From a virus, in the IMG/VR virus record IMGVR_UViG_3300031787_000018, positions 1-64,000 of that record: a DNA stretch of 64,000 nt. One strand, given 5' to 3'. The notes below the pieces were generated by a model. It saw nothing but the letters and a program-made list of their open reading frames with translations. It was not told where the DNA came from and did not search any database. Below are positions 1 through 64,000 of the stretch, one piece after another. Numbering within the stretch: the first letter of the stretch is position 1; each line of letters begins with the position of its first letter. The translations under genes and the position numbers were made by a program.

Positions 1-132
1 GTTTGCTTCTTATACTATTTTGTTTCTAAAAAAAGTTTTGATTTCGATAATGTATTAGCTGTAATGATTTTTATTTCATTGTGGCCAATAATAGTTTTAT
101 TTTATTTTTGTAAAAAATGTTTAAAATATTAA
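1..132 (+). CDS. C-terminal part of a membrane protein (truncated by window edge)
   Basis: Frame 1 is open from the first base to a TAA at 130-132. The visible 43 residues contain a hydrophobic stretch (VMIFISLWPIIVLFYF) followed by a short basic tail, CKKCLKY, typical of the last transmembrane helix of a small membrane protein. Its 3' end overlaps the next gene by 16 bases, in keeping with the packing elsewhere. The N-terminus lies outside the window and no family can be named. Confidence 0.5.
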   Translation, partial: VCFLYYFVSKKSFDFDNVLAVMIFISLWPIIVLFYFCKKCLKY

Positions 133-593
133 ATTACCTACCTTCATGGTTAAAAAAGAAAAAAACAGTAAAAAATACTGAAGATAAAGATGTTAAATCT
201 TTAATCAATCTTCTAAAGAAAGAAGATAAAAAAACACCTAAAATCGAAAGATACGAATATCAAGGACACACTTATAAAATCGGTGATAAGGTTATTTGTA
301 GATCCAATGAACCACATCCATTTTGGTATGGTAAAATAGTTGAGTTTTGGGACAATAATGGTAAATGGAACACGGCAGTACCTAGGGTCAGAAATCTAAA
401 AACTGGTAAAGTTTGGGGTGTTAATGGAATTATTAAACCTTTTTCTAAAGAGTTAGTCGAAAAACTAAAAACCATGAAAGCTTTGGAACAATGGAATTAT
501 TTAGCACCTGAAGAAGCTAGGTATACAGAAAGTGAAATGAAACTTAAAGAAGAAAACTTTAAGAAAAAATCCGAATTATATAAAAAAAGTTAG
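117..593 (+). CDS. Hypothetical protein with an SH3-like segment
   Basis: 158 residues, Lys-rich. After a basic N-terminus (residues 1-45) comes GHTYKIGDKVICRSNEP...FWYGKIVEFWDNNGKW, a pattern of short beta strands with Gly turns like small SH3/KOW folds that bind nucleic acid or protein. The C-terminal 40 residues are charged and probably helical. It overlaps the partial gene before it and precedes the sigma factor by two genes. Role unknown; the domain call is only from strand pattern. Confidence 0.6.
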   Translation: MFKILNYLPSWLKKKKTVKNTEDKDVKSLINLLKKEDKKTPKIERYEYQGHTYKIGDKVICRSNEPHPFWYGKIVEFWDNNGKWNTAVPRVRNLKTGKVWGVNGIIKPFSKELVEKLKTMKALEQWNYLAPEEARYTESEMKLKEENFKKKSELYKKS

Positions 594-640
594 TATATTT
601 GTAATTAATTAATAAAACGGTCTATTTATTGTTGATTACA

Positions 641-1006
641 ATGTTATTTGAAGAATACGAGAAGATTTTAACAAAAGGTAAACGTGTCGAATGGCACGGA
701 ATTTCAGTACCTAAAGATTTGTTAACCCCAACAGTTCAAGCGGTTGCACAAAATATTATTGAAACAATTAATAAATTTGAATCTATAGCTGTTGATAAAG
801 ACAATAAAAAACAGTATATTTGTACACTTTGGGATAATCTTAAAAATTTACCATATAAATTAAACAATGATTTTTTTCTAATTAAAAAGAATAAAATAGA
901 AGAAAATTTAAAACAAAAACCAATTAAAGAAAGTAAAAAAGAAGAAACAACAAATAGTAAAAAACCCACCAAAAATAGTAGTTTAATATTCGGAAATAAA
1001 AAATAA
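641..1006 (+). CDS. Hypothetical protein
   Basis: 121 residues from the ATG at 641; a TTG twelve bases upstream is in frame but less likely. Residues 1-80 look like an alpha/beta domain (VEWHGISVPKDLLTPTVQAV then a long helix); residues 85-121 are a Lys/Glu/Ser-rich disordered tail. It ends 10 bases before the sigma factor, so the two are probably co-transcribed. Not recognised. Confidence 0.55.
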   Translation: MLFEEYEKILTKGKRVEWHGISVPKDLLTPTVQAVAQNIIETINKFESIAVDKDNKKQYICTLWDNLKNLPYKLNNDFFLIKKNKIEENLKQKPIKESKKEETTNSKKPTKNSSLIFGNKK

Positions 1007-1016
1007 AGTTACATAT

Positions 1017-1844
1017 ATGAATAACACGACAAACATTAAAAGATTTATTGACACGTCAGAAGAAAGCATCTCTAGATACTTAAAAGACGTAAGAAAGGTT
1101 GATGTATTAACTCCTGAGGAAGAAAACAAATTAGCTTTAGAGGTACAAAATGGTAATCAAATTGCGATGGAAAAGTTAATTACGGCAAATCTTAGATTTG
1201 TCATTAGTGTGGCTAAAGAATATCAAGGGCAAGGTTTACCTTTGGTGGATTTGATATCTGAAGGTAACTTTGGTTTAATTAAGGCGGCACAAAAATTTGA
1301 CCCTAGTCGTGGATTTAGATTTATATCTTATGCGGTTTGGTGGGTTAAACAATCTATCATACAATCTTTAAATGATAACGCTAGAACTGTACGCATACCC
1401 GTTAATGTAACAAATAACGTATCTAAACTTAAAAAAGATATGGCAGCTTTTGAACAAGAACACGGTAGAAAGGCTACTGACGCTGATATGGATTTAAGTT
1501 TGTTAAACTTACCATCTTGTACGTCACTTAATGAAACTATTAATGAAGATGGTGATGAAATGTTGGATGTTATTGCTGATAACACTTTTGAATCACCTGA
1601 CGAATCTTTTCAGAAACCATCCGATATGTTAAAAGTTGAACTAGATAAAACTTTATCGGTGTTATCACCTAGAGAAAGAGTTATTATTGAACTTTACTTT
1701 GGTTTAAATGGTACACCTCTAACTTTAGAAGAAATAGGTGAGGATTATAATCTTACAAAAGAACGTATAAGACAGATTAAAGCAAAGGCTTTACGTAAAT
1801 TAAGAGATAAAAGTCAAAATTTATTTGACTTTGTACACAAATAA
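1017..1844 (+). CDS. Sigma-70 family RNA polymerase sigma factor
   Basis: 275 residues with the RpoD/RpoS order: region 1.2 (SISRYLKDVRKVDVLTPEEE), region 2 with LRFVISVAKEYQGQGLPLVDL, then GFRFISYAVWWVKQSI (region 2.4), region 3 (RTVRIPVNV) and region 4 (LSPRERVIIELYFGLNGTP, then LTLEEIGEDYNLTKERIRQIKAKALRKLR split over the helix-turn-helix). It would redirect host core polymerase, perhaps to the ATATTTATA-type motifs seen before the putative virion genes. Bacteroidota primary sigma factors are similar in size, so a host origin is possible. A strong terminator follows. Confidence 0.95.
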   Translation: MNNTTNIKRFIDTSEESISRYLKDVRKVDVLTPEEENKLALEVQNGNQIAMEKLITANLRFVISVAKEYQGQGLPLVDLISEGNFGLIKAAQKFDPSRGFRFISYAVWWVKQSIIQSLNDNARTVRIPVNVTNNVSKLKKDMAAFEQEHGRKATDADMDLSLLNLPSCTSLNETINEDGDEMLDVIADNTFESPDESFQKPSDMLKVELDKTLSVLSPRERVIIELYFGLNGTPLTLEEIGEDYNLTKERIRQIKAKALRKLRDKSQNLFDFVHK

Positions 1845-1850
1845 AATTGA

Positions 1851-1877
1851 AACCACGGAATTCCGTGGTTTTTTTAT
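1851..1877 (+). terminator. Intrinsic terminator after the sigma factor
   Basis: Perfect palindrome AACCACGGAATTCCGTGGTT followed by a T run. Confidence 0.85.
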
Positions 1878-1922
1878 TTAATTTATACCGATATGTGTTA
1901 TTATTAATATAATAAATAATAA

Positions 1923-1932
1923 GATATTTATA
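1923..1932 (+). promoter_or_regulatory. Putative phage late-type promoter motif
   Basis: GATATTTATA about 18 bases before the ATG at 1950. The same motif precedes many genes in the window on their sense strand; see findings. Confidence 0.4.
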
Positions 1933-1949
1933 TTAAAAATTAAAATAAC

Positions 1950-2258
1950 ATGAAAACAATTACCGAATTTATTGATAAATGGGCCATCAGGGTGATGTTT
2001 CCATTGGTTATTATTGTTTTTTTTAAAACATGTAACACAAACAACAAGGTAGAAAAAACTAGAGAAGAATTAACCTTTAAAGTTGATAGTATTAACAATG
2101 TTGTTAAACAATCAGCTTCAAAACCTGAAATAGAGAAGATGATTAAGATTGAAGGTTTAAAATCTGAAAAGAGAATGATACAATCAACAGATAGAAAAAT
2201 TTTAGATGTTAATAGACAATCTGAGATTGATAAGGAGATTGAAACATTGAACAAATAA
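1950..2258 (+). CDS. Small membrane protein with coiled coil (spanin- or holin-like)
   Basis: 102 residues: one transmembrane helix near the N-terminus (VMFPLVIIVFFKTC, residues 14-28) followed by about 70 residues of charged, heptad-like sequence. This N-in single-helix plus coiled-coil plan is that of inner-membrane spanins, and the gene lies four genes upstream of an amidase, but no sequence motif proves the role. Its stop overlaps the next start (ATGG/TAATGG). Confidence 0.55.
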   Translation: MKTITEFIDKWAIRVMFPLVIIVFFKTCNTNNKVEKTREELTFKVDSINNVVKQSASKPEIEKMIKIEGLKSEKRMIQSTDRKILDVNRQSEIDKEIETLNK

Positions 2259-2962
2259 TGGGTTTTAGACGTATAATTAAAGAATCTATAACAGAGTTTG
2301 AGTGGAAAAAACTCATAGGTGAGGGTTTGATAAAAACCCATAACCCAAAACAGGTTGTTGATATTTTAAATAGATTCGTTAATAAAACATTAGATGTAAA
2401 ATTACACAAAGAGGAAGATAGTGACACTTCTGGTATTATTTTAGTTTACTTTAAAGAAGATTTTAAAAAAACAAAAATAGACGAATTATTATCTTTTATG
2501 AATAATATGGGATACTATCCGGCTGGATTTTTTAGTAAAACAAATATGTTTACTAAAACGTATCAGGAGTTAGGTGATGATTTATATAGCGTAAGGTTTG
2601 AACCTAAATTTGATACAGAATATATACCGCAAGATAGATATATGTACCACATAACAGATGGTAAACATATCGAAAAAATAATGAGGATAGGGTTAACACC
2701 TAAAACTAAATCTAAAGCATTATATCACCCAGAAAGAATATATTTAACAAAGACAATCAACGATGCTTTAAACATAAAAACAATATTTAGTTTACAGAAT
2801 TTAGAGTCTGATTATGGTTTGATAGTATTGAAAATAGATTTACAAAATTTATTTATACATCTTAGGGAAGATTCACAATTTAAAGGTGGTGTTTATACAA
2901 CCGATAACATACCACCAAATCATATACAAGTGGTGGATTTAAAAAAAACAAATAATGATTAA
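2258..2962 (+). CDS. Putative virion-packaged ADP-ribosyltransferase-like protein
   Basis: 234 residues. The N-terminus MGFRRIIKE-SITEFEW fits the capsid-targeting pattern seen in other proteins here: basic helix ending in I-K-E. The C-terminal half has YMYHITDGKHIEKIMRIGL, later RIYLTKTINDALNI, and VYTTDNIPPNHIQVVDL near the end, the layout of ADP-ribosyltransferase / KptA-like folds (H-x-T, strand-turn blocks, final strand 'IPPxHI'). By analogy with T4 Alt it could be packaged and injected to modify host proteins or RNA. The fold call is by eye and the catalytic residues are not certain. Confidence 0.5.
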   Translation: MGFRRIIKESITEFEWKKLIGEGLIKTHNPKQVVDILNRFVNKTLDVKLHKEEDSDTSGIILVYFKEDFKKTKIDELLSFMNNMGYYPAGFFSKTNMFTKTYQELGDDLYSVRFEPKFDTEYIPQDRYMYHITDGKHIEKIMRIGLTPKTKSKALYHPERIYLTKTINDALNIKTIFSLQNLESDYGLIVLKIDLQNLFIHLREDSQFKGGVYTTDNIPPNHIQVVDLKKTNND

Positions 2963-3614
2963 TTGGTTTAAAAATAACAAGAAAAGTTTAATTAGAGGAG
3001 CATTCCTAGTACCGATAATACTAGTGATGTTTATATCCATATCACACGTAGTTAGTTGGTATGATTTAGCAAACCCTTTTAAATGGGCTATATATCTATC
3101 GGTAGCTATAGAAATAGCTGCTATGAGTTCCATTGCTGCAGCATCTGTAAGAATTAAAGGTGGTGTTTGGTTGGTATTCATATTGGTGACATTGATACAG
3201 TTCATGGGTAACATATTTTTTTGTTTTAATGATATCGATGTTAACTCTAAAGAGTTTAAAAGTTGGGTGGAATTGACAGGACCGATATTTGAGTCTATTG
3301 GTTCTGATATTAAGGATATTGTTGCACAAAAAAGATGGTTAGCTTTATTAGAGGGTGGTTTACTACCTATCATATCATTAACTTCATTGCACTTCTTCAT
3401 TAGATACGGTGGTGAAGATGACACTAAGATTGAACGAATCAACCAAGCTACCGACCAAGCTACAGACCAAGTAGTTGAAGAGGTGAAAGAACCTGAAACC
3501 GTAATACAAGAAATAGTAGAAGAAATTTCTACACCAGAATCACCAACAACAATTACAACTAATGCTATAATAGACAGACCCAAAAAAAGAAATTGGTGGG
3601 GTAAAATTAGTTGA
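2955..3614 (+). CDS. Multi-pass membrane protein
   Basis: 219 residues with about four hydrophobic segments (residues 14-34, 42-62, 67-90 and 132-152) and a Pro/Thr/Glu-rich cytoplasmic tail carrying the repeats ATDQATDQ. It overlaps its neighbours at both ends, so it belongs to the 1950-5557 transcription unit next to the amidase. A holin role is possible but 219 residues with four helices is not diagnostic. Confidence 0.6.
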   Translation: MINWFKNNKKSLIRGAFLVPIILVMFISISHVVSWYDLANPFKWAIYLSVAIEIAAMSSIAAASVRIKGGVWLVFILVTLIQFMGNIFFCFNDIDVNSKEFKSWVELTGPIFESIGSDIKDIVAQKRWLALLEGGLLPIISLTSLHFFIRYGGEDDTKIERINQATDQATDQVVEEVKEPETVIQEIVEEISTPESPTTITTNAIIDRPKKRNWWGKIS

Positions 3615-3616
3615 AA

Positions 3617-4213
3617 ATGATAAATAAAACAACATATCAATTACCAGAAGAAAATTATTATAAAGATATCTTCGATAAGACACAAATAATAATTGGCCAT
3701 ACGTATAGAAATAATATGAAACATTATGGTAGTTGGGTATATAGATTAAATGGTAAAAATAAAAAAACAGCAACATTTACCATAACCAAAGAAGGTAAAA
3801 TATTCCAACATTATGATCCTAAATATTACTCAGACTTTACAAATAATAACCAAGACAAAGCCTCCATATCTATAGTATTAGAAAATTTGGGTTGGTTAAA
3901 AAAAGATGGTATAATTAATCGTTATGTAGATTGGTTAGGTAATACACATAGAAAAGAAGAAGATGAAATTTTAAGTAAACGTTGGCGAAATCATAATTAT
4001 TGGGACAAATACAGTCAAGAACAATTATCGGCATTAAAAATTATCATAAATAAATTGTGTGAAGAATATAATATACCAAAAAATTTTATTGGCCACAATG
4101 TTTATGATGAAAATGTGGATCTTTATAAAGGAATAACATTTAGAAGTAACTATAGTCAGGAATCAACAGACGTTAGTCCTGCTTTTGATATGGAATTATT
4201 AAAAAACTTGTAA
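3617..4213 (+). CDS. N-acetylmuramoyl-L-alanine amidase (endolysin-like)
   Basis: 199 residues from the ATG at 3617 (a TTG at 3611 is in frame). The Amidase_2 pattern is visible: zinc-ligand His in IIIGHTYRNN, TFTITKEGKIFQHYDP, SISIVLENLGWL (the usual S-I-G-I-E-L-V-N strand), SQEQLSALKIIINKLCEEYN and a second His in FIGHN followed by SPAFD. It would cleave the amide bond between MurNAc and the peptide of peptidoglycan at lysis. Membrane and coiled-coil proteins on both sides support a lysis cassette. Confidence 0.8.
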   Translation: MINKTTYQLPEENYYKDIFDKTQIIIGHTYRNNMKHYGSWVYRLNGKNKKTATFTITKEGKIFQHYDPKYYSDFTNNNQDKASISIVLENLGWLKKDGIINRYVDWLGNTHRKEEDEILSKRWRNHNYWDKYSQEQLSALKIIINKLCEEYNIPKNFIGHNVYDENVDLYKGITFRSNYSQESTDVSPAFDMELLKNL

Positions 4214-4214
4214 A

Positions 4215-4760
4215 ATGAAGAAAAAAGACGATATCAGAGACCTTTTAGGTAAGATTAGAAAATTACAAAATGAAAATCACCAAATCACAACTTTAAATTC
4301 TGATGATATTAGAAAAAGATTAGATGAGTCTAAATCACCTGTAAATAAATTAATTTTATTAAAAGAGGAAGAAGTACAAAACGTTACATCTGATGAACAA
4401 AGAGAAGAAGAAAATAAATTTAAAGATGTTGTGTCTAAATTGGTCAAGTTTGATGAAATTCAAGTTTATAGACAAAATGTAACTTGGGGTGGTTTTTTAG
4501 TTCGTGAAAAAATTAGATGGACATTTTCTCTAGACGAAAATAACGGTTGTTATATAAGTACGGAAAGTTTGGATATGCTACAACTAACAACTGAAGTTAT
4601 TGAATTACTTAAAAAACTTCGTGGTTATTATGAAGTATGGTCGGATGAATGGTCAAGTAGGCTAACAGGTTCACCTAAAGAAGGTGGAGAAGGGGAAGGT
4701 TCTGCAGCACCAGAAGGTGGAGAAACTGCAGCTGAAACAACAGGTGGTTTTGGTGTTTAA
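4215..4760 (+). CDS. Hypothetical protein with acidic Gly-rich tail
   Basis: 181 residues. Charged helical N-terminus, a central domain with VTWGGFLVREKIRWTFSLDENN, and a low-complexity Gly/Glu/Ala tail from about residue 155. Overlaps the next gene by one base. Not recognised; probably part of the lysis/structural unit. Confidence 0.55.
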   Translation: MKKKDDIRDLLGKIRKLQNENHQITTLNSDDIRKRLDESKSPVNKLILLKEEEVQNVTSDEQREEENKFKDVVSKLVKFDEIQVYRQNVTWGGFLVREKIRWTFSLDENNGCYISTESLDMLQLTTEVIELLKKLRGYYEVWSDEWSSRLTGSPKEGGEGEGSAAPEGGETAAETTGGFGV

Positions 4761-5557
4761 TGGAAAAGAAAGATAAATTTTATGTGGTGTTAATGGCTAT
4801 TATGATATTGGTCATTTTATTTTTAAGTTGGCGTATCGGTAATTTAAAAGTTGGTAATTCTGATGGTATTGATGAACTTAGAAAAACCATAATACAAAAC
4901 GATTCACTAACTAAAATAAAAGAAGGTCAGTATACTAAATTAGTTGATTATTATAATTCAGAAAAAGAATTAAAAGAAGAACTTAAAAAATCTAATCGAG
5001 ATTTATATAACACATTAAAAAAACAAGATGAAAAAATATTAAGTTTAACTAAAGTTGTTATTTCATTAAAAGATACTGTTGTACAAGGTTTTGGTAAATT
5101 TAATCCCAATGACACAAATTTAATTGATTTAAATTTAAAATATCCAGTAAGTGATGAAAAACCTTTTATATTTTGGAATGGTTTTGTTAATAAAAAAACA
5201 GCCTTTTATAAGGGTAATTGGGAGTTTAATACCTTACCAATTCAAATTGTATTGACAGAAGAAAAAAGAGGTTTGTGGAAAACAAATGTTGTTGGACCAA
5301 AATGGTTTAAATTGGATTCCCTAACAATTAAAAGTTTACCACCAGAAGATTTCCCCCAAAAAATAGAAAGAAATATTCAGTTTTTATTAGGTGGAATGTA
5401 TAATTCAAATATTGTACCAATGGTACCTAGAGCTATTGGATTTGGTGGTGGTGTTAGTTTTAAGAATCAACATAATTTAATTATGAACGTAAATTCTGAC
5501 CAATCATTTAGTTTAGGTTATTATTATAAATTTAAAACATTCAAAAAGAATAAGTAG
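4760..5557 (+). CDS. Membrane-anchored coiled-coil protein
   Basis: 265 residues: N-terminal helix VLMAIMILVILFLSW, a Lys/Glu-rich coiled coil (about 35-110), then a beta-rich C-terminus ending with a strand-like GYYYKFKTF. This plan suits a spanin-type or envelope-bridging protein, and it sits just downstream of the amidase, but an alternative is a phage-encoded periplasmic tether. Confidence 0.55.
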   Translation: MEKKDKFYVVLMAIMILVILFLSWRIGNLKVGNSDGIDELRKTIIQNDSLTKIKEGQYTKLVDYYNSEKELKEELKKSNRDLYNTLKKQDEKILSLTKVVISLKDTVVQGFGKFNPNDTNLIDLNLKYPVSDEKPFIFWNGFVNKKTAFYKGNWEFNTLPIQIVLTEEKRGLWKTNVVGPKWFKLDSLTIKSLPPEDFPQKIERNIQFLLGGMYNSNIVPMVPRAIGFGGGVSFKNQHNLIMNVNSDQSFSLGYYYKFKTFKKNK

Positions 5558-5558
5558 T

Positions 5559-5873
5559 ATGAGTCAACAAATTAATAGATTATTAGAAGAAATAAAAGAA
5601 AATAATGACAAAAAAGTTATTTTATATACAATGTCACATTGTCCTGCGTGTAAAGAATTGAAAGAAAAATTAGATCACGTTGGTATCTACTATGAAAATG
5701 TTGAAATGGAAGGTAATGACAAAGTATGGTCGGAAATTAAATCTGAAGGTGGTGCTGACTATGTACCACAAGTTAGAGTTTCAAGTAAACTTATACACGA
5801 ATTTGATGAAATTAATGATTTAATCGGTATGGTAATTAGTGAAATGATTGGCCGTAAAATTATTATAAAATAA
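5559..5873 (+). CDS. Glutaredoxin-like protein
   Basis: 104 residues with a thioredoxin fold: VILYTMSHCPACKELKEKL has the redox CPAC motif; DYVPQVRV supplies the cis-Pro and helix start. Phage glutaredoxins usually donate electrons to ribonucleotide reductase; none is in this window. Start is one base after the previous stop region, and a terminator follows. Confidence 0.85.
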   Translation: MSQQINRLLEEIKENNDKKVILYTMSHCPACKELKEKLDHVGIYYENVEMEGNDKVWSEIKSEGGADYVPQVRVSSKLIHEFDEINDLIGMVISEMIGRKIIIK

Positions 5874-5884
5874 TTTTTAAGATA

Positions 5885-5910
5885 AAACCACCATGTTAGG
5901 TGGTTTTTTT
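5885..5910 (+). terminator. Intrinsic terminator after glutaredoxin
   Basis: AAACCACC and GGTGGTTT flank a short loop and are followed by T residues. Confidence 0.8.
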
Positions 5911-5920
5911 ATGCTCTTTT

Positions 5921-5930
5921 GATATTTATA
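5921..5930 (+). promoter_or_regulatory. Putative late-type promoter motif
   Basis: GATATTTATA between the glutaredoxin terminator and the next ORF (ATG 5976). Confidence 0.4.
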
Positions 5931-5975
5931 GAAAAATGTATTTGTACAAATAACAATAAATTAAAAAATTAAAAA

Positions 5976-6137
5976 ATGGCTAAAAAAGTATTACGTTACA
6001 CAGAAGAACAGTTTATAACACTTCTTGAAAACATTGTAAAAAAAGTTAAAGCTGAAGAAACTTTAAACGAATCAGTAGATCCTAACAGAAATGCCAGAAG
6101 ACAAAATTTAAACGAAAGATTTAAAAAACTAAAATAA
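5976..6137 (+). CDS. Small basic protein
   Basis: 53 residues, highly charged, with EEQFITLLENIVKKVKAEETL forming a likely amphipathic helix (L-L-E and related sites), then a basic tail RRQNLNERFKKLK. It opens the 5.9-9.3 kb unit behind a late-type motif and ends four bases before the next start, so it is probably a real gene despite its size. It may be a prohead-core or internal peptide. Confidence 0.55.
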   Translation: MAKKVLRYTEEQFITLLENIVKKVKAEETLNESVDPNRNARRQNLNERFKKLK

Positions 6138-6141
6138 TCCA

Positions 6142-6426
6142 ATGAGTAATAATAATATAAAAAGGATTATTAAGGAGGAGTTAAACAAATCTGATGAGGC
6201 TAAAATTAAAAAAATAGCTAAGGATGAGTTTGACAAACTAATTGGTAAACATTTAAAAAGTGAAGATCTTGAAAAAAAGGTTAAAGAATTAGTTCTTAAA
6301 CATATCAAGAAAGATAAACCAACACAAAAAGAAGTGGCTAATATCACCAAAGAAGTGTTAGTTAAACTATACAAAACACTTTGGACTAGGAATAATTTTT
6401 GGAGTAACGGTTTAGAAAATATCTAA
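6142..6426 (+). CDS. Small protein with capsid-targeting-like N-terminus
   Basis: 94 residues. Starts MSNNNIKRIIKEE, the basic helix plus I-K-E pattern shared with other proteins here. The rest is a Lys/Glu-rich helical segment ending in TLWTRNNFWSNGLENI. Stop overlaps the next start. Likely structural or packaged; no family recognised. Confidence 0.6.
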   Translation: MSNNNIKRIIKEELNKSDEAKIKKIAKDEFDKLIGKHLKSEDLEKKVKELVLKHIKKDKPTQKEVANITKEVLVKLYKTLWTRNNFWSNGLENI

Positions 6427-8342
6427 TGGTACAAAAAGATCCAAACGCAAAAGAAGGAATGAGAGTTAGGGTTCTATCTATGGTAGATGACCCTAACCCA
6501 GTACTTGCAGGTACAGAAGGCACTATTGTTTTAATAGATGATATGGGTACATTACATGTTAAATGGGATGATGGTAGAAGATTAGGTTTAATACCTGGTA
6601 TTGATAGGTATGTCTTAGAACCTGAAGAATTTTCTAATTTAATGGACGATGCTTTTAGTACAATAGATGAGGCAGATTCTGGTAAAAATGCCATAAATAC
6701 ATCTATAAATCAAACCCCATCAAACATTAAAAAATCTATGCCAAGTATGCCAAGTTTGTCAAAAAGTAATGTTACCAAAAATTTTAAAACAGCTAACATT
6801 AAAGATGTTAAGGTTGAGTCTAATGAAATTAAAGGTGGTAAGGCCGATAAATTAAGTATTAAAGATTTGGCTAAAAAACATAAAGTTTCTATAGAAGATA
6901 TTAAAAAAGAAATTAAGATTGGTGTAAAGATTGAGAAGGAACATGTTGGTAATGATGTTAACAAGGCTAAAGAAATAGCTATGGATCATATATCAGAGTT
7001 CTCAGACTATTACTCCAACAAAAGATATGGTGTGTTAGCATCGGAAAAAGGTCTTAAAAAATCTAAAAAGAAAAAGGTTAATGAAAATCATGAACCATTG
7101 TATTTGTTAGACGCAATGACCGCTTGGATGGCGTACAGAGGTTATAAAGAATATGGGCTCAAGGGGATGATTAAAAATCTCGGAAATAACCTAAAAGAAA
7201 TCATGAAAGACTTTATTGAATATTCAACAACTGTTTATGGTACACCAGTAACTAAAGATATGACAGAGTATCAATTTAAAGAGTTATTAAAAAAATTTAA
7301 ATCGGATAAAACTGATTATATGACATCGACTGCTGGAGGTGTATCCACAGGGGCTTATACTGGTAATGCTTGGGGTTCAGGACCTTTAACCAAAAGTAAA
7401 TCAGTTGCCAAACCTGGCCCATTAAAAGAAATGACATATACACCCGACGATGATATTAGTGATACTAGTGCTGAAGCTTGGGCTGATAAAAATAAAGATG
7501 GATGGAAGTGGAATGATACCCCTTTATGGGAAGAAGGTGAAATTATCGATCCTTTGGCTAAGATAAAAACATCATGGGATGATGACAATTTGGACATCTC
7601 CAAAGATTGGGATAAAGTTCAAAAGAAAAAAAATCTTAAAAAAGAAGATGTATTAAAGATGGTCGGTATGAGACTTATAGAATCTAAATATAAAATTGTT
7701 AATGATAAGAGTTTAGATAGTATTAAAGATAATTTTAAACCACCAAGAACAGAAGATGAGGAAGAACCAATAGAAGAGACAACAACATTTGGTTCTGTTT
7801 GGGGACCTAATGGACCTCCTGTTGGGCCGGCTTTCGCGGCAAAACAAGGTCAATGGAGAGCAGGAAAAAACCCAATATGGAAAGGTGGTAAAATAGTTCA
7901 AAAAGTTAATAATTCTGGTGTTTTAAACCCTATTACTGAAAATAAAATAGAAGTAGGTGATATGGTAAAAATTAAAAAAGAATACGGTGGTGGTACGGGT
8001 GAAGTTGTTGACATTAAGAAATCATTTGTTGTTGTAAAAACAAAAGACGGTAATAAGTCATACCACATGTCTGATTTAATTACAGAAGCTAATAAGGTTA
8101 AATACAATCCTGATGGTCAAATAGTACAGATAAAAAAGAAGTGTACCAAATACCCTTATTGTAGTCAAGGGGCTATAGACAAACCTTTAAAAATATCAAG
8201 TTCAGTTAGTCAACCAGGGACTTATGTAGAAACAGAGTTATCTAACGAGACAATAAAGAACATACATGAAATATCCAAACAAATTGGTAGACCTTTTATA
8301 GAGGTTTATAATTTGGTTAAAGAAAAATTGGGTGATTATTAA
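6426..8342 (+). CDS. Large modular, probably virion-associated protein
   Basis: 638 residues. N-terminal KEGMRVRVLSMVDDPNPVLAGTEGTIV with HVKWDDGRRLGLIPG is a DUF4314-like SH3 module. Middle regions are low-complexity, Gly/Trp-rich (AWGSGPLTKSKS; GSVWGPNGPPVGPAF). Another SH3/KOW-like module lies near residues 515-555 (VGDMVKIKKEYGGGTGEVVD). Several L/I-x-E sites (LKE, ITE, LIE) could be cut by a prohead protease. Candidates are scaffold, core or injected protein. Confidence 0.65.
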   Translation: MVQKDPNAKEGMRVRVLSMVDDPNPVLAGTEGTIVLIDDMGTLHVKWDDGRRLGLIPGIDRYVLEPEEFSNLMDDAFSTIDEADSGKNAINTSINQTPSNIKKSMPSMPSLSKSNVTKNFKTANIKDVKVESNEIKGGKADKLSIKDLAKKHKVSIEDIKKEIKIGVKIEKEHVGNDVNKAKEIAMDHISEFSDYYSNKRYGVLASEKGLKKSKKKKVNENHEPLYLLDAMTAWMAYRGYKEYGLKGMIKNLGNNLKEIMKDFIEYSTTVYGTPVTKDMTEYQFKELLKKFKSDKTDYMTSTAGGVSTGAYTGNAWGSGPLTKSKSVAKPGPLKEMTYTPDDDISDTSAEAWADKNKDGWKWNDTPLWEEGEIIDPLAKIKTSWDDDNLDISKDWDKVQKKKNLKKEDVLKMVGMRLIESKYKIVNDKSLDSIKDNFKPPRTEDEEEPIEETTTFGSVWGPNGPPVGPAFAAKQGQWRAGKNPIWKGGKIVQKVNNSGVLNPITENKIEVGDMVKIKKEYGGGTGEVVDIKKSFVVVKTKDGNKSYHMSDLITEANKVKYNPDGQIVQIKKKCTKYPYCSQGAIDKPLKISSSVSQPGTYVETELSNETIKNIHEISKQIGRPFIEVYNLVKEKLGDY

Positions 8343-8352
8343 CATAAATAGC

Positions 8353-8361
8353 ATATTTATA
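8353..8361 (+). promoter_or_regulatory. Putative late-type promoter motif
   Basis: ATATTTATA, 15 bases before the ATG at 8376. Confidence 0.35.
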
Positions 8362-8375
8362 ATAAAAACAAAAAC

Positions 8376-9332
8376 ATGTCAAATATTAATAAACTAATAA
8401 AGAAAGGTCTTAACAAATTATTGGAGACAAAAGGTTTTGAAGAAATGGAATTTGCTTTTGGTACTAAAAAAAATTCCGAATTATCACAAGAGGAAAAAAA
8501 CCAATTTGGTCCCATGGGTAATTTAAAAGACCAAAAAGGTGGTAATATCACAACTCAAGAAGTTAATGGTTTAAAAGTGGTAAACAAAACCAATAAAACA
8601 AATGATAGTGACGCTCAAGCATATTATAAAGAAGTGGCTAAAAAAGTTAAAGACTATCAAACACCAAACGATAAAGAAAAGTTTGATGCACCTAAAGTAG
8701 ATACTAATACAAATGTTGAAGATGAGAGACTTGAGATAACTGGTTATGATGTTGGTGTTTCTGGTTTAGAAGTTACAGCCGATTTAGCTGCTGAAAAAGG
8801 TGGTTCAGAAGGGGTTAAAGCCAAATATAAAGAAAGGATTAAATCTGATGATCCTACGGCAGAGAAAATGATGAAGAACGCTAAGAAAACAAATGATTTA
8901 AAATATAAAAAAGAAGCAAATAACACAAGACCTGTAAAGGCACAAAAATCACCACAACCAATGGGAGAAAATGTGGAATATAGAGGTGTTGATGCTAAGA
9001 ACATCTTTAAAGCTAACGGTAAGTTAATATCAGAAGAACAAGTTTTAAAATTAGCAAATAAAGTACCATCTAGGATTAAAATAGATGAAACAACTTTTGC
9101 TATTACTGACGGTGAAAACACGTATAGACTTATATGGGAAGGTGATGATAAAAACGGTGAGGCAATCATTACAAACCATAAAAACAGTACATTAGTAAAA
9201 GAAGATATTGAAAAAATGAAGAAACTTTGGGGTTTTAAATCTAATAATTCTATATCCACTAAGAAAAACATTACCGAATCTGGTGAAGACGCATTTAAAA
9301 GAATGTTTAAAAAAATAAAAGAAGATAAATAA
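8376..9332 (+). CDS. Probable packaged/structural protein
   Basis: 318 residues. N-terminus MSNINKLIKKGLNKLLE is a basic amphipathic helix ending in L-L-E. The body is Lys/Asp/Asn-rich; residues 210-285 look folded (RIKIDETTFAITDGENTYRL). It ends ITESGEDAFKRMFKKIKEDK (the final 20 residues), with an I-T-E site. It lies in the 5.9-9.3 kb unit closed by a terminator. No known family. Confidence 0.6.
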   Translation: MSNINKLIKKGLNKLLETKGFEEMEFAFGTKKNSELSQEEKNQFGPMGNLKDQKGGNITTQEVNGLKVVNKTNKTNDSDAQAYYKEVAKKVKDYQTPNDKEKFDAPKVDTNTNVEDERLEITGYDVGVSGLEVTADLAAEKGGSEGVKAKYKERIKSDDPTAEKMMKNAKKTNDLKYKKEANNTRPVKAQKSPQPMGENVEYRGVDAKNIFKANGKLISEEQVLKLANKVPSRIKIDETTFAITDGENTYRLIWEGDDKNGEAIITNHKNSTLVKEDIEKMKKLWGFKSNNSISTKKNITESGEDAFKRMFKKIKEDK

Positions 9333-9340
9333 TAAAAATT

Positions 9341-9366
9341 AACCCCTCTTCGTGAGGGGTTTTTTA
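9341..9366 (+). terminator. Intrinsic terminator
   Basis: AACCCCTC-TTCGT-GAGGGGTT hairpin followed by T residues, closing the 5.9-9.3 kb unit. Confidence 0.85.
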
Positions 9367-9374
9367 TGCTTAAC

Positions 9375-9384
9375 AATATTTATA
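9375..9384 (+). promoter_or_regulatory. Putative late-type promoter motif
   Basis: AATATTTATA, 33 bases before the ATG at 9417. Confidence 0.4.
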
Positions 9385-9416
9385 TATAAAATAATAGATT
9401 TTAAAAACAAAATTAT

Positions 9417-9959
9417 ATGAAACCAGGTTATATTTCAGAATACGTAACACTCAAAGAAGTTACTTATAGTGATACAGCAGCAAGAAAAGGTATTGATAAC
9501 ACACCTTCACCAGAACAAATGAAACTAATTGAAGCCGCGGCCGTTAATGTTTTTGATAAATTAAGAGAGTGGGTTGGTGGCCCTATCAAAATCAACAGTG
9601 TGTTCCGTGGTGATAAATTAAATAAAGCTATAGGGGGTAGTAAAACATCACAGCATTGTGTTGGATTAGATCCTAAAACTTCTAGTTATGGGGCGGCTTT
9701 CGATGTGGACGATGATTACTTCCAAAAAAAATTTACAACTAAAAACAACAATGACATGTTTCATTACATCAAGGATAAATTAGATTTCGATCAATTAATA
9801 TGGGAATTCGGCAGTAAATCAAATCCTGATTGGGTTCATTTTAGTTATAGACCTGATGGTAAAAATAGAAAACAAGTTCTCATAGCTGTTAAGAAAGAAG
9901 GTAAAACAGTTTACTTACCATATAAAGGAAATGAAAATTTAACCGGCTCAATTAAATGA
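9417..9959 (+). CDS. M15-type peptidase (D-Ala-D-Ala carboxypeptidase fold)
   Basis: 180 residues matching the Peptidase_M15_3 layout: INSVFRGDKLNKAIGG, SQHCVGL...AAFDVDDDYF with the zinc ligands of the SxHxxGxAxD motif (H in SQH, D in AAFDVD, spaced by a 10-residue insert), and WVHFSY with the last zinc His. It would cut peptide cross-links of peptidoglycan, either as a virion spike lysin or as a second endolysin. It has its own late-type motif, which suits a virion role. Confidence 0.8.
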   Translation: MKPGYISEYVTLKEVTYSDTAARKGIDNTPSPEQMKLIEAAAVNVFDKLREWVGGPIKINSVFRGDKLNKAIGGSKTSQHCVGLDPKTSSYGAAFDVDDDYFQKKFTTKNNNDMFHYIKDKLDFDQLIWEFGSKSNPDWVHFSYRPDGKNRKQVLIAVKKEGKTVYLPYKGNENLTGSIK

Positions 9960-10014
9960 TAAATCAATTTTAAAATCTATTTAATTTAAAAACTATTGGT
10001 TTATATTATAAATT

Positions 10015-10479
10015 ATGAAAGGGAAAACACAGGCCATAGATTTTATAGAATACATTTCAAAACCTATGAATAAAGAAGATATTTCTTTAATGTATAAGAT
10101 TAATAATATAACCCCTGAGAGAACAGGTTTATATTTAGATTTTACACAAACAATATATCAAACCATAATTTCAACCTATTTGGGCGATGAAGTGATGGAC
10201 AATAAATCAATTAAAGAACATTTTGATTGGTGTTGGAACAAAACCGTAAATTCGTTTAAAAAAGAAGAAATATTTTTCGATAGTAATGAATTATACAATT
10301 ATTTTTATACCTTATTTTTAGAATCTTTTTATTCAGAAAATGATAAATCAGATTTAAATGTAAATAAATTGTTAGAGTTTTGGTTAGATATATTTAACTT
10401 TTCAAAAACCAAAACACGTTCAGAGCTAGAGGCTTTCATAGATTTATATAAACTTTTTGATAAATCTTTACTTAATTAG
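10015..10479 (+). CDS. Hypothetical protein
   Basis: 154 residues, mostly helical by composition, rich in Phe/Tyr/Asp. No motif recognised. Separated by about 55 AT-rich bases from both neighbours. Confidence 0.55.
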   Translation: MKGKTQAIDFIEYISKPMNKEDISLMYKINNITPERTGLYLDFTQTIYQTIISTYLGDEVMDNKSIKEHFDWCWNKTVNSFKKEEIFFDSNELYNYFYTLFLESFYSENDKSDLNVNKLLEFWLDIFNFSKTKTRSELEAFIDLYKLFDKSLLN

Positions 10480-10529
10480 TATTTAGTTTTTAATTAAAAC
10501 ACTTAAAATTTAATAAAAAATAATGTTTC

Positions 10530-10757
10530 ATGGATAAAAGAGTTACTGATGTTATATCCAATAAATACATCACCAAAAAAATAGAGATTGAACTTGAGTT
10601 GGAAAAATTGATTAACAACTCTTACAATATTTCCATAGAAGAATCCGTGGAAAGAATAATAAATAACGTATCAAAGTTAAGGTCTACTGTAAATGACATC
10701 CAAATGTGGGAAACTATAGTACAACAATTGTTACCACAAAATCCTGAAAAGGAATAA
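10530..10757 (+). CDS. Small helical hypothetical protein
   Basis: 75 residues with two amphipathic helices (IEIELELEKLINNSYN; ESVERIINNVSKLRSTVND). Resembles small phage structural or assembly factors but gives no motif. Confidence 0.5.
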   Translation: MDKRVTDVISNKYITKKIEIELELEKLINNSYNISIEESVERIINNVSKLRSTVNDIQMWETIVQQLLPQNPEKE

Positions 10758-10783
10758 TAATAAATAAAATAAATAAAAAACAA

Positions 10784-10972
10784 ATGAAAACAACTAGTTT
10801 AGAAACAATGAAAGCTTTGGTTTCAGAATTTGAAACTGATTACACAAAATTTGCTGAAAAAGGAAACAAAGCTGCTGGCACACGTGCTAGAAAAGCTCTA
10901 CAAGAAATCAGAAATCTTGCCAAAGATATTCGTTCTGAAATCAGTGGGGCCAAAAAAGAAAAAGCTGCTTAA
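10784..10972 (+). CDS. Hc1-like histone H1-family protein
   Basis: 62 residues. MKALVSEFETDYTKFAEKGN-KAAGTRARKALQEIRNLAK follows the pattern of the small Hc1-like histones widespread in Bacteroidota, with the diagnostic KAAGTRARKA segment and a Lys/Ala tail. It would bind and condense DNA; in a phage it may compact host or packaged DNA or alter transcription. Confidence 0.75.
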   Translation: MKTTSLETMKALVSEFETDYTKFAEKGNKAAGTRARKALQEIRNLAKDIRSEISGAKKEKAA

Positions 10973-10973
10973 T

Positions 10974-11180
10974 ATGATAACTTCTCTCATAAATAAAGTT
11001 TTATTTATTCTTTTTTTTCTTTCACTATTAAATGTCATTAGACATGGGTGGAAGATTTTTATGCAACTGAGAGATACGGATTTACCTAATAAATATGAGC
11101 TCACCAAAAGTGAGCTTATATTTTTAGGATTATCTGTTGCTTATTTATTAACAACAATTTTTACAACAATAGAAATATGA
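10974..11180 (+). CDS. Small membrane protein
   Basis: 68 residues from the ATG at 10974, two bases after the histone stop. Two hydrophobic helices (VLFILFFLSLLNVI and LIFLGLSVAYLLTTIF) with a charged middle. A longer reading starting inside the histone gene is in the same frame, but the ATG at 10974 fits the local spacing. Confidence 0.6.
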   Translation: MITSLINKVLFILFFLSLLNVIRHGWKIFMQLRDTDLPNKYELTKSELIFLGLSVAYLLTTIFTTIEI

Positions 11181-11392
11181 AAGTAGGGGATAAAGTTTTA
11201 TACGACAGACAAGTTGCCACGGTAGTTAACAAAGTCAACCCAAGATGTCGTTGTAAAGGTAAAGGTTACTATGAATTAAATTTTGAAGGTTATCCTGAAA
11301 ATCATACGATTAGGATTCCTTTAGATACGATTTTAGAACCATATAAACCTTTAACAATGGCAAATCAAAAATTAGAAGTACATAAATTTTAA
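11177..11392 (+). CDS. Small SH3-like protein with Cys pair
   Basis: 71 residues: MKVGDKVLYDRQVATVVNKVN then RCRCKGKGYYELNFEGYPE, a compact beta-barrel-like sequence found in phage accessory proteins. Overlaps the previous stop by four bases. Confidence 0.55.
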   Translation: MKVGDKVLYDRQVATVVNKVNPRCRCKGKGYYELNFEGYPENHTIRIPLDTILEPYKPLTMANQKLEVHKF

Positions 11393-11393
11393 C

Positions 11394-11834
11394 ATGATAC
11401 AAGAACGTTTTAACGAATTACAACCTTATTTAAGAGGTATAAAAATAGCTGATAAATACTCAATTGTCGAATGTATTATTAAAAATACATGGAAGGTTGA
11501 TGGCATAATACCTGAAGGCATACAATACAAATCTTCTGGTAAAGAACCTGAAGAACATAAAGGTTATGTTGGATATATGTTTTGGTCTGAAAATACAATT
11601 GATAGTTTAATCGACAGTTTAGAAAATATCATCAACGTAAATATTGAAATAGAACAAAAACAGGCTCTCTTAAAAAGTAAAGTAGAAGAATTAAAAAGAA
11701 TGTTTGAAAACAAACCTTTAGATGAGTTAAAAAATTTAAAATTTAGTTCCGATGTTGATGTTACTTTAAATGTCAAACCACAACATAAAAAAGAAGAAAA
11801 CATTAAAACAGATGGCGTTACCGAAAAAGTTTAA
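11394..11834 (+). CDS. Hypothetical protein
   Basis: 146 residues. A globular first half (YSIVECIIKNTWKVDGIIPE) and a coiled-coil-like second half (residues 75-120), then a charged tail. The 3' end overlaps the next ORF by 23 bases. Not recognised. Confidence 0.55.
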   Translation: MIQERFNELQPYLRGIKIADKYSIVECIIKNTWKVDGIIPEGIQYKSSGKEPEEHKGYVGYMFWSENTIDSLIDSLENIINVNIEIEQKQALLKSKVEELKRMFENKPLDELKNLKFSSDVDVTLNVKPQHKKEENIKTDGVTEKV

Positions 11835-12147
11835 CGAAACTATAAACCTTAAAAATAGAATTGGGTCTTTAAATGATTTAATATTTTATACAGTAAAATA
11901 TGATTATGTATTGACAGGTAAAAAGGTTGAAGAATTTGATACCGATACAGAAGTTACTGGAATCAAAGAATTTAGTGCTTTGGACGATGAACAAGCCAAT
12001 GCCAAAATCCAAAACTGGTTTAATGTTTTAATTAAAAATGGTGTATTGGAATCCTATGACATAAAATCAACCGAAGTCAGAAGTTTATATGAAACTTTAG
12101 AAGACAAGAAAATATTAGATGTACTAACACACAACAACCCTCAATAA
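11812..12147 (+). CDS. Hypothetical protein
   Basis: 111 residues from ATG 11812 (MALPKKFNETINLKNRIG). The 11770 start would overlap its neighbour by 65 bases. Mixed alpha/beta composition, no motif. Followed by a terminator shared with the convergent minus-strand gene. Confidence 0.55.
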   Translation: MALPKKFNETINLKNRIGSLNDLIFYTVKYDYVLTGKKVEEFDTDTEVTGIKEFSALDDEQANAKIQNWFNVLIKNGVLESYDIKSTEVRSLYETLEDKKILDVLTHNNPQ

Positions 12148-12158
12148 GAGGGTTTTTT
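12133..12158. terminator. Intrinsic terminator between convergent genes
   Basis: AACCCTC-AATAA-GAGGGTT with a T run on the plus strand; it overlaps the end of the gene at 11812 and abuts the minus-strand gene at 12157. Confidence 0.75.
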
Positions 12159-12699
12159 ATTTCTCCACAAATTCATCCCATTGGTCCGATTTAATTTCAT
12201 TAAGGTAAAAACTATCAATGCGACCCGTGTCTTTAAGTTTTTTACCCCAATCTTTAAAACTTGAAAAATGTTCTAAACGATCATCCCACAATTCAACCTC
12301 CCGAATATTAGGGAATTTATCCAATAAATCATTTAAATGGTTTATTTTTTCGTTTAAAGTATTACCACCACGATTAAATAAATAATAATCAAAACTAAAC
12401 CCTAAATCATTTAATATTGTTTTAACCAAGTTAGATATTTTATTAACCCTACCAGTTAACATAACAACTAAATTAGATGGATCAGATTTAACGGTGTCAT
12501 AATCTTTTTTAACCTCAGGTATTGGGTTCATATCCCAAACCTTTCTATCTAAACTTTCTTCACGTCCCCACCACCCAATGTATGGCCAAGGTTTACCATA
12601 ATGTTTAGACCATTTTTCTTTATTTTCTGGTGACGCAATTGCTGTATTTACAAGTGTTCCATCGAAATCAAACACGCAAAGCTTTCTTTTTTCTATCAT
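12157..12699 (-). CDS. HAD-superfamily phosphatase, SAK RNA-repair type
   Basis: 180 residues. HAD motif I CVFDFDGTLVNT, motif II VVMLTGRV (T), Lys motif region NTLNEKINHLNDLLDK, and motif III/IV ELWDDRLEHFSSF. The spacing and the 'LWDDR..H...F' block match the HAD_SAK_1 (Swiss Army Knife RNA repair) family, whose domains remove terminal phosphates from nucleic acid. It may repair tRNA or mRNA ends, fitting a tRNA-rich phage. Confidence 0.7.
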   Translation of the reverse strand: MIEKRKLCVFDFDGTLVNTAIASPENKEKWSKHYGKPWPYIGWWGREESLDRKVWDMNPIPEVKKDYDTVKSDPSNLVVMLTGRVNKISNLVKTILNDLGFSFDYYLFNRGGNTLNEKINHLNDLLDKFPNIREVELWDDRLEHFSSFKDWGKKLKDTGRIDSFYLNEIKSDQWDEFVEK

Positions 12700-12747
12700 T
12701 TCATTAATATTTAATACAAATATAAATATAGTTAAAAAATTGTTAAT

Positions 12748-13104
12748 ATGAAATTATTGTTATTTTTATTTATTGCTTACGGAATCTGTAACATTTTGAT
12801 TTTTGGTTCTATATTCAGATGGTGGAGAGATTTGTGGAACTCGATTAGTCCTGATTTTTTTGGGTCTTTATTTACTTGTTTCATTTGTTTACCAACTTGG
12901 GTTGGGTTTATGGGTTCATATCTTATTTGGTCACCATCAATAGATTATGGTGTTGTTACCCAAGGTGTTTCATTCTTTGGTTTATTTCAGTTCCCCAAAG
13001 AACTTGTGGCAACATTCTTAGACGGTTGCTTAACCTCTGGTGCTGTTTGGTTTATGCATACAACACAAGAGGCTATAGAAAGACATTTTAATGTGGAGAA
13101 GTAA
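12748..13104 (+). CDS. Membrane protein, DUF1360-like
   Basis: 118 residues with three hydrophobic segments; FTCFICLPTWVGFMGSYLIW contains the Cys-x2-Cys-x2-Pro-x-W pattern seen in DUF1360-type phage membrane proteins. Function unknown; possibly superinfection exclusion or holin-related, without direct evidence. Confidence 0.55.
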   Translation: MKLLLFLFIAYGICNILIFGSIFRWWRDLWNSISPDFFGSLFTCFICLPTWVGFMGSYLIWSPSIDYGVVTQGVSFFGLFQFPKELVATFLDGCLTSGAVWFMHTTQEAIERHFNVEK

Positions 13105-13127
13105 TGTAGATAAATTTTTTGTATATT

Positions 13128-13135
13128 TATCTTTG
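13128..13135 (+). promoter_or_regulatory. Bacteroidota-type -7 element
   Basis: TATCTTTG matches TAnnTTTG. It lies two bases before the ATG at 13137, so transcription from here would start inside the Nudix ORF; the in-frame GTG at 13158 may be the true start. Confidence 0.35.
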
Positions 13136-13136
13136 T

Positions 13137-13565
13137 ATGGAAAAAAGAAAAAAATCAGTGGGTATATTAATATTAGCCAAAAAAACTAATAGATTTTTAC
13201 TATTACATCGTGTTAACAAACCTGTAGCTTGGTCTACATTAGCTGGTAAAATGGAAGAAGGTGAAACACCAAAAGAAACCATTAAGAGGGAAATCTTAGA
13301 GGAGATTGGTATAAACTCCAATATTTTAAATGGTATAGAAGAAGTTGGTATGGTTGGTTCACACCATGTTATGGTTGGTATAACAGATAAAGAATTTGAA
13401 ATACCAAACTTAAAATTAGACGAAAATGATGATTATGGTTGGTTTACTGAGAAAACATTACCTTCACCAATGCACCCTAAATGGGAAGATAGTTTTAATT
13501 TAATAAAACCATTAATTAATCTAAGAGAAGTTTTTGTTAAGAATTTTAAAAATTTAATAAAATGA
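13137..13565 (+). CDS. Nudix hydrolase
   Basis: 143 residues. Nudix box GKMEEGETPKETIKREILEE-IGI fits G-x5-E-x7-R-E-U-x-E-E-x-G-U exactly. Such enzymes split nucleoside diphosphates linked to another group (MutT-like cleaning, RNA decapping or dinucleotide removal). Substrate cannot be told from sequence. Start is uncertain: ATG 13137 or GTG 13158, because a promoter -7 element lies immediately upstream of the ATG. Confidence 0.85.
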   Translation: MEKRKKSVGILILAKKTNRFLLLHRVNKPVAWSTLAGKMEEGETPKETIKREILEEIGINSNILNGIEEVGMVGSHHVMVGITDKEFEIPNLKLDENDDYGWFTEKTLPSPMHPKWEDSFNLIKPLINLREVFVKNFKNLIK

Positions 13566-13750
13566 GTAGAGATTTGGTTAAAAATGAAGAACGTAAAATG
13601 TTACAAGACATTGTCGCCACTCAAATAAAAAAAGAAAATTTTATTAGAGAGATTGTTGGTGGGTTAGGTGATGAAATAATAGCCGAACCAAGTAAACCAC
13701 AAAAAAAATTAAGTTTTTGGGGTAAATTAAGAAGAATGTTTTTAAAATGA
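13562..13750 (+). CDS. Small hypothetical protein
   Basis: 62 residues, helical and basic (ERKMLQDIVATQIKKENFIREI; C-terminal FWGKLRRMFLK). Overlaps the Nudix stop by four bases and the next gene by four. Not recognised. Confidence 0.5.
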   Translation: MSRDLVKNEERKMLQDIVATQIKKENFIREIVGGLGDEIIAEPSKPQKKLSFWGKLRRMFLK

Positions 13751-13998
13751 AAAACGCAGTACTATTTAAAACCAACTCCTTAAAAGAGTTTGTTGATTTT
13801 GCCACATCTTTAAAAGAAATGGAAGAAGTTAAAGCCGGTAAATTTCCTTTACCTTTCGGTATTACTTACAAATTAGATAGTATTAATCATGATAATTTAC
13901 AAAAAGAAATTTTAAAACAAAAAAAGTTACCCACAGATGTACTATATGATGAATTTGAGTTAGAATTGTACGGTATAACTTTTAAATTTATAAAATAA
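13747..13998 (+). CDS. Hypothetical protein
   Basis: 83 residues, alpha/beta (FVDFATSLKEMEEVKAGKF, ELELYGITFKFIK). Overlaps neighbours at both ends, next to RNase HII. No family recognised. Confidence 0.5.
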   Translation: MKNAVLFKTNSLKEFVDFATSLKEMEEVKAGKFPLPFGITYKLDSINHDNLQKEILKQKKLPTDVLYDEFELELYGITFKFIK

Positions 13999-14600
13999 TG
14001 GGTAACTTAATTAATTTACCACCACATCTAGATGATACAAAAATTTTTATAGGCCTCGATGAGGCTGGTAGAGGTTCTTTAGCAGGTCCAGTTGTTGTAG
14101 CAGGAGTCATATTACCAAAAGACTTTCAATCAGATATTGTCAAAGACTCTAAAAAATTATCAGAAAAAAAAAGAAAAGAGGCATTCGAGTTGATTAAACG
14201 AGAGGCAATATCTTGGTCAGTATCTTTTATAGGTCCTGAAGATATCGACGATTTAAACATACTTCAGGCAACAATGAAGGGTATGCATCAGTGTCTCACA
14301 GAACTAGAAGGTGAATATAACCATATATTAGTTGACGGTAATTATTTTAAACCATTTAAAGAGGTGGAACATGATTGTATCATCAAAGGTGATAACACCT
14401 ATTACTCAATAGCGGCAGCTTCAATTTTAGCTAAAGTATCTAGGGATGAGTATATGAAAAAACTACACCTTAGTCACCCACAATATGATTGGTGTGGTAA
14501 TAAAGGTTACGGTTCATCGGCCCATATTCAAAAAATAAAAGATATTGGATATACTGAACATCATCGTAAATCATTTTTAAAAAATATCATTCAGACCTAA
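13998..14600 (+). CDS. rnhB: Ribonuclease HII
   Basis: 200 residues, the normal length. IFIGLDEAGRGSLAGPVVVAG carries the DEAGRG catalytic motif; VKDSKKLSEKKR and ILVDGNYF provide the next conserved blocks; SIAAASILAKVSRDEYM supplies the third acidic site; YDWCGNKGYGSSAHI is the typical C-terminal block. It removes RNA primers and misincorporated ribonucleotides from DNA. Confidence 0.95.
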   Translation: MGNLINLPPHLDDTKIFIGLDEAGRGSLAGPVVVAGVILPKDFQSDIVKDSKKLSEKKRKEAFELIKREAISWSVSFIGPEDIDDLNILQATMKGMHQCLTELEGEYNHILVDGNYFKPFKEVEHDCIIKGDNTYYSIAAASILAKVSRDEYMKKLHLSHPQYDWCGNKGYGSSAHIQKIKDIGYTEHHRKSFLKNIIQT

Positions 14601-14624
14601 TTTTATTTTCATTATTGTTAGGTT

Positions 14625-15104
14625 ATGGAAATACCTAAACATTTACTACAGTCTTTTATTGAAAGTGTTAAAAATATAATACTTTCATATAATAGAAAAT
14701 ACGTTAAAGAAAAATTAACAAAAAAACCTAAAGAAGAAATAGAACAAATTGTTAGATCTTTATATAGTGAAGAAAAAAAGATTGAGTGGTTAAATAATAG
14801 TGTTGATGTTAAAAATAAATTAAATTTAACTGATAAACCTTGGGTCCATCATTATAGTTTAAACATGTCTTGGATTTTGTTTTACAAATCCTTGTATGAG
14901 ATGGTTTTTAATAAAAACATAAATCAACCATCAAAGGAGTTAGAAAATTTTATACAAGAAGGTCATGAAACATACCACAAAGTATACAAACTATATGTTA
15001 TACTTAACACAGTTGACGGTATTATGGAGTCTGACGATACAATCTATTTGGTTAAAACAGATATATCTTTTATTAGACCAAACATCAAAAAGATATTTAT
15101 ATAA
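14625..15104 (+). CDS. Hypothetical protein
   Basis: 159 residues, Lys/Tyr/Asn-rich, mainly helical (QSFIESVKNIILSYNRKYV; SWILFYKSLYEMVF). No motif. Ends one base before the next ORF. Confidence 0.5.
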   Translation: MEIPKHLLQSFIESVKNIILSYNRKYVKEKLTKKPKEEIEQIVRSLYSEEKKIEWLNNSVDVKNKLNLTDKPWVHHYSLNMSWILFYKSLYEMVFNKNINQPSKELENFIQEGHETYHKVYKLYVILNTVDGIMESDDTIYLVKTDISFIRPNIKKIFI

Positions 15105-15105
15105 T

Positions 15106-15309
15106 ATGGATAATTTAATTACTTATCTTAACTTGATGAAATCTAAATTGGAACCTTTTGAGAATACGGTAAACACTGATATCGTTATGGAAGAATTAAC
15201 CAACATAGCAACTAATAATTGGGTTAAAAATGGTGTACCTAATTTATCAAAAGAACAATTTGATATTGTGTTAAGACGTTCTCTAGCTAGAACTATTATC
15301 TTGAATTAG
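15106..15309 (+). CDS. Small hypothetical protein
   Basis: 67 residues from ATG 15106 (MDNLITYLNLMKSKLEPFEN). The frame is open further upstream but this start is adjacent to the previous stop. Its end converges on and overlaps the minus-strand gene at 15296 by 14 bases. Confidence 0.5.
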   Translation: MDNLITYLNLMKSKLEPFENTVNTDIVMEELTNIATNNWVKNGVPNLSKEQFDIVLRRSLARTIILN

Positions 15310-15937
15310 AACGGTACAATCTATTATAACCAATACCAGTTCTATCGTGGATTTTTTTATACCACACTTTTCTGTTTTCTTTTGGTACTGAACCGAAAAA
15401 TATAATATCACCTATTTTGTTATCAAAACAATAAGTTCTAATTTTATTATATAATCTTATAGTTTCATCAATATTTTTACATGTAACCATATATAAATCT
15501 AAACCTTCAATTACAATTTTATTGTTTAACATTAATACCTGTTTAGGTGCTTTTTTTTGTTTGTTTGAAATAACAACATGCTCAATAATTTCTTTTGCTG
15601 TTAATTTACGATTAGCATCACTAACATTAAAACTTTCTTCAATATGGAAATATGAAGTATCCATTATAACCCAATCCTCATCATCAACAGTTTCTTCAAC
15701 AAATTTACCCAATTCGTTTTTAATAACTCTATTAACATCACCTTCTTCTCTTTTCTTTAATAAAAGTATTTCATAAACAACATCAACTAATTTTTTATTT
15801 TTATAAACCTTTATTTTAGGAAAAATTACCTCTTGAGATTTAAGTTTTTCAAACCTATAATTAGCATCGTGTTCCCTACTATATGAATGGAGAACTTTGA
15901 TTTTTTTCTTATTTTCAACTAGAACAATTTGATACAT
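15296..15937 (-). CDS. Hypothetical protein
   Basis: 213 residues, Lys-rich alpha/beta. Segments such as LDLYMVTCKNIDETIRLYNKI and KIGDIIFFGSVPKENRK suggest a folded protein of unknown role. On its sense strand ATATTTATA lies about 20 bases before the start, the late-type motif. Confidence 0.55.
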   Translation of the reverse strand: MYQIVLVENKKKIKVLHSYSREHDANYRFEKLKSQEVIFPKIKVYKNKKLVDVVYEILLLKKREEGDVNRVIKNELGKFVEETVDDEDWVIMDTSYFHIEESFNVSDANRKLTAKEIIEHVVISNKQKKAPKQVLMLNNKIVIEGLDLYMVTCKNIDETIRLYNKIRTYCFDNKIGDIIFFGSVPKENRKVWYKKIHDRTGIGYNRLYRSNSR

Positions 15938-15968
15938 ATATTATATAAATATATTCCACACAATTAAA

Positions 15969-16946
15969 ATGAATAAATATTACGAAATATTAGGCATTAA
16001 ACCCGGAGCCTCTAAAGAAGAAATTAAAAAGGCGTGGAAAAAGAAGAGTTTGGAGTATCATCCTGATAGAAACCCATCCGAAGATGCCACAACCAAGATA
16101 CAAGAAATAAATGAAGCCTATGAAATTTTAATAGGTAAAAAACAACCACCAAGAGAAGAAATACCTAATAAAGGTGGTTTTGGTGGTAACCCATTTAATA
16201 ATCCTTTTAATAACCCTTTTGCTGGGTTTAGAATGAAATCTAGACCCATTAGTATACTGGTTAATGTAACATTAGAAGATATTTTTCACGGTGTTAACAA
16301 AAATATAAAATTTAATGTTAATAAAACTTGTAAAACATGTCAGGGTAATGGTGGTAACACCACAACATGTACACATTGTAATGGAAGAGGTGGTAAAATA
16401 GAATACCACCAAGCTATGGGTATGCAAACAATGATAATGTGTAGTCATTGTGGTGGTTCTGGACAAATGAGGGTTGATACTTGTGGTACATGTCACGGTG
16501 CTGGCATTATAAACCATATAGAAAGTTTTGATTTAAAAATACCCAAAGGACTAACCGAAGGTGGTAGATTAATTATACAAGGTTTGGGGGCTGAAGGTCC
16601 TAACTTGGAAAGGGGCGACGTAGTTGTCAATTTTAATATACAACCCCACCCAAAATTCCAATTGGAAGGTTTAAATTTACATAAAACAGAAGAATTACCT
16701 TTTGTTGATATGATATTAGGTAAAGAAATTGAAATAGAAAGTTTTAGTGGTAAGTTTAAAGTTAATATACCTGAATATTGTGAAAGTAACAAAGTCATAA
16801 GATTAAAAGGCCAGGGTTTAATTGACGAGGATACAGGTATTACAGGAGACTTATATGTTAAATTAACACCAAAAGTACCAAAAAATATAACAGATAGAGA
16901 AAAAGAATTGTTACAAGAACTTAGGAGCTCAATCAATTTTTCGTGA
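15969..16946 (+). CDS. dnaJ: DnaJ-type co-chaperone
   Basis: 325 residues. J domain at the start (YYEILGIKPGASKEEIKKAW, then HPD in EYHPDRNPS), a short Gly/Phe linker (GGFGGNPFNNPFNNPFAGF), then zinc repeats CKTCQGNG, CTHCNGRG, CSHCGGSG and CGTCHGAG, and two C-terminal beta domains. It stimulates host DnaK; T4-like phages depend on chaperones for head and tail folding. Slightly shorter than host DnaJ (about 370). Confidence 0.95.
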   Translation: MNKYYEILGIKPGASKEEIKKAWKKKSLEYHPDRNPSEDATTKIQEINEAYEILIGKKQPPREEIPNKGGFGGNPFNNPFNNPFAGFRMKSRPISILVNVTLEDIFHGVNKNIKFNVNKTCKTCQGNGGNTTTCTHCNGRGGKIEYHQAMGMQTMIMCSHCGGSGQMRVDTCGTCHGAGIINHIESFDLKIPKGLTEGGRLIIQGLGAEGPNLERGDVVVNFNIQPHPKFQLEGLNLHKTEELPFVDMILGKEIEIESFSGKFKVNIPEYCESNKVIRLKGQGLIDEDTGITGDLYVKLTPKVPKNITDREKELLQELRSSINFS

Positions 16947-16954
16947 TATTTATA
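16945..16954 (+). promoter_or_regulatory. Putative late-type promoter motif
   Basis: GATATTTATA overlapping the dnaJ stop, five bases before the ATG at 16959. Confidence 0.4.
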
Positions 16955-16958
16955 AAAT

Positions 16959-18098
16959 ATGAAAAAGAAAGAGTTACTTAAAGAAATCATGGGTGTACCC
17001 AAAGCTTTAAATTTTTGGGTTGATTATTTTAGTATTATATTAGCTGGTATGGCCAAATCAATTTCACAATCAGATGAGATGGAAGAAGCTGAAGTAACCT
17101 ATAAAAATCCAAATAACCCTGAAGAAATTGTTGAGGATTTAGCAAATCGTGGTTATAAAACCATGGATGGTAAAACAGTGATGGATTGGGTACAAAAAAT
17201 AGGTGGTTATTCAGACTTAGGGCAATTAATAAAAAATCCAACATATAAAGAATTTCCATTATACAAACCAACAATTGGTTTGATGGTAACATTTGTACCT
17301 GATGAATTATATGAAAGTGAAATTAGTGGTGATTATACAAAATCGATTCATGCCTATCATATTTGGGATCCAAATACAATAAAACTGTCTAAAATGGGTG
17401 GTGACAATTTTGTTTTTCTTGGACAAAGTTTTAATTTTGAAGTTATGGTACCATTTTCATGGATTGAGAATTTTGATACGGATCAGTTTAGAAAAATGTT
17501 AAAACCTGTTATTGGTCATGAGTTGACACATGCTTATGAAACATATAAAAGATTTCTTGGAACAGGTGATCCTCTAAAAGGTCGTGAAACTTTTTTAAAT
17601 GTCGCTTCTGAAACGGCTAAAAAATCCGATAACCCTTATTGGGGAAAATTTTTGTATTTGATATATCTATCATTATCCTATGAAATAAATGCCAGAATAG
17701 TAGAATTATATTCTTTTATTAAAAACAATGACATTAAAAACCAAGAGGAATTTATGAATGTTTTACAAAAAAGTTCTATATGGGATAAGATTAAAAAATT
17801 ACAATCTTTTAATGCTGAAAACTATATTAATAATTTTAGTGACGATGAAATTAAATCTTTAATAGATAATTGGGACCGAACATTACAGGATTTAAACATA
17901 GAAATGACAAATAAATTAGGTCACATATATAAGGGAAAATTAATGGACAAGGTACCACAATCGGCCAAAGAAAACCCAATTAAATTTTTTAAATTTTTTG
18001 AAAAAATATTCCATAAAAAAGGTGAAGATTTTAGAAGAAAGGCATTAAGATTATCTTCTTTATTAATAAATGGTGAACAAGAAAAAATAGTGAAATGA
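16959..18098 (+). CDS. Zincin metalloprotease, probably virion-packaged
   Basis: 379 residues. N-terminus MKKKELLKE-IMGVPKAL has the L-K-E pattern of the packaged set. IGHELTHAYETYKRF carries the HExxH zinc motif; SLSYEINARIVELYSF probably supplies the third ligand (Glu) in a downstream helix. Two other HExxH proteins in the window share the N-terminal rule, so this may be an injected or head-internal protease. Substrate unknown. Confidence 0.65.
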   Translation: MKKKELLKEIMGVPKALNFWVDYFSIILAGMAKSISQSDEMEEAEVTYKNPNNPEEIVEDLANRGYKTMDGKTVMDWVQKIGGYSDLGQLIKNPTYKEFPLYKPTIGLMVTFVPDELYESEISGDYTKSIHAYHIWDPNTIKLSKMGGDNFVFLGQSFNFEVMVPFSWIENFDTDQFRKMLKPVIGHELTHAYETYKRFLGTGDPLKGRETFLNVASETAKKSDNPYWGKFLYLIYLSLSYEINARIVELYSFIKNNDIKNQEEFMNVLQKSSIWDKIKKLQSFNAENYINNFSDDEIKSLIDNWDRTLQDLNIEMTNKLGHIYKGKLMDKVPQSAKENPIKFFKFFEKIFHKKGEDFRRKALRLSSLLINGEQEKIVK

Positions 18099-18205
18099 TG
18101 GAAAATTATAAAATTAATAGTGATTTAATTTCACAAGAAGAGATGGCAAAAAGGTGGGAAGAAAAAATAATTGGGTTACTACCTAAATTAAAAAAAATAA
18201 TTTGA
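18095..18205 (+). CDS. Small hypothetical protein
   Basis: 36 residues overlapping the zincin stop (AAATGATG). Sequence MMENYKINSDLISQEEMAKR continues with WEEKIIGLLPKLKKII, a likely amphipathic helix. Its stop overlaps the TTGACA of the tRNA operon 1 promoter. Could be a real coupled peptide. Confidence 0.4.
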   Translation: MMENYKINSDLISQEEMAKRWEEKIIGLLPKLKKII

Positions 18206-18231
18206 CATTTAAATAAACTTTTGTATATTTG
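18202..18231 (+). promoter_or_regulatory. Promoter of tRNA operon 1
   Basis: TTG (18202-18204), 19 bases, TATATTTG (18224-18231): matches Bacteroidota -33/-7 consensus. The same spacing occurs before leaders 2 and 3. Confidence 0.75.
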
Positions 18232-18274
18232 TATCATATTTATTAAACACAAAAAATTATATAGTAAACTCACC

Positions 18275-18364
18275 ATGACAAAGGCGACAACATACATTGT
18301 TTTAACTCACAGAGAGGAGAGAGAACGTTATCTGACTAACAGTCGGAGTGGATGTCGTATATAG
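18275..18364 (+). CDS. Leader peptide 1 (Arg/Glu-rich) of tRNA-Glu/tRNA-Arg operon
   Basis: 29-residue ORF from ATG 18275 to TAG 18364, between the promoter and a terminator. Residues 12-19 read HREERERY; in all 5 Arg (AGA, AGA, CGT, CGG, CGT) and 3 Glu (GAG, GAG, GAA). The operon downstream encodes exactly tRNA-Glu and tRNA-Arg(TCT), the latter reading AGA. Ribosome stalling at this R-E run would report shortage of these charged tRNAs. The AGTCGG at 18341-18346, inside the ORF, can pair with CCGATT of the terminator arm (6 bp including one G-U). Confidence 0.7.
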   Translation: MTKATTYIVLTHREERERYLTNSRSGCRI

Positions 18365-18390
18365 TCATGTCTCTATATATCAAGATATAA

Positions 18391-18416
18391 ACCCCGATTA
18401 AGAGTCGGGGTTTTTT
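18391..18416 (+). terminator. Attenuator terminator of tRNA operon 1
   Basis: ACCCCGATTAAGAGTCGGGGT stem-loop followed by six T. It separates the leader ORF from tRNA-Glu and tRNA-Arg. Confidence 0.75.
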
Positions 18417-18471
18417 ATTTTGGCCAATAAATAAAAAATTTATACTTTTGTAAAAGTTCTTTGATAAACAA

Positions 18472-18543
18472 GCTCCCGTCGTCTAAAGGCAAGGACACAT
18501 CTCTTTCACAGATGAAATACGGTTTCAAGATCCGTCGGGAGTA
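18472..18543 (+). tRNA. tRNA-Glu (TTC)
   Basis: Acceptor GCTCCCG/CGGGAGT (one G-U), anticodon arm CATCT-CTTTCAC-AGATG giving TTC, T arm ACGG-TTTCAAG-TCCGT region, discriminator A. First tRNA of operon 1. Confidence 0.85.
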
Positions 18544-18548
18544 CAAAT

Positions 18549-18622
18549 GGTTCCGTAACTCAATAGGATAGAGTAACTACCTTCTAAGTAGTAAGTTACA
18601 GGTTCGATCCCTGTCGGAATCA
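18549..18622 (+). tRNA. tRNA-Arg (TCT)
   Basis: Acceptor GGTTCCG/CGGAATC, anticodon arm ACTAC-CTTCTAA-GTAGT giving TCT (reads AGA), T arm ACAGG-TTCGATC-CCTGT. Five bases after tRNA-Glu. Confidence 0.9.
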
Positions 18623-18630
18623 CAAAAAAA

Positions 18631-18677
18631 GTGATAAAAAATTTATAAAGCGTATTGACAGAAGAGGTTTTTATCAC
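18631..18677 (+). ncRNA. Hairpin RNA between tRNA-Arg and the Y RNA-like region
   Basis: Perfect 10-bp stem GTGATAAAAA/TTTTTATCAC with a 27-base loop containing AGCGTATTGACAGAAGAGG. It could be a processing signal for the tRNAs or a small stable RNA. Function unknown. Confidence 0.45.
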
Positions 18678-18725
18678 TAGTATTAACAAACAAAAACGAT
18701 ATAGTTCTTTAAAATACTGATACTT

Positions 18726-19045
18726 GAATATTTGAAGCGGTTGGAATGATTACATCAAACAACTATGATTCAGAAAAAGGACATTTTACCTAAGTATTGT
18801 CCAAGGTTTAATTAAAAGATGGGTATTAAGTTATCGTCCTGTTAAACTTAAAAAAACAATGGGAGTTTGTTAGCAACTCTAAAATCTAACAAGTTAGGAA
18901 GGGACTTTAAAACCCCCGAGTTTATTAGTGTCTGTAAAACCTAGTCAGGGTCACTCCTGGTCTTCCCCGAGATGGGGAACACGAAAAGTAACCATTATTC
19001 TGAAACATTCTCAGATATCAAGTTATCTAGTATTTAAAAATATTC
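18726..19045 (+). ncRNA. Candidate Y RNA 1 (long) upstream of Ro60
   Basis: Closed by GAATATTT (18726-18733) pairing with AAATATTC (19038-19045). Just inside the stem is GAAGCGGT...GATTACATC, shared with two other RNAs in the window. About 320 bases with further hairpins (GGGAGTTTGTTAGCAACTC; TCCCCGAGATGGGGA). No ORF. Directly upstream of the Ro60 gene, the usual place for bacterial Y RNA genes. Identity as a Ro ligand is inferred. Confidence 0.5.
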
Positions 19046-19118
19046 TATTGAAGCGGTGAAGAAAGTTACATCATTATTATTGAAAACGAAAAACACTTTC
19101 ATCTAAAATACTCAATAG
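19045..19118 (+). ncRNA. Candidate Y RNA 2 (short) upstream of Ro60
   Basis: CTATTGA (19045-19051) pairs with TCAATAG (19112-19118); the 5' strand continues GAAGCGGTGAAGAAAGTTACATC. This strand resembles the conserved Ro-binding strand of animal Y RNAs (GAAGG..GUGAGUUAUCUC type, from memory). About 74 bases, close to animal Y RNA length. Confidence 0.55.
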
Positions 19119-19140
19119 GTACTTTATTTGTCCACGTTAA

Positions 19141-19201
19141 CTGTAAGAGTTAATTGTGAGACCTTACAGTCCCTACGAGTAAAATTGTGGGGACTTTTTT
19201 T
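19141..19201 (+). terminator. Hairpin plus terminator after the Y RNA-like region
   Basis: CTGTAAG (19141-19147) pairs with CTTACAG (19163-19169); then AGTCCC (19168-19173) pairs with GGGACT (19190-19195) ahead of a T run. Ends the structured RNA region 30 bases before the Ro60 ATG. Confidence 0.65.
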
Positions 19202-19231
19202 ATTTTATTAAACAATATTAAATTTTAAGTT

Positions 19232-20842
19232 ATGACAAAGTTCAAATCAAAAGCAGTGGAAAATTTTGACGGTGGTATTTCTTATACCTTAAACCCATTG
19301 GATACATTACGTATCGTGGCAGCATCATCTATCTTTGGTGAACCATCTTATTACAGAGGTTCTCACGACAAACCATCTAACTTATCTACGTTAAAGACGT
19401 ATGACGTGTTAGGTTTGTACAAAGACCCAAGTGATACAACTACTGATGTTTTCACTAAGGCTATCGACGAGGCTTTAGACTATGACTTCAAGGCAACCCT
19501 TGAGTTAGCTAAGACTCTTCGTCACGAACACTTCATGAGGTTAAACCCAGCGGTTATCTTCATTAGAGCGTCTCAACACCCAAAGAGGGTTGAATTTAAC
19601 GAAGCAAACCCAGGTTTGATGAAACAATACGGTTTGGACATTGTTGGTCGTCCTGATGACATCACCAACCAATTTGATTACTACATGTTCTTAAACGGTT
19701 CTAAGAATGGTTTACCATCTATCGTTAAGAGGACATGGGCTGAGAAGTTGGCGTCTTTCACCAAGTACCAAATCAAGAAATATAAGTCAAAGTCATTAAT
19801 TGACTTGGTTCGTATTTCTCACGCACACTCTGAAGTTATCGATGAGTTAATGAAGACTGGTGACGTGGCTGTTTCTGAAACTGAAACAACTTGGGAATCA
19901 CTTAGGTCTCAAGGTAAGACTTGGAAGGAAATTCTTAACACAATTAAGGTTTCACACATGGCTTTACTTAGGAACTTAAGGGGTATTTTCACTGAGGTGA
20001 ATGATACTGAAGTGGCTAAGAAGGTTTTAACTGACCTTAAGGCAGGTGTTAAGTTTGGTAAGCAATTCCCATTCCGTTACTACACAGCTTACAAGGAAAT
20101 CGATAAGGTTTCTATAAACCACAAGGGTATGATACTTGACGCTTTACAAGAGTGTCTTGACATCTCTATCGAAAACTTCCCTAAGTTAAAGGGTAAGGTG
20201 GCTTGTTTATCAGATAACTCTGGTTCAGCTTGGGGTACAATGACCTCTGAGTATGGTACAACCCATATTGCTGAAATTGCTAACTTATCATCTATCATCA
20301 CAGCTTTATGTTCTGATGAAGGATATGTCGGTGTCTTTGGTGAAAGATTGAGTTTAAAACCTGTTTCTAAAAGAGACGGTATTATTACTCAGTTGGAAGA
20401 AACTTGTAAGAGAGGTAAGTCTCAAGGACAATCTTGTGAACACGGTATTTGGTTATTCTTACGTGAAGCAATCGACACTAAAACTCACTATGATACTATC
20501 TTTATTTATAGTGACATGCAGGCAGGACACGGTGGTCTTTACGGTACAAGTGTAAGCCGTGGTGACGTTCACTCTAGAGGTGGAAGTTATGTAGACGTAC
20601 TTAAAATGGTACAAGAATACCGTAAGAAGGTTAACCCAAAGGTTAACGTATTCACAGTCCAAGTGGCTGGATACAACAACTCTGTTGTACCTGAAAACCT
20701 TTACAGGGGTTCAGTACTTGGGGGTTGGACTGGTAAGGAAGCCTTATACGCTAGTGAGGTAATCAAGACTTGGGATGAAATTGAGTCTAACGACAAGGTT
20801 ACATCTGAGGTTGAAGTTACTGAACAAGTAGTACAATCTTAA
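19232..20842 (+). CDS. Ro60/TROVE-domain RNA-binding protein
   Basis: 536 residues, matching Ro60 length. N-terminal two thirds is the HEAT-like TROVE ring: FDGGISYTLNPLDTLRIVAA, LRHEHFMRLNPAVIFIRAS. The C-terminal third is a vWA domain with a MIDAS-type CLSDNSGSAWG (D-x-S-x-S) and FIYSDMQAGHGG. Ro proteins bind Y RNAs and misfolded small RNAs and help exonucleases mature or degrade them. Codon choice differs from the neighbours: many AAG and NNC codons, suggesting high expression or recent acquisition. Structured RNAs lie directly upstream. Confidence 0.9.
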   Translation: MTKFKSKAVENFDGGISYTLNPLDTLRIVAASSIFGEPSYYRGSHDKPSNLSTLKTYDVLGLYKDPSDTTTDVFTKAIDEALDYDFKATLELAKTLRHEHFMRLNPAVIFIRASQHPKRVEFNEANPGLMKQYGLDIVGRPDDITNQFDYYMFLNGSKNGLPSIVKRTWAEKLASFTKYQIKKYKSKSLIDLVRISHAHSEVIDELMKTGDVAVSETETTWESLRSQGKTWKEILNTIKVSHMALLRNLRGIFTEVNDTEVAKKVLTDLKAGVKFGKQFPFRYYTAYKEIDKVSINHKGMILDALQECLDISIENFPKLKGKVACLSDNSGSAWGTMTSEYGTTHIAEIANLSSIITALCSDEGYVGVFGERLSLKPVSKRDGIITQLEETCKRGKSQGQSCEHGIWLFLREAIDTKTHYDTIFIYSDMQAGHGGLYGTSVSRGDVHSRGGSYVDVLKMVQEYRKKVNPKVNVFTVQVAGYNNSVVPENLYRGSVLGGWTGKEALYASEVIKTWDEIESNDKVTSEVEVTEQVVQS

Positions 20843-20847
20843 AAAAT

Positions 20848-21318
20848 ATGGGGGACTTAATGTCCCCCTATTTATTTTATAGTGATATTATATTATTATT
20901 ATATTCCGTGGTAAAGACGGAATATTTTTCATTTCTCAAGTACAACCGATTCAAATTTGGTAAACAGGAGGTTTCACAATTTGTAATTTTTGAGTTTAAG
21001 TGGTTGTTTTCAATAATAATTTTTTATTTTCATAAGTGTGATGATTCACAAGATAGGTTTCATACTCACGCTTTTAATGCCCTATCATTTAAACTATTTG
21101 GTCAATATGATGAACATATATTAGATGATGAATCTAATGGTTCCTATCATACAGAACGTAGAACACAAGTGGTAAAATATTTCCCTAGGGATTCTTATCA
21201 TCGTATAGCAAACAGTAATGGTTGTTGTACTTTGTTGTTATCAGGCCCATGGAAAAAACATTGGAAGGAGTATGTTGACGGTAATGTAATACATTATACT
21301 TGGGGTAGAAAGAAATAG
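20848..21318 (+). CDS. Cupin-like hypothetical protein
   Basis: Up to 156 residues. The folded part is CDDSQDRFHTHAFNALSFKLFGQYDEHI ... (two strands around an H-x-H) with TQVVKYFPRDSYHRI and TLLLSGPWKKHWKEY, resembling phage cupin-fold proteins with a His pair for metal. The ATG at 20848 lies in the Ro60 terminator hairpin; the in-frame GTG at 20908 is a more credible start. Confidence 0.6.
   Translation: MGDLMSPYLFYSDIILLLYSVVKTEYFSFLKYNRFKFGKQEVSQFVIFEFKWLFSIIIFYFHKCDDSQDRFHTHAFNALSFKLFGQYDEHILDDESNGSYHTERRTQVVKYFPRDSYHRIANSNGCCTLLLSGPWKKHWKEYVDGNVIHYTWGRKK
20850..20868 (+). terminator. Terminator hairpin after Ro60
   Basis: GGGGGAC-TTAAT-GTCCCCC followed by an A/T tract; overlaps the possible ATG starts of the next ORF. 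Confidence 0.6.
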
Positions 21319-21371
21319 TTTGATTTTAATTTTTTATACACTATATTTGTGGTTAATAAAAACAAACAGTC

Positions 21372-22055
21372 ATGGAAAAAGTAACATTAGAAATTCGAGC
21401 CGCTGAGGGTGGTGAAGATTCGAAACTCCTTGTGGAGGACATGGCTGCAGTCTATCTGAAAGCAGCCAAGAATAAAGGTTTTACCGTAGAGTCCGAACAT
21501 TGAAGAGACGGACTTGTTAGTATTTAGCTGACAGGTAAAGGGGTTAAGAAATACTTCCAAAACGAAGTTGGTTGTCATAGATGGCAAAGAATTCCACCCA
21601 CTGAAAAACGTGGTAGAGTACATACAAGTACAATTACAGTAGCTTTATTAGATTCCCAAAATTATCAGGAGATAGACATCAATATGGATGAATTACGTAT
21701 TGAAACAACTCGTGGTACAGGTAATGGTGGTCAACATAAGAACACAACAGATTCTTGTGTGGTTATAACCCATATACCAACAGGGATAAAAGTGGTTAGA
21801 GATGGTAGAAGTCAACATAAGAATAAGGACGAGGCTTTAAACGAAATAAAACAACGTCTAAATGATTTATACCAACAAAACCATATGGATAAAGTTTCTA
21901 AAGAAAGAAAGGGTCAAATCGGTAGTGGTAATAGGGGTTCTGAAAAGAAACGTACCTACAACCAAAAAATGGATTTGGTTATCGATCATGAAAGTGATAA
22001 GTCTACAAGTCTTAAACAATTCATGAAAGGTAAATTAGAACTATTAATGTGTTAA
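21372..22055 (+). CDS. RF1-type peptide chain release factor interrupted by in-frame TGA and TAG
   Basis: 228 codons from ATG 21372, all one frame, with TGA at 21501-21503 (codon 44) and TAG at 21525-21527 (codon 52). Before the stops: VTLEIRAAEGGEDSKLLVED, RF domain 2. After: NEVGCHRWQRIPPTEKRGR with the RF1-type P-x-T, and GTGNGGQHKNTTDSCV with the catalytic GGQ. Domain 1 is absent. The alignment to RF1 runs through both stops without a gap; each is one substitution from a plausible sense codon (GGA, GAG or CAG). Either readthrough-controlled or a young pseudogene; if not decoded, an ORF from 21684 keeps the GGQ half. Confidence 0.7.
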
Positions 22056-22060
22056 TATTA

Positions 22061-22085
22061 AAGGTGGGAATTACCCACCTTTTTT
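22061..22085 (+). terminator. Intrinsic terminator after release factor
   Basis: AAGGTGGG-AATTA-CCCACCTT followed by T residues. Confidence 0.85.
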
Positions 22086-22094
22086 GTTTTAAAG

Positions 22095-22104
22095 AATATT
22101 TATA
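22095..22104 (+). promoter_or_regulatory. Putative late-type promoter motif
   Basis: AATATTTATA, 27 bases before the ATG at 22131. Confidence 0.4.
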
Positions 22105-22130
22105 AGTGTGAGACATTTAGTAGGTGAAAT

Positions 22131-22322
22131 ATGGAAACTTATGAAAGAGAAAAAATAGATAAAATATTAGAACTAATTAAGGAGTTAAACATTAAACACA
22201 ATGATAAGGATTTTGTTATTAGAGAGGTTTTAAATAACGAATTAAGGGCTAACTTAACAATTAATGGACTATTTGTTTCAGACGAATTCATATCAAATTA
22301 TATAAAATATGTTATCGATTGA
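22131..22322 (+). CDS. Small helical hypothetical protein
   Basis: 63 residues, strongly helical and charged (EREKIDKILELIKELNIKHN). First gene behind a late-type motif, and only three bases before the large modular protein, so co-expressed with it. No family recognised. Confidence 0.5.
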   Translation: METYEREKIDKILELIKELNIKHNDKDFVIREVLNNELRANLTINGLFVSDEFISNYIKYVID

Positions 22323-22325
22323 AAT

Positions 22326-24125
22326 ATGAGACATTTAATCAAGAAAATATTAAAAGAAGACATCTTTCAAATGGATAGATTAAGGCAATTGGAAGAAGGT
22401 GACTTGTTCATCATCACAAAAGTTAATCAAAATCTAGAAGATTGTGATCCAGATGCTCTTAGTGTTCTAAACCCACTTATCGGTAAAGTTTGTAAAGTTA
22501 TAACCACAGATTGGGATGTTAATTTATATGACGGTATGTGTGAAGAACATTATGGTTGGGGTGCTTATATAATGTCAGAAGATATGGTTGGTGGCCACGA
22601 TTTATACGAAAAGAATGGTGAATGTAAAAAGGATAAATGTTATTGGGTTAATGACTACTATATAGATTATGATATAATAGATGATGTAAATACTGATGAA
22701 TTTTTTACACAACTAGACGAACAAGAAGAAGATTTTGGATGGATGGATGATATTATAGATATATCTATAAAAATAGGTGATGTTTTTTATATAGTAGATT
22801 ATAATTACGGTTATGACATGCAACCTATAAATTATAGACCAAATGTAGTAAGATATATTTTTTATGTTACAGATATTTTTGAAGAAGGCGGTAAACTTCA
22901 TTTAAATTACAAATATTGTGAACCTGTAAATGTCACATATAACCCAAAAGACTATATTAAATCCAAATGTCGTTCCACGCAAGATGAGGTTATTGAATAT
23001 GAAAGAGCTTTAGAGTTGGTAGATAAACAATATTGGCGATTTATGGGTAATAACAATATGAGTAATAATATAAACGAACAAGAAGAAGATTTTGGTTGGG
23101 CTGAAGAATCCATCTCAGGTGATTTAAATTTGGGTAAATATTTTGAAAATTCTGATATTTGTTTTGATGATGAAGTTAATGTTGATAACAACTGTAAAAT
23201 TACCGTAACAAAAGATAGTTTTGTTTTTAAACTAAATTATAGTTGGTGGTTGAATAAATTTGGTGAAGACAATTGGATGTTGGATAGACTTATCAGATAT
23301 GGAAGTATGGGATATGACAGTTATTATGTTGATTATGAGTTGGATGATGAGGAGTTTAATTATATTTATTATATGATTAATGAAGAAAATAGATATAAAC
23401 TAGCTGATTGTTTAAGTGTATTAAATGAAGATGTAAGTGAAAATGATTTAAAAAATAATCTATATGATGTTTTTGAAAATTTTAATGGTATCTTACCGGT
23501 AGAAGGAATGGCCTCAGATGTTGTTTATGAACTATCAAGAGCTTTAGAAAAAAATCGAAATCAACAAATAAATTTGGAGTTTGAAGATTTAATGTCAAAG
23601 ACTGTCGCTAAATTTGAACATGTTGGAGGTTGGAAAGAAGACTACATTTTAATAAAAATACCAAAAGAATTGGTTTTAGAAGCTTTAGAGCAAAATAAGG
23701 ATGAAAATTTAACTGATATTGTGAAAAAATACAGTTACGTTTTTGATATAAATTGGGATGATTTTTATTATGGTACTTTTGATTTAAGTGGTTCTGAGGA
23801 TCAAATTAACGATATTATGGCCGATTATTTGGATAAATTAATTGATATATTAAATAATGATGATACGATACAGACATTAAATAATTTTACATCTTCATTA
23901 AAAAAATTAGGTTTTAAAAAAGAAAATAATAAATGGTATAAAACAATTAAAAAAGATAATTTAGATTATGTTTTTATTGTTAGTGATATAAATGGTGAAG
24001 ACATGAATTTAATTCTAACTATAACCGTTTTTTATGATACACAAACCAAATATAAAAATTATAAATATAAAATAAGTTTTGACGAGTTGGGTTATTACAT
24101 TAATAATTATATTTTAGACATATAA
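22326..24125 (+). CDS. Modular virion-type polyprotein with DFGW segments
   Basis: 599 residues. N-terminus MRHLIKKILKE-DIF fits the capsid-targeting pattern. Two internal junctions, L-D-E-QEEDFGWMDDII near residue 128 and I-N-E-QEEDFGWAEESI near 248, repeat the protease-like (L/I)-x-E followed by a DFGW segment. The modules are acidic, Tyr/Asn-rich and beta-like (GDVFYIVDYNYGYD). Predicted to be packaged and cut into three or more pieces; functions of the modules unknown. Confidence 0.65.
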   Translation: MRHLIKKILKEDIFQMDRLRQLEEGDLFIITKVNQNLEDCDPDALSVLNPLIGKVCKVITTDWDVNLYDGMCEEHYGWGAYIMSEDMVGGHDLYEKNGECKKDKCYWVNDYYIDYDIIDDVNTDEFFTQLDEQEEDFGWMDDIIDISIKIGDVFYIVDYNYGYDMQPINYRPNVVRYIFYVTDIFEEGGKLHLNYKYCEPVNVTYNPKDYIKSKCRSTQDEVIEYERALELVDKQYWRFMGNNNMSNNINEQEEDFGWAEESISGDLNLGKYFENSDICFDDEVNVDNNCKITVTKDSFVFKLNYSWWLNKFGEDNWMLDRLIRYGSMGYDSYYVDYELDDEEFNYIYYMINEENRYKLADCLSVLNEDVSENDLKNNLYDVFENFNGILPVEGMASDVVYELSRALEKNRNQQINLEFEDLMSKTVAKFEHVGGWKEDYILIKIPKELVLEALEQNKDENLTDIVKKYSYVFDINWDDFYYGTFDLSGSEDQINDIMADYLDKLIDILNNDDTIQTLNNFTSSLKKLGFKKENNKWYKTIKKDNLDYVFIVSDINGEDMNLILTITVFYDTQTKYKNYKYKISFDELGYYINNYILDI

Positions 24126-24550
24126 TGAAAAATTTAATTAAAAAGATATTAAAAGAAAACGAAGAAGATTTTGGTTGGGCCGAAAATATTATAAGTTCTG
24201 ATGATTTATTTATAAAAAGAGGGGATAATTATATTATAGATATGTGTAAAGATATGGTTGATCCCAATTTGTTTAAAAAAAAATTTTACGAATTTTATGG
24301 TGAAAAAATAGTTGATGATTTAACTTCAAGAATGGATATTAACATCTTTAACAACCCCAACATTGATGGTTATCTCAGAGAAAAAAAACCATTTCAAATA
24401 TTAGTCGAATATGATGGAATAAAAATAAGTAGGACAGGATGGAATCCTTGTTATAGTGACTATCAAGGTGAAAAATCCAAATTTACCAAAAAATTTCCTA
24501 AATTAAAATCTTTTACACCTTCAGACTTTCTATCGCTTATAATGGTTTAA
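24125..24550 (+). CDS. Virion-type protein with targeting peptide and one DFGW segment
   Basis: 141 residues. Begins MKNLIKKILKE-NEEDFGWAENII, showing most clearly that the DFGW segment directly follows the predicted (L-K-E) cut. Overlaps the preceding stop by one base. Remainder has FQILVEYDGIKISRTGW, a small beta domain. No family recognised. Confidence 0.65.
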   Translation: MKNLIKKILKENEEDFGWAENIISSDDLFIKRGDNYIIDMCKDMVDPNLFKKKFYEFYGEKIVDDLTSRMDINIFNNPNIDGYLREKKPFQILVEYDGIKISRTGWNPCYSDYQGEKSKFTKKFPKLKSFTPSDFLSLIMV

Positions 24551-24650
24551 ATTTTTTAACAAACTATTGATACTAATTTACTGTTTGTTTTTTATTGGTT
24601 ATATTTTAATTGTAGGTAACAAAAAATAATACATTACGTATTAAAATGTA

Positions 24651-24660
24651 GATATTTATT
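24651..24660 (+). promoter_or_regulatory. Putative late-type promoter motif
   Basis: GATATTTATT, 17 bases before the GTG start at 24677. Confidence 0.35.
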
Positions 24661-24676
24661 ATGAAAGGGTGTATCA

Positions 24677-26311
24677 GTGAAAATAAAATTATCCATATTA
24701 TTTTTTTTATTCAGTTTAATCAATTCGGTTAAGTCACAAGTATCTACATGGTATACATTTTCTGAAACGGTTGGTACTTATACGGCCATAACAGGTGGTA
24801 CTCAATTAGTTACCACAACTGCCGGTGCTATAACATATGATACTGACGGTAATAATATCGTTCTTCCTACCACATCAAGATTTGTCGTAAATGGTATTAT
24901 CATTACAAATGTAAATATGACTGCGGATGGTTCACTATGGTGTAATCCAGTTACACCGACATCTGGTTTTGGTACTACGGGTCCATTACAATCAGGTCAA
25001 GATGCGGCTGGTATAATATCAGTTATGGGAATGGATTTACGTAGTACTGCATTAGCTACACAAGTTTATGAAAGAAGATGGCAAGATGTGGGGACTGAAG
25101 TTGTATTTCAATGGCAGAATTGTGCGAGATATCTACAAAGTGGTACGGAAAGATTTTCATTTCAAATTAGAATAAACAAAACAAATAATCAGATTAGAAT
25201 GGTATATGGTAATATGACAACCATAGCCAACAGTACCACTTATCAACCACAAGTTGGAATACGAGGTCTTACCAATGCTGATTACATAGCCAGACGATTA
25301 ACTAATTCAGTACCCGATGCATCTCCTAATTGGGGCGCACCTAATGGGACGACTAACGCCACTACAAACGCACATACAGTTAGGTTTACATCTAATGGTT
25401 CTTGTTTTCCTGTTTCAGGATTAACATTTATATGGTCATATAGCGGTCCTTTATTCAATAACGATTTGTGTGAGAATGCAACTCTTGTTACATTACCATA
25501 TAATAGTGGAGTTGTAACAACGATAGGTTCAAGTACAGATGTTCCGAATGTCGCATCACCCTGTGACGATTATATTACTCAATCAAATAACTTATGGTAT
25601 AGAGTAGTTGGTACGGGTAATGATATGACTTTTAATACATGTAACGCCTCTACTAATTTTGATTCTGAAATAAGAGTTTATACAGGTGATTGTTCTTCAT
25701 TAAATAGTATGGTTGAAGTTGTATGTAGTGATGATGATCCAAATTGTACTTCAGGTGGTGTGTTAGATCCTTCCGTTACGTGGTGTTCATCATTAGGTGT
25801 TAATTATTTTATATCTGTCGGATATTACACAGTTACAAGTACATTAAGTACTGGTAATTACGTATTAAGTGGTGTAGAAGGAGGTTCTTGTTCATCACTA
25901 CCAGTAGAACTAATTCATTTTTCCGGTAAAGGATTTGAACATTATAATTTATTAAGGTGGAAAACCGCCACAGAAATAAATAATGACCATTTCACACTTG
26001 AAAGAAGTTTAGATGGAATTAGATTTCAAGAAATACAACAAATTGATGGTATGGGTAATTCTAATGTAATTCAAGAATACTCGACACGTGATTTTGAACT
26101 AAATACAGGGTTAATATATTACAGACTTATACAAACAGATTATGATGGTACACGTACCTATTCAGATATAATTGTAATTAATAGAGACCCTTACAAATCA
26201 CTTAAGGTTGTTAGAATTACAAATGTATTAGGTCAAGACATAAATGAATGGAGTCCAGGTATTAAACTCTATCATTATAGTGATGGTAGTATTGAAAAGA
26301 GAATAGAATAA
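24677..26311 (+). CDS. Secreted beta-rich surface-type protein with Bacteroidota C-terminal domain
   Basis: 544 residues from GTG 24677. Signal peptide IKLSILFFLFSLINSVKSQ. Central region rich in Thr/Ser/Asn beta strands with Cys pairs (VVCSDDDPNCTS). C-terminal LPVELIHFSGKGFEHYNLLRW, then TEINNDHFTLERSLDG and GLIYYRLIQTDYDGTRTYSD, the fibronectin-like module that precedes type IX sorting domains in host exoproteins. Probably acquired from the host; may act as tail fibre, adhesin or surface mask. Confidence 0.65.
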   Translation: MKIKLSILFFLFSLINSVKSQVSTWYTFSETVGTYTAITGGTQLVTTTAGAITYDTDGNNIVLPTTSRFVVNGIIITNVNMTADGSLWCNPVTPTSGFGTTGPLQSGQDAAGIISVMGMDLRSTALATQVYERRWQDVGTEVVFQWQNCARYLQSGTERFSFQIRINKTNNQIRMVYGNMTTIANSTTYQPQVGIRGLTNADYIARRLTNSVPDASPNWGAPNGTTNATTNAHTVRFTSNGSCFPVSGLTFIWSYSGPLFNNDLCENATLVTLPYNSGVVTTIGSSTDVPNVASPCDDYITQSNNLWYRVVGTGNDMTFNTCNASTNFDSEIRVYTGDCSSLNSMVEVVCSDDDPNCTSGGVLDPSVTWCSSLGVNYFISVGYYTVTSTLSTGNYVLSGVEGGSCSSLPVELIHFSGKGFEHYNLLRWKTATEINNDHFTLERSLDGIRFQEIQQIDGMGNSNVIQEYSTRDFELNTGLIYYRLIQTDYDGTRTYSDIIVINRDPYKSLKVVRITNVLGQDINEWSPGIKLYHYSDGSIEKRIE

Positions 26312-26351
26312 TTATGTTTACGTTGTTGTTTTTATTCTTTATATTTTAACT

Positions 26352-27095
26352 ATGGAAAATAGTGAGGATATACGTAAGTTTATAAACAGAGAAATTAAGG
26401 CAAATTCAATTTTTATCATCAAACAAATAGATAAAAAAGTTGCTTATGAATTTGTTAGGGTTTACCATTATTTGGGTGATGCTAAGTTCTTTGCTAAGTT
26501 TTCCTTTGGTTTATACCATAAAGAAACCGATGAATTATTAGGGATTACCGCCTTCTCAAACCCACAAGGTAATGTGGCTTTAAAAGGTTGGTTCGGATTA
26601 CCTAATACAGACCAAACAGTATTAGAACTTAGTAGACTATGTGTTAAACCATACTTAAACGGAACCAACGCAACATCTTATTTATTGGGTAACAGTATAA
26701 AACTTCTTAAGAAAGAAGGGGTTAGAGCTGTTATAACATTAGCAGATGACAGTAGACACAATGGTAGTATATACCAAGTATGTAATTTCAAATACTACGG
26801 TCTAACAGATAAAAAATCAGACTTCTTTCATTTGAACGATAAAGGCGAATGGAAAGTCAATCCAAGAGGACCCACAAAAGATAAAAACGGTGTATGGATT
26901 AATAGAACACAAAAACACAGATATGCCTACATCATAGACGAAAACCTAAAATGTCTATACGAACAACTTTCATATCCTAAAAAAGACGATACAAAACAAT
27001 ATGATTGTTGTGCTGGTACTAAAATTGTAAAAGATAAACGCTTCAATATTGACTATCCGTGCCCCAAATGTACACTTTCTGTATTGGTCGAGTGA
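26352..27095 (+). CDS. Mom-like DNA modification protein (GNAT fold)
   Basis: 247 residues. VYHYLGDAKFFAKFSFGLYH, LLGITAFSNPQGNVALKG, VLELSRLCVKPYL and ALITLADDSRHNG-type blocks (here AVITLADDSRHNGSIYQVCN) follow the phage Mu Mom layout. Mom modifies adenine in DNA with a carbamoylmethyl group and protects phage DNA from restriction. A Cys cluster CCAG...CPKC at the C-terminus may bind zinc. Substrate in this phage is untested. Confidence 0.75.
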   Translation: MENSEDIRKFINREIKANSIFIIKQIDKKVAYEFVRVYHYLGDAKFFAKFSFGLYHKETDELLGITAFSNPQGNVALKGWFGLPNTDQTVLELSRLCVKPYLNGTNATSYLLGNSIKLLKKEGVRAVITLADDSRHNGSIYQVCNFKYYGLTDKKSDFFHLNDKGEWKVNPRGPTKDKNGVWINRTQKHRYAYIIDENLKCLYEQLSYPKKDDTKQYDCCAGTKIVKDKRFNIDYPCPKCTLSVLVE

Positions 27096-27103
27096 TATTT
27101 ATT
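27094..27103 (+). promoter_or_regulatory. Putative late-type promoter motif
   Basis: GATATTTATT overlapping the end of the Mom-like gene, six bases before the ATG at 27109. Confidence 0.35.
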
Positions 27104-27108
27104 AATAT

Positions 27109-27324
27109 ATGAATATCCATAAATTTATAAGAAGACATGATTTCATAAGTGGTAAACCATTTTATTCATTGTCAATGATTGAGGTTGTACCGAGAATTAT
27201 ATTTGATTTTGTACCAAACCGAATACCAACAAGATATTCAACAACAATGATTGATAGTAGGTATTATTCTACGATAACATATAATAACCCAATGCCAATG
27301 GTCAACGGTACGGTACTATTTTAA
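27109..27324 (+). CDS. Hypothetical protein
   Basis: 71 residues, aromatic and Pro-rich, no motif (KPFYSLSMIEVVPRIIFDF). Overlaps the next start by one base behind a late-type motif, so likely co-expressed with the gp23-related protein. Confidence 0.5.
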   Translation: MNIHKFIRRHDFISGKPFYSLSMIEVVPRIIFDFVPNRIPTRYSTTMIDSRYYSTITYNNPMPMVNGTVLF

Positions 27325-27878
27325 TGATAACCAAATCTTTACCAATATTTTCTTTTATCAATCCATCATTTAAATGGAGTTGTGTTCAATCTCGTATTGT
27401 AGTTGGTGAAACTAGGGCTATAAGAGCTATATGGACACCAGAACTCGCTCAAGATTTACAGGCTTTCCACAATATAGATGCTGAAGCTGAATTAACAGCT
27501 TTATTGACGGAAAATCTTAGACAAGAAATTGATACACAAATATTAAACGATTTACGTGTACGTGGTTGGGATAATTTATTTGATGTTAACAGAGGTTTAA
27601 TTAATAACAGACCTGTAAATGATTTTGATAATATACAGTTACCTTTAATTAGACAAGTATCTGCAAGAACATTAGGTATGGATTTAGTAGGGGTACAATC
27701 ATTGGAACTACCTGATGGGTTAATGAATTACCTAGATTATAATTATAGAACTTTACCTAATGAGGAAGGTTGGTACACAAACGATACTTGGGAATCTATA
27801 TTCATTAATATGTATTTAAAACCACATAAATTTTTACCACCGAAACGTAGAAGTAGAAGGGATATAAGAAATTTTTAA
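27324..27878 (+). CDS. Protein with a T4 gp23-like capsid segment
   Basis: 184 residues. Residues 34-75, IRAIWTPELAQDLQAFHNID followed by AEAELTALLTENLRQEIDTQ, closely follow a conserved helix-loop of T4-like major capsid proteins (remembered as TxELAQDLrAvHGmDAeAEL...EI). The full capsid protein is about 500 residues, so this is a short paralogue, a vertex/decoration derivative or a fragment fused to a new C-terminus. It supports a T4-like virion. Confidence 0.55.
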   Translation: MITKSLPIFSFINPSFKWSCVQSRIVVGETRAIRAIWTPELAQDLQAFHNIDAEAELTALLTENLRQEIDTQILNDLRVRGWDNLFDVNRGLINNRPVNDFDNIQLPLIRQVSARTLGMDLVGVQSLELPDGLMNYLDYNYRTLPNEEGWYTNDTWESIFINMYLKPHKFLPPKRRSRRDIRNF

Positions 27879-27891
27879 AATTTCATGGATA

Positions 27892-27901
27892 AATATTTAT
27901 A
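27892..27901 (+). promoter_or_regulatory. Putative late-type promoter motif
   Basis: AATATTTATA, 14 bases before the ATG at 27915. Confidence 0.4.
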
Positions 27902-27914
27902 TGAAACATAGATT

Positions 27915-28586
27915 ATGAGAAACTTAATTAAAAAAATCATAAAAGAAGAAATAATTAATGAATTTAATTTAAAAGAAACATTTACAAGACCATTGAAAAA
28001 TATTTCTAAATTAGATGATTTCACCTACATTGGTTATGAAGACAATGTTAAGGCCATATATAATTTCAGATTAGAAACTGTGGATGATAATATACCGAAA
28101 AGGTATTTTGGGGATTTGATTGATTATTTTTATGAATTTTCATGGAAATTCGACATGGAAATGGATGTAGAATTAAAAAACGATTGGTCTTGGGTTAAAG
28201 CCACAACAACATCTATAAAAATAATAGATGATTTTATTAGAACAATAAACCCAAAACTTATAAAATTTAGTGGTAGAAGTGAAGGTACCAAATCTATGTA
28301 TAATAACGACATTTTTGTTGATAAATTAAGATCAATATTTGGTCAAACACATAATATTATATTAGATGATGACGATCCTGAAAATAGAAAAATCTACATA
28401 TCAAAAAGAGAATACAATATTTTAAGTGAAGATACCATCCGTAAAAACATGGATTGTATGACTTATGAAGAGGCTTATAGAATTGTGAAATTCCCTAAAA
28501 AAAACCAATTTAAAGGTATAGTAAGGAATAAATTTAAAAAAGAACAAATACAAAGAATATTAAACAAAGAAAAATATTTATTTTAA
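27915..28586 (+). CDS. Virion-type protein with targeting peptide
   Basis: 223 residues. N-terminus MRNLIKKIIKEE-IINE fits the packaged set, with I-K-E and I-N-E sites. The rest is Lys/Asp-rich alpha/beta (VDDNIPKRYFGDLIDYFYEF). No motif. It ends 7 bases before the TTGACA region of tRNA operon 2. Confidence 0.6.
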   Translation: MRNLIKKIIKEEIINEFNLKETFTRPLKNISKLDDFTYIGYEDNVKAIYNFRLETVDDNIPKRYFGDLIDYFYEFSWKFDMEMDVELKNDWSWVKATTTSIKIIDDFIRTINPKLIKFSGRSEGTKSMYNNDIFVDKLRSIFGQTHNIILDDDDPENRKIYISKREYNILSEDTIRKNMDCMTYEEAYRIVKFPKKNQFKGIVRNKFKKEQIQRILNKEKYLF

Positions 28587-28593
28587 AAAAAAC

Positions 28594-28623
28594 TTGACAA
28601 GTAATAAACTTTTACTATCTTTG
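28594..28623 (+). promoter_or_regulatory. Promoter of tRNA operon 2
   Basis: TTG (28594-28596), 19 bases, TATCTTTG (28616-28623). Nearly identical to the operon 3 promoter, including ACAAGTAATAAACTTTTAC between the elements. Confidence 0.8.
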
Positions 28624-28657
28624 TATCATATTTATTAACAGTAACAGAATTAAACAA

Positions 28658-28750
28658 ATGAAGACTTTAACAAACATATTATTCGTGATGACACTAACGG
28701 TGTTATTTCAGTTTACACAAACTGAACTCGGGTTCTTATGTCTAAGTTAA
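28658..28750 (+). CDS. Leader peptide 2 (Leu/Thr/Phe/Val/Gln/Met-rich) of tRNA operon 2
   Basis: 30-residue ORF. It holds 7 Leu (TTA x4, CTA x2, CTC), 6 Thr, 4 Phe, 2 Val, 2 Gln and 2 Met; only 7 residues are anything else. The operon encodes tRNA-Gln, -Phe, -Thr, -Val, -Leu(TAG), -Leu(TAA) and a CAT-bearing tRNA-like RNA. The last codons (CTC GGG TTC TT) are the 5' arm of an 11-bp antiterminator. A ribosome stalled upstream would leave this arm free; one finishing translation would cover it. Confidence 0.8.
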   Translation: MKTLTNILFVMTLTVLFQFTQTELGFLCLS

Positions 28751-28807
28751 TCATTTAATATATTAACAAATTTAGAAGAACCCGAGAAAAACTCTCGGGT
28801 TTTTTTA
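28727..28807 (+). promoter_or_regulatory. Transcription attenuator of tRNA operon 2
   Basis: Two exclusive hairpins. Antiterminator: CTCGGGTTCTT (28727-28737) with AAGAACCCGAG (28776-28786), 11 perfect pairs. Terminator: ACCCGAG (28780-28786) with CTCGGGT (28794-28800), then a T run. The shared arm 28780-28786 cannot be in both, as in trp/his-type attenuators. Confidence 0.85.
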
Positions 28808-28815
28808 TTTTATAT

Positions 28816-28889
28816 TATCCCGTCGCCTAATTGGCATGGCACTAGATTTTGACTCTAGCATAGTACAGGTTCGAACCCTGTCGGGATAA
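28816..28889 (+). tRNA. tRNA-Gln (TTG)
   Basis: Acceptor TATCCCG/CGGGATA, anticodon arm CTAGA-TTTTGAC-TCTAG giving TTG, T arm ACAGG-TTCGAAC-CCTGT, discriminator A. Confidence 0.9.
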
Positions 28890-28919
28890 CCGAAGAAGTT
28901 ATTTGACATATTATATTTT

Positions 28920-28992
28920 GTGGAAGTTACCAAGTTGGTCAAGGTGTTGGTCTGAAAAACCAATTATATGAGTTCGATTCTCATCTTCCACA
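28920..28992 (+). tRNA. tRNA-Phe (GAA)
   Basis: Acceptor GTGGAAG/CTTCCAC, anticodon arm TTGGT-CTGAAAA-ACCAA giving GAA, T arm ATGAG-TTCGATT-CTCAT. Confidence 0.9.
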
Positions 28993-29123
28993 CAACAAGC
29001 CGTAGGTATGAATAAGTATATATATATATATATAATATTATTTTAATAACTTATTTAATCATTAATTAAAATAATCATCTAAAGTTCGATAATTTTTATC
29101 GATATATAATGATATTTATTACT

Positions 29124-29957
29124 ATGAAATGGTATAAAAAAGATATTGAAACATTGATTGAATTAATTCGTCAAGGTAACACCTATGATGAAATAGGTGT
29201 TATAATGAAAAGAAGTAGATCTTCTATTAAAGCTAAATTATTAAAATTGGGTGAGACATATAGAAAGTATTCTGAAAACAATTATTATGAAAAGGTTAAT
29301 TGTAAAAATTGTGGTATAGAATTTAAATCTTTAATGTCTAATAAACAAAAATTTTGTAACCATACATGTGCTGCAAGTTATAATAATGTAATTAGAGGTA
29401 AAAGAAGTCAAGAAACAAAAAATAAAATAAGTAAATCATTAAAAAGTAAAAAAAAGGAGAAATATGATTTAAATCCTAAAAAATGTATGAAATGTGGTGA
29501 ACATATACCATATAGTAAATGGTGTAATTATAGAAAAAATTGTGACGAATGTAACATTATTATTCGTAAAAATATGGGTAGGATTTTAGGTCAAAAAACC
29601 TCACAAACCAAAATAAAAAGATCGAAAGACGAGATAAATTTATATGAGTTATGTAAGATGAGTTTTAACGATGTTGAACATAATAAAATAATAAGTTCTG
29701 GATGGGATGCTGATATTGTTATAAATGATTATAAAATACTTATACTATGGAATGGTCCTTGGCATTATAAACAGTTACCATTAAAAAACCATAGTTTAAA
29801 TCAAGTACAAACTAGAGATAAAATAAAACAAAAATTGTTTGAAAGTTTAGGTTGGAGAGTTATAATATTTGAAGATAGATATTACACACCATATACAGCT
29901 TTTGATTATTTAAAAAATATAATTCGGGATATATCTCCCCACTCTCATAAGGTGTAG
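29124..29957 (+). CDS. Homing-type endonuclease inserted in tRNA operon 2
   Basis: 277 residues from ATG 29124; the earlier ATG 29109 lies in a GATATTTATT motif. N-terminal helix-turn-helix (DIETLIELIRQGNTYDEIGV), two Cys-rich zinc motifs (CKNCGIEF...CNHTC; CMKCGEH...CDECN), NUMOD3-like KNKISKSLKSKKK, and a C-terminal Vsr/PD-(D/E)xK-like nuclease core (SGWDADIVINDYKILILWNG). The last 11 codons run into the 5' part of a tRNA-like sequence (29925-30001). No intron core was seen, so it looks free-standing. Confidence 0.7.
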   Translation: MKWYKKDIETLIELIRQGNTYDEIGVIMKRSRSSIKAKLLKLGETYRKYSENNYYEKVNCKNCGIEFKSLMSNKQKFCNHTCAASYNNVIRGKRSQETKNKISKSLKSKKKEKYDLNPKKCMKCGEHIPYSKWCNYRKNCDECNIIIRKNMGRILGQKTSQTKIKRSKDEINLYELCKMSFNDVEHNKIISSGWDADIVINDYKILILWNGPWHYKQLPLKNHSLNQVQTRDKIKQKLFESLGWRVIIFEDRYYTPYTAFDYLKNIIRDISPHSHKV

Positions 29958-30001
29958 AAAGAGTAATTGGCAACATGTGAGTTCAACTCTCACTATCCCG
30001 A
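29925..30001 (+). tRNA. Non-canonical tRNA-like sequence with CAT loop
   Basis: Perfect 7-bp acceptor CGGGATA/TATCCCG, T arm GTGAG-TTCAACT-CTCAC, discriminator A, total 77 bases. Between them the order is odd: a CAT-type anticodon arm (CACT-CTCATAA-GGTG, 29940-29954) comes first, then GTGT...AATTGGCA...ACAT, which looks like a D arm (29952-29976). The 5' third is also coding for the endonuclease C-terminus. It may be a rearranged tRNA-Met or a pseudo-tRNA. Confidence 0.4.
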
Positions 30002-30016
30002 CAAAATAATGGTTCG

Positions 30017-30041
30017 ATCTGTTCAAATCAGATATACGGTA
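30017..30041 (+). other. Orphan tRNA 3' end (T arm plus acceptor strand)
   Basis: ATCTG-TTCAAAT-CAGAT is a perfect T arm followed by ATACGGT-A. No acceptor partner lies directly upstream; GCCGTAG at 28999, on the other side of the endonuclease gene, could pair over 6 positions. Possible remains of a tRNA split by the insertion. Confidence 0.35.
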
Positions 30042-30047
30042 CTATAT

Positions 30048-30121
30048 TCCGGTGATACTCTGAAGGTAAGGGTGCTCGCCTTGTAAGCGAGATTTAGTCG
30101 GTTCGATCCCGACCACCGGAT
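30048..30121 (+). tRNA. tRNA-Thr (TGT)
   Basis: Acceptor TCCGGTG/CACCGGA, anticodon arm CTCGC-CTTGTAA-GCGAG giving TGT, T arm GTCGG-TTCGATC-CCGAC. Confidence 0.9.
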
Positions 30122-30126
30122 CAAAA

Positions 30127-30197
30127 GCCCTGATGACGTAATGGTAGCGTACTAATTTTACATGTTAGCAGCAAAGGTTCAATTCCTTTTCAGGGCA
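30127..30197 (+). tRNA. tRNA-Val (TAC)
   Basis: Acceptor GCCCTGA/TCAGGGC, anticodon arm CTAAT-TTTACAT-GTTAG giving TAC, T arm AAAGG-TTCAATT-CCTTT. Confidence 0.9.
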
Positions 30198-30203
30198 CAA
30201 AAA

Positions 30204-30280
30204 GCCTTCGTGACGTAATTGGTAACCGTGTTAGTTTTAGAAACTAAATTTTGTGAGTTCAAATCTCACCGAAGGCACCA
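30204..30280 (+). tRNA. tRNA-Leu (TAG), short variable loop, encoded CCA
   Basis: Acceptor GCCTTCG/CGAAGGC, anticodon arm TTAGT-TTTAGAA-ACTAA giving TAG, T arm GTGAG-TTCAAAT-CTCAC, discriminator A and CCA encoded. The variable loop is only about 5 bases, unusual for bacterial tRNA-Leu, which are class II. Confidence 0.8.
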
Positions 30281-30286
30281 AAAATT

Positions 30287-30316
30287 TTGATAATAAATAA
30301 ACTTTTACTATATTTG
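30287..30316 (+). promoter_or_regulatory. Internal promoter in tRNA operon 2
   Basis: TTG (30287-30289), 19 bases, TATATTTG (30309-30316), 13 bases before tRNA-Leu(TAA). Would allow leader-independent expression of the second half. Confidence 0.7.
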
Positions 30317-30328
30317 TATCAACAAAAT

Positions 30329-30402
30329 GTTCCCATGGCGAAATTGGTAAACGCAACGAGTTTAAGCCTCGTATGTTCTCGGTTCAAATCCGGGTGGGAA
30401 TA
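30329..30402 (+). tRNA. tRNA-Leu (TAA), short variable loop
   Basis: Acceptor GTTCCCA/TGGGAAT, anticodon arm ACGAG-TTTAAGC-CTCGT giving TAA, T arm CTCGG-TTCAAAT-CCGGG. Class I-sized variable loop again. Confidence 0.85.
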
Positions 30403-30407
30403 CAAAA

Positions 30408-30502
30408 CATTGACGATATGGCGTGTAGGTGTAACTCGTTATAACACCGAGGGGAACATATGGTATACGAGAAACCATTGTGGTGTGTCTGAAGGGTCAA
30501 TG
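30408..30502 (+). ncRNA. tRNA-sized structured RNA
   Basis: CATTGAC/GTCAATG closes a 95-base segment with inner hairpins GGTGT...ACACC and ATGGT...ACCAT. Acceptor-like ends but no T loop. No ORF of note. Confidence 0.35.
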
Positions 30503-30509
30503 TTGATAT

Positions 30510-30590
30510 GGGGTGAGAATCTTAGTTGGCCACTAAGAAAATATGGAAGGGTGTCGCGTTACCCAATCGGCTCAAATCCGATCCACTCCA
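30510..30590 (+). tRNA. tRNA-like sequence, anticodon unclear
   Basis: GGGGTGA/CCACTCC (6 of 7 pairs), TCTTAG-TTGGCCA-CTAAGA as D arm, GGGT-GTCGCGTT-ACCC as anticodon arm, ATCGG-CTCAAAT-CCGAT as T arm, discriminator A. The anticodon loop is 6 or 8 bases, so the identity cannot be read. Confidence 0.45.
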
Positions 30591-30617
30591 CTTTGGGTTA
30601 TTTTTTGACCAAAAAAT

Positions 30618-30889
30618 AATGAGTAAGAGATACTCAAGAGTTGGGCTACTGGTCTATATCGCGTGGCAGTCTAGATGAGTGATGAGACTTTAAACTTCAC
30701 CCCTTGGGTTAAAGGAGAAACATCGAACTCCTCCATTGTACGGTTGACAGGTTTTTATGTGGTAAGACACTAATGTAAACTCATAGAATTACCGATTAGA
30801 GACAAAGGGCTCTTCTGCAGGTGTTATGAGATGGTTCTCGAAACAGTCAGAGAAACCCGTTAAAATCTAATCCTCAAAGTAATCTCATT
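30618..30889 (+). ncRNA. Unassigned structured RNA region
   Basis: No convincing ORF. AATGAG (30618-30623) can pair with CTCATT (30884-30889), enclosing several hairpins such as GGAGAAACATCGAACTCC. More GC-rich than coding DNA here, like an RNA gene. No known class recognised. Confidence 0.35.
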
Positions 30890-30901
30890 TGGGGTAAAAA
30901 T

Positions 30902-31001
30902 AGTCAGGTGGCGTAATTGGTAACCGCTATAGGGTTGAGGCGTGCTAACTACCTATATAAATTGTTTTTAAACAATGCAGGTTCGAGTCCTGTCCTGACT
31001 A
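30902..31001 (+). tRNA. tRNA-like RNA A (class II, enlarged anticodon loop; possibly Leu-GAG)
   Basis: Acceptor AGTCAGG/CCTGACT, T arm GCAGG-TTCGAGT-CCTGT, variable-arm hairpin ATTGTTT/AAACAAT, anticodon stem TATAGG/CCTATA with an 18-base loop GTTGAGGCGTGCTAACTA. If 11 bases were removed the loop could be Leu(GAG). Shares acceptor and T arm with RNAs B and C. Confidence 0.45.
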
Positions 31002-31016
31002 CAAAAATAAAGACAT

Positions 31017-31121
31017 ATGGAATATATATTAGGATTTTTAATTGGTATAAGTATTTTTATTATTTTTCATAAACCTATTATTAGAGCTTTAGAAAAATTA
31101 ATCGACATTATCCAAGAATAG
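31017..31121 (+). CDS. Small membrane peptide between tRNA-like RNAs
   Basis: 34 residues: MEYILGFLIGISIFIIFHKP then IIRALEKLIDIIQE. One transmembrane helix and an amphipathic helix. The stop overlaps the first bases of RNA B. Size and isolation make it uncertain; toxin-like or membrane-active peptide is possible. Confidence 0.4.
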   Translation: MEYILGFLIGISIFIIFHKPIIRALEKLIDIIQE

Positions 31122-31220
31122 TCAGGTGGTGAAATTGGTAGCCACAGCATATAAGACCATGGGCGTTGTGTTGAAACCTACTGGGGATTAGATTTACAGG
31201 TTCGAGTCCTGTCCTGACTA
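31120..31220 (+). tRNA. tRNA-like RNA B (enlarged central region)
   Basis: Acceptor AGTCAGG/CCTGACT, D arm GTGG-TGAAATTGGTAG-CCAC, T arm ACAGG-TTCGAGT-CCTGT; 101 bases. The central part contains CATATAAGACCATG, a possible Leu-type loop, but no regular 7-base loop. Confidence 0.4.
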
Positions 31221-31221
31221 C

Positions 31222-31446
31222 ACGAGTCGAGTTGTGTTCGACTAATGTGCTCCCGCATGATGGAAGTGGTGTCACACCCACAGGGACCTGAGCCGATTAC
31301 TTGAATCTAAGTCGGTTGGTTGGTGTACCAGTAACAGGAGGAAGTTAACACACAAGTCCTAACCCCTCACGTAAGTGGGTTGCCGCTGAAGCCTCGAGAA
31401 GCTATTCGGTATTGGGGACAGTCAGAAATGATTGGGCGAAAATTAT
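31222..31446 (+). ncRNA. Unassigned structured RNA region
   Basis: No ORF. Hairpins AGTCGA/TCGACT, AACCC...CAC-GTAA-GTG...GGGTT and GCCTCGAGAAGC are visible. Lies between tRNA-like RNAs B and C. Class unknown. Confidence 0.3.
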
Positions 31447-31521
31447 AGTCAGGTGGTAGAATTGTGATTACACCTTGGGACGAATGTCTAGGAGATACAG
31501 GTTCGAATCCTGTCCTGACTA
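31447..31521 (+). tRNA. tRNA-like RNA C
   Basis: 75 bases with acceptor AGTCAGG/CCTGACT, D arm GTAG/TTAC, T arm ACAGG-TTCGAAT-CCTGT. The anticodon arm (31473-31492) has only CCT/AGG plus a mismatched inner stem and no U33, so decoding is doubtful. Confidence 0.45.
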
Positions 31522-31524
31522 CAA

Positions 31525-31534
31525 GATATTTATA
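31525..31534 (+). promoter_or_regulatory. Putative late-type promoter motif
   Basis: GATATTTATA, 20 bases before ATG 31555. Confidence 0.4.
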
Positions 31535-31554
31535 AAAGAGATAGGAGGGATTAC

Positions 31555-32037
31555 ATGGTACTAATACTTAACGCTGACTACACACCATTAACTGTGGCTA
31601 ACTTTAAAAGAGCCTACAGATTAGTGTATAAAGGTAAGGCAGAAATAGTGGTTTCTCATGGTAAAGTTGATGCTGGTATAATATTGGATAAGCCTTCCAT
31701 AATTAGATTAATTAAATATGTTTACTTTCCATATAAAAAAGTAACCTTATCAAGGTATAACATTTATAGAAGGGATGAACATAAGTGTTTATATTGTGGA
31801 TCCAAAGATAATTTAACGTTAGACCATGTTATACCAAGAAGTAAGGGTGGGCCAAACAGTTGGACAAACTTGGTGACATGTTGTATGAGATGTAATATGT
31901 TAAAGGGTGATAGAACACCTGATGAGGCAGGAATGGTATTATCACATAAACCATTTACACCTAATTATTTATATTTTATAAACAAAATGCATAAAATACA
32001 TGAAGAATGGAAACCTTATTTAATGGATGATAAATAA
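31555..32037 (+). CDS. HNH endonuclease
   Basis: 160 residues. HKCLYCGSKDNLTLDHVIPR followed by SKGGPNSWTNLVTCCMRCNM is a full HNH core: two CxxC zinc pairs, catalytic DH and N-x8-N. N-terminal VLILNADYTPLTVANFKRAY is typical of a common Bacteroidota HNH family. May be a free-standing nuclease in the tRNA region. Stop overlaps the next start. Confidence 0.9.
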   Translation: MVLILNADYTPLTVANFKRAYRLVYKGKAEIVVSHGKVDAGIILDKPSIIRLIKYVYFPYKKVTLSRYNIYRRDEHKCLYCGSKDNLTLDHVIPRSKGGPNSWTNLVTCCMRCNMLKGDRTPDEAGMVLSHKPFTPNYLYFINKMHKIHEEWKPYLMDDK

Positions 32038-32225
32038 TGGAAGGAAAAGAATTTAAATTTGTTGAGGGTATAGATTATTACCTAGATAAAGGTAGTATTG
32101 TACTTACTGAAGAATATTTAACACGTAGAAAAAAATGCTGTGGCTCTGGTTGCCGACATTGTCCATTTTGGCCTAGACATACTAAAGGTAATACAGAGTT
32201 AAGAGAAAAACCTAAAGAAAATTAA
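32037..32225 (+). CDS. DUF5522-like Cys-rich protein
   Basis: 62 residues. KKCCGSGCRHCPFWPR is the signature of a small Bacteroidota family (DUF5522) of unknown function. Overlaps the HNH stop by one base, suggesting both came together from a host. Confidence 0.7.
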   Translation: MEGKEFKFVEGIDYYLDKGSIVLTEEYLTRRKKCCGSGCRHCPFWPRHTKGNTELREKPKEN

Positions 32226-32232
32226 AAAATAC

Positions 32233-32263
32233 TTGACAGGAGATAAAAATTAATATATAATTG
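32233..32263 (+). promoter_or_regulatory. Promoter of tRNA-Met
   Basis: TTG (32233-32235), 20 bases, TATAATTG (32256-32263), one mismatch to TAnnTTTG; 12 bases before the tRNA. Confidence 0.6.
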
Positions 32264-32275
32264 TATCATTAATAT

Positions 32276-32347
32276 CGCGATGAGGGTGTTGGTTCCCCAC
32301 CGGTCTCATAAACCAGGTCCACGGCCGTTCGATTCGGCCCGTCGCCA
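32276..32347 (+). tRNA. tRNA-Met (CAT), initiator-like
   Basis: Acceptor CGCGATG/CGTCGCC with a C1-C72 mismatch, anticodon arm CCGGT-CTCATAA-ACCAG giving CAT, T arm GGCCG-TTCGATT-CGGCC. An unpaired 1-72 position is the hallmark of bacterial initiators, but the three G-C pairs of the initiator anticodon stem are not complete. Own promoter and terminator, no leader ORF. Confidence 0.75.
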
Positions 32348-32352
32348 CTAAG

Positions 32353-32382
32353 TCCCCTATAGTATTATAGGGGATTTTTTTT
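32353..32382 (+). terminator. Terminator after tRNA-Met
   Basis: TCCCCTATA/TATAGGGGA hairpin followed by eight T. Confidence 0.85.
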
Positions 32383-32420
32383 AACATTAAAGACAACTTG
32401 ACAAATTTAACAATCATAAC

Positions 32421-32430
32421 GATATTTATA
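32421..32430 (+). promoter_or_regulatory. Putative late-type promoter motif
   Basis: GATATTTATA, 14 bases before ATG 32445. Confidence 0.4.
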
Positions 32431-32444
32431 TAAAAAGATATACC

Positions 32445-33023
32445 ATGAGAAATTTTAACGAAGACGATTTTAACAATGAATTTGGTGATGACTTTTTTGG
32501 TCGTTGGGAACGATTTAATGAACGTATGAAAAACGATAGAGATTTTAGACGTGAAATTAATAGATTCCAAAAAGATTTTGAAGAAATGATGCGTATGATG
32601 TCTAAAAATAAAAAAAATGGCATAAATTTATTTGGTTTAAATGATGATATGAGGTTTATACCTTTAAACGATTTTAGGACAAATAATTTTGATGGAATGG
32701 ATATTCCTGAAGATGAAATGGATATTGAAAAAGGTGAGGATGAAAATGGTGAATGGGAAAAAAGAAATTGGGCATCACCTGACGGTTCTGTTTCTTATAC
32801 TTCTTTCACACGTTCATCAGGTATTGAGGATTTTGGTGATAAAATATTTGATAGAGATAAAAACAGAAATATTTTTGACCCTGAAAAAGAAAAATATTTA
32901 AAGTTGGCTAAATTAAAAAAGGCTTTGGATTATTGTGTTGAACAAGAAAAGTATGAAAAAGCCGCTGAACTTAAAAAAGAAATTGATAAAATAACAGCTT
33001 CTTTAAAAAAGAAAGAGGAATAA
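32445..33023 (+). CDS. Hypothetical protein with C-terminal UVR motif
   Basis: 192 residues. Very charged N-terminal half (NEFGDDFFGRWERFNERMKN). The C-terminus LAKLKKALDYCVEQEKYEKA-AELKKEIDKI matches the UVR helical hairpin (L..L...L..A...E.YE.AA.LRD.I) of UvrB/UvrC, ClpC and host McsA-like proteins, which mediates protein binding. Full role unknown. Confidence 0.6.
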   Translation: MRNFNEDDFNNEFGDDFFGRWERFNERMKNDRDFRREINRFQKDFEEMMRMMSKNKKNGINLFGLNDDMRFIPLNDFRTNNFDGMDIPEDEMDIEKGEDENGEWEKRNWASPDGSVSYTSFTRSSGIEDFGDKIFDRDKNRNIFDPEKEKYLKLAKLKKALDYCVEQEKYEKAAELKKEIDKITASLKKKEE

Positions 33024-33092
33024 AAACTATAAGTAATATTTTTTTACTGTTTTTTCTTATAGTTAATTTTAAATAATCATACATGGACAGTA

Positions 33093-33323
33093 GTGATGAA
33101 CCGTATAAACAAAGAAAGACTCGCAACCATAAGCTTAATTTTGGCAATGTTCTTCAACCCTCTAGGGTTCGACGCACTATTCAACGCTGTAATGACATTG
33201 ACAGGTTCTTATTGGATTACGGATATAATATTTTACCTTATATCACTATCGTTTCTTGGGTTATATTTCTTATTACAAGGTATTAACCCAATAAAACACG
33301 TAAAAGAAAAAATAAAAAAATAA
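33093..33323 (+). CDS. Small two-helix membrane protein
   Basis: 76 residues with helices LATISLILAMFFNPLGFDAL and IIFYLISLSFLGLYFLL and a basic tail. Preferred over the overlapping +2 reading because its composition is membrane-like. Ends ten bases before the operon 3 promoter. Confidence 0.55.
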   Translation: MMNRINKERLATISLILAMFFNPLGFDALFNAVMTLTGSYWITDIIFYLISLSFLGLYFLLQGINPIKHVKEKIKK

Positions 33324-33335
33324 TTTAAAAAATAG

Positions 33336-33365
33336 TTGACAAGTAATAAACTTTTACTATCTTTG
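33336..33365 (+). promoter_or_regulatory. Promoter of tRNA operon 3
   Basis: TTG (33336-33338), 19 bases, TATCTTTG (33358-33365). Shares a long identical stretch with the operon 2 promoter. Confidence 0.8.
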
Positions 33366-33400
33366 TATCATATTTATTAACAAACAAAACAATTAAAGAA

Positions 33401-33496
33401 ATGAAAAATTGGCATAACATATCGAGTATACATAGTAATCGAATTAATAGTTCGGTGTACACATGGTGTGTTTTGTCCAATCAAGATAATACTTAA
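33401..33496 (+). CDS. Leader peptide 3 (Asn/Ser/Ile/His/Trp/Arg-rich) of tRNA operon 3
   Basis: 31-residue ORF starting MKNWHNISSIHSNRINSS. It has 6 Asn, 6 Ser, 3 Ile, 2 His, 2 Trp and 1 Arg, 20 of 31 residues. The operon encodes 3 tRNA-Asn, 3 tRNA-Ser, 2 tRNA-Ile, 1 tRNA-His, 1 tRNA-Trp and 1 tRNA-Arg, so codon numbers also track tRNA gene numbers. Two Trp in 31 residues is itself unusual. Its 3' part forms one arm of an alternative hairpin. Confidence 0.8.
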   Translation: MKNWHNISSIHSNRINSSVYTWCVLSNQDNT

Positions 33497-33557
33497 TGGG
33501 AATTAAGTTTTTTGTACAAGGAAAACCCACCACATGAAAATGTCGGTGGGTTTTTTG
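33465..33557 (+). promoter_or_regulatory. Transcription attenuator of tRNA operon 3
   Basis: GGTGTGTTTT (33465-33474) inside the leader ORF can pair with AAAACCCACC (33522-33531) at 9 of 10 positions, extended by CC/GG. The exclusive terminator is CCCACCACAT (33526-33535) with ATGTCGGTGGG (33540-33550), followed by T. Confidence 0.75.
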
Positions 33558-33584
33558 TTATTTGACATATTGGTAAATTAAAAT

Positions 33585-33673
33585 GGAGAGTTAAGCAGAT
33601 GCATTGGAGCGTCGACCAGCTTTGAAACCTGGGTCTCGTTAAGTCGGGTGGGGGTCGGGTCCTCAGCTCTCCG
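33585..33673 (+). tRNA. tRNA-Ser (TGA)
   Basis: Acceptor GGAGAGT/GCTCTCC, anticodon arm CCAGC-TTTGAAA-CCTGG giving TGA, long variable arm, discriminator G. T loop GTCGGGT is atypical. Confidence 0.8.
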
Positions 33674-33679
33674 CAAAAT

Positions 33680-33768
33680 GGTGTTAGAGTCGGATATTGG
33701 TTAGCCGAGCTTGTCTGTGAAACAAGTGTTCTTTAGTGAACGTGCGGGTTCAATCCCCGTCTATCACC
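33680..33768 (+). tRNA. tRNA-His (GTG) with long variable arm
   Basis: G-1 and C73 encoded, 8-base acceptor GGTGTTAG/CTATCACC, anticodon arm CTTGT-CTGTGAA-ACAAG giving GTG, T arm GCGGG-TTCAATC-CCCGT. Variable region GTTC-TTTAGT-GAAC forms an extra arm, not normal for tRNA-His. Confidence 0.85.
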
Positions 33769-33775
33769 CAAATAC

Positions 33776-33850
33776 GGGTCTGTAGTACTAATTGGATAAA
33801 ACTTTCGGCTGTTAACCGAGATGATGTGAGTTCGAGTCTCACTGGACCCG
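33776..33850 (+). tRNA. tRNA-Asn (GTT), copy 1
   Basis: Acceptor GGGTCTG/TGGACCC, anticodon loop CTGTTAA giving GTT, T arm GTGAG-TTCGAGT-CTCAC, discriminator G. Confidence 0.9.
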
Positions 33851-33857
33851 CTGATTT

Positions 33858-33933
33858 GGACTGTAAGCTGACAAGGGGTAGCTGTGGCCTGTTAAGCCAA
33901 GGGTGGTGGGTTCGATTCCCACACAGTCCGCCA
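33858..33933 (+). tRNA. tRNA-Asn (GTT), copy 2, encoded CCA
   Basis: Acceptor GGACTGT/ACAGTCC, anticodon loop CTGTTAA giving GTT, T arm GTGGG-TTCGATT-CCCAC, G73 and CCA encoded. Different body from copies 1 and 3. Confidence 0.9.
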
Positions 33934-33936
33934 AAC

Positions 33937-34008
33937 GGGGGTATAGCTCAGTGGTAGAGCAGAGAGCTGTTAACTCTAAGGTCGTAGGTTCAATCCCTTC
34001 TACCCCCG
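33937..34008 (+). tRNA. tRNA-Asn (GTT), copy 3
   Basis: Acceptor GGGGGTA/TACCCCC, canonical D arm GCTCAGTGGTAGAGC, anticodon arm AGAG-CTGTTAA-CTCT giving GTT. Most host-like of the three. Confidence 0.9.
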
Positions 34009-34015
34009 CAAATAT

Positions 34016-34088
34016 AGTATCGTGTCTGAACGGTTTAGGAACTATCCTGATAAGATAGGAAAAGTGGGTTCAACTCCCACCGATACTA
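34016..34088 (+). tRNA. tRNA-Ile (GAT)
   Basis: Acceptor AGTATCG/CGATACT, anticodon arm CTATC-CTGATAA-GATAG giving GAT, T arm GTGGG-TTCAACT-CCCAC. Confidence 0.9.
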
Positions 34089-34095
34089 CTAAAAT

Positions 34096-34169
34096 ACATC
34101 TGAGACCATATAGGAATTGGTACTGGCTTCCAAACCCAGTTGTTGCAGGTTCGAATCCTGTCAGATGTG
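34096..34169 (+). tRNA. tRNA-Trp (CCA)
   Basis: Acceptor ACATCTG/CAGATGT, anticodon arm CTGGC-TTCCAAA-CCCAG giving CCA (one C-C mismatch at 31-39), T arm GCAGG-TTCGAAT-CCTGT, discriminator G. A Gly(TCC) reading leaves the stem unpaired. Confidence 0.8.
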
Positions 34170-34174
34170 CAAAA

Positions 34175-34264
34175 GGAAGATAGGTAAATATTGGTTTGTT
34201 ACAGCATCCTGCTAAGATGTCCCGGGTAATACCGGTGAGGGTTCAATTCCCTTGTCTTCCGCCA
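34175..34264 (+). tRNA. tRNA-Ser (GCT), encoded CCA
   Basis: Acceptor GGAAGAT/GTCTTCC, anticodon arm GCATC-CTGCTAA-GATGT giving GCT, variable arm CCCGGGTAATACCGG, G73 and CCA encoded. Confidence 0.9.
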
Positions 34265-34267
34265 AAT

Positions 34268-34355
34268 GGAGAGTTAAGGAAGGGAGTGGTTCCCTCGCTT
34301 GTTTGGAAAACAAGAACCCATTAAGTTGGGCACAGTTCGACTCTGTATCTCTCCG
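34268..34355 (+). tRNA. tRNA-Ser (GGA)
   Basis: Acceptor GGAGAGT/TCTCTCC, anticodon arm CTTGT-TTGGAAA-ACAAG giving GGA, variable arm CCCATTAAGTTGGG. Confidence 0.9.
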
Positions 34356-34365
34356 CTAATAACAT

Positions 34366-34437
34366 GGGCGTGTCATATAAGGGTTATTATGCGAAGCTTA
34401 TACCTTCGTCAAGGTGGCTCAACTCCACCCACGCCTA
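34366..34437 (+). tRNA. tRNA-Ile (TAT)
   Basis: Acceptor GGGCGTG/CACGCCT, anticodon arm CGAAG-CTTATAC-CTTCG giving TAT (reads AUA without lysidine), T arm GGTGG-CTCAACT-CCACC. Two of the three Ile codons in leader 3 are ATA. Confidence 0.85.
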
Positions 34438-34442
34438 CAAAT

Positions 34443-34517
34443 GGTTCCATAGTGTAATTGGATAACACGCAAAGCTACGAACTTTGAGACTTGAGGGTTC
34501 AAATCCTTCTGGAACTA
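34443..34517 (+). tRNA. tRNA-Arg (ACG)
   Basis: Acceptor GGTTCCA/TGGAACT, anticodon arm CAAAG-CTACGAA-CTTTG giving ACG, T arm GAGGG-TTCAAAT-CCTTC. Last tRNA of operon 3. Confidence 0.9.
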
Positions 34518-34523
34518 CTAACA

Positions 34524-34549
34524 AACCCACCCCATGGTGGGTTTTTTTA
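34524..34549 (+). terminator. Terminator of tRNA operon 3
   Basis: AACCCACC-CCAT-GGTGGGTT hairpin and T run. Confidence 0.85.
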
Positions 34550-34584
34550 TTTACATATGCCCCTAGTTTAAGTATAATTTATAT

Positions 34585-35103
34585 ATGATTAAAAATAGTA
34601 TTCCTGAACATAGAATGGGTGTACATGTTTCTGTACCGATAGAAGATATTAGACAGAACATGGATTTTGGTAATATAATCCAACCTAGATGGTTATTAAC
34701 AATACCACACAATCATGGTTTATATCAGTATTTAGTAAAAACAGATGGTCCATCAGTGGTAACAGTTGGTAATATTGATTTTGGTGTACCAAGATTGGAA
34801 TGGCAACCATTAAAATTAACCGTTGTAAGATGTGATGATTATGACACCACAAATACTATAACTTATACCAGTGGTACAATTACATTAGGTGATAGTCCTT
34901 TAGATGTAATCAGAAATTGGATGATGAGTTATGAAAAGAAAAATATTAGGTTGGAAAAAATAAACCATAATGGTTTATGGCATGAAAGGTTTGATATAAG
35001 AGGTTCATTTATAACAGAAATGAATCATGAGGTAATTATGGATAGGGAGATCAGTCAAATGGAGATAACAATAAATTTTGACCATTTACAGTATATATTA
35101 TGA
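34585..35103 (+). CDS. Hypothetical, possibly tail tube-like protein
   Basis: 172 residues, beta-rich. PLDVIRNWMMSYEKKNIRLE and ITEMNHEVIMDREISQMEIT followed by INFDHLQYIL recall the end of T4 gp19-type tail tube proteins (helix then long paired strands), but the rest gives no support. Overlaps the next gene by four bases. Confidence 0.4.
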   Translation: MIKNSIPEHRMGVHVSVPIEDIRQNMDFGNIIQPRWLLTIPHNHGLYQYLVKTDGPSVVTVGNIDFGVPRLEWQPLKLTVVRCDDYDTTNTITYTSGTITLGDSPLDVIRNWMMSYEKKNIRLEKINHNGLWHERFDIRGSFITEMNHEVIMDREISQMEITINFDHLQYIL

Positions 35104-35570
35104 AAGAAAAAATTATGAGCAAGGTGTTGAAAAAGATAATAAAAGAATCGTTATTGTTAGAATCTATAGATATTTTTGATATAAATAACATACCTTGTGA
35201 GTTTAATATACATACTGAAAATAATAATAACATAACAGTAATATTCACACCAAATTCAGAAGACTTTTACCAATTAAGTATTGAAATAAAAGATGACGGT
35301 TGTTATTATGTTATATTCGGTGTTATTATTGATGATGTAGTTAGAACATCTTTGACTTTAAATAGTGATTACAGACTTAAAGTTTTATCTACTGTGTTCT
35401 CTTTAATTAAATACTATACAGATAAGTATAACGTTGAATGTTTGGAAATGGATATAGATGATGAAATGAGATTAAAATTATATAATCTTTATTTTAGTAA
35501 ACATTTTAAAAATTTCCAAGTAGATAAGTTAGGTAACAAAGTGAGATTAGTAAAAAATGATAAACTTTAA
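35100..35570 (+). CDS. Virion-type protein with targeting peptide
   Basis: 156 residues. After MKEKI, the segment MSKVLKKIIKE-SLLLE fits the basic helix plus I-K-E pattern. Body is acidic alpha/beta (ITVIFTPNSEDFYQLSIEIK). The first 27 bases around the start recur before the gene at 35871. No known family. Confidence 0.55.
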   Translation: MKEKIMSKVLKKIIKESLLLESIDIFDINNIPCEFNIHTENNNNITVIFTPNSEDFYQLSIEIKDDGCYYVIFGVIIDDVVRTSLTLNSDYRLKVLSTVFSLIKYYTDKYNVECLEMDIDDEMRLKLYNLYFSKHFKNFQVDKLGNKVRLVKNDKL

Positions 35571-35874
35571 TCAATATTTTAAAGAAATTGTTAGACCAAT
35601 AATTGGTGGGGATATGATAAAGGATGTTATATTGGTTAATAACGCTAAAATTAAAAATATAACAATAACGGAAGAAATTGAGTTACAAAAAAATAGTGTA
35701 GGTATTGATTTAATTGAGGATTGGACTTTTGATTTTATAGACCTTATTCAAAAAATAGAAAAAGATTATGGAATCACAATAAAAGATGATGAATATTGTT
35801 GTGATAATAACGGTTATTTCACTGTTAAAACTTTTGATGAATTAAATGATATTATAAAAAATAAAACATTATGA
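35557..35874 (+). CDS. Acyl-carrier-like four-helix protein lacking the Ser
   Basis: 105 residues. NSVGIDLIEDWTFDFIDLIQ, KIEKDYGITIKDDEY and VKTFDELNDIIKN follow the acyl carrier protein pattern (helix 2 L..VE...E..F.I.I.D.....TV.D....I). The usual D-S-L phosphopantetheine site is replaced around D-W-T-F-D, so carrier function is doubtful. Overlaps both neighbours. Confidence 0.4.
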   Translation: MINFNQYFKEIVRPIIGGDMIKDVILVNNAKIKNITITEEIELQKNSVGIDLIEDWTFDFIDLIQKIEKDYGITIKDDEYCCDNNGYFTVKTFDELNDIIKNKTL

Positions 35875-36143
35875 AAGAAAAAATTATGAGCAAGGTTTTT
35901 ATAACCTTATTGGTTGTATGGGTGTTTTCGGCAGTTTATTTGTCGATTAATTCAATTTTTGGTATCTTTATGGATACAAATCCAAATATATCTAAAGCCA
36001 TATTAGGTTTTAGTTTTTTAGGTATGGTTGGTTCTGGTATCGTTAACAAATTTATTGGTAACGATTTAAATAAAATCGGTGAAGATTTAAAACAAAAAGG
36101 TTGTAAAACTTGTAAACAAAAGAATAAGAATGGGAATGTTTGA
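35871..36143 (+). CDS. Small two-helix membrane protein
   Basis: 90 residues with helices VFITLLVVWVFSAVYLSINS and AILGFSFLGMVGSGIV and a Cys-containing basic tail (CKTCKQKNKNG). Starts in the duplicated 27-base segment; the internal ATG at 35886 is an alternative. Confidence 0.55.
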   Translation: MKEKIMSKVFITLLVVWVFSAVYLSINSIFGIFMDTNPNISKAILGFSFLGMVGSGIVNKFIGNDLNKIGEDLKQKGCKTCKQKNKNGNV

Positions 36144-36603
36144 TTATCTTAATGTTGACATCAATATTCTACCTGATTTAACAGAAGAAGAAAGGGTTAA
36201 ATTAGGTGGTAATAATATTGATTGGCAAACAAAACATTTTGAATGTGAAATGACCCATGTTTATATTGTTGAGGATACAGAAAATAAATTTAGACATTCA
36301 TTCTTAAAAAACAGAACACCTTATAAATTACAAATAAAAAGATTTGATTGGGAAGAGGTACCAAAAGAAGAAAGACCGTACCCAAATGCTGATGAAAATT
36401 CTTTTGAACACCTTCTAGGTTCTTTTAGGGAAATTAATGTAAGAGTTGAAGATTTAGATTATACAGGAACTTTTACTTTCTATACTTATATAAAACCAGA
36501 AGATGAGGGGATTGGTGATGTTAAAAAGTTAAAATGGGTTGAGTTTATTTGTGAAGTTGAAAATGGTAAAATAATTTCAATAAAGCGGTTGACAGATGAA
36601 TAA
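36130..36603 (+). CDS. Hypothetical protein
   Basis: 157 residues, starts MGMFDYLNVDINILPDLTEE. A start of this type (G-M-F-D-x-L) is common in a family of phage proteins of unknown function. Acidic, beta-rich, with aromatic residues. Followed by the operon 4 promoter. Confidence 0.55.
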   Translation: MGMFDYLNVDINILPDLTEEERVKLGGNNIDWQTKHFECEMTHVYIVEDTENKFRHSFLKNRTPYKLQIKRFDWEEVPKEERPYPNADENSFEHLLGSFREINVRVEDLDYTGTFTFYTYIKPEDEGIGDVKKLKWVEFICEVENGKIISIKRLTDE

Positions 36604-36659
36604 TAATCCTTATATTTGTATAAGAAATAAAAATACATAACATAAATTTAACATAAGCG

Positions 36660-36690
36660 TTGACAAATAAATAAAACTTTATTAATTTTG
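36660..36690 (+). promoter_or_regulatory. Promoter of tRNA operon 4
   Basis: TTG (36660-36662), 20 bases, TAATTTTG (36683-36690). A second -7-like TATATTTG lies at 36611-36618. Confidence 0.7.
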
Positions 36691-36721
36691 TCCATATTTA
36701 TTTATAGAAGTTGTGGTTCTG

Positions 36722-36826
36722 ATGGGTTTCAGGAACCACCCCAAAAAAGACAGATACAGAACGGGGACTGTTTACAACGAAAACCCCACAAAAAAAACTA
36801 TAAACAAATTAAAACTAAAAAAATGA
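36722..36826 (+). CDS. Leader peptide 4a (Lys-rich) of tRNA operon 4
   Basis: 34-residue ORF whose stop overlaps the start of leader 4b (ATGA, 36823-36826). It has 8 Lys, 2 Gly, 2 Pro, 2 Tyr and 1 Asp, all amino acids of operon 4. Its ATG lies in the loop of a hairpin GTGGTTC (36713-36719)/GAACCAC (36733-36739), which may control its translation. Confidence 0.5.
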   Translation: MGFRNHPKKDRYRTGTVYNENPTKKTINKLKLKK

Positions 36827-36930
36827 GAAAGAATTACACATATCAACCGAGTACACCGAAAGCAGGGAAAGTAGCCGATAAAGGCTGTGATACCTTGAAT
36901 GGTTGTGGTATGTACAATTCTGTCTCATAA
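36823..36930 (+). CDS. Leader peptide 4b (Lys/Gly/Tyr/Pro/Ala/Asp/Cys-rich) of tRNA operon 4
   Basis: 35-residue ORF beginning MRKNYTYQPSTPKAGKVADK. It holds 4 Lys, 4 Gly, 3 Tyr, 2 Pro, 2 Ala, 2 Asp and 2 Cys. The operon encodes tRNA-Tyr, -Pro, -Asp, -Gly, -Ala, -Cys and -Lys: every tRNA is represented, while Leu, Phe, Trp, His, Ile and Glu codons are rare or absent. GGTTGTGG near its end (36901-36908) can pair with the terminator arm. Confidence 0.8.
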   Translation: MRKNYTYQPSTPKAGKVADKGCDTLNGCGMYNSVS

Positions 36931-36992
36931 GAATATATAGAGAAGAGTTTAAATAACCCCCACAACCGATAAAAAAGTTGTGGGGGTTTTTG
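36901..36992 (+). promoter_or_regulatory. Transcription attenuator of tRNA operon 4
   Basis: Antiterminator GGTTGTGG (36901-36908) with CCACAACC (36960-36967), 8 perfect pairs. Terminator CCCCCACAAC (36957-36966) with GTTGTGGGGG (36977-36986), 10 pairs, then T. The arms are mutually exclusive. Confidence 0.8.
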
Positions 36993-37005
36993 TTTATAGT
37001 TATAC

Positions 37006-37087
37006 CCGTAAGTTGAACAGGTGGTGAGTTCCGTTGACTGTAGATCAACCGTTTTAAACTGTGGGGGTTCGATTCCCTCCTTACGGA
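37006..37087 (+). tRNA. tRNA-Tyr (GTA)
   Basis: Acceptor CCGTAAG/CTTACGG, anticodon arm GTTGA-CTGTAGA-TCAAC giving GTA, long variable arm, T arm GGGGG-TTCGATT-CCCTC, discriminator A. Confidence 0.9.
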
Positions 37088-37111
37088 CAAAAACGTTCAT
37101 TGAAAATAAAA

Positions 37112-37220
37112 AGAATAGAAGCGGTGGTATTGGTTACATCGATAATGGATATCAATTTGACAGCAAATCAAACGTTGTGGGTTCGAGTCCCATGATAAAA
37201 AACACCGATATTTTTATTCT
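37112..37220 (+). ncRNA. Candidate Y RNA 3 with tRNA-like T arm, inside tRNA operon 4
   Basis: AGAATA (37112-37117) pairs with TATTCT (37215-37220) and CGGTG (37122-37126) with CACCG (37203-37207). The 5' strand reads GAAGCGGTGGTATTGGTTACATC, sharing GAAGCGGT...GTTACATC with the two RNAs before Ro60. Inside is TGGG-TTCGAGT-CCCA, a T-arm-like hairpin, as in YrlA-type bacterial Y RNAs with tRNA mimicry. Not a tRNA: the T arm is too far from the closing stem and there is no proper anticodon loop. Confidence 0.55.
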
Positions 37221-37237
37221 CTGTTCTTTTTAAATAT

Positions 37238-37316
37238 ATGGGGTTGGAGGAGTCAGGTTTTCCTCGCTTGGTTTGGGACCAAGAGACTTGCGTGGGTTCA
37301 AATCCCACACCCCATA
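37238..37316 (+). tRNA. tRNA-Pro (TGG)
   Basis: Acceptor ATGGGGT/ACCCCAT, anticodon arm CTTGG-TTTGGGA-CCAAG giving TGG, T arm GTGGG-TTCAAAT-CCCAC. Confidence 0.9.
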
Positions 37317-37322
37317 CAAAAC

Positions 37323-37399
37323 GGATACGGCGCATAACGGCTGGTGTACCTGACTGTCTATCAGGTTTTAAGAGGGTTCGACTCCCTTCGTATCCGCCA
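37323..37399 (+). tRNA. tRNA-Asp (GTC), encoded CCA
   Basis: Acceptor GGATACG/CGTATCC, anticodon arm CCTGA-CTGTCTA-TCAGG giving GTC, T arm GAGGG-TTCGACT-CCCTT, G73 and CCA encoded. Confidence 0.9.
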
Positions 37400-37401
37400 A
37401 T

Positions 37402-37472
37402 GCGGGATTAGCATAAAGTTAATGTACTAGTCTTCCAAACTAGTGAAGTCGGATAGTTACCGGCATCCCGCT
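37402..37472 (+). tRNA. tRNA-Gly (TCC) with unusual T loop
   Basis: Acceptor GCGGGAT/ATCCCGC, anticodon arm CTAGT-CTTCCAA-ACTAG giving TCC, T stem GTCGG/CCGGC but loop ATAGTTA instead of TTCNANT, discriminator T. Confidence 0.85.
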
Positions 37473-37482
37473 CTAAAATTAT

Positions 37483-37557
37483 GGGCTACATCCCGAAGGC
37501 AGGGCACTTGATTTGCACTCAAGTGAAAACGGTAGGGTTCGATTCCCTCGTGGTCCA
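37483..37557 (+). tRNA. tRNA-Ala (TGC)
   Basis: Acceptor GGGCTAC/GTGGTCC (several wobble pairs, G3-U70 present), anticodon arm CTTGA-TTTGCAC-TCAAG giving TGC, T loop TTCGATT. The G3-U70 pair is the alanine identity element. Confidence 0.85.
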
Positions 37558-37571
37558 CAAATATAATAAAA

Positions 37572-37662
37572 GGGTCTGTGGTGTGAGTGGTTTAAACCAC
37601 CTGTCTGCAAAACAGGGATGACAATTAATTTTGTTACGTCAGTTCGAATCTGACCAGACCCT
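37572..37662 (+). tRNA. tRNA-Cys (GCA) with long variable region
   Basis: Acceptor GGGTCTG/CAGACCC, anticodon arm CCTGT-CTGCAAA-ACAGG giving GCA, T arm GTCAG-TTCGAAT-CTGAC, discriminator T. The variable region is over 20 bases, unusual for Cys. Confidence 0.85.
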
Positions 37663-37674
37663 CTAAAAAATAAA

Positions 37675-37749
37675 GACCTCGTAACTTAGTTGGTTTAAAG
37701 TGCTAATCTTTTAAATTAGAAATCGTGAGTTCGAATCTCACCGGGGTCA
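37675..37749 (+). tRNA. tRNA-Lys (TTT)
   Basis: Acceptor GACCTCG/CGGGGTC, anticodon arm CTAAT-CTTTTAA-ATTAG giving TTT, T arm GTGAG-TTCGAAT-CTCAC. Last tRNA of operon 4; it ends two bases before the convergent gene at 37751. Confidence 0.9.
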
Positions 37750-37750
37750 C

Positions 37751-38203
37751 TTAACCACCATAACAATCAATACCTTTTATGGTTATTGTTGTATCGTTTT
37801 TAATTGTAATTTCTGTTTTTTCAGGGAAATATTCCTCATGGGTTAAATCATTACTACACTCAACCCTAGGATTGTCCAATTTTATAATAAGTTTATCATC
37901 TGATATCACACCTCTAATTGGTGTGTCTAACTTATAATAAACATTACCACCATCATAATCTTTATGTACTGTTCTTTCGTAAAATATTGAACCAAATATT
38001 GAATCTGAAAATACTGATTTTGTGTAATCTATAGTACAATAATAAGAAGTGTTACCACTCATAGTACTACGAATTTGACCTTCATATCTATAACTCGAAC
38101 TAAACAATCCACAAATCAAGGCAATTATAATCACCAAAAATACTAATCCACCGCCTCCACCACTAGGTGTTGATGGTACCCATACCCAAAAACCTTTTGA
38201 CAT
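37751..38203 (-). CDS. Membrane-anchored hypothetical protein
   Basis: 150 residues. Gly-rich start then helix LVFLVIIIALICGLFSS, followed by a beta-rich extracellular-type domain (TMSGNTSYYCTIDYTKSVFS). Single-helix anchored; function unknown. Confidence 0.55.
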   Translation of the reverse strand: MSKGFWVWVPSTPSGGGGGLVFLVIIIALICGLFSSSYRYEGQIRSTMSGNTSYYCTIDYTKSVFSDSIFGSIFYERTVHKDYDGGNVYYKLDTPIRGVISDDKLIIKLDNPRVECSNDLTHEEYFPEKTEITIKNDTTITIKGIDCYGG

Positions 38204-38214
38204 AATCTTTATTT

Positions 38215-38403
38215 TTAATTAAAAACCTCACTACTTAATTTTAAATATTTAATATGTTTTATTGGTAATAAATTACCCTCGTAACGTAATTCCAAACAAA
38301 GTTCACCTTTGTTATTTGTTACAACAATCCCTGTTGAAAATACATCCATTGGTACATCCAGTTCATCACCAATTTTAATTTCGTTACCGTTTAAATCTTT
38401 CAT
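38215..38403 (-). CDS. Small beta-rich hypothetical protein
   Basis: 62 residues: MKDLNGNEIKIGDELDVPMD then strands with GIVVTNNKGELCLELRYEG. SH3-like YopX-type small domain common in phages. Next to the metalloprotease gene. Confidence 0.5.
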   Translation of the reverse strand: MKDLNGNEIKIGDELDVPMDVFSTGIVVTNNKGELCLELRYEGNLLPIKHIKYLKLSSEVFN

Positions 38404-38404
38404 T

Positions 38405-39373
38405 TTAAGTTGTTTTTGGAAAATAAAAATTTGAGTTTGTTATTCTAACACCTTCTAACATTAATTTTATATTTAAATCATTAATGATAGCCTGTGCTTC
38501 TTTTTCATCATACAAGTCTAAATCTACGGTAAAAGAATTATATTTTCCACCGCCACCTTTAACTGAATTGTATTTTACGTTCATGGAATCTAGTCTATCC
38601 ATTAGTCTAAATTTATTGTAAGTTGGTTCCGAAACCTCAAAACTCATAATACAATTTACGTCTGGTTTTTTATACCTAAAACCCATAACTCTTTGACTAT
38701 CTTCGTTTAAATTTTCAATCACGTTATTATCTACAATATAACCCCATTTTCTATATGGTGTTTGTATTAAATGTCTTTTAGCATAATCTCGCCAAGTATT
38801 TAAAACAGTTTTAATTTCATCAGGGTGTATGTTAATACTTTCCAAATAATTACCAAACTCATCAATTAAAATATTTAATGGTTCTTTCATAGTTTTAGCC
38901 TTTTTATATAAACCTCTAACATACGCTTCAACCTCATAAGGTTCCGTAAGGTATTCATAATATTCTAAATCCTCTGGATATCTTCTTTTTGTTGAAAAAA
39001 AGCTTCCACGTTCTTTTACTTTAAATCTATCTTGTGCTATGTGTTCAATTTCGTGCCTAATTATATTTTTTAGTTCAGCAACCAATTTATTTAAATCGGT
39101 ATAAAAATCTTGTTCATTACTAGATACGGTTATATCTAATATCATTTTTTTATATTTACCTCTATTTGGAGACAATTCCATATGGCCACCAACCAAAGGT
39201 TCTTTTAAATTATCCATTTCTTTTATCTTAACGATTACGTCAATAAAAGTTCTACTAAATAACCTTATTCTTGTTCTATATTTTTTTACACCTTTTTTAA
39301 CAGCATAGATAATTTCTTTTGTTAATTCATTAGTTACATTATCGTACCTACCTTCGTTTAATAAATTACTCAT
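38405..39373 (-). CDS. HExxH metalloprotease, probably virion-packaged
   Basis: 322 residues. N-terminus MSNLLNE-GRYDNVTNEL matches the (L-N-E)-GRYD pattern found again in the large polyprotein at 56266. IIRHEIEHIAQDRF carries the zinc motif HEIEH, and YEVEAYVRGLYKKAK is the likely third-ligand helix. After I-E-N-L-N-E near residue 230 a second domain begins (CIMSFEVSEPTYNKFRLMDR). Late-type motif lies on its sense strand upstream. Possibly injected with DNA. Confidence 0.65.
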   Translation of the reverse strand: MSNLLNEGRYDNVTNELTKEIIYAVKKGVKKYRTRIRLFSRTFIDVIVKIKEMDNLKEPLVGGHMELSPNRGKYKKMILDITVSSNEQDFYTDLNKLVAELKNIIRHEIEHIAQDRFKVKERGSFFSTKRRYPEDLEYYEYLTEPYEVEAYVRGLYKKAKTMKEPLNILIDEFGNYLESINIHPDEIKTVLNTWRDYAKRHLIQTPYRKWGYIVDNNVIENLNEDSQRVMGFRYKKPDVNCIMSFEVSEPTYNKFRLMDRLDSMNVKYNSVKGGGGKYNSFTVDLDLYDEKEAQAIINDLNIKLMLEGVRITNSNFYFPKTT

Positions 39374-39443
39374 TGATTTTGCTATATGATATAAATATCA
39401 TATATTTGGTGTTATGAATATATTATTTTATAAAAATTGATGT

Positions 39444-40232
39444 ATGCCAGAAATTAGTGAAGTTAGAATAATGTCAGAATACATTAATGAAGTTAGTCAG
39501 GATAAAACTTTTATTAACATTAAAAAATCTGAGGTAAGTAAGATAAAAACTAACTTGGATTATGACTGGTCTGTTGGTTTTAAGTTAAAATCAGAAAGCA
39601 GGGGTAAAGAATTAATTTTAAAGTTAGAAAGTTTAAATAAATCTTTATTAACCAACATGGGAATGTCTGGTAATTGGGTTTTTATTAAAAATAAAATAAC
39701 CCCAAAACACGCACATTTGATATTTGAAACCACAGATGGTGGGTTATTGTGTTTGGTTGATGTTAGAAGGTTTGCCAAATGGAAATGGTCAGAAACTTGG
39801 TCTGAAAATAGGGGACCTGATCCTATAAAAGAACATTTAAAATTTAAAGAAAATATTCTTGATAACTTAAATAAAAAAGATTTTCAAAAACCAATTTATG
39901 AACTGATGATGAACCAAAAATATTTTAATGGTATTGGGAATTATTTAAGGTCGGAAATAATCAACAGAATAAACGATAACCCTTTTTTAACTTCAAAAGA
40001 ATTTATCACAAAAAACCCAAATTTTTTTGATGTTTGTAAAGACGTTATATTGGAATCTTATGTTTTAGGTGGGGGTCAACTTAAAGAATGGGTAAATCCT
40101 TTTAATGAGGATAAAATAACATTTTCAGAATGGTTAAAATGTTATGGCAAAAAAAATATGTCCACAATTATAGATAAAAATGGTAGAAAGTTTTGGTATA
40201 ACCCAAAATTTGATTTATCTTTGGTTAGTTAA
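39444..40232 (+). CDS. Fpg/Nei-family DNA glycosylase with degenerate zinc finger
   Basis: 262 residues. Starts MPEISEVRI (catalytic Pro2, Glu3). LLTNMGMSGNWVF, HAHLIFETTDGGLLCLVDVR and NGIGNYLRSEIINRINDNPF (helix-two-turn-helix) are typical. The C-terminal finger CYGKKNMSTIIDKNGRKFWY keeps the beta hairpin but lacks the four Cys, like zincless-finger Nei enzymes of viruses and animals. It would excise oxidised bases. Confidence 0.85.
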   Translation: MPEISEVRIMSEYINEVSQDKTFINIKKSEVSKIKTNLDYDWSVGFKLKSESRGKELILKLESLNKSLLTNMGMSGNWVFIKNKITPKHAHLIFETTDGGLLCLVDVRRFAKWKWSETWSENRGPDPIKEHLKFKENILDNLNKKDFQKPIYELMMNQKYFNGIGNYLRSEIINRINDNPFLTSKEFITKNPNFFDVCKDVILESYVLGGGQLKEWVNPFNEDKITFSEWLKCYGKKNMSTIIDKNGRKFWYNPKFDLSLVS

Positions 40233-40248
40233 TTTTAAAAGAAAAAAT

Positions 40249-40446
40249 ATGAGTAAGATTAAAGATGAAAATTTTGACGAAATAATTTTTCGTAAAGAAT
40301 TACTTAAAGTTTATAAAGAATTGGAAAATCATCCAACATTTGAAGAATTTAGTCCTATAGTTTTGGCTAAAAGTCTTTATGGTAAGTTTCATTTAAATGA
40401 TGAAGATGTTTTGATGGCTGTTAAAATGTATTATAATTTTGAGTAA
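40249..40446 (+). CDS. Small hypothetical protein
   Basis: 65 residues from ATG 40249 (MSKIKDENFDEIIFRKELLK), 16 bases after the glycosylase stop. Helical, charged. Overlaps the next ORF by eight bases. Confidence 0.5.
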   Translation: MSKIKDENFDEIIFRKELLKVYKELENHPTFEEFSPIVLAKSLYGKFHLNDEDVLMAVKMYYNFE

Positions 40447-40723
40447 GTTTAGTAAATATAGGGAAAAACCTAATTGGAAACCTAAGGAAGGTAACCTTAT
40501 TCTAATAAATACTAATGGTTGTTTGATGGAGGTTGGTGGTACTGAAGATATTGACGGGGAAAGAAAAGTTTCTTTAAATATGGATTGTGGTGATTATAAC
40601 TTAGGGGTTGAAATGGTGCCTATCAGAGATTTAATTCAAAAAGTTAGAAATGGTGAATGGAAAATTGTTAAAGATGGACCGATAGAACCCGAAAAAATAT
40701 TAAAGCAATATAAATTTATTTGA
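40439..40723 (+). CDS. Hypothetical protein
   Basis: 94 residues from a TTG start at 40439. Mixed alpha/beta (EGNLILINTNGCLMEVGGTE). No motif. Ends eight bases before the TTGACT of the next promoter. Confidence 0.5.
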   Translation: MSKFSKYREKPNWKPKEGNLILINTNGCLMEVGGTEDIDGERKVSLNMDCGDYNLGVEMVPIRDLIQKVRNGEWKIVKDGPIEPEKILKQYKFI

Positions 40724-40730
40724 TATTTTC

Positions 40731-40761
40731 TTGACTGTTAATAATTTTTTTTGTAATTTTA
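40731..40761 (+). promoter_or_regulatory. Promoter of a tRNA-like RNA
   Basis: TTG (40731-40733), 20 bases, TAATTTTA (40754-40761), one mismatch to consensus; 7 bases before the RNA. Confidence 0.5.
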
Positions 40762-40767
40762 CTTTGT

Positions 40768-40897
40768 GACGAGTGGCGGAGGGTATACGCGGTTCATCGA
40801 CGGATGGATTGGTTCAAAACACTAAGGTTACATATTGGTACCTTTAAATATTTGACACGAAATAGAACATCGAAAGGTTTAAATCCTTTCCTCGTCA
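40768..40897 (+). tRNA. Oversized tRNA-like RNA (about 130 bases)
   Basis: Acceptor GACGAG/CTCGTC, D-stem GCG/CGC, T arm AAAGG-TTTAAAT-CCTTT, discriminator A. The centre holds extra hairpins, CATC-GACG-GATG and TAAGGT...ACCTTTA, so it is about 45 bases longer than a class II tRNA. It may be an interrupted tRNA or a tRNA mimic. Own promoter and terminator. Confidence 0.45.
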
Positions 40898-40904
40898 AAA
40901 AATT

Positions 40905-40945
40905 CCCCCGATTGATTGAGATTTATCTCTCTCGGGGGGTTTTTA
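40905..40945 (+). terminator. Terminator after the tRNA-like RNA
   Basis: CCCCCGA/TCGGGGG hairpin followed by T. Confidence 0.8.
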
Positions 40946-40987
40946 ATTTAAAAACTTTTTACTATATTTGTAATAAACCTTAGAATA

Positions 40988-41137
40988 ATGAAAGAATATA
41001 AATTAGTGTCTAAAGGGGGTGAAAAAATTTCTAAATACTCCACATATAGTTTAGAATTAGCTATTGAGTATTTTGCTAAAGTCAAAAAGTTAAAAGTTTC
41101 ACAATTATTAAAAATTTATAACGTAGAAGAATGTTAA
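40988..41137 (+). CDS. Small hypothetical protein
   Basis: 49 residues (MKEYKLVSKGGEKISKYSTY ... ) with a helical C-terminus. Overlaps the phosphoesterase start by seven bases, suggesting translational coupling. Confidence 0.45.
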   Translation: MKEYKLVSKGGEKISKYSTYSLELAIEYFAKVKKLKVSQLLKIYNVEEC

Positions 41138-41904
41138 TCACACTGGGCGATATACACGGTAATTTTAACTACGTTAAGTGGTATATAAAGGCACACAAGA
41201 TTAAAGATTGTACTATATATCAGGTAGGTGACTTTGGTATTGGGTTTACCAATGAATTCAACGATATGAATACATTGGGTGATTTGAATAAGTTTTTAAA
41301 CGAATATAACATTCAAATGTATGCTATACGTGGTAACCACGATAACCCAAAATACTTTGACGGGCATTTAAGAAACTACTTTACCAACTTACATTTACTA
41401 CCTGATTATACAGTAATAAACGTAGATGGTGTTAACATATTAGGTGTTGGTGGTGCTGTGAGTGTTGACCGTAGACCACATATGAGAGAACAACTTCAAT
41501 ATGCCAGAAATGGTGTTGAGAGAGAGTTATATTGGTACGATGAGGTTTTCGTGTTGGATGAGGAAAAACTAAAAGGTTTTAGGGATATAGATATTGTTGT
41601 AACACATACAGCACCTGATTTCTGTCACCCTGTAAATACAAACGGGTTTGGATATTTGGTTAATCAATTTGCCATGGATGATGAAAAACTAAAAGATGAC
41701 CTTTTAGAAGAGAGAAAATTGGTTACTAAGATGTGGGAGATATTAAAAGAGAATAATAAACCTTTTATGTATTTTTATGGCCATTTTCACAATGTATGGC
41801 TTGAAGATATTGATGGATGTGAATTCAGATTATTAGGTATTAACGAATTCTACGACCCAAAAATCGATTACATGAATTATTTAAACAAAAAATATGGGGA
41901 TTAA
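41131..41904 (+). CDS. Calcineurin-like metallophosphoesterase
   Basis: 257 residues. LITLGDIHGN (D-x-H), QVGDFGIG (GD), IRGNHDNP (GNHD), VVTHTAPD and YGHFHNVW (GHxH) form the complete set of metal ligands. Substrate unknown; phage members act on nucleotides or phosphoproteins. The last 25 codons have been replaced or duplicated by the homing endonuclease insertion downstream, see 42761-42859. Confidence 0.9.
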   Translation: MLITLGDIHGNFNYVKWYIKAHKIKDCTIYQVGDFGIGFTNEFNDMNTLGDLNKFLNEYNIQMYAIRGNHDNPKYFDGHLRNYFTNLHLLPDYTVINVDGVNILGVGGAVSVDRRPHMREQLQYARNGVERELYWYDEVFVLDEEKLKGFRDIDIVVTHTAPDFCHPVNTNGFGYLVNQFAMDDEKLKDDLLEERKLVTKMWEILKENNKPFMYFYGHFHNVWLEDIDGCEFRLLGINEFYDPKIDYMNYLNKKYGD

Positions 41905-41914
41905 TGGTTTTCAG

Positions 41915-41948
41915 TCCCTTTACATATATTTATATGTAAAGGGGTTTT
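41915..41948 (+). terminator. Terminator after phosphoesterase
   Basis: CCCTTTACATAT/ATATGTAAAGGG hairpin followed by T; the ATG of the next gene follows immediately. Confidence 0.75.
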
Positions 41949-41949
41949 T

Positions 41950-42759
41950 ATGCAAAAATGGTCAACATATGAAATAAATTATTTAAAAGAAAATTATGAA
42001 AATAAAGGTAGTGAATATTGTTCAAAACAATTAAATAGAAGTTTAAACTCTGTTAGGAATAAAGTTAGAAAACTTAAACTATCCATTAATAAAGAACTTA
42101 AATCTGAAATACAATCTAAAAACGGGTCAAAATATGAAAAAATGGTATTCTCCTTTGAAAACCCCCAAGATTTATATATAATGGGATTTTTATGGGCGGA
42201 CGGTTATCTTCACGATACATTTAATAGATTGGAGTTATATACCACTACTGAAGATTTTAAAACCATAGAATGGTTATTTGATGATAATAAATGGTCTATT
42301 TCACATAGAGAAAGGGTGAATAAAAAACCATCAACAACATTAGGATTGTATCAAAAAAATGTTTGTGAAAATTTTAGAGAGTATGGTTATACAGGGAAAA
42401 GTTTATATTCCCCTAATTTTTTACACAAAATACCAGAAAACATAATACATTATTTTTTTAGGGGTTTTTTTGACGGTGATGGATGTTTTTATGTTAGTAA
42501 AGATAATAAACAAAAACAATGTTATTTGGCCGGTAGTTATGAACAAGATTGGTCATGGGTTGAAGATAGGCTTAAAAAATTGAATATTGATTATACCATA
42601 AAAAGAAAAACACAAAAAGGTGGTAAGGAAAAATATTCTATTGTTTACATTAAAAAATCATATATAAAGAATTTCGGTTTTTTTATATATGAAAATTATG
42701 ATATAGATAATATTGGTTTACCTAGAAAATATAATAAATTTTTACAAATAATAAATTAA
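41950..42759 (+). CDS. LAGLIDADG homing endonuclease
   Basis: 269 residues. N-terminal SANT/HTH-like region (WSTYEINYLKENYENKGSEY) similar in plan to that of the 29124 endonuclease; two LAGLIDADG motifs, IMGFLWADGYL and FFRGFFDGDGCF. It cuts a long target and spreads its own gene. Located between the full phosphoesterase gene and a second copy of that gene's 3' end. Confidence 0.85.
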   Translation: MQKWSTYEINYLKENYENKGSEYCSKQLNRSLNSVRNKVRKLKLSINKELKSEIQSKNGSKYEKMVFSFENPQDLYIMGFLWADGYLHDTFNRLELYTTTEDFKTIEWLFDDNKWSISHRERVNKKPSTTLGLYQKNVCENFREYGYTGKSLYSPNFLHKIPENIIHYFFRGFFDGDGCFYVSKDNKQKQCYLAGSYEQDWSWVEDRLKKLNIDYTIKRKTQKGGKEKYSIVYIKKSYIKNFGFFIYENYDIDNIGLPRKYNKFLQIIN

Positions 42760-42760
42760 T

Positions 42761-42859
42761 TTTGAAGGTACTAACTTTAGATTGTTAGGGATAAACGAAC
42801 ATTATATGTATCAAAACCATAATGATTATACACCTGAATGGGAGAAGGAATTAAAATAA
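42761..42859 (+). pseudogene. Remnant 3' end of a phosphoesterase gene
   Basis: 33 codons reading FEGTNFRLLGINEHYMYQNH onwards to a TAA, without a start. It parallels the end of the upstream gene (GCEFRLLGINEFYDP). It begins right after the endonuclease stop, as expected for the displaced 3' end of the original gene. Confidence 0.7.
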
Positions 42860-42860
42860 A

Positions 42861-42887
42861 AAAGGGACAATTAAGTCCCTTTTTTTA
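42861..42887 (+). terminator. Intrinsic terminator
   Basis: AAAGGGAC-AATTAA-GTCCCTTT followed by T; between the remnant and a convergent gene. Confidence 0.8.
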
Positions 42888-42904
42888 TTATTTGTTATTT
42901 TAAT

Positions 42905-43813
42905 TTATTTTAAAGCTGGTACGGCATCCTTAGTATAACCCAAGAACTCACAAATAACTTGACCGCCTTGTCCTTGTCGGTTAGTTTGTGATGTATTTAT
43001 TTGACCATATTTTGTAGAACACTCCACTGGGTAAGATGGGTCAGAACATGGTGTAGGTGGCTCAAACTGTTTATAACCCCAATCACAACCGTAAGGAAAA
43101 ACACCTGGAATATCTACACAACTTTTAAATGATACACCATTAGTTGCTGTAGTAAATTTGGCTAATTGACCAGTACTGTCAGTATATCCAAAATCCCAAA
43201 ACGCACCGAAGTTAGGGTTTAATCCGTTAGTGTTTCTAGGCCCAAAAGAAGTAACACTTTCTCTAAGTACGGAATGTAAACCATCAACACAAGAAATATC
43301 GAAAGATTCGACATCACCTAATACTTTACCGTTTTGCCACCAAGTATTTACTGAAAATTCAAATATATTTAAACCATACGGATAAACTTGTTTTTCATTT
43401 GAATCCAATATACTTTGAGCTGCAGTGCAAGCTTGATTATCAATACCCCAAGTAATAACAACTGAATTTATAGCTAAAGTATCACCCAAATGATATTGTA
43501 CACCTTTTTTTGCCCAAAATATACCTTTACATTTTACTGGTGTACCATCAGGGTTTTTAGCTTCAGGGTTAAAGTTAGTAGAATCCATACCAAACTTACC
43601 TACAATTGATTGTGTACTTGGTAATGTAACAAATACTTGTACGGAATCCAAATTTGAATTATTTATTAATACAACATCAGTGTATTTAGTTGTATCTACC
43701 GTGTTAGTTGATGGTGGAGTTACGGGTTTAGAATTTTTCCAATTCCAAAGAACACCACCCGCAATTATAGAACCTATTCCTATTGCGATTAAAATTTTAG
43801 CGATTTTTTTCAT
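42905..43813 (-). CDS. Membrane-anchored thaumatin-like protein
   Basis: 302 residues. N-terminal helix ILIAIGIGSIIAGGVLWNW, Pro/Thr linker, then a Cys-rich beta domain. VEFSFDISCVDG-type block (here VESFDISCVDGLHSVLRES), CVDIPGVFPYGCDW and CSDPSYPVECSTKYGQ suggest a thaumatin-like fold. It would face the periplasm. Origin probably host-like; function unknown. Confidence 0.45.
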   Translation of the reverse strand: MKKIAKILIAIGIGSIIAGGVLWNWKNSKPVTPPSTNTVDTTKYTDVVLINNSNLDSVQVFVTLPSTQSIVGKFGMDSTNFNPEAKNPDGTPVKCKGIFWAKKGVQYHLGDTLAINSVVITWGIDNQACTAAQSILDSNEKQVYPYGLNIFEFSVNTWWQNGKVLGDVESFDISCVDGLHSVLRESVTSFGPRNTNGLNPNFGAFWDFGYTDSTGQLAKFTTATNGVSFKSCVDIPGVFPYGCDWGYKQFEPPTPCSDPSYPVECSTKYGQINTSQTNRQGQGGQVICEFLGYTKDAVPALK

Positions 43814-43922
43814 TTTGTTTATTGTTTATTACTAAATATCTCTTAATAATAAAAAAATGTCACATTAAAAAAAGCGTTAACTATTTAAATATTTTTCTTA
43901 TTTTTATATTAAATAATTAATT

Positions 43923-44390
43923 ATGTACTTTTCAGCAATAGTAGCTCACGATAAAAACAAATTAATAGGTGGTAACAATAAACTTTTGTGGCACATACCT
44001 GAAGATTTAAAAAGGTTTAAGAAAATAACCACCAATTCGGTTGTGGTTATGGGTAGAAAAACTTATGAAAGTATAGGAAAACCATTGTCAAATAGGATAA
44101 ATGTTATATTGACTAAAAATAAAAACTATAAGGTAGATGGTTGTATTGTGTTAAATTCTGTTGATGAGATTATTATGGAATTTAAAAACACACCAGAAGT
44201 TTTTATCATAGGCGGTGGTGAAATTTATAAACAATTTTTATCATATATTGATAGAATTTATGTAACTTTGGTGGAAGGAAATTATGAAGGTGATTCTTAT
44301 TTCCCTGAATATTCAGAATATGATTGGAAATGTTTTTATGAAGAAAAGGGCGAAGGTTTTACGTATAAAACTTATATTAGAAAAAAATGA
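43923..44390 (+). CDS. folA: Dihydrofolate reductase
   Basis: 155 residues. FSAIVAHDKNKLIGGNNKLLW, HIPEDLKRFKKIT, VVVMGRKTYESIG and VFIIGGGEIYKQFL are the standard DHFR blocks. It regenerates tetrahydrofolate for thymidylate synthesis. Overlaps the next gene by four bases. Confidence 0.95.
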   Translation: MYFSAIVAHDKNKLIGGNNKLLWHIPEDLKRFKKITTNSVVVMGRKTYESIGKPLSNRINVILTKNKNYKVDGCIVLNSVDEIIMEFKNTPEVFIIGGGEIYKQFLSYIDRIYVTLVEGNYEGDSYFPEYSEYDWKCFYEEKGEGFTYKTYIRKK

Positions 44391-44767
44391 AACTATTCTT
44401 AGATGATGTACGTACTTTAGATATGATATACCCTAAGGAAAACCATAAAGATTGGGTTATCGTTAGAAGTTACCATGAATTTGTTAACTACATTAAAAAA
44501 TTTGGGTTGCCAACTTTTATTAGTTTCGACCATGATTTAGGTTTTGAACATACTAGATGGTATTTTGAAAACGGTGGTCATGAAAATCCACCCGATCCTT
44601 TTGATACTGATTTTAAAGAAAAAACTGGTTATGATTGTGCAAAATTTTTAGTTGATTATTGTCTTAGTAATAAAAAATCATTACCTATTTGGCAAGTACA
44701 TTCACATAACCCTGTAGGGTCAAAAAACATTAGAAGTTACTTAAAAAATTTTGAAAAATTTTATTAA
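44387..44767 (+). CDS. Cyclic-phosphate-processing receiver-like protein
   Basis: 126 residues. MKLFLDDVRTLD (DDxR), VIVRSYHEFVNYI, and ISFDHDLGF (DHDL) match the cpRec family, a receiver-like fold proposed to act on cyclic phosphates at RNA ends. QVHSHNPVGSKNI closes the domain. Fits an RNA-repair theme with the SAK phosphatase. Confidence 0.75.
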   Translation: MKLFLDDVRTLDMIYPKENHKDWVIVRSYHEFVNYIKKFGLPTFISFDHDLGFEHTRWYFENGGHENPPDPFDTDFKEKTGYDCAKFLVDYCLSNKKSLPIWQVHSHNPVGSKNIRSYLKNFEKFY

Positions 44768-44786
44768 ACAATATAAATTTATAAAC

Positions 44787-45017
44787 ATGAGAATTAATAT
44801 CCAAAACCTATTGGTACAACAAGACTTATTTGAAATACTAAACTCTAATTCTATGGAGTTGGGGGTTCAGGAAGATGACAACAAAGTATATTTAATCAAA
44901 ACAATTACAGACGGAGAATATTGGTTGGGTGAATCCAGATATATTTACGACAACAAAGAAGAAGCTTTAAAAGATTTAGAAACCTTAAAAAACATCATGA
45001 AAAGTATTGATGTCTAA
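44787..45017 (+). CDS. Small hypothetical protein
   Basis: 76 residues from ATG 44787 (MRINIQNLLVQQDLFEILNS); an upstream in-frame ATG at 44751 would overlap the previous gene. Alpha/beta, no motif. Confidence 0.5.
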   Translation: MRINIQNLLVQQDLFEILNSNSMELGVQEDDNKVYLIKTITDGEYWLGESRYIYDNKEEALKDLETLKNIMKSIDV

Positions 45018-45019
45018 AT

Positions 45020-45619
45020 ATGAAATACGAAAAACAAAATATATTTTTTATTAGTGATTTACACATAGGACACACCAACGTAATAAGATACGATGGTAGA
45101 CCTTTTGCGGATGTAAATGAAATGCATATAGAATTAATTAAACGATGGAACAATGTTGTGGGTGAAAACGATATTGTCTATTATTTAGGTGATTTGTCTT
45201 TTACTAGAGATGATATCACTAAATGGTTTATAAACTCTATTAAGGGTAAAATACATTTTATTATGGGTAATCACGATAAAATGAAACATATTATAAAATT
45301 TAATAGATGGGAAAATATCTATGAATATGGTACTGAAATTTTTGTTAAAGATGAAAATAACAATAAAACAAGAGGTTCAAACGGTTACCAACAAATTATT
45401 CTATCACATTACCCCATATTAAGTTGGAATAAAGCACATTACGGGAGTGTACATTTGCATGGCCATTGCCACGGTAGTTTGTTAAAATCAAACCAAGAAT
45501 ATTACAAAAGGAGAGTAATGGATGTAGGTGCTAATTGTATTGACTATACACCTATATCGTACCCACAAGTTATGGATGTTATGAGTAAAAAAATTATATC
45601 TAGTGTTGACCATCATTGA
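45020..45619 (+). CDS. Metallophosphoesterase
   Basis: 199 residues. FFISDLHIGHTNVIRY (D-x-H), YYLGDLSF (GD), IMGNHDKM (GNHD), ILSHYPIL and HLHGHCHGS (GHxH). This compact family is common in phages; substrate unknown. Two bases after the previous stop. Confidence 0.85.
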   Translation: MKYEKQNIFFISDLHIGHTNVIRYDGRPFADVNEMHIELIKRWNNVVGENDIVYYLGDLSFTRDDITKWFINSIKGKIHFIMGNHDKMKHIIKFNRWENIYEYGTEIFVKDENNNKTRGSNGYQQIILSHYPILSWNKAHYGSVHLHGHCHGSLLKSNQEYYKRRVMDVGANCIDYTPISYPQVMDVMSKKIISSVDHH

Positions 45620-45625
45620 TAGTGA

Positions 45626-46261
45626 TTATTTAAAAAACATTTTATTATTATATTTTTTTAATATTTCATTTAAGTAAATAATATTAATGTTTATAACACT
45701 CCCATTTAAATTAGAACCTAACCAAACAAAGGTTTTATTTTTTATTGAAACTATCTTATAATAATAAATCGGTATTTTTATCCTAGATTTACCTAAGTAA
45801 GTTTTTTTATTGTTATCATAAACAACACCAGTTATTATTCTAACATCAGACTTGTATTTTGATATGGTGTCTTCAACACCCAACTCCATCATTTTCCATT
45901 TACCTCTGTTAAAATCTGCCAACTGTGGTGCTTGGTTAAACATTGAGAACGAATGATATTGTAATGTGTCATCATATGATGTTATGTGTGCCGGAGTTAA
46001 ATGACCCAAATCATAACCTGAATTATGATAATATTCTTTTTTGTAAGGCCCATTCGGTTTTTCATTATGCCACCTATCTTTCCTATCAGAATCCAATTTC
46101 TGAAAATCAGCCCATTTTATATTATGTTCTGATATAAAAGTACACGTATCATTATCTAGTGATAGTTTTATATCACCATGATTTATAGTAAATTTAGTTT
46201 TTTGATATGTAATTGGTTTAACTAATAAAACAATTAAAATAATGTAAGATATGATTTTCAT
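45626..46261 (-). CDS. Secreted DNA/RNA non-specific endonuclease
   Basis: 211 residues. Signal peptide ISYIILIVLLVKPITYQ. YDLGHLTPAHIT is the active site (normally D-R-G-H-x-x-P-A; here Leu replaces Arg), and MFNQAPQLADFNRGKWKMME carries the conserved N and E. NUC1/NucA-type enzymes digest any nucleic acid. Secretion suggests a role outside the cytoplasm. Overlaps the HNH gene start by four bases. Confidence 0.8.
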   Translation of the reverse strand: MKIISYIILIVLLVKPITYQKTKFTINHGDIKLSLDNDTCTFISEHNIKWADFQKLDSDRKDRWHNEKPNGPYKKEYYHNSGYDLGHLTPAHITSYDDTLQYHSFSMFNQAPQLADFNRGKWKMMELGVEDTISKYKSDVRIITGVVYDNNKKTYLGKSRIKIPIYYYKIVSIKNKTFVWLGSNLNGSVININIIYLNEILKKYNNKMFFK

Positions 46262-46647
46262 TTTTTTCTTTTGATTTTTCTTAAAACTTTATGTGATTCC
46301 GTTGTTAACTTATGACCCTTCCTCATGTTAATTGTGGACCTAATAAATCTTAAATTAGATATATGCCCTATTTTTTCTGGTGGTATGTTGTTATAAAATC
46401 CGTAAGAAATAGGTACGATGTGGTCTAAATGCCAGCAATTAACCCCTCTAAAACAACGGCGTTCGTGATTTTTTAATAAATGTAATGGTTGAGATTCGGT
46501 AATAGACCACACCTTTAAGTAGAAAAGGCGCCTATCCAAATCCTTTATTGTATTTAACTTACGTTTTTTAAGGTTTGGGTGTTCTTTTAATATCTTCTTA
46601 CACTCTGTTATTAATAATTTTTCTCTTTCTGTTAAAACTTTCTTCAT
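46258..46647 (-). CDS. HNH endonuclease
   Basis: 129 residues. CFRGVNCWHLDHIVPISYGF, then SNLRFIRSTINMRKG: HNH core with D-H and the following N. N-terminal half is helical. Divergent small family; may be a free-standing homing nuclease. Confidence 0.75.
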   Translation of the reverse strand: MKKVLTEREKLLITECKKILKEHPNLKKRKLNTIKDLDRRLFYLKVWSITESQPLHLLKNHERRCFRGVNCWHLDHIVPISYGFYNNIPPEKIGHISNLRFIRSTINMRKGHKLTTESHKVLRKIKRKK

Positions 46648-46686
46648 TTCTATAAATATTAGATTATATTTATAAAAAATAAAATT

Positions 46687-46872
46687 ATGACAAGAGAAGA
46701 AAAAGCTAAAAAATTTGATGCATTATTACTTGAACACGATAAACTAAGTCGTGAAGTTAGTGTAATACAATCTAAATTTGATTTAACAGTTGAGGATAAT
46801 AAAAAAATCAAGGAGTTAAAGATAAAAATGGATGATTTACAAAGACAGGCAACAAGTTTAGGTAGTTATTAA
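46687..46872 (+). CDS. Small coiled-coil protein
   Basis: 61 residues, charged, heptad-like (KFDALLLEHDKLSREVSVIQ). No further signal. Ends just before the tmRNA promoter. Confidence 0.5.
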   Translation: MTREEKAKKFDALLLEHDKLSREVSVIQSKFDLTVEDNKKIKELKIKMDDLQRQATSLGSY

Positions 46873-46880
46873 TTTTTATA

Positions 46881-46911
46881 TTGACAGAATACTAATTATT
46901 ACCTATCTTTA
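46881..46911 (+). promoter_or_regulatory. Promoter of tmRNA
   Basis: TTG (46881-46883), 20 bases, TATCTTTA (46904-46911), one mismatch to consensus; 20 bases before the tmRNA. Confidence 0.55.
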
Positions 46912-46931
46912 TATTGTTCTTTGAAATTATG

Positions 46932-47321
46932 GGGGTGACTTGGAATTGATTGGCTACATTAGTTATTGTAAAAGCATGTCGAGACTTGTTTGTAGGCTCG
47001 TTAAACCAACAATCAAAATTTTAAATGGCGACATTTTCGCAGACGCTACTGTAGGTCACTTTGTGACTGAAGGTGCAGAGGTTGTAGCCTAATTAGATTA
47101 GGGTACACAACGGGGTTGGATTACCTAGGAACAGAAGTCCAAAAAAGGGTGTTACCACTACCACAAAAGGGTAAAGTCAAACATGGAATGTGTCAACTAA
47201 GTCCATGGGAGAACTAAAAGATGAAGTTGTATATTTTGGGTGGTTAGAAAACCACATCCTAAACATGTAGAAGACTTTAATTCATTAGAACAAGACGGCG
47301 GTTCGACCCCGCTCACCTCCA
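46932..47321 (+). ncRNA. ssrA: tmRNA (transfer-messenger RNA)
   Basis: 390 bases. Ends GGGGGTG/CACCTCC with discriminator A, T arm GGCGG-TTCGACC-CCGCT, D-loop-like GACTTGGAATTGAT after the acceptor. The tag frame from the GGC at 47027 reads GDIFADATVGHFVTEGAEVV-A and stops at TAA 47090-47092, followed by pseudoknot-like pairs. It rescues stalled ribosomes and marks products for proteolysis. The tag is about 21 residues and ends in Val-Val-Ala, not the usual Leu-Ala-Ala. Confidence 0.9.
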
Positions 47322-47354
47322 CTTTAGAAATTTATTAACCTAAAAATCGAAAAA

Positions 47355-47648
47355 ATGGACATTACTAAAAAGAAAGAGAAATTCTTAAAAAGACTGAGAA
47401 ATGCTAAATCTGGTGAAACAGTTAAAGTTGTTGAATTTAAAAGAAAACATTTTAAATCAGAACTTTCTACTGAGTTTGGTTTTGGAATTCAAGATATGAA
47501 AAAGAAGTCTAGAGAGTTTTATAATTGGTTAATTACCAGTGGTTATGATATTAACGTAACACCTACAAGTATGGAACCATCTAATTTTGGTGTCTTAGTT
47601 ACAGTTAAGAAGGAAAAAATTGATGAGGTTTATTTTGTTGGTGACTAA
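47355..47648 (+). CDS. Hypothetical protein
   Basis: 97 residues, basic, with EFKRKHFKSELSTEFGFGIQ and VLVTVKKEKIDEVYFVGD. Possibly a small nucleic-acid-binding protein. Ends in a region with a terminator at 47716. Confidence 0.5.
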   Translation: MDITKKKEKFLKRLRNAKSGETVKVVEFKRKHFKSELSTEFGFGIQDMKKKSREFYNWLITSGYDINVTPTSMEPSNFGVLVTVKKEKIDEVYFVGD

Positions 47649-47715
47649 ACATTTGTTTCTTGGTTCGTAAACCAAGTGGTGGATTCCGAAAAAGATAAAA
47701 TCTTGTCGGCCCTAA

Positions 47716-47740
47716 CCTCTGATTTTCAGGGGTTTTTTAT
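47716..47740 (+). terminator. Intrinsic terminator
   Basis: CCTCTGA-TTT-TCAGGGG followed by six T. Confidence 0.7.
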
Positions 47741-47751
47741 TGCCTAAAAAT

Positions 47752-47782
47752 TTGATAAATTAGTATTTACTTTTTATATTTG
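47752..47782 (+). promoter_or_regulatory. Promoter of the NTase-PcfJ fusion gene
   Basis: TTG (47752-47754), 20 bases, TATATTTG (47775-47782), which sets the gene start at ATG 47807 rather than 47780. Confidence 0.65.
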
Positions 47783-47806
47783 TACGTGGTATTAAATTTA
47801 ATCACT

Positions 47807-49717
47807 ATGAAAATAACGGATTTTTTAAACTCAAAAGAAACATTAAATAAAGTTTTGGATGTATTGGTTGAGAGAGGTTTGGATTTTGCCAAACTACCCC
47901 AAGATTGCTTTATCGCAGGTGGTTCAGTTTCTAATGTACTAATATCAATGTTACACGGTGGTGAACCTATCGTTAATGATATTGATGTGTATGTTAAAAC
48001 CGACGATAAAAATGCTAAGGTTGGTAATAGTTGGTACCCTTCTATGTACACAACTGAAGACTCTATTGAGGTGTTGGATGATGATTATGGTCGTATATAC
48101 ATTTCAGAAGGTGGTGATAGAATGAGAGTAGTTGCACATCGTAGAGACGGTGTTTTAAATATTATACAATATGCATACGAAAAAGGTTACCAAAGAATGA
48201 ACGGTAAACCTAGTACTAAGACTGAATGTGAATTAACCATTGAGGGTTTTGATTTGAATTGTTGTATGGCAGGTATTGACCTATCCAATCGTAAGATAGT
48301 TTATAACGAAAACTTTGTGGATTTTTTGAAAACCAAACAATTAAAGGTTGTGAATCCAATGGCACCAATTCAGACAACCATCCGTATCTATAAAAAATTA
48401 AAAGATTTGGATTGTTACTGTAATGTAGAACATGAAATACGTTTTTTAACTGTTGCTTTTAGAAAGTTAACCAATAATCAGTTATGTAAGTATATAGGAC
48501 CTGAAACTGAGGCTAAGTATAGAAAGTATTTTGACTTTGTTTCTAAGTATTTTACAATTCGTGAACCAAAAAATTCTGATGAAATACCCCATAATATGAA
48601 GGATAAATATTTCATCGATACTCCCATAAATCCTAACTGTAAAATTTGGTTATATGAACCTGTGATGGATTTTGATATAATAGAAGAGGTTACTTCGGCC
48701 ATAAGACTAAAACGTATTTGGTATTTGAATTACACGCCAAAGAAAAAATCTGAACAAGATAAGATTAATAAAGTTTTTTATAAAAATGTATTCACAGGTA
48801 ATCTTAGTGAAGATGCTTGGGAATACAAAGAGGGTTGGCCTGTATCTGTCGTAAAACCCATTTACGCGTCAAGTAGATATAGTTATATGATGGTATTAGC
48901 TAAGAAAGATTACCACAAGTGTGATTTTACTATTAAACATTTAAATGTTATAGACGAGTTTACAAAGAAACATTACTACATTAGAAGGGTTTTATCTAAA
49001 CTTGATACTGTTAGTGAACAGTATAAAATGGTTAAATTTATAAAATCTTTAGCTAAAAAAGAGGGTGAATGGATTATTGGTTTGTTGGAAAATGTTGACA
49101 ATAAAGAACTACCTAATAATTTTACAAATGAACAATTAGTAAAGTTTATTGAAGAGGAAAAATCTAAGGATAGTCAAGCACTTGTTGAACCTTTAAATTT
49201 GAATGATTTTATATTTAATAAAAACATCAAAGAGTTAATATCAAACCTTCAATTAAAAATGGAAGGTACTATGATGGGTCATTGTGTAGGTGGTTACGGT
49301 TCTCAAGTGGAAAGAGGGTACTCACGTATTTTTCACGTTGAACATAATGGCATCGGGTCTACTTTAGAACTATCCTTACCTAATCTTGTTAAACCTAATT
49401 ATAATGTTTTCATAGACCGTGGTGACGGACCAAAAATAGAGGAGATTATTAGGTCTACAAAATATGAAGATAAATTTATTGTTAGATATAGTGATGATAG
49501 CACAGCTGTGTTATCAGAAAAGGACCTAGGTTATAAAGTTAGACAACATCAAGGAAGATACCCTGAAAAAGGTAATCTTACACCAACAGAAAGAAATACT
49601 TATGTTGCTACAGAATTAGTTAAATTTTTAAACCAAAAATACTTTTTGGAAAAGTTCAATATTGATTTAACAGAAAATTTTGCCATCAAAAAAAATAATC
49701 TTACATTTGTTGAGTGA
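47807..49717 (+). CDS. Nucleotidyltransferase-like / PcfJ-like fusion protein
   Basis: 636 residues. N-terminal CFIAGGSVSNVLI...IVNDIDVYVKTDD has the G-G-S and D-x-D of polymerase-beta-type nucleotidyltransferases (CCA-adding / poly(A) family). The C-terminal LKMEGTMMGHCVGGYGSQVE followed by RIFHVE is the signature block of PcfJ-like proteins (M-x-HCVxxY). The combination is not one I know as described. It may modify RNA ends, perhaps tRNA, but substrate is unknown. Confidence 0.65.
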   Translation: MKITDFLNSKETLNKVLDVLVERGLDFAKLPQDCFIAGGSVSNVLISMLHGGEPIVNDIDVYVKTDDKNAKVGNSWYPSMYTTEDSIEVLDDDYGRIYISEGGDRMRVVAHRRDGVLNIIQYAYEKGYQRMNGKPSTKTECELTIEGFDLNCCMAGIDLSNRKIVYNENFVDFLKTKQLKVVNPMAPIQTTIRIYKKLKDLDCYCNVEHEIRFLTVAFRKLTNNQLCKYIGPETEAKYRKYFDFVSKYFTIREPKNSDEIPHNMKDKYFIDTPINPNCKIWLYEPVMDFDIIEEVTSAIRLKRIWYLNYTPKKKSEQDKINKVFYKNVFTGNLSEDAWEYKEGWPVSVVKPIYASSRYSYMMVLAKKDYHKCDFTIKHLNVIDEFTKKHYYIRRVLSKLDTVSEQYKMVKFIKSLAKKEGEWIIGLLENVDNKELPNNFTNEQLVKFIEEEKSKDSQALVEPLNLNDFIFNKNIKELISNLQLKMEGTMMGHCVGGYGSQVERGYSRIFHVEHNGIGSTLELSLPNLVKPNYNVFIDRGDGPKIEEIIRSTKYEDKFIVRYSDDSTAVLSEKDLGYKVRQHQGRYPEKGNLTPTERNTYVATELVKFLNQKYFLEKFNIDLTENFAIKKNNLTFVE

Positions 49718-50238
49718 TGACTAAAATATTAATAAATTTTTTTCTAATTATAACTTTGTTTGTAGGTGTAACTTCTTGTAAGAAAGAAAAACCACAAGCA
49801 AAGTATAATTTTATTGTCGGTAAATGGTCATACAGTCCTTTATACCCGATACCTGGTAGACCTAAAAGTAAAGAAGAAAGTTTAGAACAATGTACATTAC
49901 TTTTCAATGAAAAAGGTATTGTAACAATCACAATTGGTGACGACTATTCAAGTGATAATCCAATCAAAAATTATAAAGCAAGGTATTACATTACAGAAAG
50001 TAAGGATACTTTTTTTACATACCAAATAAAAATTGATTTTAAATTAAATTTTGACCATAACCAAAAATACGGTGACATTATAAGAAAAGATTTTTCCCTT
50101 TTTCAAAACAAAACCATAAATTTTAAACACTATTTAAAGGGTGATTATATCGTTGATTTTGGTGAAGGACCAAAGGATAATAATGAATTGATAATATTTA
50201 ATGAGGTAAGTGATAGAACTTTTGTCAGAAATTTTTAA
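49714..50238 (+). CDS. Lipoprotein
   Basis: 174 residues. Signal peptide with lipobox: ILINFFLIITLFVGVTSCKKEK (Cys about residue 24). The domain after it is beta-rich (KYNFIVGKWSYSPLYP), resembling small host lipocalin-like lipoproteins. Positively charged residues right after Cys are typical of Bacteroidota. Overlaps the previous stop. Probably a host-derived surface gene. Confidence 0.65.
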   Translation: MMTKILINFFLIITLFVGVTSCKKEKPQAKYNFIVGKWSYSPLYPIPGRPKSKEESLEQCTLLFNEKGIVTITIGDDYSSDNPIKNYKARYYITESKDTFFTYQIKIDFKLNFDHNQKYGDIIRKDFSLFQNKTINFKHYLKGDYIVDFGEGPKDNNELIIFNEVSDRTFVRNF

Positions 50239-50297
50239 ATAAAAATATTTTGTAAAGTCAAGTTTATTTATTACTTTTACATAGTCAAAAAAATCAT

Positions 50298-51257
50298 ATG
50301 AAAAATATTTTATACCTTTTATTTTTATTTAACATATTTCTTACTTCTTGTGAGAAAGAAGAAAAATATATACCCAGTACACTTACTGTGGTAGAAAAAG
50401 ACCCTTACGTAAATCCTATTGGGTATAAATGGGAGTTGATTGATGCTAAAGTTTTTGTTACCAAAAGTTTATCAGGTGGTAATGGACAAGTTGTGAGTAA
50501 AAAATATTACGACCATTTTGATGTGAATAAAAATACATCCAACATGGACATATTTGTACCATCTTGGTTACCAATTGATAATGTAATTAAAAATGTAACT
50601 ACCTTTCAATTAAGTACTTCAGGTTTTTTCACTCTAAATGATAATCAACAATATGATTATACTTACACCGAAGTTAAAGGTTTAAACCCCACTATAAGGG
50701 TAAACGGTTTAGAAAATGGTAGTGCTAGGGTTTTTAGTATATTAAAAGCCACCGAAAGTTACATGCATGTTGAGGCTTATCTTAGTCACGCTAGTGATAG
50801 TCAATATGATTATGACTATTACTCTATTTTAGAGTTTGTTAAGGTTGGGGGTAGTGGAAATTATGAAAATTATAAAACACCATATGATTTTGTTTATAGT
50901 GGTGTTTGGAACGTAACGCCACAACCAAATACAAACGATATGACAGGTCAGAAGTGGGTTGTAACTAGATACAATAACGGTTTAAGTGGTAACGTATACC
51001 CAAATGACACTTTAGAGTTTACCTCTCAAACTGAATATAAAATAAATAATGGTTTATTAAGAAATTATACATTAAGTAATGTTACAGGTAATAATATGAA
51101 AAGTTTAAGTTTGTATTCATTTACAACTTTGGGTGGTGATTACAGTGGTCAGGTAATATCTACATTCATAACTGACGGTGTTATAAACAATAATAATTTT
51201 GTGGATATATTCAACGTTAATAACACTGTGACAGTTTGGATGAAACGTGTACAATAA
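50298..51257 (+). CDS. Lipoprotein
   Basis: 319 residues. ILYLLFLFNIFLTSCEKEEK has a lipobox Cys followed by acidic residues, the export signal for surface lipoproteins in Bacteroidota. Two similar beta domains seem present (PIGYKWELIDAKVFV; DMTGQKWVVTRYNNG). May alter the host surface during infection, for example receptor masking; not shown. Confidence 0.65.
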   Translation: MKNILYLLFLFNIFLTSCEKEEKYIPSTLTVVEKDPYVNPIGYKWELIDAKVFVTKSLSGGNGQVVSKKYYDHFDVNKNTSNMDIFVPSWLPIDNVIKNVTTFQLSTSGFFTLNDNQQYDYTYTEVKGLNPTIRVNGLENGSARVFSILKATESYMHVEAYLSHASDSQYDYDYYSILEFVKVGGSGNYENYKTPYDFVYSGVWNVTPQPNTNDMTGQKWVVTRYNNGLSGNVYPNDTLEFTSQTEYKINNGLLRNYTLSNVTGNNMKSLSLYSFTTLGGDYSGQVISTFITDGVINNNNFVDIFNVNNTVTVWMKRVQ

Positions 51258-51261
51258 AAAA

Positions 51262-51286
51262 ATGGGGGTCATGACCCCCATTTTTA
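51262..51286. terminator. Bidirectional terminator
   Basis: AAAATGGGGGTCATGACCCCCATTTT palindrome (shown in two halves: AAAATGGGGGTCA, TGACCCCCATTTT) between convergent genes. Confidence 0.85.
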
Positions 51287-51481
51287 TTCGTTATTATTTT
51301 TATATTTTTTATTAACGTAAATAGCTTTCTTTTTTTGTTTTCTTCTTTTAACTGAACCTTTTTCGTATACACGACGATCGTTCAATTCAGACATTTGACG
51401 CGTCTTAATCACTTTGGAACGATAGTTTTTTAAGGCTTTTTCGATACTACCTTTACCTTCTTTTACCTTTACTTTTAACAT
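51284..51481 (-). CDS. rpsU: Ribosomal protein bS21
   Basis: 65 residues. LKVKVKEGKGSIEKALKNYR, KTRQMSELNDRRVYEKGSV and KRRKQKKKAIYVNKK follow Bacteroidota bS21 through its full length. In Flavobacterium, bS21 with bS18 and bS6 helps hide the anti-Shine-Dalgarno of 16S rRNA; a phage copy could retune ribosomes to phage mRNAs. Such copies are known in huge phages. Confidence 0.9.
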   Translation of the reverse strand: MLKVKVKEGKGSIEKALKNYRSKVIKTRQMSELNDRRVYEKGSVKRRKQKKKAIYVNKKYKNNNE

Positions 51482-51608
51482 ATATTAATAAATATATCTT
51501 TTTTAATTAAAATTAAAGATTATGTTAAAAAATAGTGTGGAGGATATATAGTACAGATGTTACAAGATATTTATTGAAACAATAAGTCTCAATTAAAACT
51601 GATTGATT

Positions 51609-52211
51609 ATGGATATCGTAAAAATTATGTTACTTGGTAGCGGTTACGATGTAACGAGAGGCATTGTCACAAAGAAGAATTACAAAAAAATTAAAAATTC
51701 TTCAACTCTCGATAATGTATGGATTAAAAAGTTAGGAAAAAAAATAGAAAAAAATTTTACAGGATTTAAAACAGAATTTAATGATTATGGAATATCAAAA
51801 GGTGATTTAATAATAGAAGTAAACGGCGAAGAATTTGTAAATATACCAATAAGTGTTTTAGAAGATTATACATTTAATAATGTTGAACTAATGGAATTGG
51901 AAGGGTATCAATATCCTTCAACAGATGGTGTTGTTGTAACGTCTGTACAAGAATTATATGGTGTTTTTATGGATGTAATATTTGTAACTTCTGAAAAATT
52001 TGATGTCACAAAGTTTAAATTTATTAAAAAAGAAATACAAGACGAAAAAGAAGAAACTTTATTTAATTTAATTTCTGAAGTTTACTATGATGAAGAGTTA
52101 ATTAAATTTGAGGGTGATAACACAGATTTACGTATGTCAAATGTTAACTTTGATATAGGTAAAAAAGAAAAAGTTTCAAAAAATGAAAAAGACGATAATA
52201 GACAACTTTAG
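51609..52211 (+). CDS. Hypothetical protein
   Basis: 200 residues from ATG 51609. Acidic alpha/beta with an SH3-like middle (ISKGDLIIEVNGEEFVNIPI). Overlaps the next gene by 29 bases. No family recognised. Confidence 0.5.
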   Translation: MDIVKIMLLGSGYDVTRGIVTKKNYKKIKNSSTLDNVWIKKLGKKIEKNFTGFKTEFNDYGISKGDLIIEVNGEEFVNIPISVLEDYTFNNVELMELEGYQYPSTDGVVVTSVQELYGVFMDVIFVTSEKFDVTKFKFIKKEIQDEKEETLFNLISEVYYDEELIKFEGDNTDLRMSNVNFDIGKKEKVSKNEKDDNRQL

Positions 52212-52410
52212 GATTAACGATAACGTTTTAATAACAAGTTTTAACCCACCTTTGGAGGGTAGAATAGCTGACATGTATGAAATGGAACCAAATATGATTG
52301 GTGATCCTACTTTAACAAAAATGTATCCTAAAATGGTACCAATTATTGAGGTGATATTGAAAGACGGTAAGTTACGTTCTTTTGTGAAAGATGTTGTAAA
52401 AAAGGTTTAA
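52183..52410 (+). CDS. Small beta-rich protein
   Basis: 75 residues (FRINDNVLITSFNPPLEGRI), SH3-like strand pattern. Starts inside the end of the previous gene and stops two bases before a 25-base direct repeat. Confidence 0.5.
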   Translation: MKKTIIDNFRINDNVLITSFNPPLEGRIADMYEMEPNMIGDPTLTKMYPKMVPIIEVILKDGKLRSFVKDVVKKV

Positions 52411-52412
52411 AT

Positions 52413-52437
52413 CTTTCGTTTATGGGTTTCATACAAC
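52413..52437. repeat. Direct repeat, copy 1
   Basis: 25 bases identical to 52480-52504. This copy covers the stop codon and last codons region of the minus-strand gene at 52429. Confidence 0.85.
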
Positions 52438-53409
52438 TTCAATATATTCGTTTAGTGTTACTTTAACCGCTGTAGATACCTTTCGTTTATGGGTTTCATA
52501 CAACATACGCACGCAGATTTTCTGAAATTCTGGGTATTCTACCCCCATTTCTTTACATTTTAACCATATTTTATCATAATCTGCATATAAAACCGGTTTC
52601 TGATCACCAGTATCTATGTTATCTAAAAATAAAAAATCCCCATTTTTATCAATATATTTTGTCCATCCTGGTTGTTTTTCTGATTCTACCAATTCACAAT
52701 CCATTAATTTTTCCATAATAAACCCCTCACATGGGGATAATTCCGGAACATCATTAACCCAATCAAATTCTTCTTCGTTTTCTTTTAACCCTTTTTTACT
52801 TTTCATTAAGTTCTTTAAAACGTAAGAACCGGCTGATAATGATATACCCATCATAAGTTCATCTAAGTTATCAACACTAAAACCTTTTTCTGATGCAATA
52901 TCTTTTAAAGTATTTAAAATCGGAACTGACATAAAAGTAAAAGACAACACATCAATTAAAGTTGTTATAGTAACACCAATCTTCATACCTATAGTTTTAA
53001 ATAAATTAATACTGGCATTCATAAATTTGACAACGCCCTTTAACTCTTCATTTAGTTTACGTTTTTTTAATTCAGAAATTAATTTTTTTAAATCTTCTTT
53101 GGACTTAGATGTCAAAATGTAAACTGCTGTCATAACCAAAAGTGTTGCATCATATTCGGTTATGTTTATGTTTTTATTATGTAATAATTCTATAACAGGC
53201 CCAGAAAAAGCACTAATACCTAAACCATAAGTTAACATAAAGTCAGCATTGATTTTCATATCGTTAATAACTTTTTTAATTATAGGTTTACTACTTGGTA
53301 TACCACCACTACCTTCATTAATTATTTTTTCATACATCATGTGAACTTGACCTTCCATGTACACACGTTCAGTTAATAAGTTTAACGATAATTTTGATAA
53401 GTTACTCAT
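52429..53409 (-). CDS. Virion-type protein with internal cut site and DFDW segment
   Basis: 326 residues. N-terminus MSNLSKLSLNLLTE ... MMYEKIINE-GSGGIP has L-T-E and I-N-E sites. Hydrophobic middle (residues 55-190) may hold membrane helices (ATLLVMTAVYILTS; IDVLSFTFMSVPIL). LKENEEEFDWVNDVP near residue 210 repeats the L-K-E plus DFGW-type segment. Sense-strand motif ATATTTATT lies upstream. Probably packaged; perhaps membrane-active. Confidence 0.6.
   Translation of the reverse strand: MSNLSKLSLNLLTERVYMEGQVHMMYEKIINEGSGGIPSSKPIIKKVINDMKINADFMLTYGLGISAFSGPVIELLHNKNINITEYDATLLVMTAVYILTSKSKEDLKKLISELKKRKLNEELKGVVKFMNASINLFKTIGMKIGVTITTLIDVLSFTFMSVPILNTLKDIASEKGFSVDNLDELMMGISLSAGSYVLKNLMKSKKGLKENEEEFDWVNDVPELSPCEGFIMEKLMDCELVESEKQPGWTKYIDKNGDFLFLDNIDTGDQKPVLYADYDKIWLKCKEMGVEYPEFQKICVRMLYETHKRKVSTAVKVTLNEYIEVV
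52480..52504. repeat. Direct repeat, copy 2
   Basis: Identical to 52413-52437; here it is internal to the minus-strand gene, coding for LYETHKRK. Confidence 0.85.
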
Positions 53410-53451
53410 ACAATAATAAATATGCTTTACCTTTCTTTAAAGATAATTTAG

Positions 53452-53461
53452 AATATTTATA
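53452..53461 (+). promoter_or_regulatory. Putative late-type promoter motif
   Basis: AATATTTATA, 16 bases before ATG 53478. Confidence 0.4.
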
Positions 53462-53477
53462 TAATAAAATATTTAAC

Positions 53478-54140
53478 ATGAAAAAAGTCATAAGATTAAA
53501 TGAAAATGATATTGAAAAATTGGTTAAAAAAATCATCAGAGAAGGTGAAACCAGTTACATGAATGATCACGAAGCTAATACATATATGTTTTGGCAAAAC
53601 CTTGAAACCATTAAACATGCCGCAGAGGAAATTTTGGAGATGGACAGGGAAAAAATAAATGAAATTTTAGCAGATGGTCATGCTTGGGCCATGGACCATA
53701 TTGCGACTTCAGCTGATGATGTTGAAGAAGTATATCATTTTTTGGAAGGTCGTGAAGATGATTATGAAAAACATGAACACAAGGAAGAAGAAGAGGAGGA
53801 GGAAGAATATGGGCAATATATGGAATCCATCAAAGGTAGAATAATTCATGCTGACGAATTTGGCTTCACAGAGTTATTACCAATAAATGAAGGTAAAGGT
53901 AAAGGGGCTTGTGCAAACAGAGATTTAAATAAACCTTGGTTAACACCTGATGGACCTAAAAAACGTTCTGTTTGTGTTAAAAACGCTTCAGGAAATGTGG
54001 TTAAAGTTAATTTTGGTGACCCTAATATGAGAATTAAAAAATCAAACCCTGAAAGAAGAAAATCTTTTAGAGCTAGACATAAATGTGAGAATCCAGGACC
54101 AAAGTGGCGTGCACGCTATTGGTCGTGTAAGTTTTGGTGA
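53478..54140 (+). CDS. Virion-type protein with targeting peptide and Cys-rich C-terminal domain
   Basis: 220 residues from ATG 53478. N-terminus MKKVIRLNENDIEKLVKKII-RE fits the targeting pattern. An acidic spacer (KEEEEEEEEYG) is followed by ELLPINE-GKGKGACANRDLN, an I-N-E site before a separate C-terminal domain ending RARHKCENPGPKWRARYWSC. This basic Cys/Trp/Arg-rich domain recurs in T4-like virion proteins as far as I recall. The 3' end is overlapped by a GIY-YIG gene. Confidence 0.6.
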   Translation: MKKVIRLNENDIEKLVKKIIREGETSYMNDHEANTYMFWQNLETIKHAAEEILEMDREKINEILADGHAWAMDHIATSADDVEEVYHFLEGREDDYEKHEHKEEEEEEEEYGQYMESIKGRIIHADEFGFTELLPINEGKGKGACANRDLNKPWLTPDGPKKRSVCVKNASGNVVKVNFGDPNMRIKKSNPERRKSFRARHKCENPGPKWRARYWSCKFW

Positions 54141-55021
54141 TACAACCCAATACCCCTATAAGATTTTAACTTACCCTTAATAACTTTAGTTATATTTGAC
54201 CTATCTAGATTATTTTCTTTACAAAATTTAGATAGGTCATTTTTTAATATATCTATGACTAATTTTTTACCCATATCATAAAGTTTCACCATTTCAACAT
54301 TTAAAACATCGTATTCTTGACATTTTGTTAAAATTTCATCATCAGTTTGTTGGGTGTCTAAAAAACAATAATAACCATTATGTCTTTTAATATTTTTAGT
54401 ATGACCTCTTAGTGTGTTAACAAAAAAATGTATTTTCAAATTATTTTGTTGACAAAAATCCCCCAAATTTTTAATCCTCAAAATATTATTTTTTCCATCA
54501 ACTAAAATCCAACTTTTTGATTTGTTTTTATTTTGTTCAATTAATCTGGGCCCGTTTTTTTGACTTATCTTATTTTTATGTTCTTCGGTAAATTTTTTAC
54601 CTTTGTTGTATCCTATGAATTTGACTTTAATTTTTTCCTTATAATCATTACTGTTTAAAGTTTTTTGCCATTTTTCAGATTTTTTTAAACCTTCAGAAAT
54701 TCTATTAGATAAATCTTCAGATATTATTCTATTTTTCTGACCACCTCCTAAAACATTATACCCATTAGGTGTTAGTGAGTTATGTTCATTTATCCAATAG
54801 ATTTCCTTTTTATCTAACTCATCAATCGATGAAGCCTCATCAATCACTTCCCATTCAAAATTATCTATACCATATTTTTTTATTGCATTTAAAAATGGTC
54901 TATCATTTTTATCATTTTTCGATTCTTTTAGGTGTCCACTAATTCTTTTATCTAAACCCCTTATGGTCTGACCTATGTAAACTTTCCCATTTATTTTATT
55001 TTTAACCATATAAATTACCAT
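54116..55021 (-). CDS. GIY-YIG homing endonuclease
   Basis: 301 residues. YMVKNKINGKVYIGQTIRGL gives the GIY-YIG motif; ISGHLKESKNDKNDRPFLNA and IKKYGIDNFEWEVID (catalytic Glu) complete the domain. NUMOD-type DNA-binding repeats follow (RIISEDLSNRISEGLKKSEK; ITKVIKGKLKSYRGIG). It is antisense to and overlaps the end of the gene at 53478 by 25 bases. Confidence 0.9.
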   Translation of the reverse strand: MVIYMVKNKINGKVYIGQTIRGLDKRISGHLKESKNDKNDRPFLNAIKKYGIDNFEWEVIDEASSIDELDKKEIYWINEHNSLTPNGYNVLGGGQKNRIISEDLSNRISEGLKKSEKWQKTLNSNDYKEKIKVKFIGYNKGKKFTEEHKNKISQKNGPRLIEQNKNKSKSWILVDGKNNILRIKNLGDFCQQNNLKIHFFVNTLRGHTKNIKRHNGYYCFLDTQQTDDEILTKCQEYDVLNVEMVKLYDMGKKLVIDILKNDLSKFCKENNLDRSNITKVIKGKLKSYRGIGLYHQNLHDQ

Positions 55022-55086
55022 AACTACTGACTATTTATTATATAAATATCTATAACTTTTAATGGAGTTGTAAATTTTGGTAAAAT

Positions 55087-55533
55087 ATGAAACATATAAT
55101 CAAAGAAGTTCTCTTACAAGAGGCTAAAAAAAAGAAATCGAATGACCGTTGTACACGTATTGCTAAACGTAAATACGACGTATGGCCATCTGCTTACGCA
55201 TCAGGTGCTGTAGTTAAGTGCCGTCAAGGTAAAATTTGGAAAAATGAAGATTTGGAATATGATTTGGATACTTTGATGGAAAATACTGAGTATGAAGATT
55301 TACTTAGTGAAGAACCTAAGAGAGATTTTTCAAAAGAAAAAGAAAAGGGGTTACACGGATGGTTTGAACGTAGAGGTGGAACAGGTAAGGCTAAAGGATG
55401 GGTAGATTGTAACACTTGTCGTGACGGTAAATGTAAACCGTGCGGTAGACAAGAGGGTGAGAAAAGAAAGAAACCTAGATGTAGGCCAACACCATCACAA
55501 TGTAAGGGGTATAAAAGACCGGATCAAAGATAA
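55087..55533 (+). CDS. Cys-rich virion-type protein (DUF5872-like)
   Basis: 148 residues. Starts MKHIIKE-VLLQE-AKKKKS with two (I/L)-x-E sites. CTRIAKRKYDVWPSAYASGA and later GLHGWFERRGGTGKAKGWVD, CNTCRDGKCKPCGRQ and CRPTPSQC match a small domain often seen in T4-like phage virion proteins. Zinc binding likely. Followed directly by the next gene. Confidence 0.7.
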   Translation: MKHIIKEVLLQEAKKKKSNDRCTRIAKRKYDVWPSAYASGAVVKCRQGKIWKNEDLEYDLDTLMENTEYEDLLSEEPKRDFSKEKEKGLHGWFERRGGTGKAKGWVDCNTCRDGKCKPCGRQEGEKRKKPRCRPTPSQCKGYKRPDQR

Positions 55534-56259
55534 ATGAAAAATTTAATTCGTAAAATATTAAAAGAAGAATTAAAGACTAAAAAATATAAGTCTTTAAAAC
55601 CTGGCGTTGCTGAACTACATGGTAAAAAGATTGTTGTGGTTTTAGATGAGAACGATAGAATAGTTGCACATGGACCTTACATAACTGACACTACAGATAA
55701 AAGGTATATATGTCATATTGCTGAAGGTTTAATAGAAGAACTATTCGATGAAGGTGAAATACAAATGGAAAGTTTGTTAAAAGAACTAGATACAAAAGAT
55801 TTTACTAATATTCAAAAAATAAACTATTGTGACAACATTAGAGAATCCGAAGAAATAGATTCTGAAAATGTTTTATTAAGTGGTCATAAAGGTCACACAG
55901 GTAAAGTGTTTGTACATAGAAATTTAAATAAACCACCTTATTGGACAATAAAGGCTAGAAGTGGTGAAAACGCTGGGATTGTTATTGGTTATGATAAAAC
56001 AGTTTGTTTAACAAATGTTGTATTCTCAGTTAGTGAAAAATCACGTCAAAGGGTTTTAGTGACAAAACAAAAAAACGTACATGCTGGGGTGGTTGGGTAT
56101 TTAAAAGAAAATTGTTCTACGAACACAAGCGGTTGGATTCCTGTCACATATAATCCTTACAAATATAGTACTTTTATTAGATTAGATAATGGTCAACCTA
56201 TATATGAAGCTAGTGAGGCCATATTAAAAAATGAAAAAGAAATTTGGGTAAAAATTTAA
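55534..56259 (+). CDS. Virion-type protein with targeting peptide
   Basis: 241 residues. N-terminus MKNLIRKILKEE-LKTKK fits the set. Residues 15-100 form an alpha/beta domain (VAELHGKKIVVVLDENDRIV); the C-terminal half (KVFVHRNLNKPPYWTIKARS, VHAGVVGYLKEN) is a second domain of unknown function, separated by NIRESEEIDSEN. No known catalytic motif. Confidence 0.65.
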   Translation: MKNLIRKILKEELKTKKYKSLKPGVAELHGKKIVVVLDENDRIVAHGPYITDTTDKRYICHIAEGLIEELFDEGEIQMESLLKELDTKDFTNIQKINYCDNIRESEEIDSENVLLSGHKGHTGKVFVHRNLNKPPYWTIKARSGENAGIVIGYDKTVCLTNVVFSVSEKSRQRVLVTKQKNVHAGVVGYLKENCSTNTSGWIPVTYNPYKYSTFIRLDNGQPIYEASEAILKNEKEIWVKI

Positions 56260-56265
56260 TTTATT

Positions 56266-58881
56266 ATGCCTTACGAAATAGATCCTAAAAATAAAAAATG
56301 TGTCAGAAAGGCCGATAGCAAAAAACGTGTCGGTTGTACAAAAGGTTCTGTAAAGAAGTACCTTACAGCATTACGTATGAATGTTAGTGAATCTGAAATG
56401 GGTGATTTTGAATGGGCGGAAGAAACTATAAGTGGTGGAGTGGATTTAAACAACCCTGAAGTTTTATTTACAGTTTTAGAAGATACATTTAAAAACAGTA
56501 ATTTTAAAATAGTAAAAAACGGTGGTATCTATCATATCGAAGACCAATACGGTGATATATATTCCTACATAAGTAAAAATGACTTCAACCTACCTTTTAT
56601 TTATCATGATATTAAAGATAATATAACATTTTTAACTGGTGAAGGTGATAATGATTTATTACCTTATTATAGGAGATTACTTAACTTAATAAGACATTTA
56701 TATAAAAACAACATAAACCAATTATTCAAACCCATCAATGAAACAGAAGATGATTTTAGTTGGTTTGATTTGGATAGTGGGGTAAGATTAGGTGACTTAT
56801 GGCAAAGTGGTACCTTAAAAGTTGGTGATGTTATTTTTATCTCTGGTGATGTTTATGATGGTGAAGGTAAGTTATTAACAACATTTAATAAAGAATTATT
56901 CGAAGTCACTCAAATAATCGTACATGGTGATGACCATAGAATGAAATTTAAATGGGTTGATAACACAAAAGAAAAACCTAATGATTGGAAGGATGTTTTG
57001 AGTTATGAAAATACTATAATAGTAGACGGTTTAATTGATTCTGATTTTAAATGGATAATAGAACCTGTAACAAAATCAATTAATGAATCTGAAGAAGGTG
57101 AATTTGGTTGGGTTGAAGATATCTTAGATAACCCAATTAATATGTTAGTAAAGGGTGGTGTTTATTTAGTTAATCACAGAGATAAGGATGAATGGGGGTT
57201 AAATGTTAAAGTTTTAGATTTTACAAGTGATACTGTGTCTTACATAAGAAGAGTAACTGATAATGGTGATCAAACCTTAAATAATAGTGAAAACATAATA
57301 GGTAGAAGTAGGGTTGATAAGTTAATAACCCGTAATTATTGGCAATTAATACCAACCAAAACCTCTTTATTTAGTGATACTATAAAAGAATCCGAAGATA
57401 ATTTTGGATGGGCTGAAGATATAATTGAAAAACCATTTTTAGATTTTACAGGTAAGGAACTTTTAATAGATGTTAGAGGTTTTACAGAGGAAGAACGTGA
57501 AGAATTGTACCAAGTCTTAAAAGGTTATATAGATTTTGATTATGGTAGAGAACATAGAGGTGATTGGAACCCCAAATGTATTATAGATAATTATAATCTT
57601 AAATCGGTTTGTCTTCATTGTGGTACTGAGGATTTTGATTATGAACCACAAAGAGGTCATATATGTTGTTTATCTAACACATATGACGAACAACCGGCTT
57701 ACACCAAAGCAAATATCATACCAATTGACGGTAAAATTTTATTGGGTAAAAATAATTTAAATGAGGCTGAAAAAATTAGTTCTGATGATTTTGGATGGGC
57801 TGAAGATATAATACACGGTGAAGCTATCGGAATTAACATACAAGGTAAAGACGATTTTATAAGAAACCTAAAACCAGGTTCCGTTTTAAAGATAAGTGGT
57901 GACCAAGACGGATTGTTTTTTTATGATGAAATGGTTGAGGTTGTGTCTAATTTTCCTAGTTCCGATGATAGAGCGACAAATTTAAAATTAATAAAATTTA
58001 GTGGTTTTTTAGCAACTGATGATGCTGATGCTGATATGGAAGGTACACATTGTGGTGGTATTTCAACTAATGATGAAATTAAATCTAAATGTGGGTGTGA
58101 AAATTATGGTGAAGGTATAAATCAAGATATGGGTATTGGTAGATGCTGGTGGGTTGATTTGAAAAACTCAGTAGACGAAATATCTTTCTATCCATCCAAA
58201 AGTAATATAATGGAAAATAAAAATAAAAAACCTTTATTAAAAGAAGGTCGTTATGACCGTATAACAAGTAGTGTTGTAAGGGACATTATGGAATTGGTGA
58301 AAACTAATAAAGAAGGTTATTTTCATTTACCCGATGATGTTAGGGATGAATTATATTATGAACAAGAAGGTTTATCTTTTAGTGTTGAAATAACGATAAA
58401 AAAAACAGAAGATCCTATAACATTTGAAGTTGGTACTATTACGGTTGGTGATGAAGAATATGATGAAGAATACGATGAAAACGTGTTAGAAATGTCAATC
58501 TTATTGGGTACAAATTTTAATAGACAAAATTTTGAAAGTTTATTTTATAAACTACAAGAAGATGTGAGACATGAAATAGAACACTTTACTCAAGAAGGTC
58601 CTGATAGAATAAAAGATAAACCTAAATCTAAAGAAAAAACATCAGAATTACCACCATTCGAACATCATACACATATAACTGAAATACCAGCTTTGGTACA
58701 TGGTTTTTATCGTCGAGCTAAATTGGAAAGAAGACCATTAGATGAAATAATGGTTGAAGATTTAGATGAAGATATATCCAAAGGTAATTTAACCAAAGAA
58801 CAGGCTAGTCAAATACTCACATTATGGATTGATTACGCCAAAAAACATTTACCACATGCTCAATATAGTGGTGAATATTAA
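56266..58881 (+). CDS. Large modular polyprotein with repeated DFGW segments and C-terminal metalloprotease
   Basis: 871 residues. Begins with a small Cys domain (KKCVRKADSKKRVGCTKGSV). Junctions then recur: V-S-E near 42 (GDFEWAEETI), I-N-E near 157 (EDDFSWFD), I-N-E near 273 (EFGWVEDIL), I-K-E near 373 (DNFGWAEDII), L-N-E near 500 (SDDFGWAEDII) and L-K-E near 657 (GRYDRITSSV). The last part has VRHEIEHFTQE, an HExxH zinc motif, and resembles the 38405 protease. Each junction fits (L/I)-x-E prohead-protease sites, so six or more products of about 100-215 residues are predicted. Confidence 0.7.
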   Translation: MPYEIDPKNKKCVRKADSKKRVGCTKGSVKKYLTALRMNVSESEMGDFEWAEETISGGVDLNNPEVLFTVLEDTFKNSNFKIVKNGGIYHIEDQYGDIYSYISKNDFNLPFIYHDIKDNITFLTGEGDNDLLPYYRRLLNLIRHLYKNNINQLFKPINETEDDFSWFDLDSGVRLGDLWQSGTLKVGDVIFISGDVYDGEGKLLTTFNKELFEVTQIIVHGDDHRMKFKWVDNTKEKPNDWKDVLSYENTIIVDGLIDSDFKWIIEPVTKSINESEEGEFGWVEDILDNPINMLVKGGVYLVNHRDKDEWGLNVKVLDFTSDTVSYIRRVTDNGDQTLNNSENIIGRSRVDKLITRNYWQLIPTKTSLFSDTIKESEDNFGWAEDIIEKPFLDFTGKELLIDVRGFTEEEREELYQVLKGYIDFDYGREHRGDWNPKCIIDNYNLKSVCLHCGTEDFDYEPQRGHICCLSNTYDEQPAYTKANIIPIDGKILLGKNNLNEAEKISSDDFGWAEDIIHGEAIGINIQGKDDFIRNLKPGSVLKISGDQDGLFFYDEMVEVVSNFPSSDDRATNLKLIKFSGFLATDDADADMEGTHCGGISTNDEIKSKCGCENYGEGINQDMGIGRCWWVDLKNSVDEISFYPSKSNIMENKNKKPLLKEGRYDRITSSVVRDIMELVKTNKEGYFHLPDDVRDELYYEQEGLSFSVEITIKKTEDPITFEVGTITVGDEEYDEEYDENVLEMSILLGTNFNRQNFESLFYKLQEDVRHEIEHFTQEGPDRIKDKPKSKEKTSELPPFEHHTHITEIPALVHGFYRRAKLERRPLDEIMVEDLDEDISKGNLTKEQASQILTLWIDYAKKHLPHAQYSGEY

Positions 58882-58956
58882 TTTACTGTACCAATTATTT
58901 AACCTATATTTGTAATAATAAAGAATTTAATTAAATAAATTTTAAGTTTACAAAAA

Positions 58957-59211
58957 ATGGGTAAAGCAAAAAAAGAACACAGAAAAAGAGTTGAAGCACG
59001 TAATCGTAGAATTGAACAGGCTAGAAAAAGTTTTAGAGACAAGTTCAGAGAAGAACTTTTAAAAGAAATTGAATTGGAAAAGGCAAGAAGAATTGCTGAA
59101 AACCCTGAACTAATGGCAGAATTAGAAAAGAAAGTTAGGGAAGAAGGGGAAAAAATTGTCGAGACAAACCCGAATGACACTGAAACTATTATAACAAAAT
59201 CTATAGAATAA
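58957..59211 (+). CDS. Small charged coiled-coil protein
   Basis: 84 residues, very Arg/Lys/Glu-rich (EHRKRVEARNRRIEQARKSF). Single long helix. Likely nucleic-acid- or protein-binding; no family named. Confidence 0.55.
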   Translation: MGKAKKEHRKRVEARNRRIEQARKSFRDKFREELLKEIELEKARRIAENPELMAELEKKVREEGEKIVETNPNDTETIITKSIE

Positions 59212-59215
59212 CCAT

Positions 59216-59839
59216 ATGAACAGTGAAGTTTTAGAATACGAAATTATAAACCGCGAAACCAAGTACAAAGGATTTTCCAAATTAGAAGAAGTTACAGTAA
59301 AACACGGTGATACTGAATTTAAACGTGAAGTTTTTGATAGAGGTAATGCTGCGGCAGCTTTAGTTTATAACACAGAAACTAATAAATTTCTTTTTGTGGA
59401 ACAGTATCGTCCAGGTGCCGACGGAGTAACAGTTGAAATTGTGGCCGGTGGTATTGATGACGGTGAAAAACCACAAGATACGGTTAAAAGAGAAATTGCT
59501 GAAGAGTTGGGGTATAAAGTTGATAAGTTGACCCATATTACAGATTGTTACGTATCACCTGGAGCTAACACAGAAGTTACCGCTATATTCTACGCTGAAG
59601 TAAGTGAAAAAATAGGTGAAGGTGGTGGTATTGATAATGAAAATATTAAAATAGTTGAAGTGGACGAGTTGGGTTTAAACGGGAATTTATTTTTTAGTAT
59701 ACCTGAAGATGGTAATATAGTTCCACCATATAAACTTATTGATGCTAAATCCATAATTGCGGTTAGTTGGTTTATGACTTCTAAATTGATGAAATCCCTT
59801 TGGGAAACTATTTCTGATTATAAAATGAAATCTTTATAA
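59216..59839 (+). CDS. Nudix hydrolase, ADP-ribose pyrophosphatase type
   Basis: 207 residues. FLFVEQYRPGADGVTVEIVA and GGIDDGEKPQDTVKREIAEE-LGY (complete Nudix box), then CYVSPGANTEV, the S-P-G block typical of ADP-ribose / NudF enzymes. It would split ADP-ribose to AMP and ribose-5-phosphate, which links it to the next gene. Overlaps that gene by one base. Confidence 0.85.
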   Translation: MNSEVLEYEIINRETKYKGFSKLEEVTVKHGDTEFKREVFDRGNAAAALVYNTETNKFLFVEQYRPGADGVTVEIVAGGIDDGEKPQDTVKREIAEELGYKVDKLTHITDCYVSPGANTEVTAIFYAEVSEKIGEGGGIDNENIKIVEVDELGLNGNLFFSIPEDGNIVPPYKLIDAKSIIAVSWFMTSKLMKSLWETISDYKMKSL

Positions 59840-60456
59840 TGAAAACAATATTCGTAAACGTAAACACACAAGAAGATTTCTTTGGTGAGGATAGTAAAGT
59901 TAAAGTTCCAAATGTGGAATCAATACGTCCTAAATTAAAAGCTTTAACATCATTCGCTAAAGAAAATAAAATAAAGGTGGTCAATGTTATTAGTTGGTAT
60001 GATCCTAAAAATGAAATGTTTAAACCACCACATGATTTTAATAAAACATTTCCTGAACACTGTGTCGCAAACACAAATGGAACCAACTTTATCAAAGAAA
60101 CTTTACCTGAAGATGATTATTTTTTAATCAAATGGGATGCACCTTATATTGTCTTTCCTGAAATACATAAACATCGTAATTTGATTGTTTTCAAAAACAA
60201 CATCAACCTTATTGAAGGTAACAAATTTGCTGACAGTGTATTAAACAATTTAGGTACCGTATTAATGGATAGACCTTTGTATGTTGTTTACGGTGTTGGT
60301 GCGGGATTGGTCGCCAAAGATTTAACACGTAGAGGTTACAATGTTAAAGTTATAACTGATGCTACCATAGAATTTAATAACATACCTTTAAGTTACGAAG
60401 AGGTAGGTGTTGAACCAATAACTACTGAGTATTTATTTTCTTCTGAATTGGCATAA
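59839..60456 (+). CDS. Nicotinamidase-like (isochorismatase fold) protein lacking the catalytic Cys
   Basis: 205 residues. VNVNTQEDFFG keeps the catalytic Asp region; FPEHCVANTNGTNFI matches the H-C-x-x-G/N-T-x-G block; VYGVGAGLVAKDLTRRGYNV aligns with the VxGxxTDxCVxxTAxxAxxxGY helix but has no Cys at the nucleophile position. Probably inactive as a classical amidase, or a binding protein. Paired with the ADP-ribose Nudix, suggesting NAD metabolism. Confidence 0.7.
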   Translation: MKTIFVNVNTQEDFFGEDSKVKVPNVESIRPKLKALTSFAKENKIKVVNVISWYDPKNEMFKPPHDFNKTFPEHCVANTNGTNFIKETLPEDDYFLIKWDAPYIVFPEIHKHRNLIVFKNNINLIEGNKFADSVLNNLGTVLMDRPLYVVYGVGAGLVAKDLTRRGYNVKVITDATIEFNNIPLSYEEVGVEPITTEYLFSSELA

Positions 60457-60477
60457 TATTTAATAAAATAATTTAAA

Positions 60478-61095
60478 ATGGAATATACTGAAGATGAAAT
60501 ATTAGAAGTTGTATCTCGTTGGGAAAATTCGGGATTATTATACGGTTTACCTTTATATGAAAAACAAGAGTTAGCACCAATATACGATAACGTTGCCAGA
60601 CTTGCCATCTCTAAATTAGACAAAGGTTTAATAAGTCGTGAAGTATCAGACTTATTGGATAACGTAATGTTTCCTATATGTAGAAGACTTTATCGTAGGG
60701 TTGGTTCAGACTTTGAAATAGAAAGAATGATAGAAAATCTAATCAAAGAAGTTAATGAAAATAAAGATAAATTAAACAGTTTTGTGGTTGACAAAACTAC
60801 AAATCCTATTGTTGAATTTTGTGTTACATTCGCGGACGGGTATGAAGATGAAACAATAAGTAATAAGCAATTTAGTGATGAAGAATATATAGAAAGAGTT
60901 GATAAAGTATTAGATACACTACGTCACATACTCCTCAACAAAGATATGGTATCATTTGTGGATAGAACAAATTCTGATTGGAAGATTATGTTATCTGACG
61001 CTAAAAAATCTTCCAAACAAGTAAGATATTGGAACCAAAAAATATGTAAAGAATTTCTTAGTCAAATTATGTCAGATACAAACAAAGCTATATAA
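60478..61095 (+). CDS. Hypothetical helical protein
   Basis: 205 residues, helical with many charged residues (LPLYEKQELAPIYDNVARLA; SNKQFSDEEYIERVDKVLDT). No recognisable motif; starts 21 bases after the nicotinamidase-like gene. Confidence 0.55.
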   Translation: MEYTEDEILEVVSRWENSGLLYGLPLYEKQELAPIYDNVARLAISKLDKGLISREVSDLLDNVMFPICRRLYRRVGSDFEIERMIENLIKEVNENKDKLNSFVVDKTTNPIVEFCVTFADGYEDETISNKQFSDEEYIERVDKVLDTLRHILLNKDMVSFVDRTNSDWKIMLSDAKKSSKQVRYWNQKICKEFLSQIMSDTNKAI

Positions 61096-61124
61096 GTATA
61101 TTAAACCATTTTTTCAAACTAATT

Positions 61125-61134
61125 AATATTTATT
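61125..61134 (+). promoter_or_regulatory. Putative late-type promoter motif
   Basis: AATATTTATT, 17 bases before the infC start. Confidence 0.35.
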
Positions 61135-61151
61135 GTTAGTAAATAATTTTA

Positions 61152-61676
61152 ATGAGTAAATACAACAAATCCTATCTTATTAATTATGAGATAAAAGCAA
61201 ATAAAGTTCGTATTATAGGTGACAATATAGAACCAAGAATATGTAACATCAAAGAAGCTATCAGTATAGCGGAATCCATGGAAATGGATTTGGTTGAAAT
61301 AAATTCAAATTCAGAACCACCAATATGTAGAATTGTCAGGTATGACAAATTTTTATATGAGGAAAAACGTAAACAAAGGGATGTAGAAAAAAGAAACCGT
61401 GAAAATCGTATAGAAGTTAAAGAAATACAATTATCACCAAACATTGATATTCATGATGTGGAATTTAAATCAAAACATGCCATCAAATTTTTAAAAGAAA
61501 ATAACAAAGTAAAGTTAGTGGTCAAGTTCGGCGGTCGTGAAATTATGTTTAAAGAGCGGGGTGAAAAACTTTTATTAGAATTTGTTCAAAATTTGGAATC
61601 CTTTGGGGTACCTGAGTATTTACCAAAATTAGAAGGTAAAAGAATGCATTTAATTTTAAAACCTAAAAAACAATAA
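61152..61676 (+). CDS. infC: Translation initiation factor IF-3
   Basis: 174 residues, full length. IF3-N: NYEIKANKVRIIGDNIEPRI, AISIAESMEMDLVEINSNSE, PICRIVRYDKFLYE. IF3-C: EVKEIQLSPNIDIHDVEFKS, KFLKENNKVKLVVKFGGREI, GKRMHLILKPKKQ. It binds the 30S subunit and controls start selection; with phage bS21 and initiator-like tRNA-Met it points to takeover of initiation. Confidence 0.95.
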   Translation: MSKYNKSYLINYEIKANKVRIIGDNIEPRICNIKEAISIAESMEMDLVEINSNSEPPICRIVRYDKFLYEEKRKQRDVEKRNRENRIEVKEIQLSPNIDIHDVEFKSKHAIKFLKENNKVKLVVKFGGREIMFKERGEKLLLEFVQNLESFGVPEYLPKLEGKRMHLILKPKKQ

Positions 61677-61702
61677 AAAAAGGGACTTATGTCCCTTTTT
61701 CT
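61677..61702. terminator. Bidirectional terminator
   Basis: AAAAAGGGAC-TTAT-GTCCCTTTTT between infC and the convergent gene at 61687. Confidence 0.85.
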
Positions 61703-61881
61703 GTATTTTGTATTTTTTTATGTGTTTCCATCAGTTCCCTCATGTCAGCATATATTTGTTCAACAGCTAATTTGAGGTATCCGGTTTTTTCTTCATCATT
61801 AGATTTATCCATTTCAGACTTTAACCCTTTTACCTTATCAACCAAATTTTGTAATTTTATATAATATATTTCCTTATCCAT
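61687..61881 (-). CDS. Small coiled-coil protein
   Basis: 64 residues, helical and charged (LQNLVDKVKGLKSEMDKSND). Overlaps the stop of the large gene upstream by 25 bases, so co-expressed with it. Confidence 0.5.
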   Translation of the reverse strand: MDKEIYYIKLQNLVDKVKGLKSEMDKSNDEEKTGYLKLAVEQIYADMRELMETHKKIQNTEKGT

Positions 61882-63344
61882 CTTTGTTCTCTTATTCTAT
61901 CATCCACAAGTTTTGGTGGGGGTAGTATTTTAAGCATTGTATTTTTTTCATTTCTAGCTGTTTTTTTATCGTTACTTAAAAAAACAAACTTATCTGTTAA
62001 TCTTACCACTGTTACATTAGTACCTGGACCCCACTTTCTACCCCTTTCTTTATACACAACAGTATCACCAATAGATAAATTTTTGGTGGATTGATTTATT
62101 TTGGTACCTTCTTCACCCATTATTTTATAAAAATTTAAAACTAATCTATACGCAATTTCTTCTTTTGCCTCACTATTTAAATCCTTAGTTACCCCATCTT
62201 CATCTAGTGATTTAATAATTTCTGATAATTTAACAATTTGATTTTTATCTTTTAAATTATTTAAAAAATAATAACCAAAATCATCTTGACTAAAATAATC
62301 CGACATATCTTCAAAGTTAGAGGTCAAAAGTAAAGAAATATCTAATGTTAAAAAAGGTATATCGTAACCGTTATAGTTATTAAAATAACTATTCATCGGT
62401 AAACCCCTATAATTTATTATTATATCATTTAAAAAAGGAACATCTTGAATGACACCATTTAACATTTTAGGGAAAATATGTATGTAACCACGGTTAGTTG
62501 TAATACCTGCGACATAAGGTTTTAATTTATCAAGAAAGGTATTAATTTTATTTTTTTTATTTTTTACAATATCACCTACATATTTTTTACAAGCCTCGAT
62601 ACCATCTTTAGGTAAGATAGTTATCATAAAAGAAGATTCCATTCTTTGGTCCTCCATCGAATACCATTCCCAATCAATTGGTTTTTCAAAAAAAGGAAAC
62701 TTTATATGGACGGCTATTTTGTAATTTCCAACTTCCTGACCTCTAGTTGGGTGTAATTCTTTTTTATCTAACCAAAATATCAAAGAACCTTCTTTAGAGT
62801 ATCTATTCCAATAATTTGAATTAGATGTTGACACACACCAACTTGAGTGTATTCCGTATTTACATGAAGCCTCATGTGTTAAAGGTGAAATAAGTAACCA
62901 TCTATCATCCTCCCAAATTTTAACCCTATTAGCTGTGGCCGGTTTTAATTCTTCAAAGTACTCACACATTGGTTTTATCCAAAGGTGTGAAACATAAGAG
63001 TTAATATCTTTTGGTGCTTTTTTAATCCTATCAAATTCTTTTTTTTGTTCTTCACTTGGATTTTGGAAGTTTTGTTCACTATATATTGCGGCAACAGTTT
63101 TGTCATTTAAACGATTAGTATTTGTATGAAAACATTTAACCGCATCAATTATTTCATTACCACTTTCCGGTGAAATAATAATATTTTTAACCATCCACTC
63201 AAGGTATTTGTTATTACCTGAGGGGTCGTTTCCAGATAAAGAACGTATGGTTTCTTCATCTACATTATTATATTTTTTAATGACATCCTCTAAACGCCCT
63301 TCATTTATAATCTGCTCTAATATAATGTATTTAATATTTGTCAT
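61857..63344 (-). CDS. Large virion-type protein with targeting peptide
   Basis: 495 residues. Start MTNIKYIILEQIINE-GRLED has L-E-Q and I-N-E and the same GR(Y/L)-x-D continuation as two metalloproteases here. The body WLLISPLTHEASCKYGIHSS, WCVSTSNSNYWNRYSKEGSL and EVGNYKIAVHIKFP suggests a catalytic or binding domain with a conserved Cys and Trp pair; it resembles uncharacterised T4-like phage proteins. C-terminal SH3-like segment GDTVVYKERGRKWGPGTNVT. Sense-strand GATATTTATT lies upstream. Confidence 0.65.
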   Translation of the reverse strand: MTNIKYIILEQIINEGRLEDVIKKYNNVDEETIRSLSGNDPSGNNKYLEWMVKNIIISPESGNEIIDAVKCFHTNTNRLNDKTVAAIYSEQNFQNPSEEQKKEFDRIKKAPKDINSYVSHLWIKPMCEYFEELKPATANRVKIWEDDRWLLISPLTHEASCKYGIHSSWCVSTSNSNYWNRYSKEGSLIFWLDKKELHPTRGQEVGNYKIAVHIKFPFFEKPIDWEWYSMEDQRMESSFMITILPKDGIEACKKYVGDIVKNKKNKINTFLDKLKPYVAGITTNRGYIHIFPKMLNGVIQDVPFLNDIIINYRGLPMNSYFNNYNGYDIPFLTLDISLLLTSNFEDMSDYFSQDDFGYYFLNNLKDKNQIVKLSEIIKSLDEDGVTKDLNSEAKEEIAYRLVLNFYKIMGEEGTKINQSTKNLSIGDTVVYKERGRKWGPGTNVTVVRLTDKFVFLSNDKKTARNEKNTMLKILPPPKLVDDRIREQRWIRKYII

Positions 63345-63436
63345 GGTATTAATTTAATTATTTATTCTAATAAATAAATATCAATTTATTTGTAATAATA
63401 TCTTGACAGTAATATAAAAAATAAGTAATATTAACT

Positions 63437-63580
63437 TGTAATCGAAACGGTGAGACCGACAACAAAACTCAGACAGTAAGGTTAAGGAAAGATTCGAGTG
63501 AATCATGGAAATAATCGAGGACTGTAATTATAAGAAAGGGTCTCTATTGATTAATAGGAGGTAACCCGAAAGTTACCACA
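63437..63580 (+). ncRNA. Structured RNA upstream of tRNA-Gly-like pair
   Basis: AGACC (63453-63457) pairs with GGTCT (63539-63543), enclosing ACAGT (63473-63477)/ACTGT (63521-63525) and the hairpin GATTC-GAGT-GAATC (63491-63504). A further hairpin GGTAAC-CCGAAA-GTTACC lies at 63560-63577. A 19-codon ORF from ATG 63505 is possible but not convincing. No RNA class recognised; could be a leader for the following tRNA-like RNAs. Confidence 0.45.
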
Positions 63581-63583
63581 TAC

Positions 63584-63656
63584 GCGGAAGTAGTTTAACT
63601 ATTAGAACACAACACATCCTGTGTTGGGGTAACAGTGAAAATCTGATTCTTCTGCT
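63584..63656 (+). tRNA. tRNA-Gly-like RNA 1 with collapsed anticodon loop
   Basis: Acceptor GCGGAAG/CTTCTGC, T73. Anticodon arm CAACACA-TCC-TGTGTTG: seven pairs closing on TCC, so no 7-base loop and no U33. T arm AACAG-TGAAAAT-CTGAT is atypical. Gly identity signs (GCGG start, C35 C36, T73) remain. Confidence 0.55.
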
Positions 63657-63665
63657 CTAATAAAC

Positions 63666-63735
63666 GCGGAGGTCGTATAATGTTAATATGTCGTACATCC
63701 TGTATGAAGATTGTGGACGAACCCACACTTCCGCT
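63666..63735 (+). tRNA. tRNA-Gly-like RNA 2 with collapsed anticodon loop
   Basis: Acceptor GCGGAGG/CTTCCGC, T73. Anticodon arm TCGTACA-TCC-TGTATGA, again seven pairs around TCC. T stem TGTGG/CCACA with a 6-base loop ACGAAC. Shares ACATCCTGT with RNA 1 while the rest of the body differs. Confidence 0.55.
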
Positions 63736-63744
63736 CAACCCATA

Positions 63745-63772
63745 ACCCGATAATAAAATATCGGGTTTTTTT
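63745..63772 (+). terminator. Terminator after the tRNA-Gly-like RNAs
   Basis: ACCCGATA-ATAAAA-TATCGGGT followed by T. Confidence 0.85.
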
Positions 63773-63777
63773 ATACG

Positions 63778-64000
63778 ATGGAAAAATTAAAAGTAGGTGA
63801 TTTCGTTTCTTGTTTCTATAGTTTTAGAACTGGTACCGCTTACGGTAAAGTTTTAAAAATACATGATTTAAAAAATAATATAGATTGTGATGAATACGGT
63901 CCTATTATTACAGGTATGGGTGATGAGAATAGTAAACTTAAAGTAACCGTAAAAATATTAGGTTATGATATGGGTGAAGATTACGGTATTAACAGTTTAG
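63778..64000 (+). CDS. Partial CDS, SH3-like start (runs off window)
   Basis: At least 74 residues from ATG 63778: MEKLKVGDFVSCFYSFRTGT, then AYGKVLKIHD, a small beta-barrel-like pattern seen in several phage accessory proteins here. The C-terminus is outside the window. Confidence 0.55.
   Translation, partial: MEKLKVGDFVSCFYSFRTGTAYGKVLKIHDLKNNIDCDEYGPIITGMGDENSKLKVTVKILGYDMGEDYGINSL

Follow-up and report, generated by a model that had tools for sequence, protein, structure and literature searches.

Leader ORFs matched to their own tRNAs in a large phage: probable attenuators of tRNA operons

Four tRNA operons and their leaders

The window analysed here is a stretch of 64,000 nucleotides, positions 1-64,000 of IMG/VR virus record IMGVR_UViG_3300031787_000018, from a large virus of bacteria. 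It carries four tRNA operons on the plus strand, each built in the same order: a promoter, a leader ORF of 29-35 codons, an intrinsic terminator and then the tRNAs. A sequence-only reading had proposed this layout, and the tRNA calls, leader ORFs and terminator predictions bear it out. ARAGORN at default settings finds 22 tRNAs, and Rfam finds 23 tRNAs and one tmRNA. A relaxed ARAGORN run adds Ser(GGA), Ile(TAT), Asp(GTC) and a lone tRNA-Met; this run also returns many false tRNAs, and its calls were kept only if they agreed with Rfam, relatives or position.

Operon 1 has its promoter at 18202..18231 (TTGACA-N16-TATATTTG), a leader of 29 codons (MTKATTYIVLTHREERERYLTNSRSGCRI, 18275..18364), a predicted terminator at 18389..18413 (dG -14.3), and tRNAs Glu(TTC) and Arg(TCT) at 18472..18623 (ARAGORN, Rfam). 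In operon 2 a promoter at 28594..28623 and a leader of 30 codons (MKTLTNILFVMTLTVLFQFTQTELGFLCLS, 28658..28750) are followed by a predicted terminator at 28773..28807 (dG -19.3) and by tRNAs for Gln, Phe, probably Met, Thr, Val, Leu(TAG) and Leu(TAA) at 28816..30403 (ARAGORN, Rfam), with an ORF at 29109-29957 inside the tRNA stretch. The Met member, recognised by eye, is a sequence resembling tRNA-Met at about 29926-30001; relatives L013 and L014 carry a tRNA-Met there. Operon 3 runs from a promoter at 33336..33365 through a leader of 31 codons (MKNWHNISSIHSNRINSSVYTWCVLSNQDNT, 33401..33496) and a predicted terminator at 33521..33555 (dG -19.5) to tRNAs for His, Asn (three copies), Ile(GAT), Trp, Ser(GCT), Ser(GGA), Ile(TAT) and Arg(ACG) at 33682..34518 (default and relaxed ARAGORN, Rfam). 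Directly 5' of these, at about 33584-33671, a Ser-like tRNA can be made out by eye, where relative L009 has Ser(TGA). Operon 4 has a leader of 35 codons (MRKNYTYQPSTPKAGKVADKGCDTLNGCGMYNSVS, 36823..36930), a predicted terminator at 36955..36988 (dG -19.8) and tRNAs for Tyr, Pro, Asp(GTC), Gly, Ala, Cys and Lys at 37006..37750 (default and relaxed ARAGORN, Rfam). The lone tRNA-Met (32276..32348, plus strand, relaxed ARAGORN) has a sigma-70-like promoter at 32233 and a terminator at 32350-32377; no leader ORF was seen at it. The earlier reading counted this tRNA towards coverage of all 20 amino acids. The coverage is real, and the four operon sets suffice for it together, with the Met of operon 2 partly read by eye.

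Scanning for the promoter pattern TTGACA-N14-16-TAnnTTTG gives four sites in the 132-kb record and the same number in the 318-kb record of this phage: one at each of operons 1-3 and one at 36589. The opposite strand has no match, and a control pattern written backwards has none either. At operon 4 the match at 36589 was abandoned: alignment with relatives places the promoter at 36660..36690 (TTGACA-N17-TAATTTTG), a site with a 17-nt spacer common to all four aligned sequences.

Leader composition and its conservation

The leaders are spelled largely in the amino acids of their own tRNAs. Excluding the start Met, own-set residues make up 8/28 of leader 1, 22/29 of leader 2, 20/30 of leader 3 and 19/34 of leader 4, or 69 of 121 in total (66 if only default ARAGORN tRNAs are counted), and all 21 operon amino acids are found in the leaders. 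The true pairing of leaders with operons is the best of the 24 possible assignments, the runner-up scoring 53. A permutation test had been suggested for this match; with labels permuted the mean is 32.4 (sd 6.3) and the maximum 60, and none of 200,000 permutations reaches 69. A second suggested control was whether small ORFs elsewhere match equally well, and none of 226 small ORFs in the window is as rich in a leader's own set as that leader, for any of the four. The weak spot is leader 1, which has 8 residues from set 1 against 11 from the larger set 3, and is distinctive only relative to the rarity of Glu plus Arg (z 4.35).

Isoacceptor class is matched at 61 of 77 codons where 46.3 (sd 4.0) are expected, related leaders being counted separately. 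Leader 1 of the window runs against this, with only two of five Arg codons of the matching class. Among the homologous leaders 3, all five write the control-region Arg with CGA, a rare codon (13 of the 454 Arg codons of window ORFs), and the window's operon 3 contains tRNA-Arg(ACG). In their composition the leaders resemble those of attenuators: they are short ORFs, and control codons for the products of their operon abound in them.

Relatives carry the same elements. The window's group comprises 20 leaders, two pairs of contigs having identical peptides, and both leaders and terminators are conserved across it, which favours the idea on another of the checks that had been proposed. Across the group 335 of 562 residues belong to the own set; ahead of segment 2, the part of each leader that can pair with the terminator, the figure is 268 of 382. 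Alignments show that indels within leaders 2-4 are all multiples of three. The peptide of leader 2 is highly conserved; in relative G014 its C-terminus changes from ELGF to ELES and the terminator arm is altered along with it, with pairing retained. One record (L064/G015) that fits the start pattern of leader 3 gave no tRNA in ARAGORN and was dropped as a chance match.

The attenuator model

The 3' part of each leader is complementary to the 5' arm of its terminator. A predicted intrinsic terminator lies between leader and first gene for all 20 leaders of the group, beginning 14-27 nt 3' of the leader stop (23-25 nt in the window), and segment 2 lies near the leader's 3' end in all 20. In the window, segment 2 is at 18340..18350 for attenuator 1 (dG -8.3; 69/500 codon shuffles as good), 28726..28738 for attenuator 2 (dG -19.6; 0/500), 33463..33475 for attenuator 3 (dG -10.7; 40/500) and 36901..36909 for attenuator 4 (dG -9.7; 165/500), where it is identical in all four aligned sequences, the window included. 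By this shuffling, 11 of 20 leaders pass at 5%, and within the window only leader 2 does. The 2:3 helix of leader 3 has two pairs changed on both sides among relatives, an outcome matched by 17 of 500 shuffles and by none of the slid controls, in an alignment of five sequences only.

When ribosome stalls are simulated, all 20 leaders give an antiterminator probability of 0.4-0.9 if the stall is upstream and of 0 if it is close to the stop codon. A stall at matched codons thus frees the antiterminator in silico, and a ribosome near the stop blocks it. In equilibrium folding the terminator wins, and the antiterminator is dominant in only five of 20 leaders, for one of which this holds at just three codons; a switch would therefore have to be kinetic. 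The 3:4 helix is stabler than the 2:3 helix in 18 of 20 leaders; the same is true of all six E. coli controls.

It is worth setting these leaders beside systems already known. E. coli thrL, leuL, ilvL, trpL, hisL and pheL likewise have control codons in a leader ORF that ends in segment 2, and an antiterminator competing with an intrinsic terminator, and thrL, leuL and ilvL resemble the phage leaders in spacing and simulated stall response. However, attenuators of amino-acid operons regulate biosynthetic enzymes, and the genes downstream here are tRNAs (ARAGORN, Rfam), so these are not attenuators of amino-acid biosynthesis. They also differ in that a single phage leader would respond simultaneously to between 2 and about 16 amino acids, the 20 amino acids are shared out among several leaders of one genome, and the product is the sensed molecule itself. 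T-box riboswitches sense tRNA charging and control termination, whereas sensing in the phage leaders would be through the codons of an ORF. No T-box is among the Rfam matches, either over the whole window at gathering score or at 28500-37900 up to E 5, and no known RNA family is found in the leaders at gathering score. Leader-type matches lie far below it and were set aside (His_leader at 26.7 bits against 49, Phe_leader at 22.4 against 55).

We believe that these are very probably ribosome-mediated transcription attenuators of the trp/thr/leu type controlling tRNA operons. We infer that the leaders are translated, how they respond to a stall, in which direction they control and what triggers them in infection. 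A ribosome would translate a leader built mainly of codons read by the same operon's tRNAs. If charged tRNAs were plentiful it would reach the leader's end and cover segment 2, and the terminator would form before the tRNA genes. If any one charged tRNA were scarce it would stall upstream, segment 2 would pair with the terminator's 5' arm, and with this antiterminator formed RNA polymerase would continue into the tRNAs. The new tRNAs would relieve the stall, as in a homeostat. Since the stall would be relieved by the operon's own products, each set would be made on demand; and since the leader consists largely of amino acids carried by the operon's tRNAs and is followed by a transcription stop signal, a shortage of a set is probably the only condition under which the virus steps up its production. 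The attenuation proposed by the sequence-only reading thus gains support in its core from the statistics, the conservation, the alternative RNA structures and the independent cases in other phages. Its further claim, that exactly the missing tRNAs are switched on, does not survive, because the switch covers a whole operon of 2 to about 16 amino acids. Its suggestion that destruction of host tRNAs is sensed is likewise overstated and may stand only as a possibility.

Other phages, rival explanations and implications

Unrelated leaders of the same design stand before tRNA operons in phiCbK, Bacillus phage G, Brevundimonas phage Kikimora and phages of 635 and 642 kb. In phiCbK the leader is gp335, with 41 of 44 residues matching; in phage G it is gp86; both are annotated as proteins. 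One of the 635- and 642-kb phages has a run of seven Gln ahead of Gln tRNAs. These leaders are alike in composition and not in sequence: tblastn of four leaders against 50,697 phage records gave no match except one at chance level (E 9). Bacterial genomes scanned with a pattern for the L023 group's leader A gave no match.

A survey excluded E. coli controls and loci overlapping or repeating others before counting, and reduced 90 terminators with candidate ORFs to 50 by removing similar leaders; phiCbK, CcrPW, T4, XacN1 and BcepSaruman were added later and are outside it. The sum of -log10 p over the 50 is 84.6 against 20.8 (sd 4.9) for permuted sets, with none of 20,000 permutations matching, the p values using the residue background of the AT-rich window. 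For only 11 of the 50 leaders does the own set come out alone in first place among 50 sets, and 29 are non-significant alone. Two loci with TTG starts (L099, L036) among 24 significant in one survey round are likely chance. Judged against their own backgrounds, the Kikimora leaders give 9e-5 and 4e-3 (small ORFs as good 0/109 and 1/108), phage G 1.7e-3 on a thin background (0/27), CcrPW 0.10 (3/89) and Gundel_1 0.18 (16/49). For phiCbK the value is 5e-13 (0/50) with the set cut at annotated terminators, and 5e-3 with three tests for the automatic tRNA set; Atu_ph07 gives 0.16 with six tests. Composition is therefore not significant in Gundel_1 and Atu_ph07, and their 2:3 helices are (4/300 and 0/300 shuffles as good). 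Among 23 further leaders, the simulation gives a switch in 20, and in 17 the 2:3 pairing passes the shuffle test at 5%. Folding leaves the switch unclear for the phage G leader, Kikimora's first, one from L105 and, modelled separately, phiCbK.

Many tRNA-bearing phage loci that were examined have no such leader. None was detected in T4, XacN1 (one terminal-repeat copy) or BcepSaruman, whose tRNA regions were covered, in one 16-kb stretch of GAP32 holding part of its tRNA regions, in the stretch of SRB7757 with four of its five Rfam tRNAs, or in that of csAssE-Sib with four of six; PTm1 gave no tRNA match. The regions examined in Atu_ph07, LR745206, CcrPW and phiCbK leave out some lone tRNAs.

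Could the leaders be chance ORFs that happen to lie ahead of terminators in AT-rich DNA? Short ORFs are common and single operons with broad tRNA sets give modest p values, but the permutations and small-ORF controls speak so strongly against this, and the leaders are so well conserved, that we reject the idea as barely credible. It is also very unlikely that the peptides are functional proteins, anti-defence proteins for example, standing before tRNA operons by accident. The strong conservation of leader 2 and the protein annotations of gp86 and gp335 would suit such a role. However, the composition of unrelated leaders tracks the tRNA set, runs such as the seven Gln precede Gln tRNAs, and the C-terminus of leader 2 in G014 varies while its pairing is kept.

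The more serious rival accepts translated, tRNA-matched leaders and holds that their output is not, or not only, 2:3/3:4 attenuation. A stalled ribosome would act instead on Rho, RNA polymerase release or RNA processing, and the hairpin would be a plain terminator or processing site. The phiCbK, phage G and first Kikimora leaders, without a clear 2:3 switch despite a strong residue match, point this way, as does the greater stability of 3:4 over 2:3 in most leaders. The constant place of segment 2, the two-sided changes in leader 3, response curves resembling the E. coli controls and the 2:3 complementarity of 17 of the 23 distant leaders argue against it, and we consider it unlikely.

Literature searches listed no description of attenuated, leader-matched tRNA operons. 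Premature-terminator attenuators have been described in bacteria, with terminator-controlled leaders and leader peptides across several phyla (PMC2965389); a word search of the main text of that paper does not return 'tRNA gene', 'tRNA operon' or 'phage'.

If the operons do respond to shortage of their own tRNAs, phage tRNAs would be an inducible response and not a fixed supplement to codon usage, which bears on the purpose of tRNA genes in phages and on the timing of their expression. We lean, by a little, towards a broader view: that a demand-driven supply for translation has evolved repeatedly in large phages of several bacterial phyla. Their tRNA genes would be divided into operons, each with a leader that is a codon-by-codon list of its tRNAs, and the phage would thereby restore charged tRNAs that are missing from the host, held back by it or destroyed, anticodon-nuclease defence included. 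In the window's phage a release-factor gene is interrupted by in-frame UGA and UAG codons, an interruption shared with a relative, and may carry this logic over to release factors. If attenuation by the leaders is true, each leader would show which tRNAs form one unit and serve as a natural starvation sensor for several amino acids, and a link with tRNA-cleaving defence systems is possible. The leaders offer a sequence-based way of finding such operons, and the model can be tested in the laboratory phages phiCbK, with Caulobacter, and G, with Bacillus megaterium.

Leaders that list the tRNAs of their own operons

Each of the window's four tRNA operons has the same order, a promoter, a leader ORF, a terminator and then the tRNAs. 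The promoters have the form TTG ... TAnnTTTG, which is the Bacteroidetes type. No leader goes with the lone tRNA-Met, which has its own terminator and a promoter-like site. The sequence-only reading claimed that the composition of each leader tracks its own operon, and the counts bear this out. The operon sets are {E,R}, {Q,F,M,T,V,L}, {S,H,N,I,W,R} and {Y,P,D,G,A,C,K}. The four leaders together have 121 residues (start Met not counted), and 69 of these fall in the set of the leader's own operon. The true assignment of leaders to sets ranks best among 24, and permuting the amino-acid labels reaches 69 in 0 of 200,000 trials (mean 32.4, sd 6.3, max 60). Every amino acid of an operon is present in its leader (2/2, 6/6, 6/6 and 7/7 for operons 1 to 4). 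With the default ARAGORN tRNAs only, 66 residues match and the best assignment is unchanged. Leader 1 is the weakest alone, with 8 residues from set 1 against 11 from the broader set 3. Random small ORFs do not match equally well, which that reading had named as one way it could fail: the window has 226 other ATG ORFs of 20-45 residues, and none equals any of the four leaders in own-set fraction.

The leaders are also conserved in relatives, another point on which that reading depended. Relatives were found through the Ro60 protein and DNA patterns, and 20 leaders, including the window's four, were read across the window and related contigs (leader 1 in five contigs, leader 2 in six, leader 3 in five, leader 4 in four). 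Two pairs of peptides are identical, leader 2 in contigs G009 and G013 and leader 3 in G003 and G016. Counted with the window's sets for all 20 leaders, 335 of 562 residues are from the own set overall; upstream of segment 2, the 3' part of the leader that can pair with the terminator 5' arm, the count is 268 of 382. Indels inside leaders 2-4 have lengths that are multiples of three. In contig G014 the order at 3690-3927 of locus L066 is promoter, tRNA-Met and leader 2; this tRNA-Met is outside the attenuator's control because it is placed before it.

There is agreement at the level of codons as well. In leader 3, all five homologous leaders spell the Arg of the control region as CGA; this codon makes up 13 of the 454 Arg codons in the window's ORFs, and operon 3 contains tRNA-Arg(ACG). 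In another phage locus, L023, the Ile codons of leader A are all ATA (4/4) and its sole Leu codon is TTA, ahead of an operon carrying Ile(TAT) and Leu(TAA), and leader C uses ATC/ATT for Ile (3/3) and CGC/CGA for Arg ahead of Ile(GAT) and Arg(ACG). Across 12 hand-chosen leaders, 10 of them informative and the related ones not independent, 61 of 77 codons match the operon's isoacceptor in class, versus 46.3 expected (sd 4.0). Leader 1 of the window runs against this trend (2/5).

A predicted attenuation switch

In each of the 20 leaders a segment close to the 3' end of the ORF is predicted to be complementary to the terminator 5' arm, and a predicted terminator lies 14-27 nt beyond the stop. 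To simulate a stall, we masked the RNA as far as 12 nt past the A-site codon's first base and folded the downstream part. Stalls at upstream cognate-rich codons give a modelled antiterminator probability of 0.4-0.9 in 20/20 leaders, and with the ribosome near the stop codon the antiterminator is predicted not to form, again in 20/20. A stall at a cognate codon would thus leave segment 2 free to form the antiterminator, and a ribosome near the stop codon would prevent it. Of the two structures, the terminator is the more stable one in 18/20 phage leaders, as in 6/6 E. coli controls, and the antiterminator dominates at equilibrium in only 5/20, so the choice must occur during transcription.

Under codon shuffling the complementarity is within 5% in 11/20 leaders. 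Among the window's leaders this holds for leader 2 only (0/500 shuffles as good); for leaders 1, 3 and 4, shuffles as good number 69, 40 and 165 of 500. In five sequences the 2:3 helix of leader 3 (the antiterminator) has two pairs with two-sided changes (17/500 shuffles; none in slid controls), and its 3:4 helix (the terminator) also has two (87/500 shuffles). We infer the translation of the leaders, their response to stalls and what triggers that response during infection. The sequence-only reading went further, to switching on exactly the missing tRNAs. The leader does list its operon's tRNAs, but regulation would act on the whole operon and not on individual tRNAs. The system may also respond when host tRNAs are cleaved by defence systems.

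The proposed mode of working is like that of amino-acid attenuators. Under the same script E. coli thrL, leuL and ilvL have similar geometry, with segment 2 within the leader and the terminator 19-20 nt past the stop; trpL and pheL likewise switch in the stall simulation, and the model is too simple to resolve hisL. Unlike amino-acid attenuators, the phage system controls other genes, has multi-amino-acid leaders and splits the amino acids among operons. Among the leading matches in open-licence PMC full text, we found no description of leader peptides or attenuation for phage tRNA operons. Word searches found neither "leader peptide" nor "attenuat" in the main text of a 2026 preprint on phage tRNA genes (PMC13015707), and neither "leader" nor "attenuat" in the papers on the genomes of Atu_ph07 and XacN1. 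The sensitivity of amino-acid attenuators is the subject of Elf and Ehrenberg 2005 (PMC1183508), which contains neither "tRNA gene" nor "tRNA operon".

Leaders in other phages

The detector takes a terminator upstream of a tRNA and a short ORF ending just ahead of it, and compares the ORF's residues with the tRNAs that come before the next terminator. It was applied to 69 loci from more distant Ro60-encoding phages, some without tRNAs and some near-copies. Of the 68 terminators in these loci, 58 have a candidate ORF and 24 pass p x tests < 0.05, where about 3 are expected; the 24 are 19 distinct peptides, many of them homologous. In a set of 50 non-redundant terminators that have candidate ORFs, 21 reach significance versus a mean of 4.66 under set permutation, the summed score is reached by 0 of 20,000 permutations, and in 11 cases no other of the 50 sets fits as well as the own one. 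Of 23 further leaders folded, 20 show a predicted stall switch and 17 a predicted complementarity within 5%. The leaders of phiCbK and phage G, the first Kikimora leader and one from locus L105 do not fit the simple fold model.

Unrelated leader families occur among these 69 loci. The leader ILPSILRPSIRRS precedes a Ser-Arg-Pro-Ile-Met-Leu operon, and KKCWHMFGFAGK, with a Shine-Dalgarno-like GGAG ahead of its ATG, precedes Ala-Phe-Lys-Met-Cys-Gly-Trp-His. One 35-residue leader holds all 16 amino acids of its operon (31/34 residues). No leader was detected in T4, XacN1 or BcepSaruman, nor in the examined parts of GAP32, SRB7757 and csAssE-Sib, and loci L029, L036 and L046 have tRNAs and no convincing leaders. 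The sample is non-random, having begun from Ro60 phages and tRNA-rich named phages, and therefore allows no firm word on prevalence.

Two annotated proteins look like tRNA-operon leader peptides. In Bacillus phage G gp86 (JN638751, 58381-58515) 28/42 residues belong to its operon's set, Cys Asp Phe Tyr Glu Thr Ser Trp; here p is 2.6e-4, with 3 tests. The phiCbK gp335 (NC_019405, 49540-49677), a hypothetical protein followed by an annotated terminator and then tRNAs, has 41/44 residues that belong to {P,T,K,L,H,A,S}, and 0 of 50 small ORFs score as high; with the detector's broader set p is 5e-3 with 3 tests. The phage LR745206 (634,780 bases) has seven candidate leaders, five significant after test correction, including QQIQQQQ ahead of three Gln tRNAs and SSSRSSS ahead of Arg-Ser-Ser-Ser. 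LR756502 (642,428 bases) has Q7 ahead of four Gln tRNAs. Brevundimonas phage Kikimora has two leaders (p 9e-5 and 4e-3, own background); those of CcrPW, Atu_ph07 and Gundel_1 are suggestive only.

The virus and neighboring elements

The window belongs to an IMG/VR virus record of 132,425 bases. IMGVR_UViG_3300027793_000052 (317,983 bases) also contains its region; stretches compared by eye are identical, as is the Ro60 protein (100%). We take the virus of this longer record to be a large tailed phage. It has a terminase-like match (PHROG 2, E 7e-25) and, with E 1.9e-7, a tail-sheath match below the curated cut-off. A search of this record for the Pfam terminase domain PF03237 gave no match. 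The window carries the phage's own tmRNA at 46931-47324 (Rfam, 82 bits). The stretches 18650-19230 and 19232-20842 downstream of operon 1 contain the Ro60 (TROVE) gene, 52% identical to Ro60 of Bacillus phage G; judged by eye only, there may be a Y-RNA-like stretch between operon 1 and this gene. At the tail of operon 2 are three tRNA-like sequences (30902-31002, 31120-31221, 31447-31522) with nearly alike acceptor and T arms and aberrant anticodon arms.

A conserved structured element of two hairpins lies between promoter and leader 4 (36700-36800). It is present in 4/4 aligned sequences, the window's included, with weak covariation and a possible CCCC/GGGG pseudoknot; no Rfam family matches it, and it is perhaps a further sensor. 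A release-factor-like gene at 21372-22055 (RF-1 domain with GGQ) has an in-frame UGA at codon 44 and UAG at codon 52. The relative L019 has the two stops at the same positions, and it is the only other phage among the loci of this analysis in which the release-factor motif was found. The protein may be made only if both stops fail to terminate, i.e. when release factors are scarce. In G023, the record of locus L032, a terminase match at 124425-125717 runs through four TGA and one TAA, possibly by recoding or in an interrupted gene.
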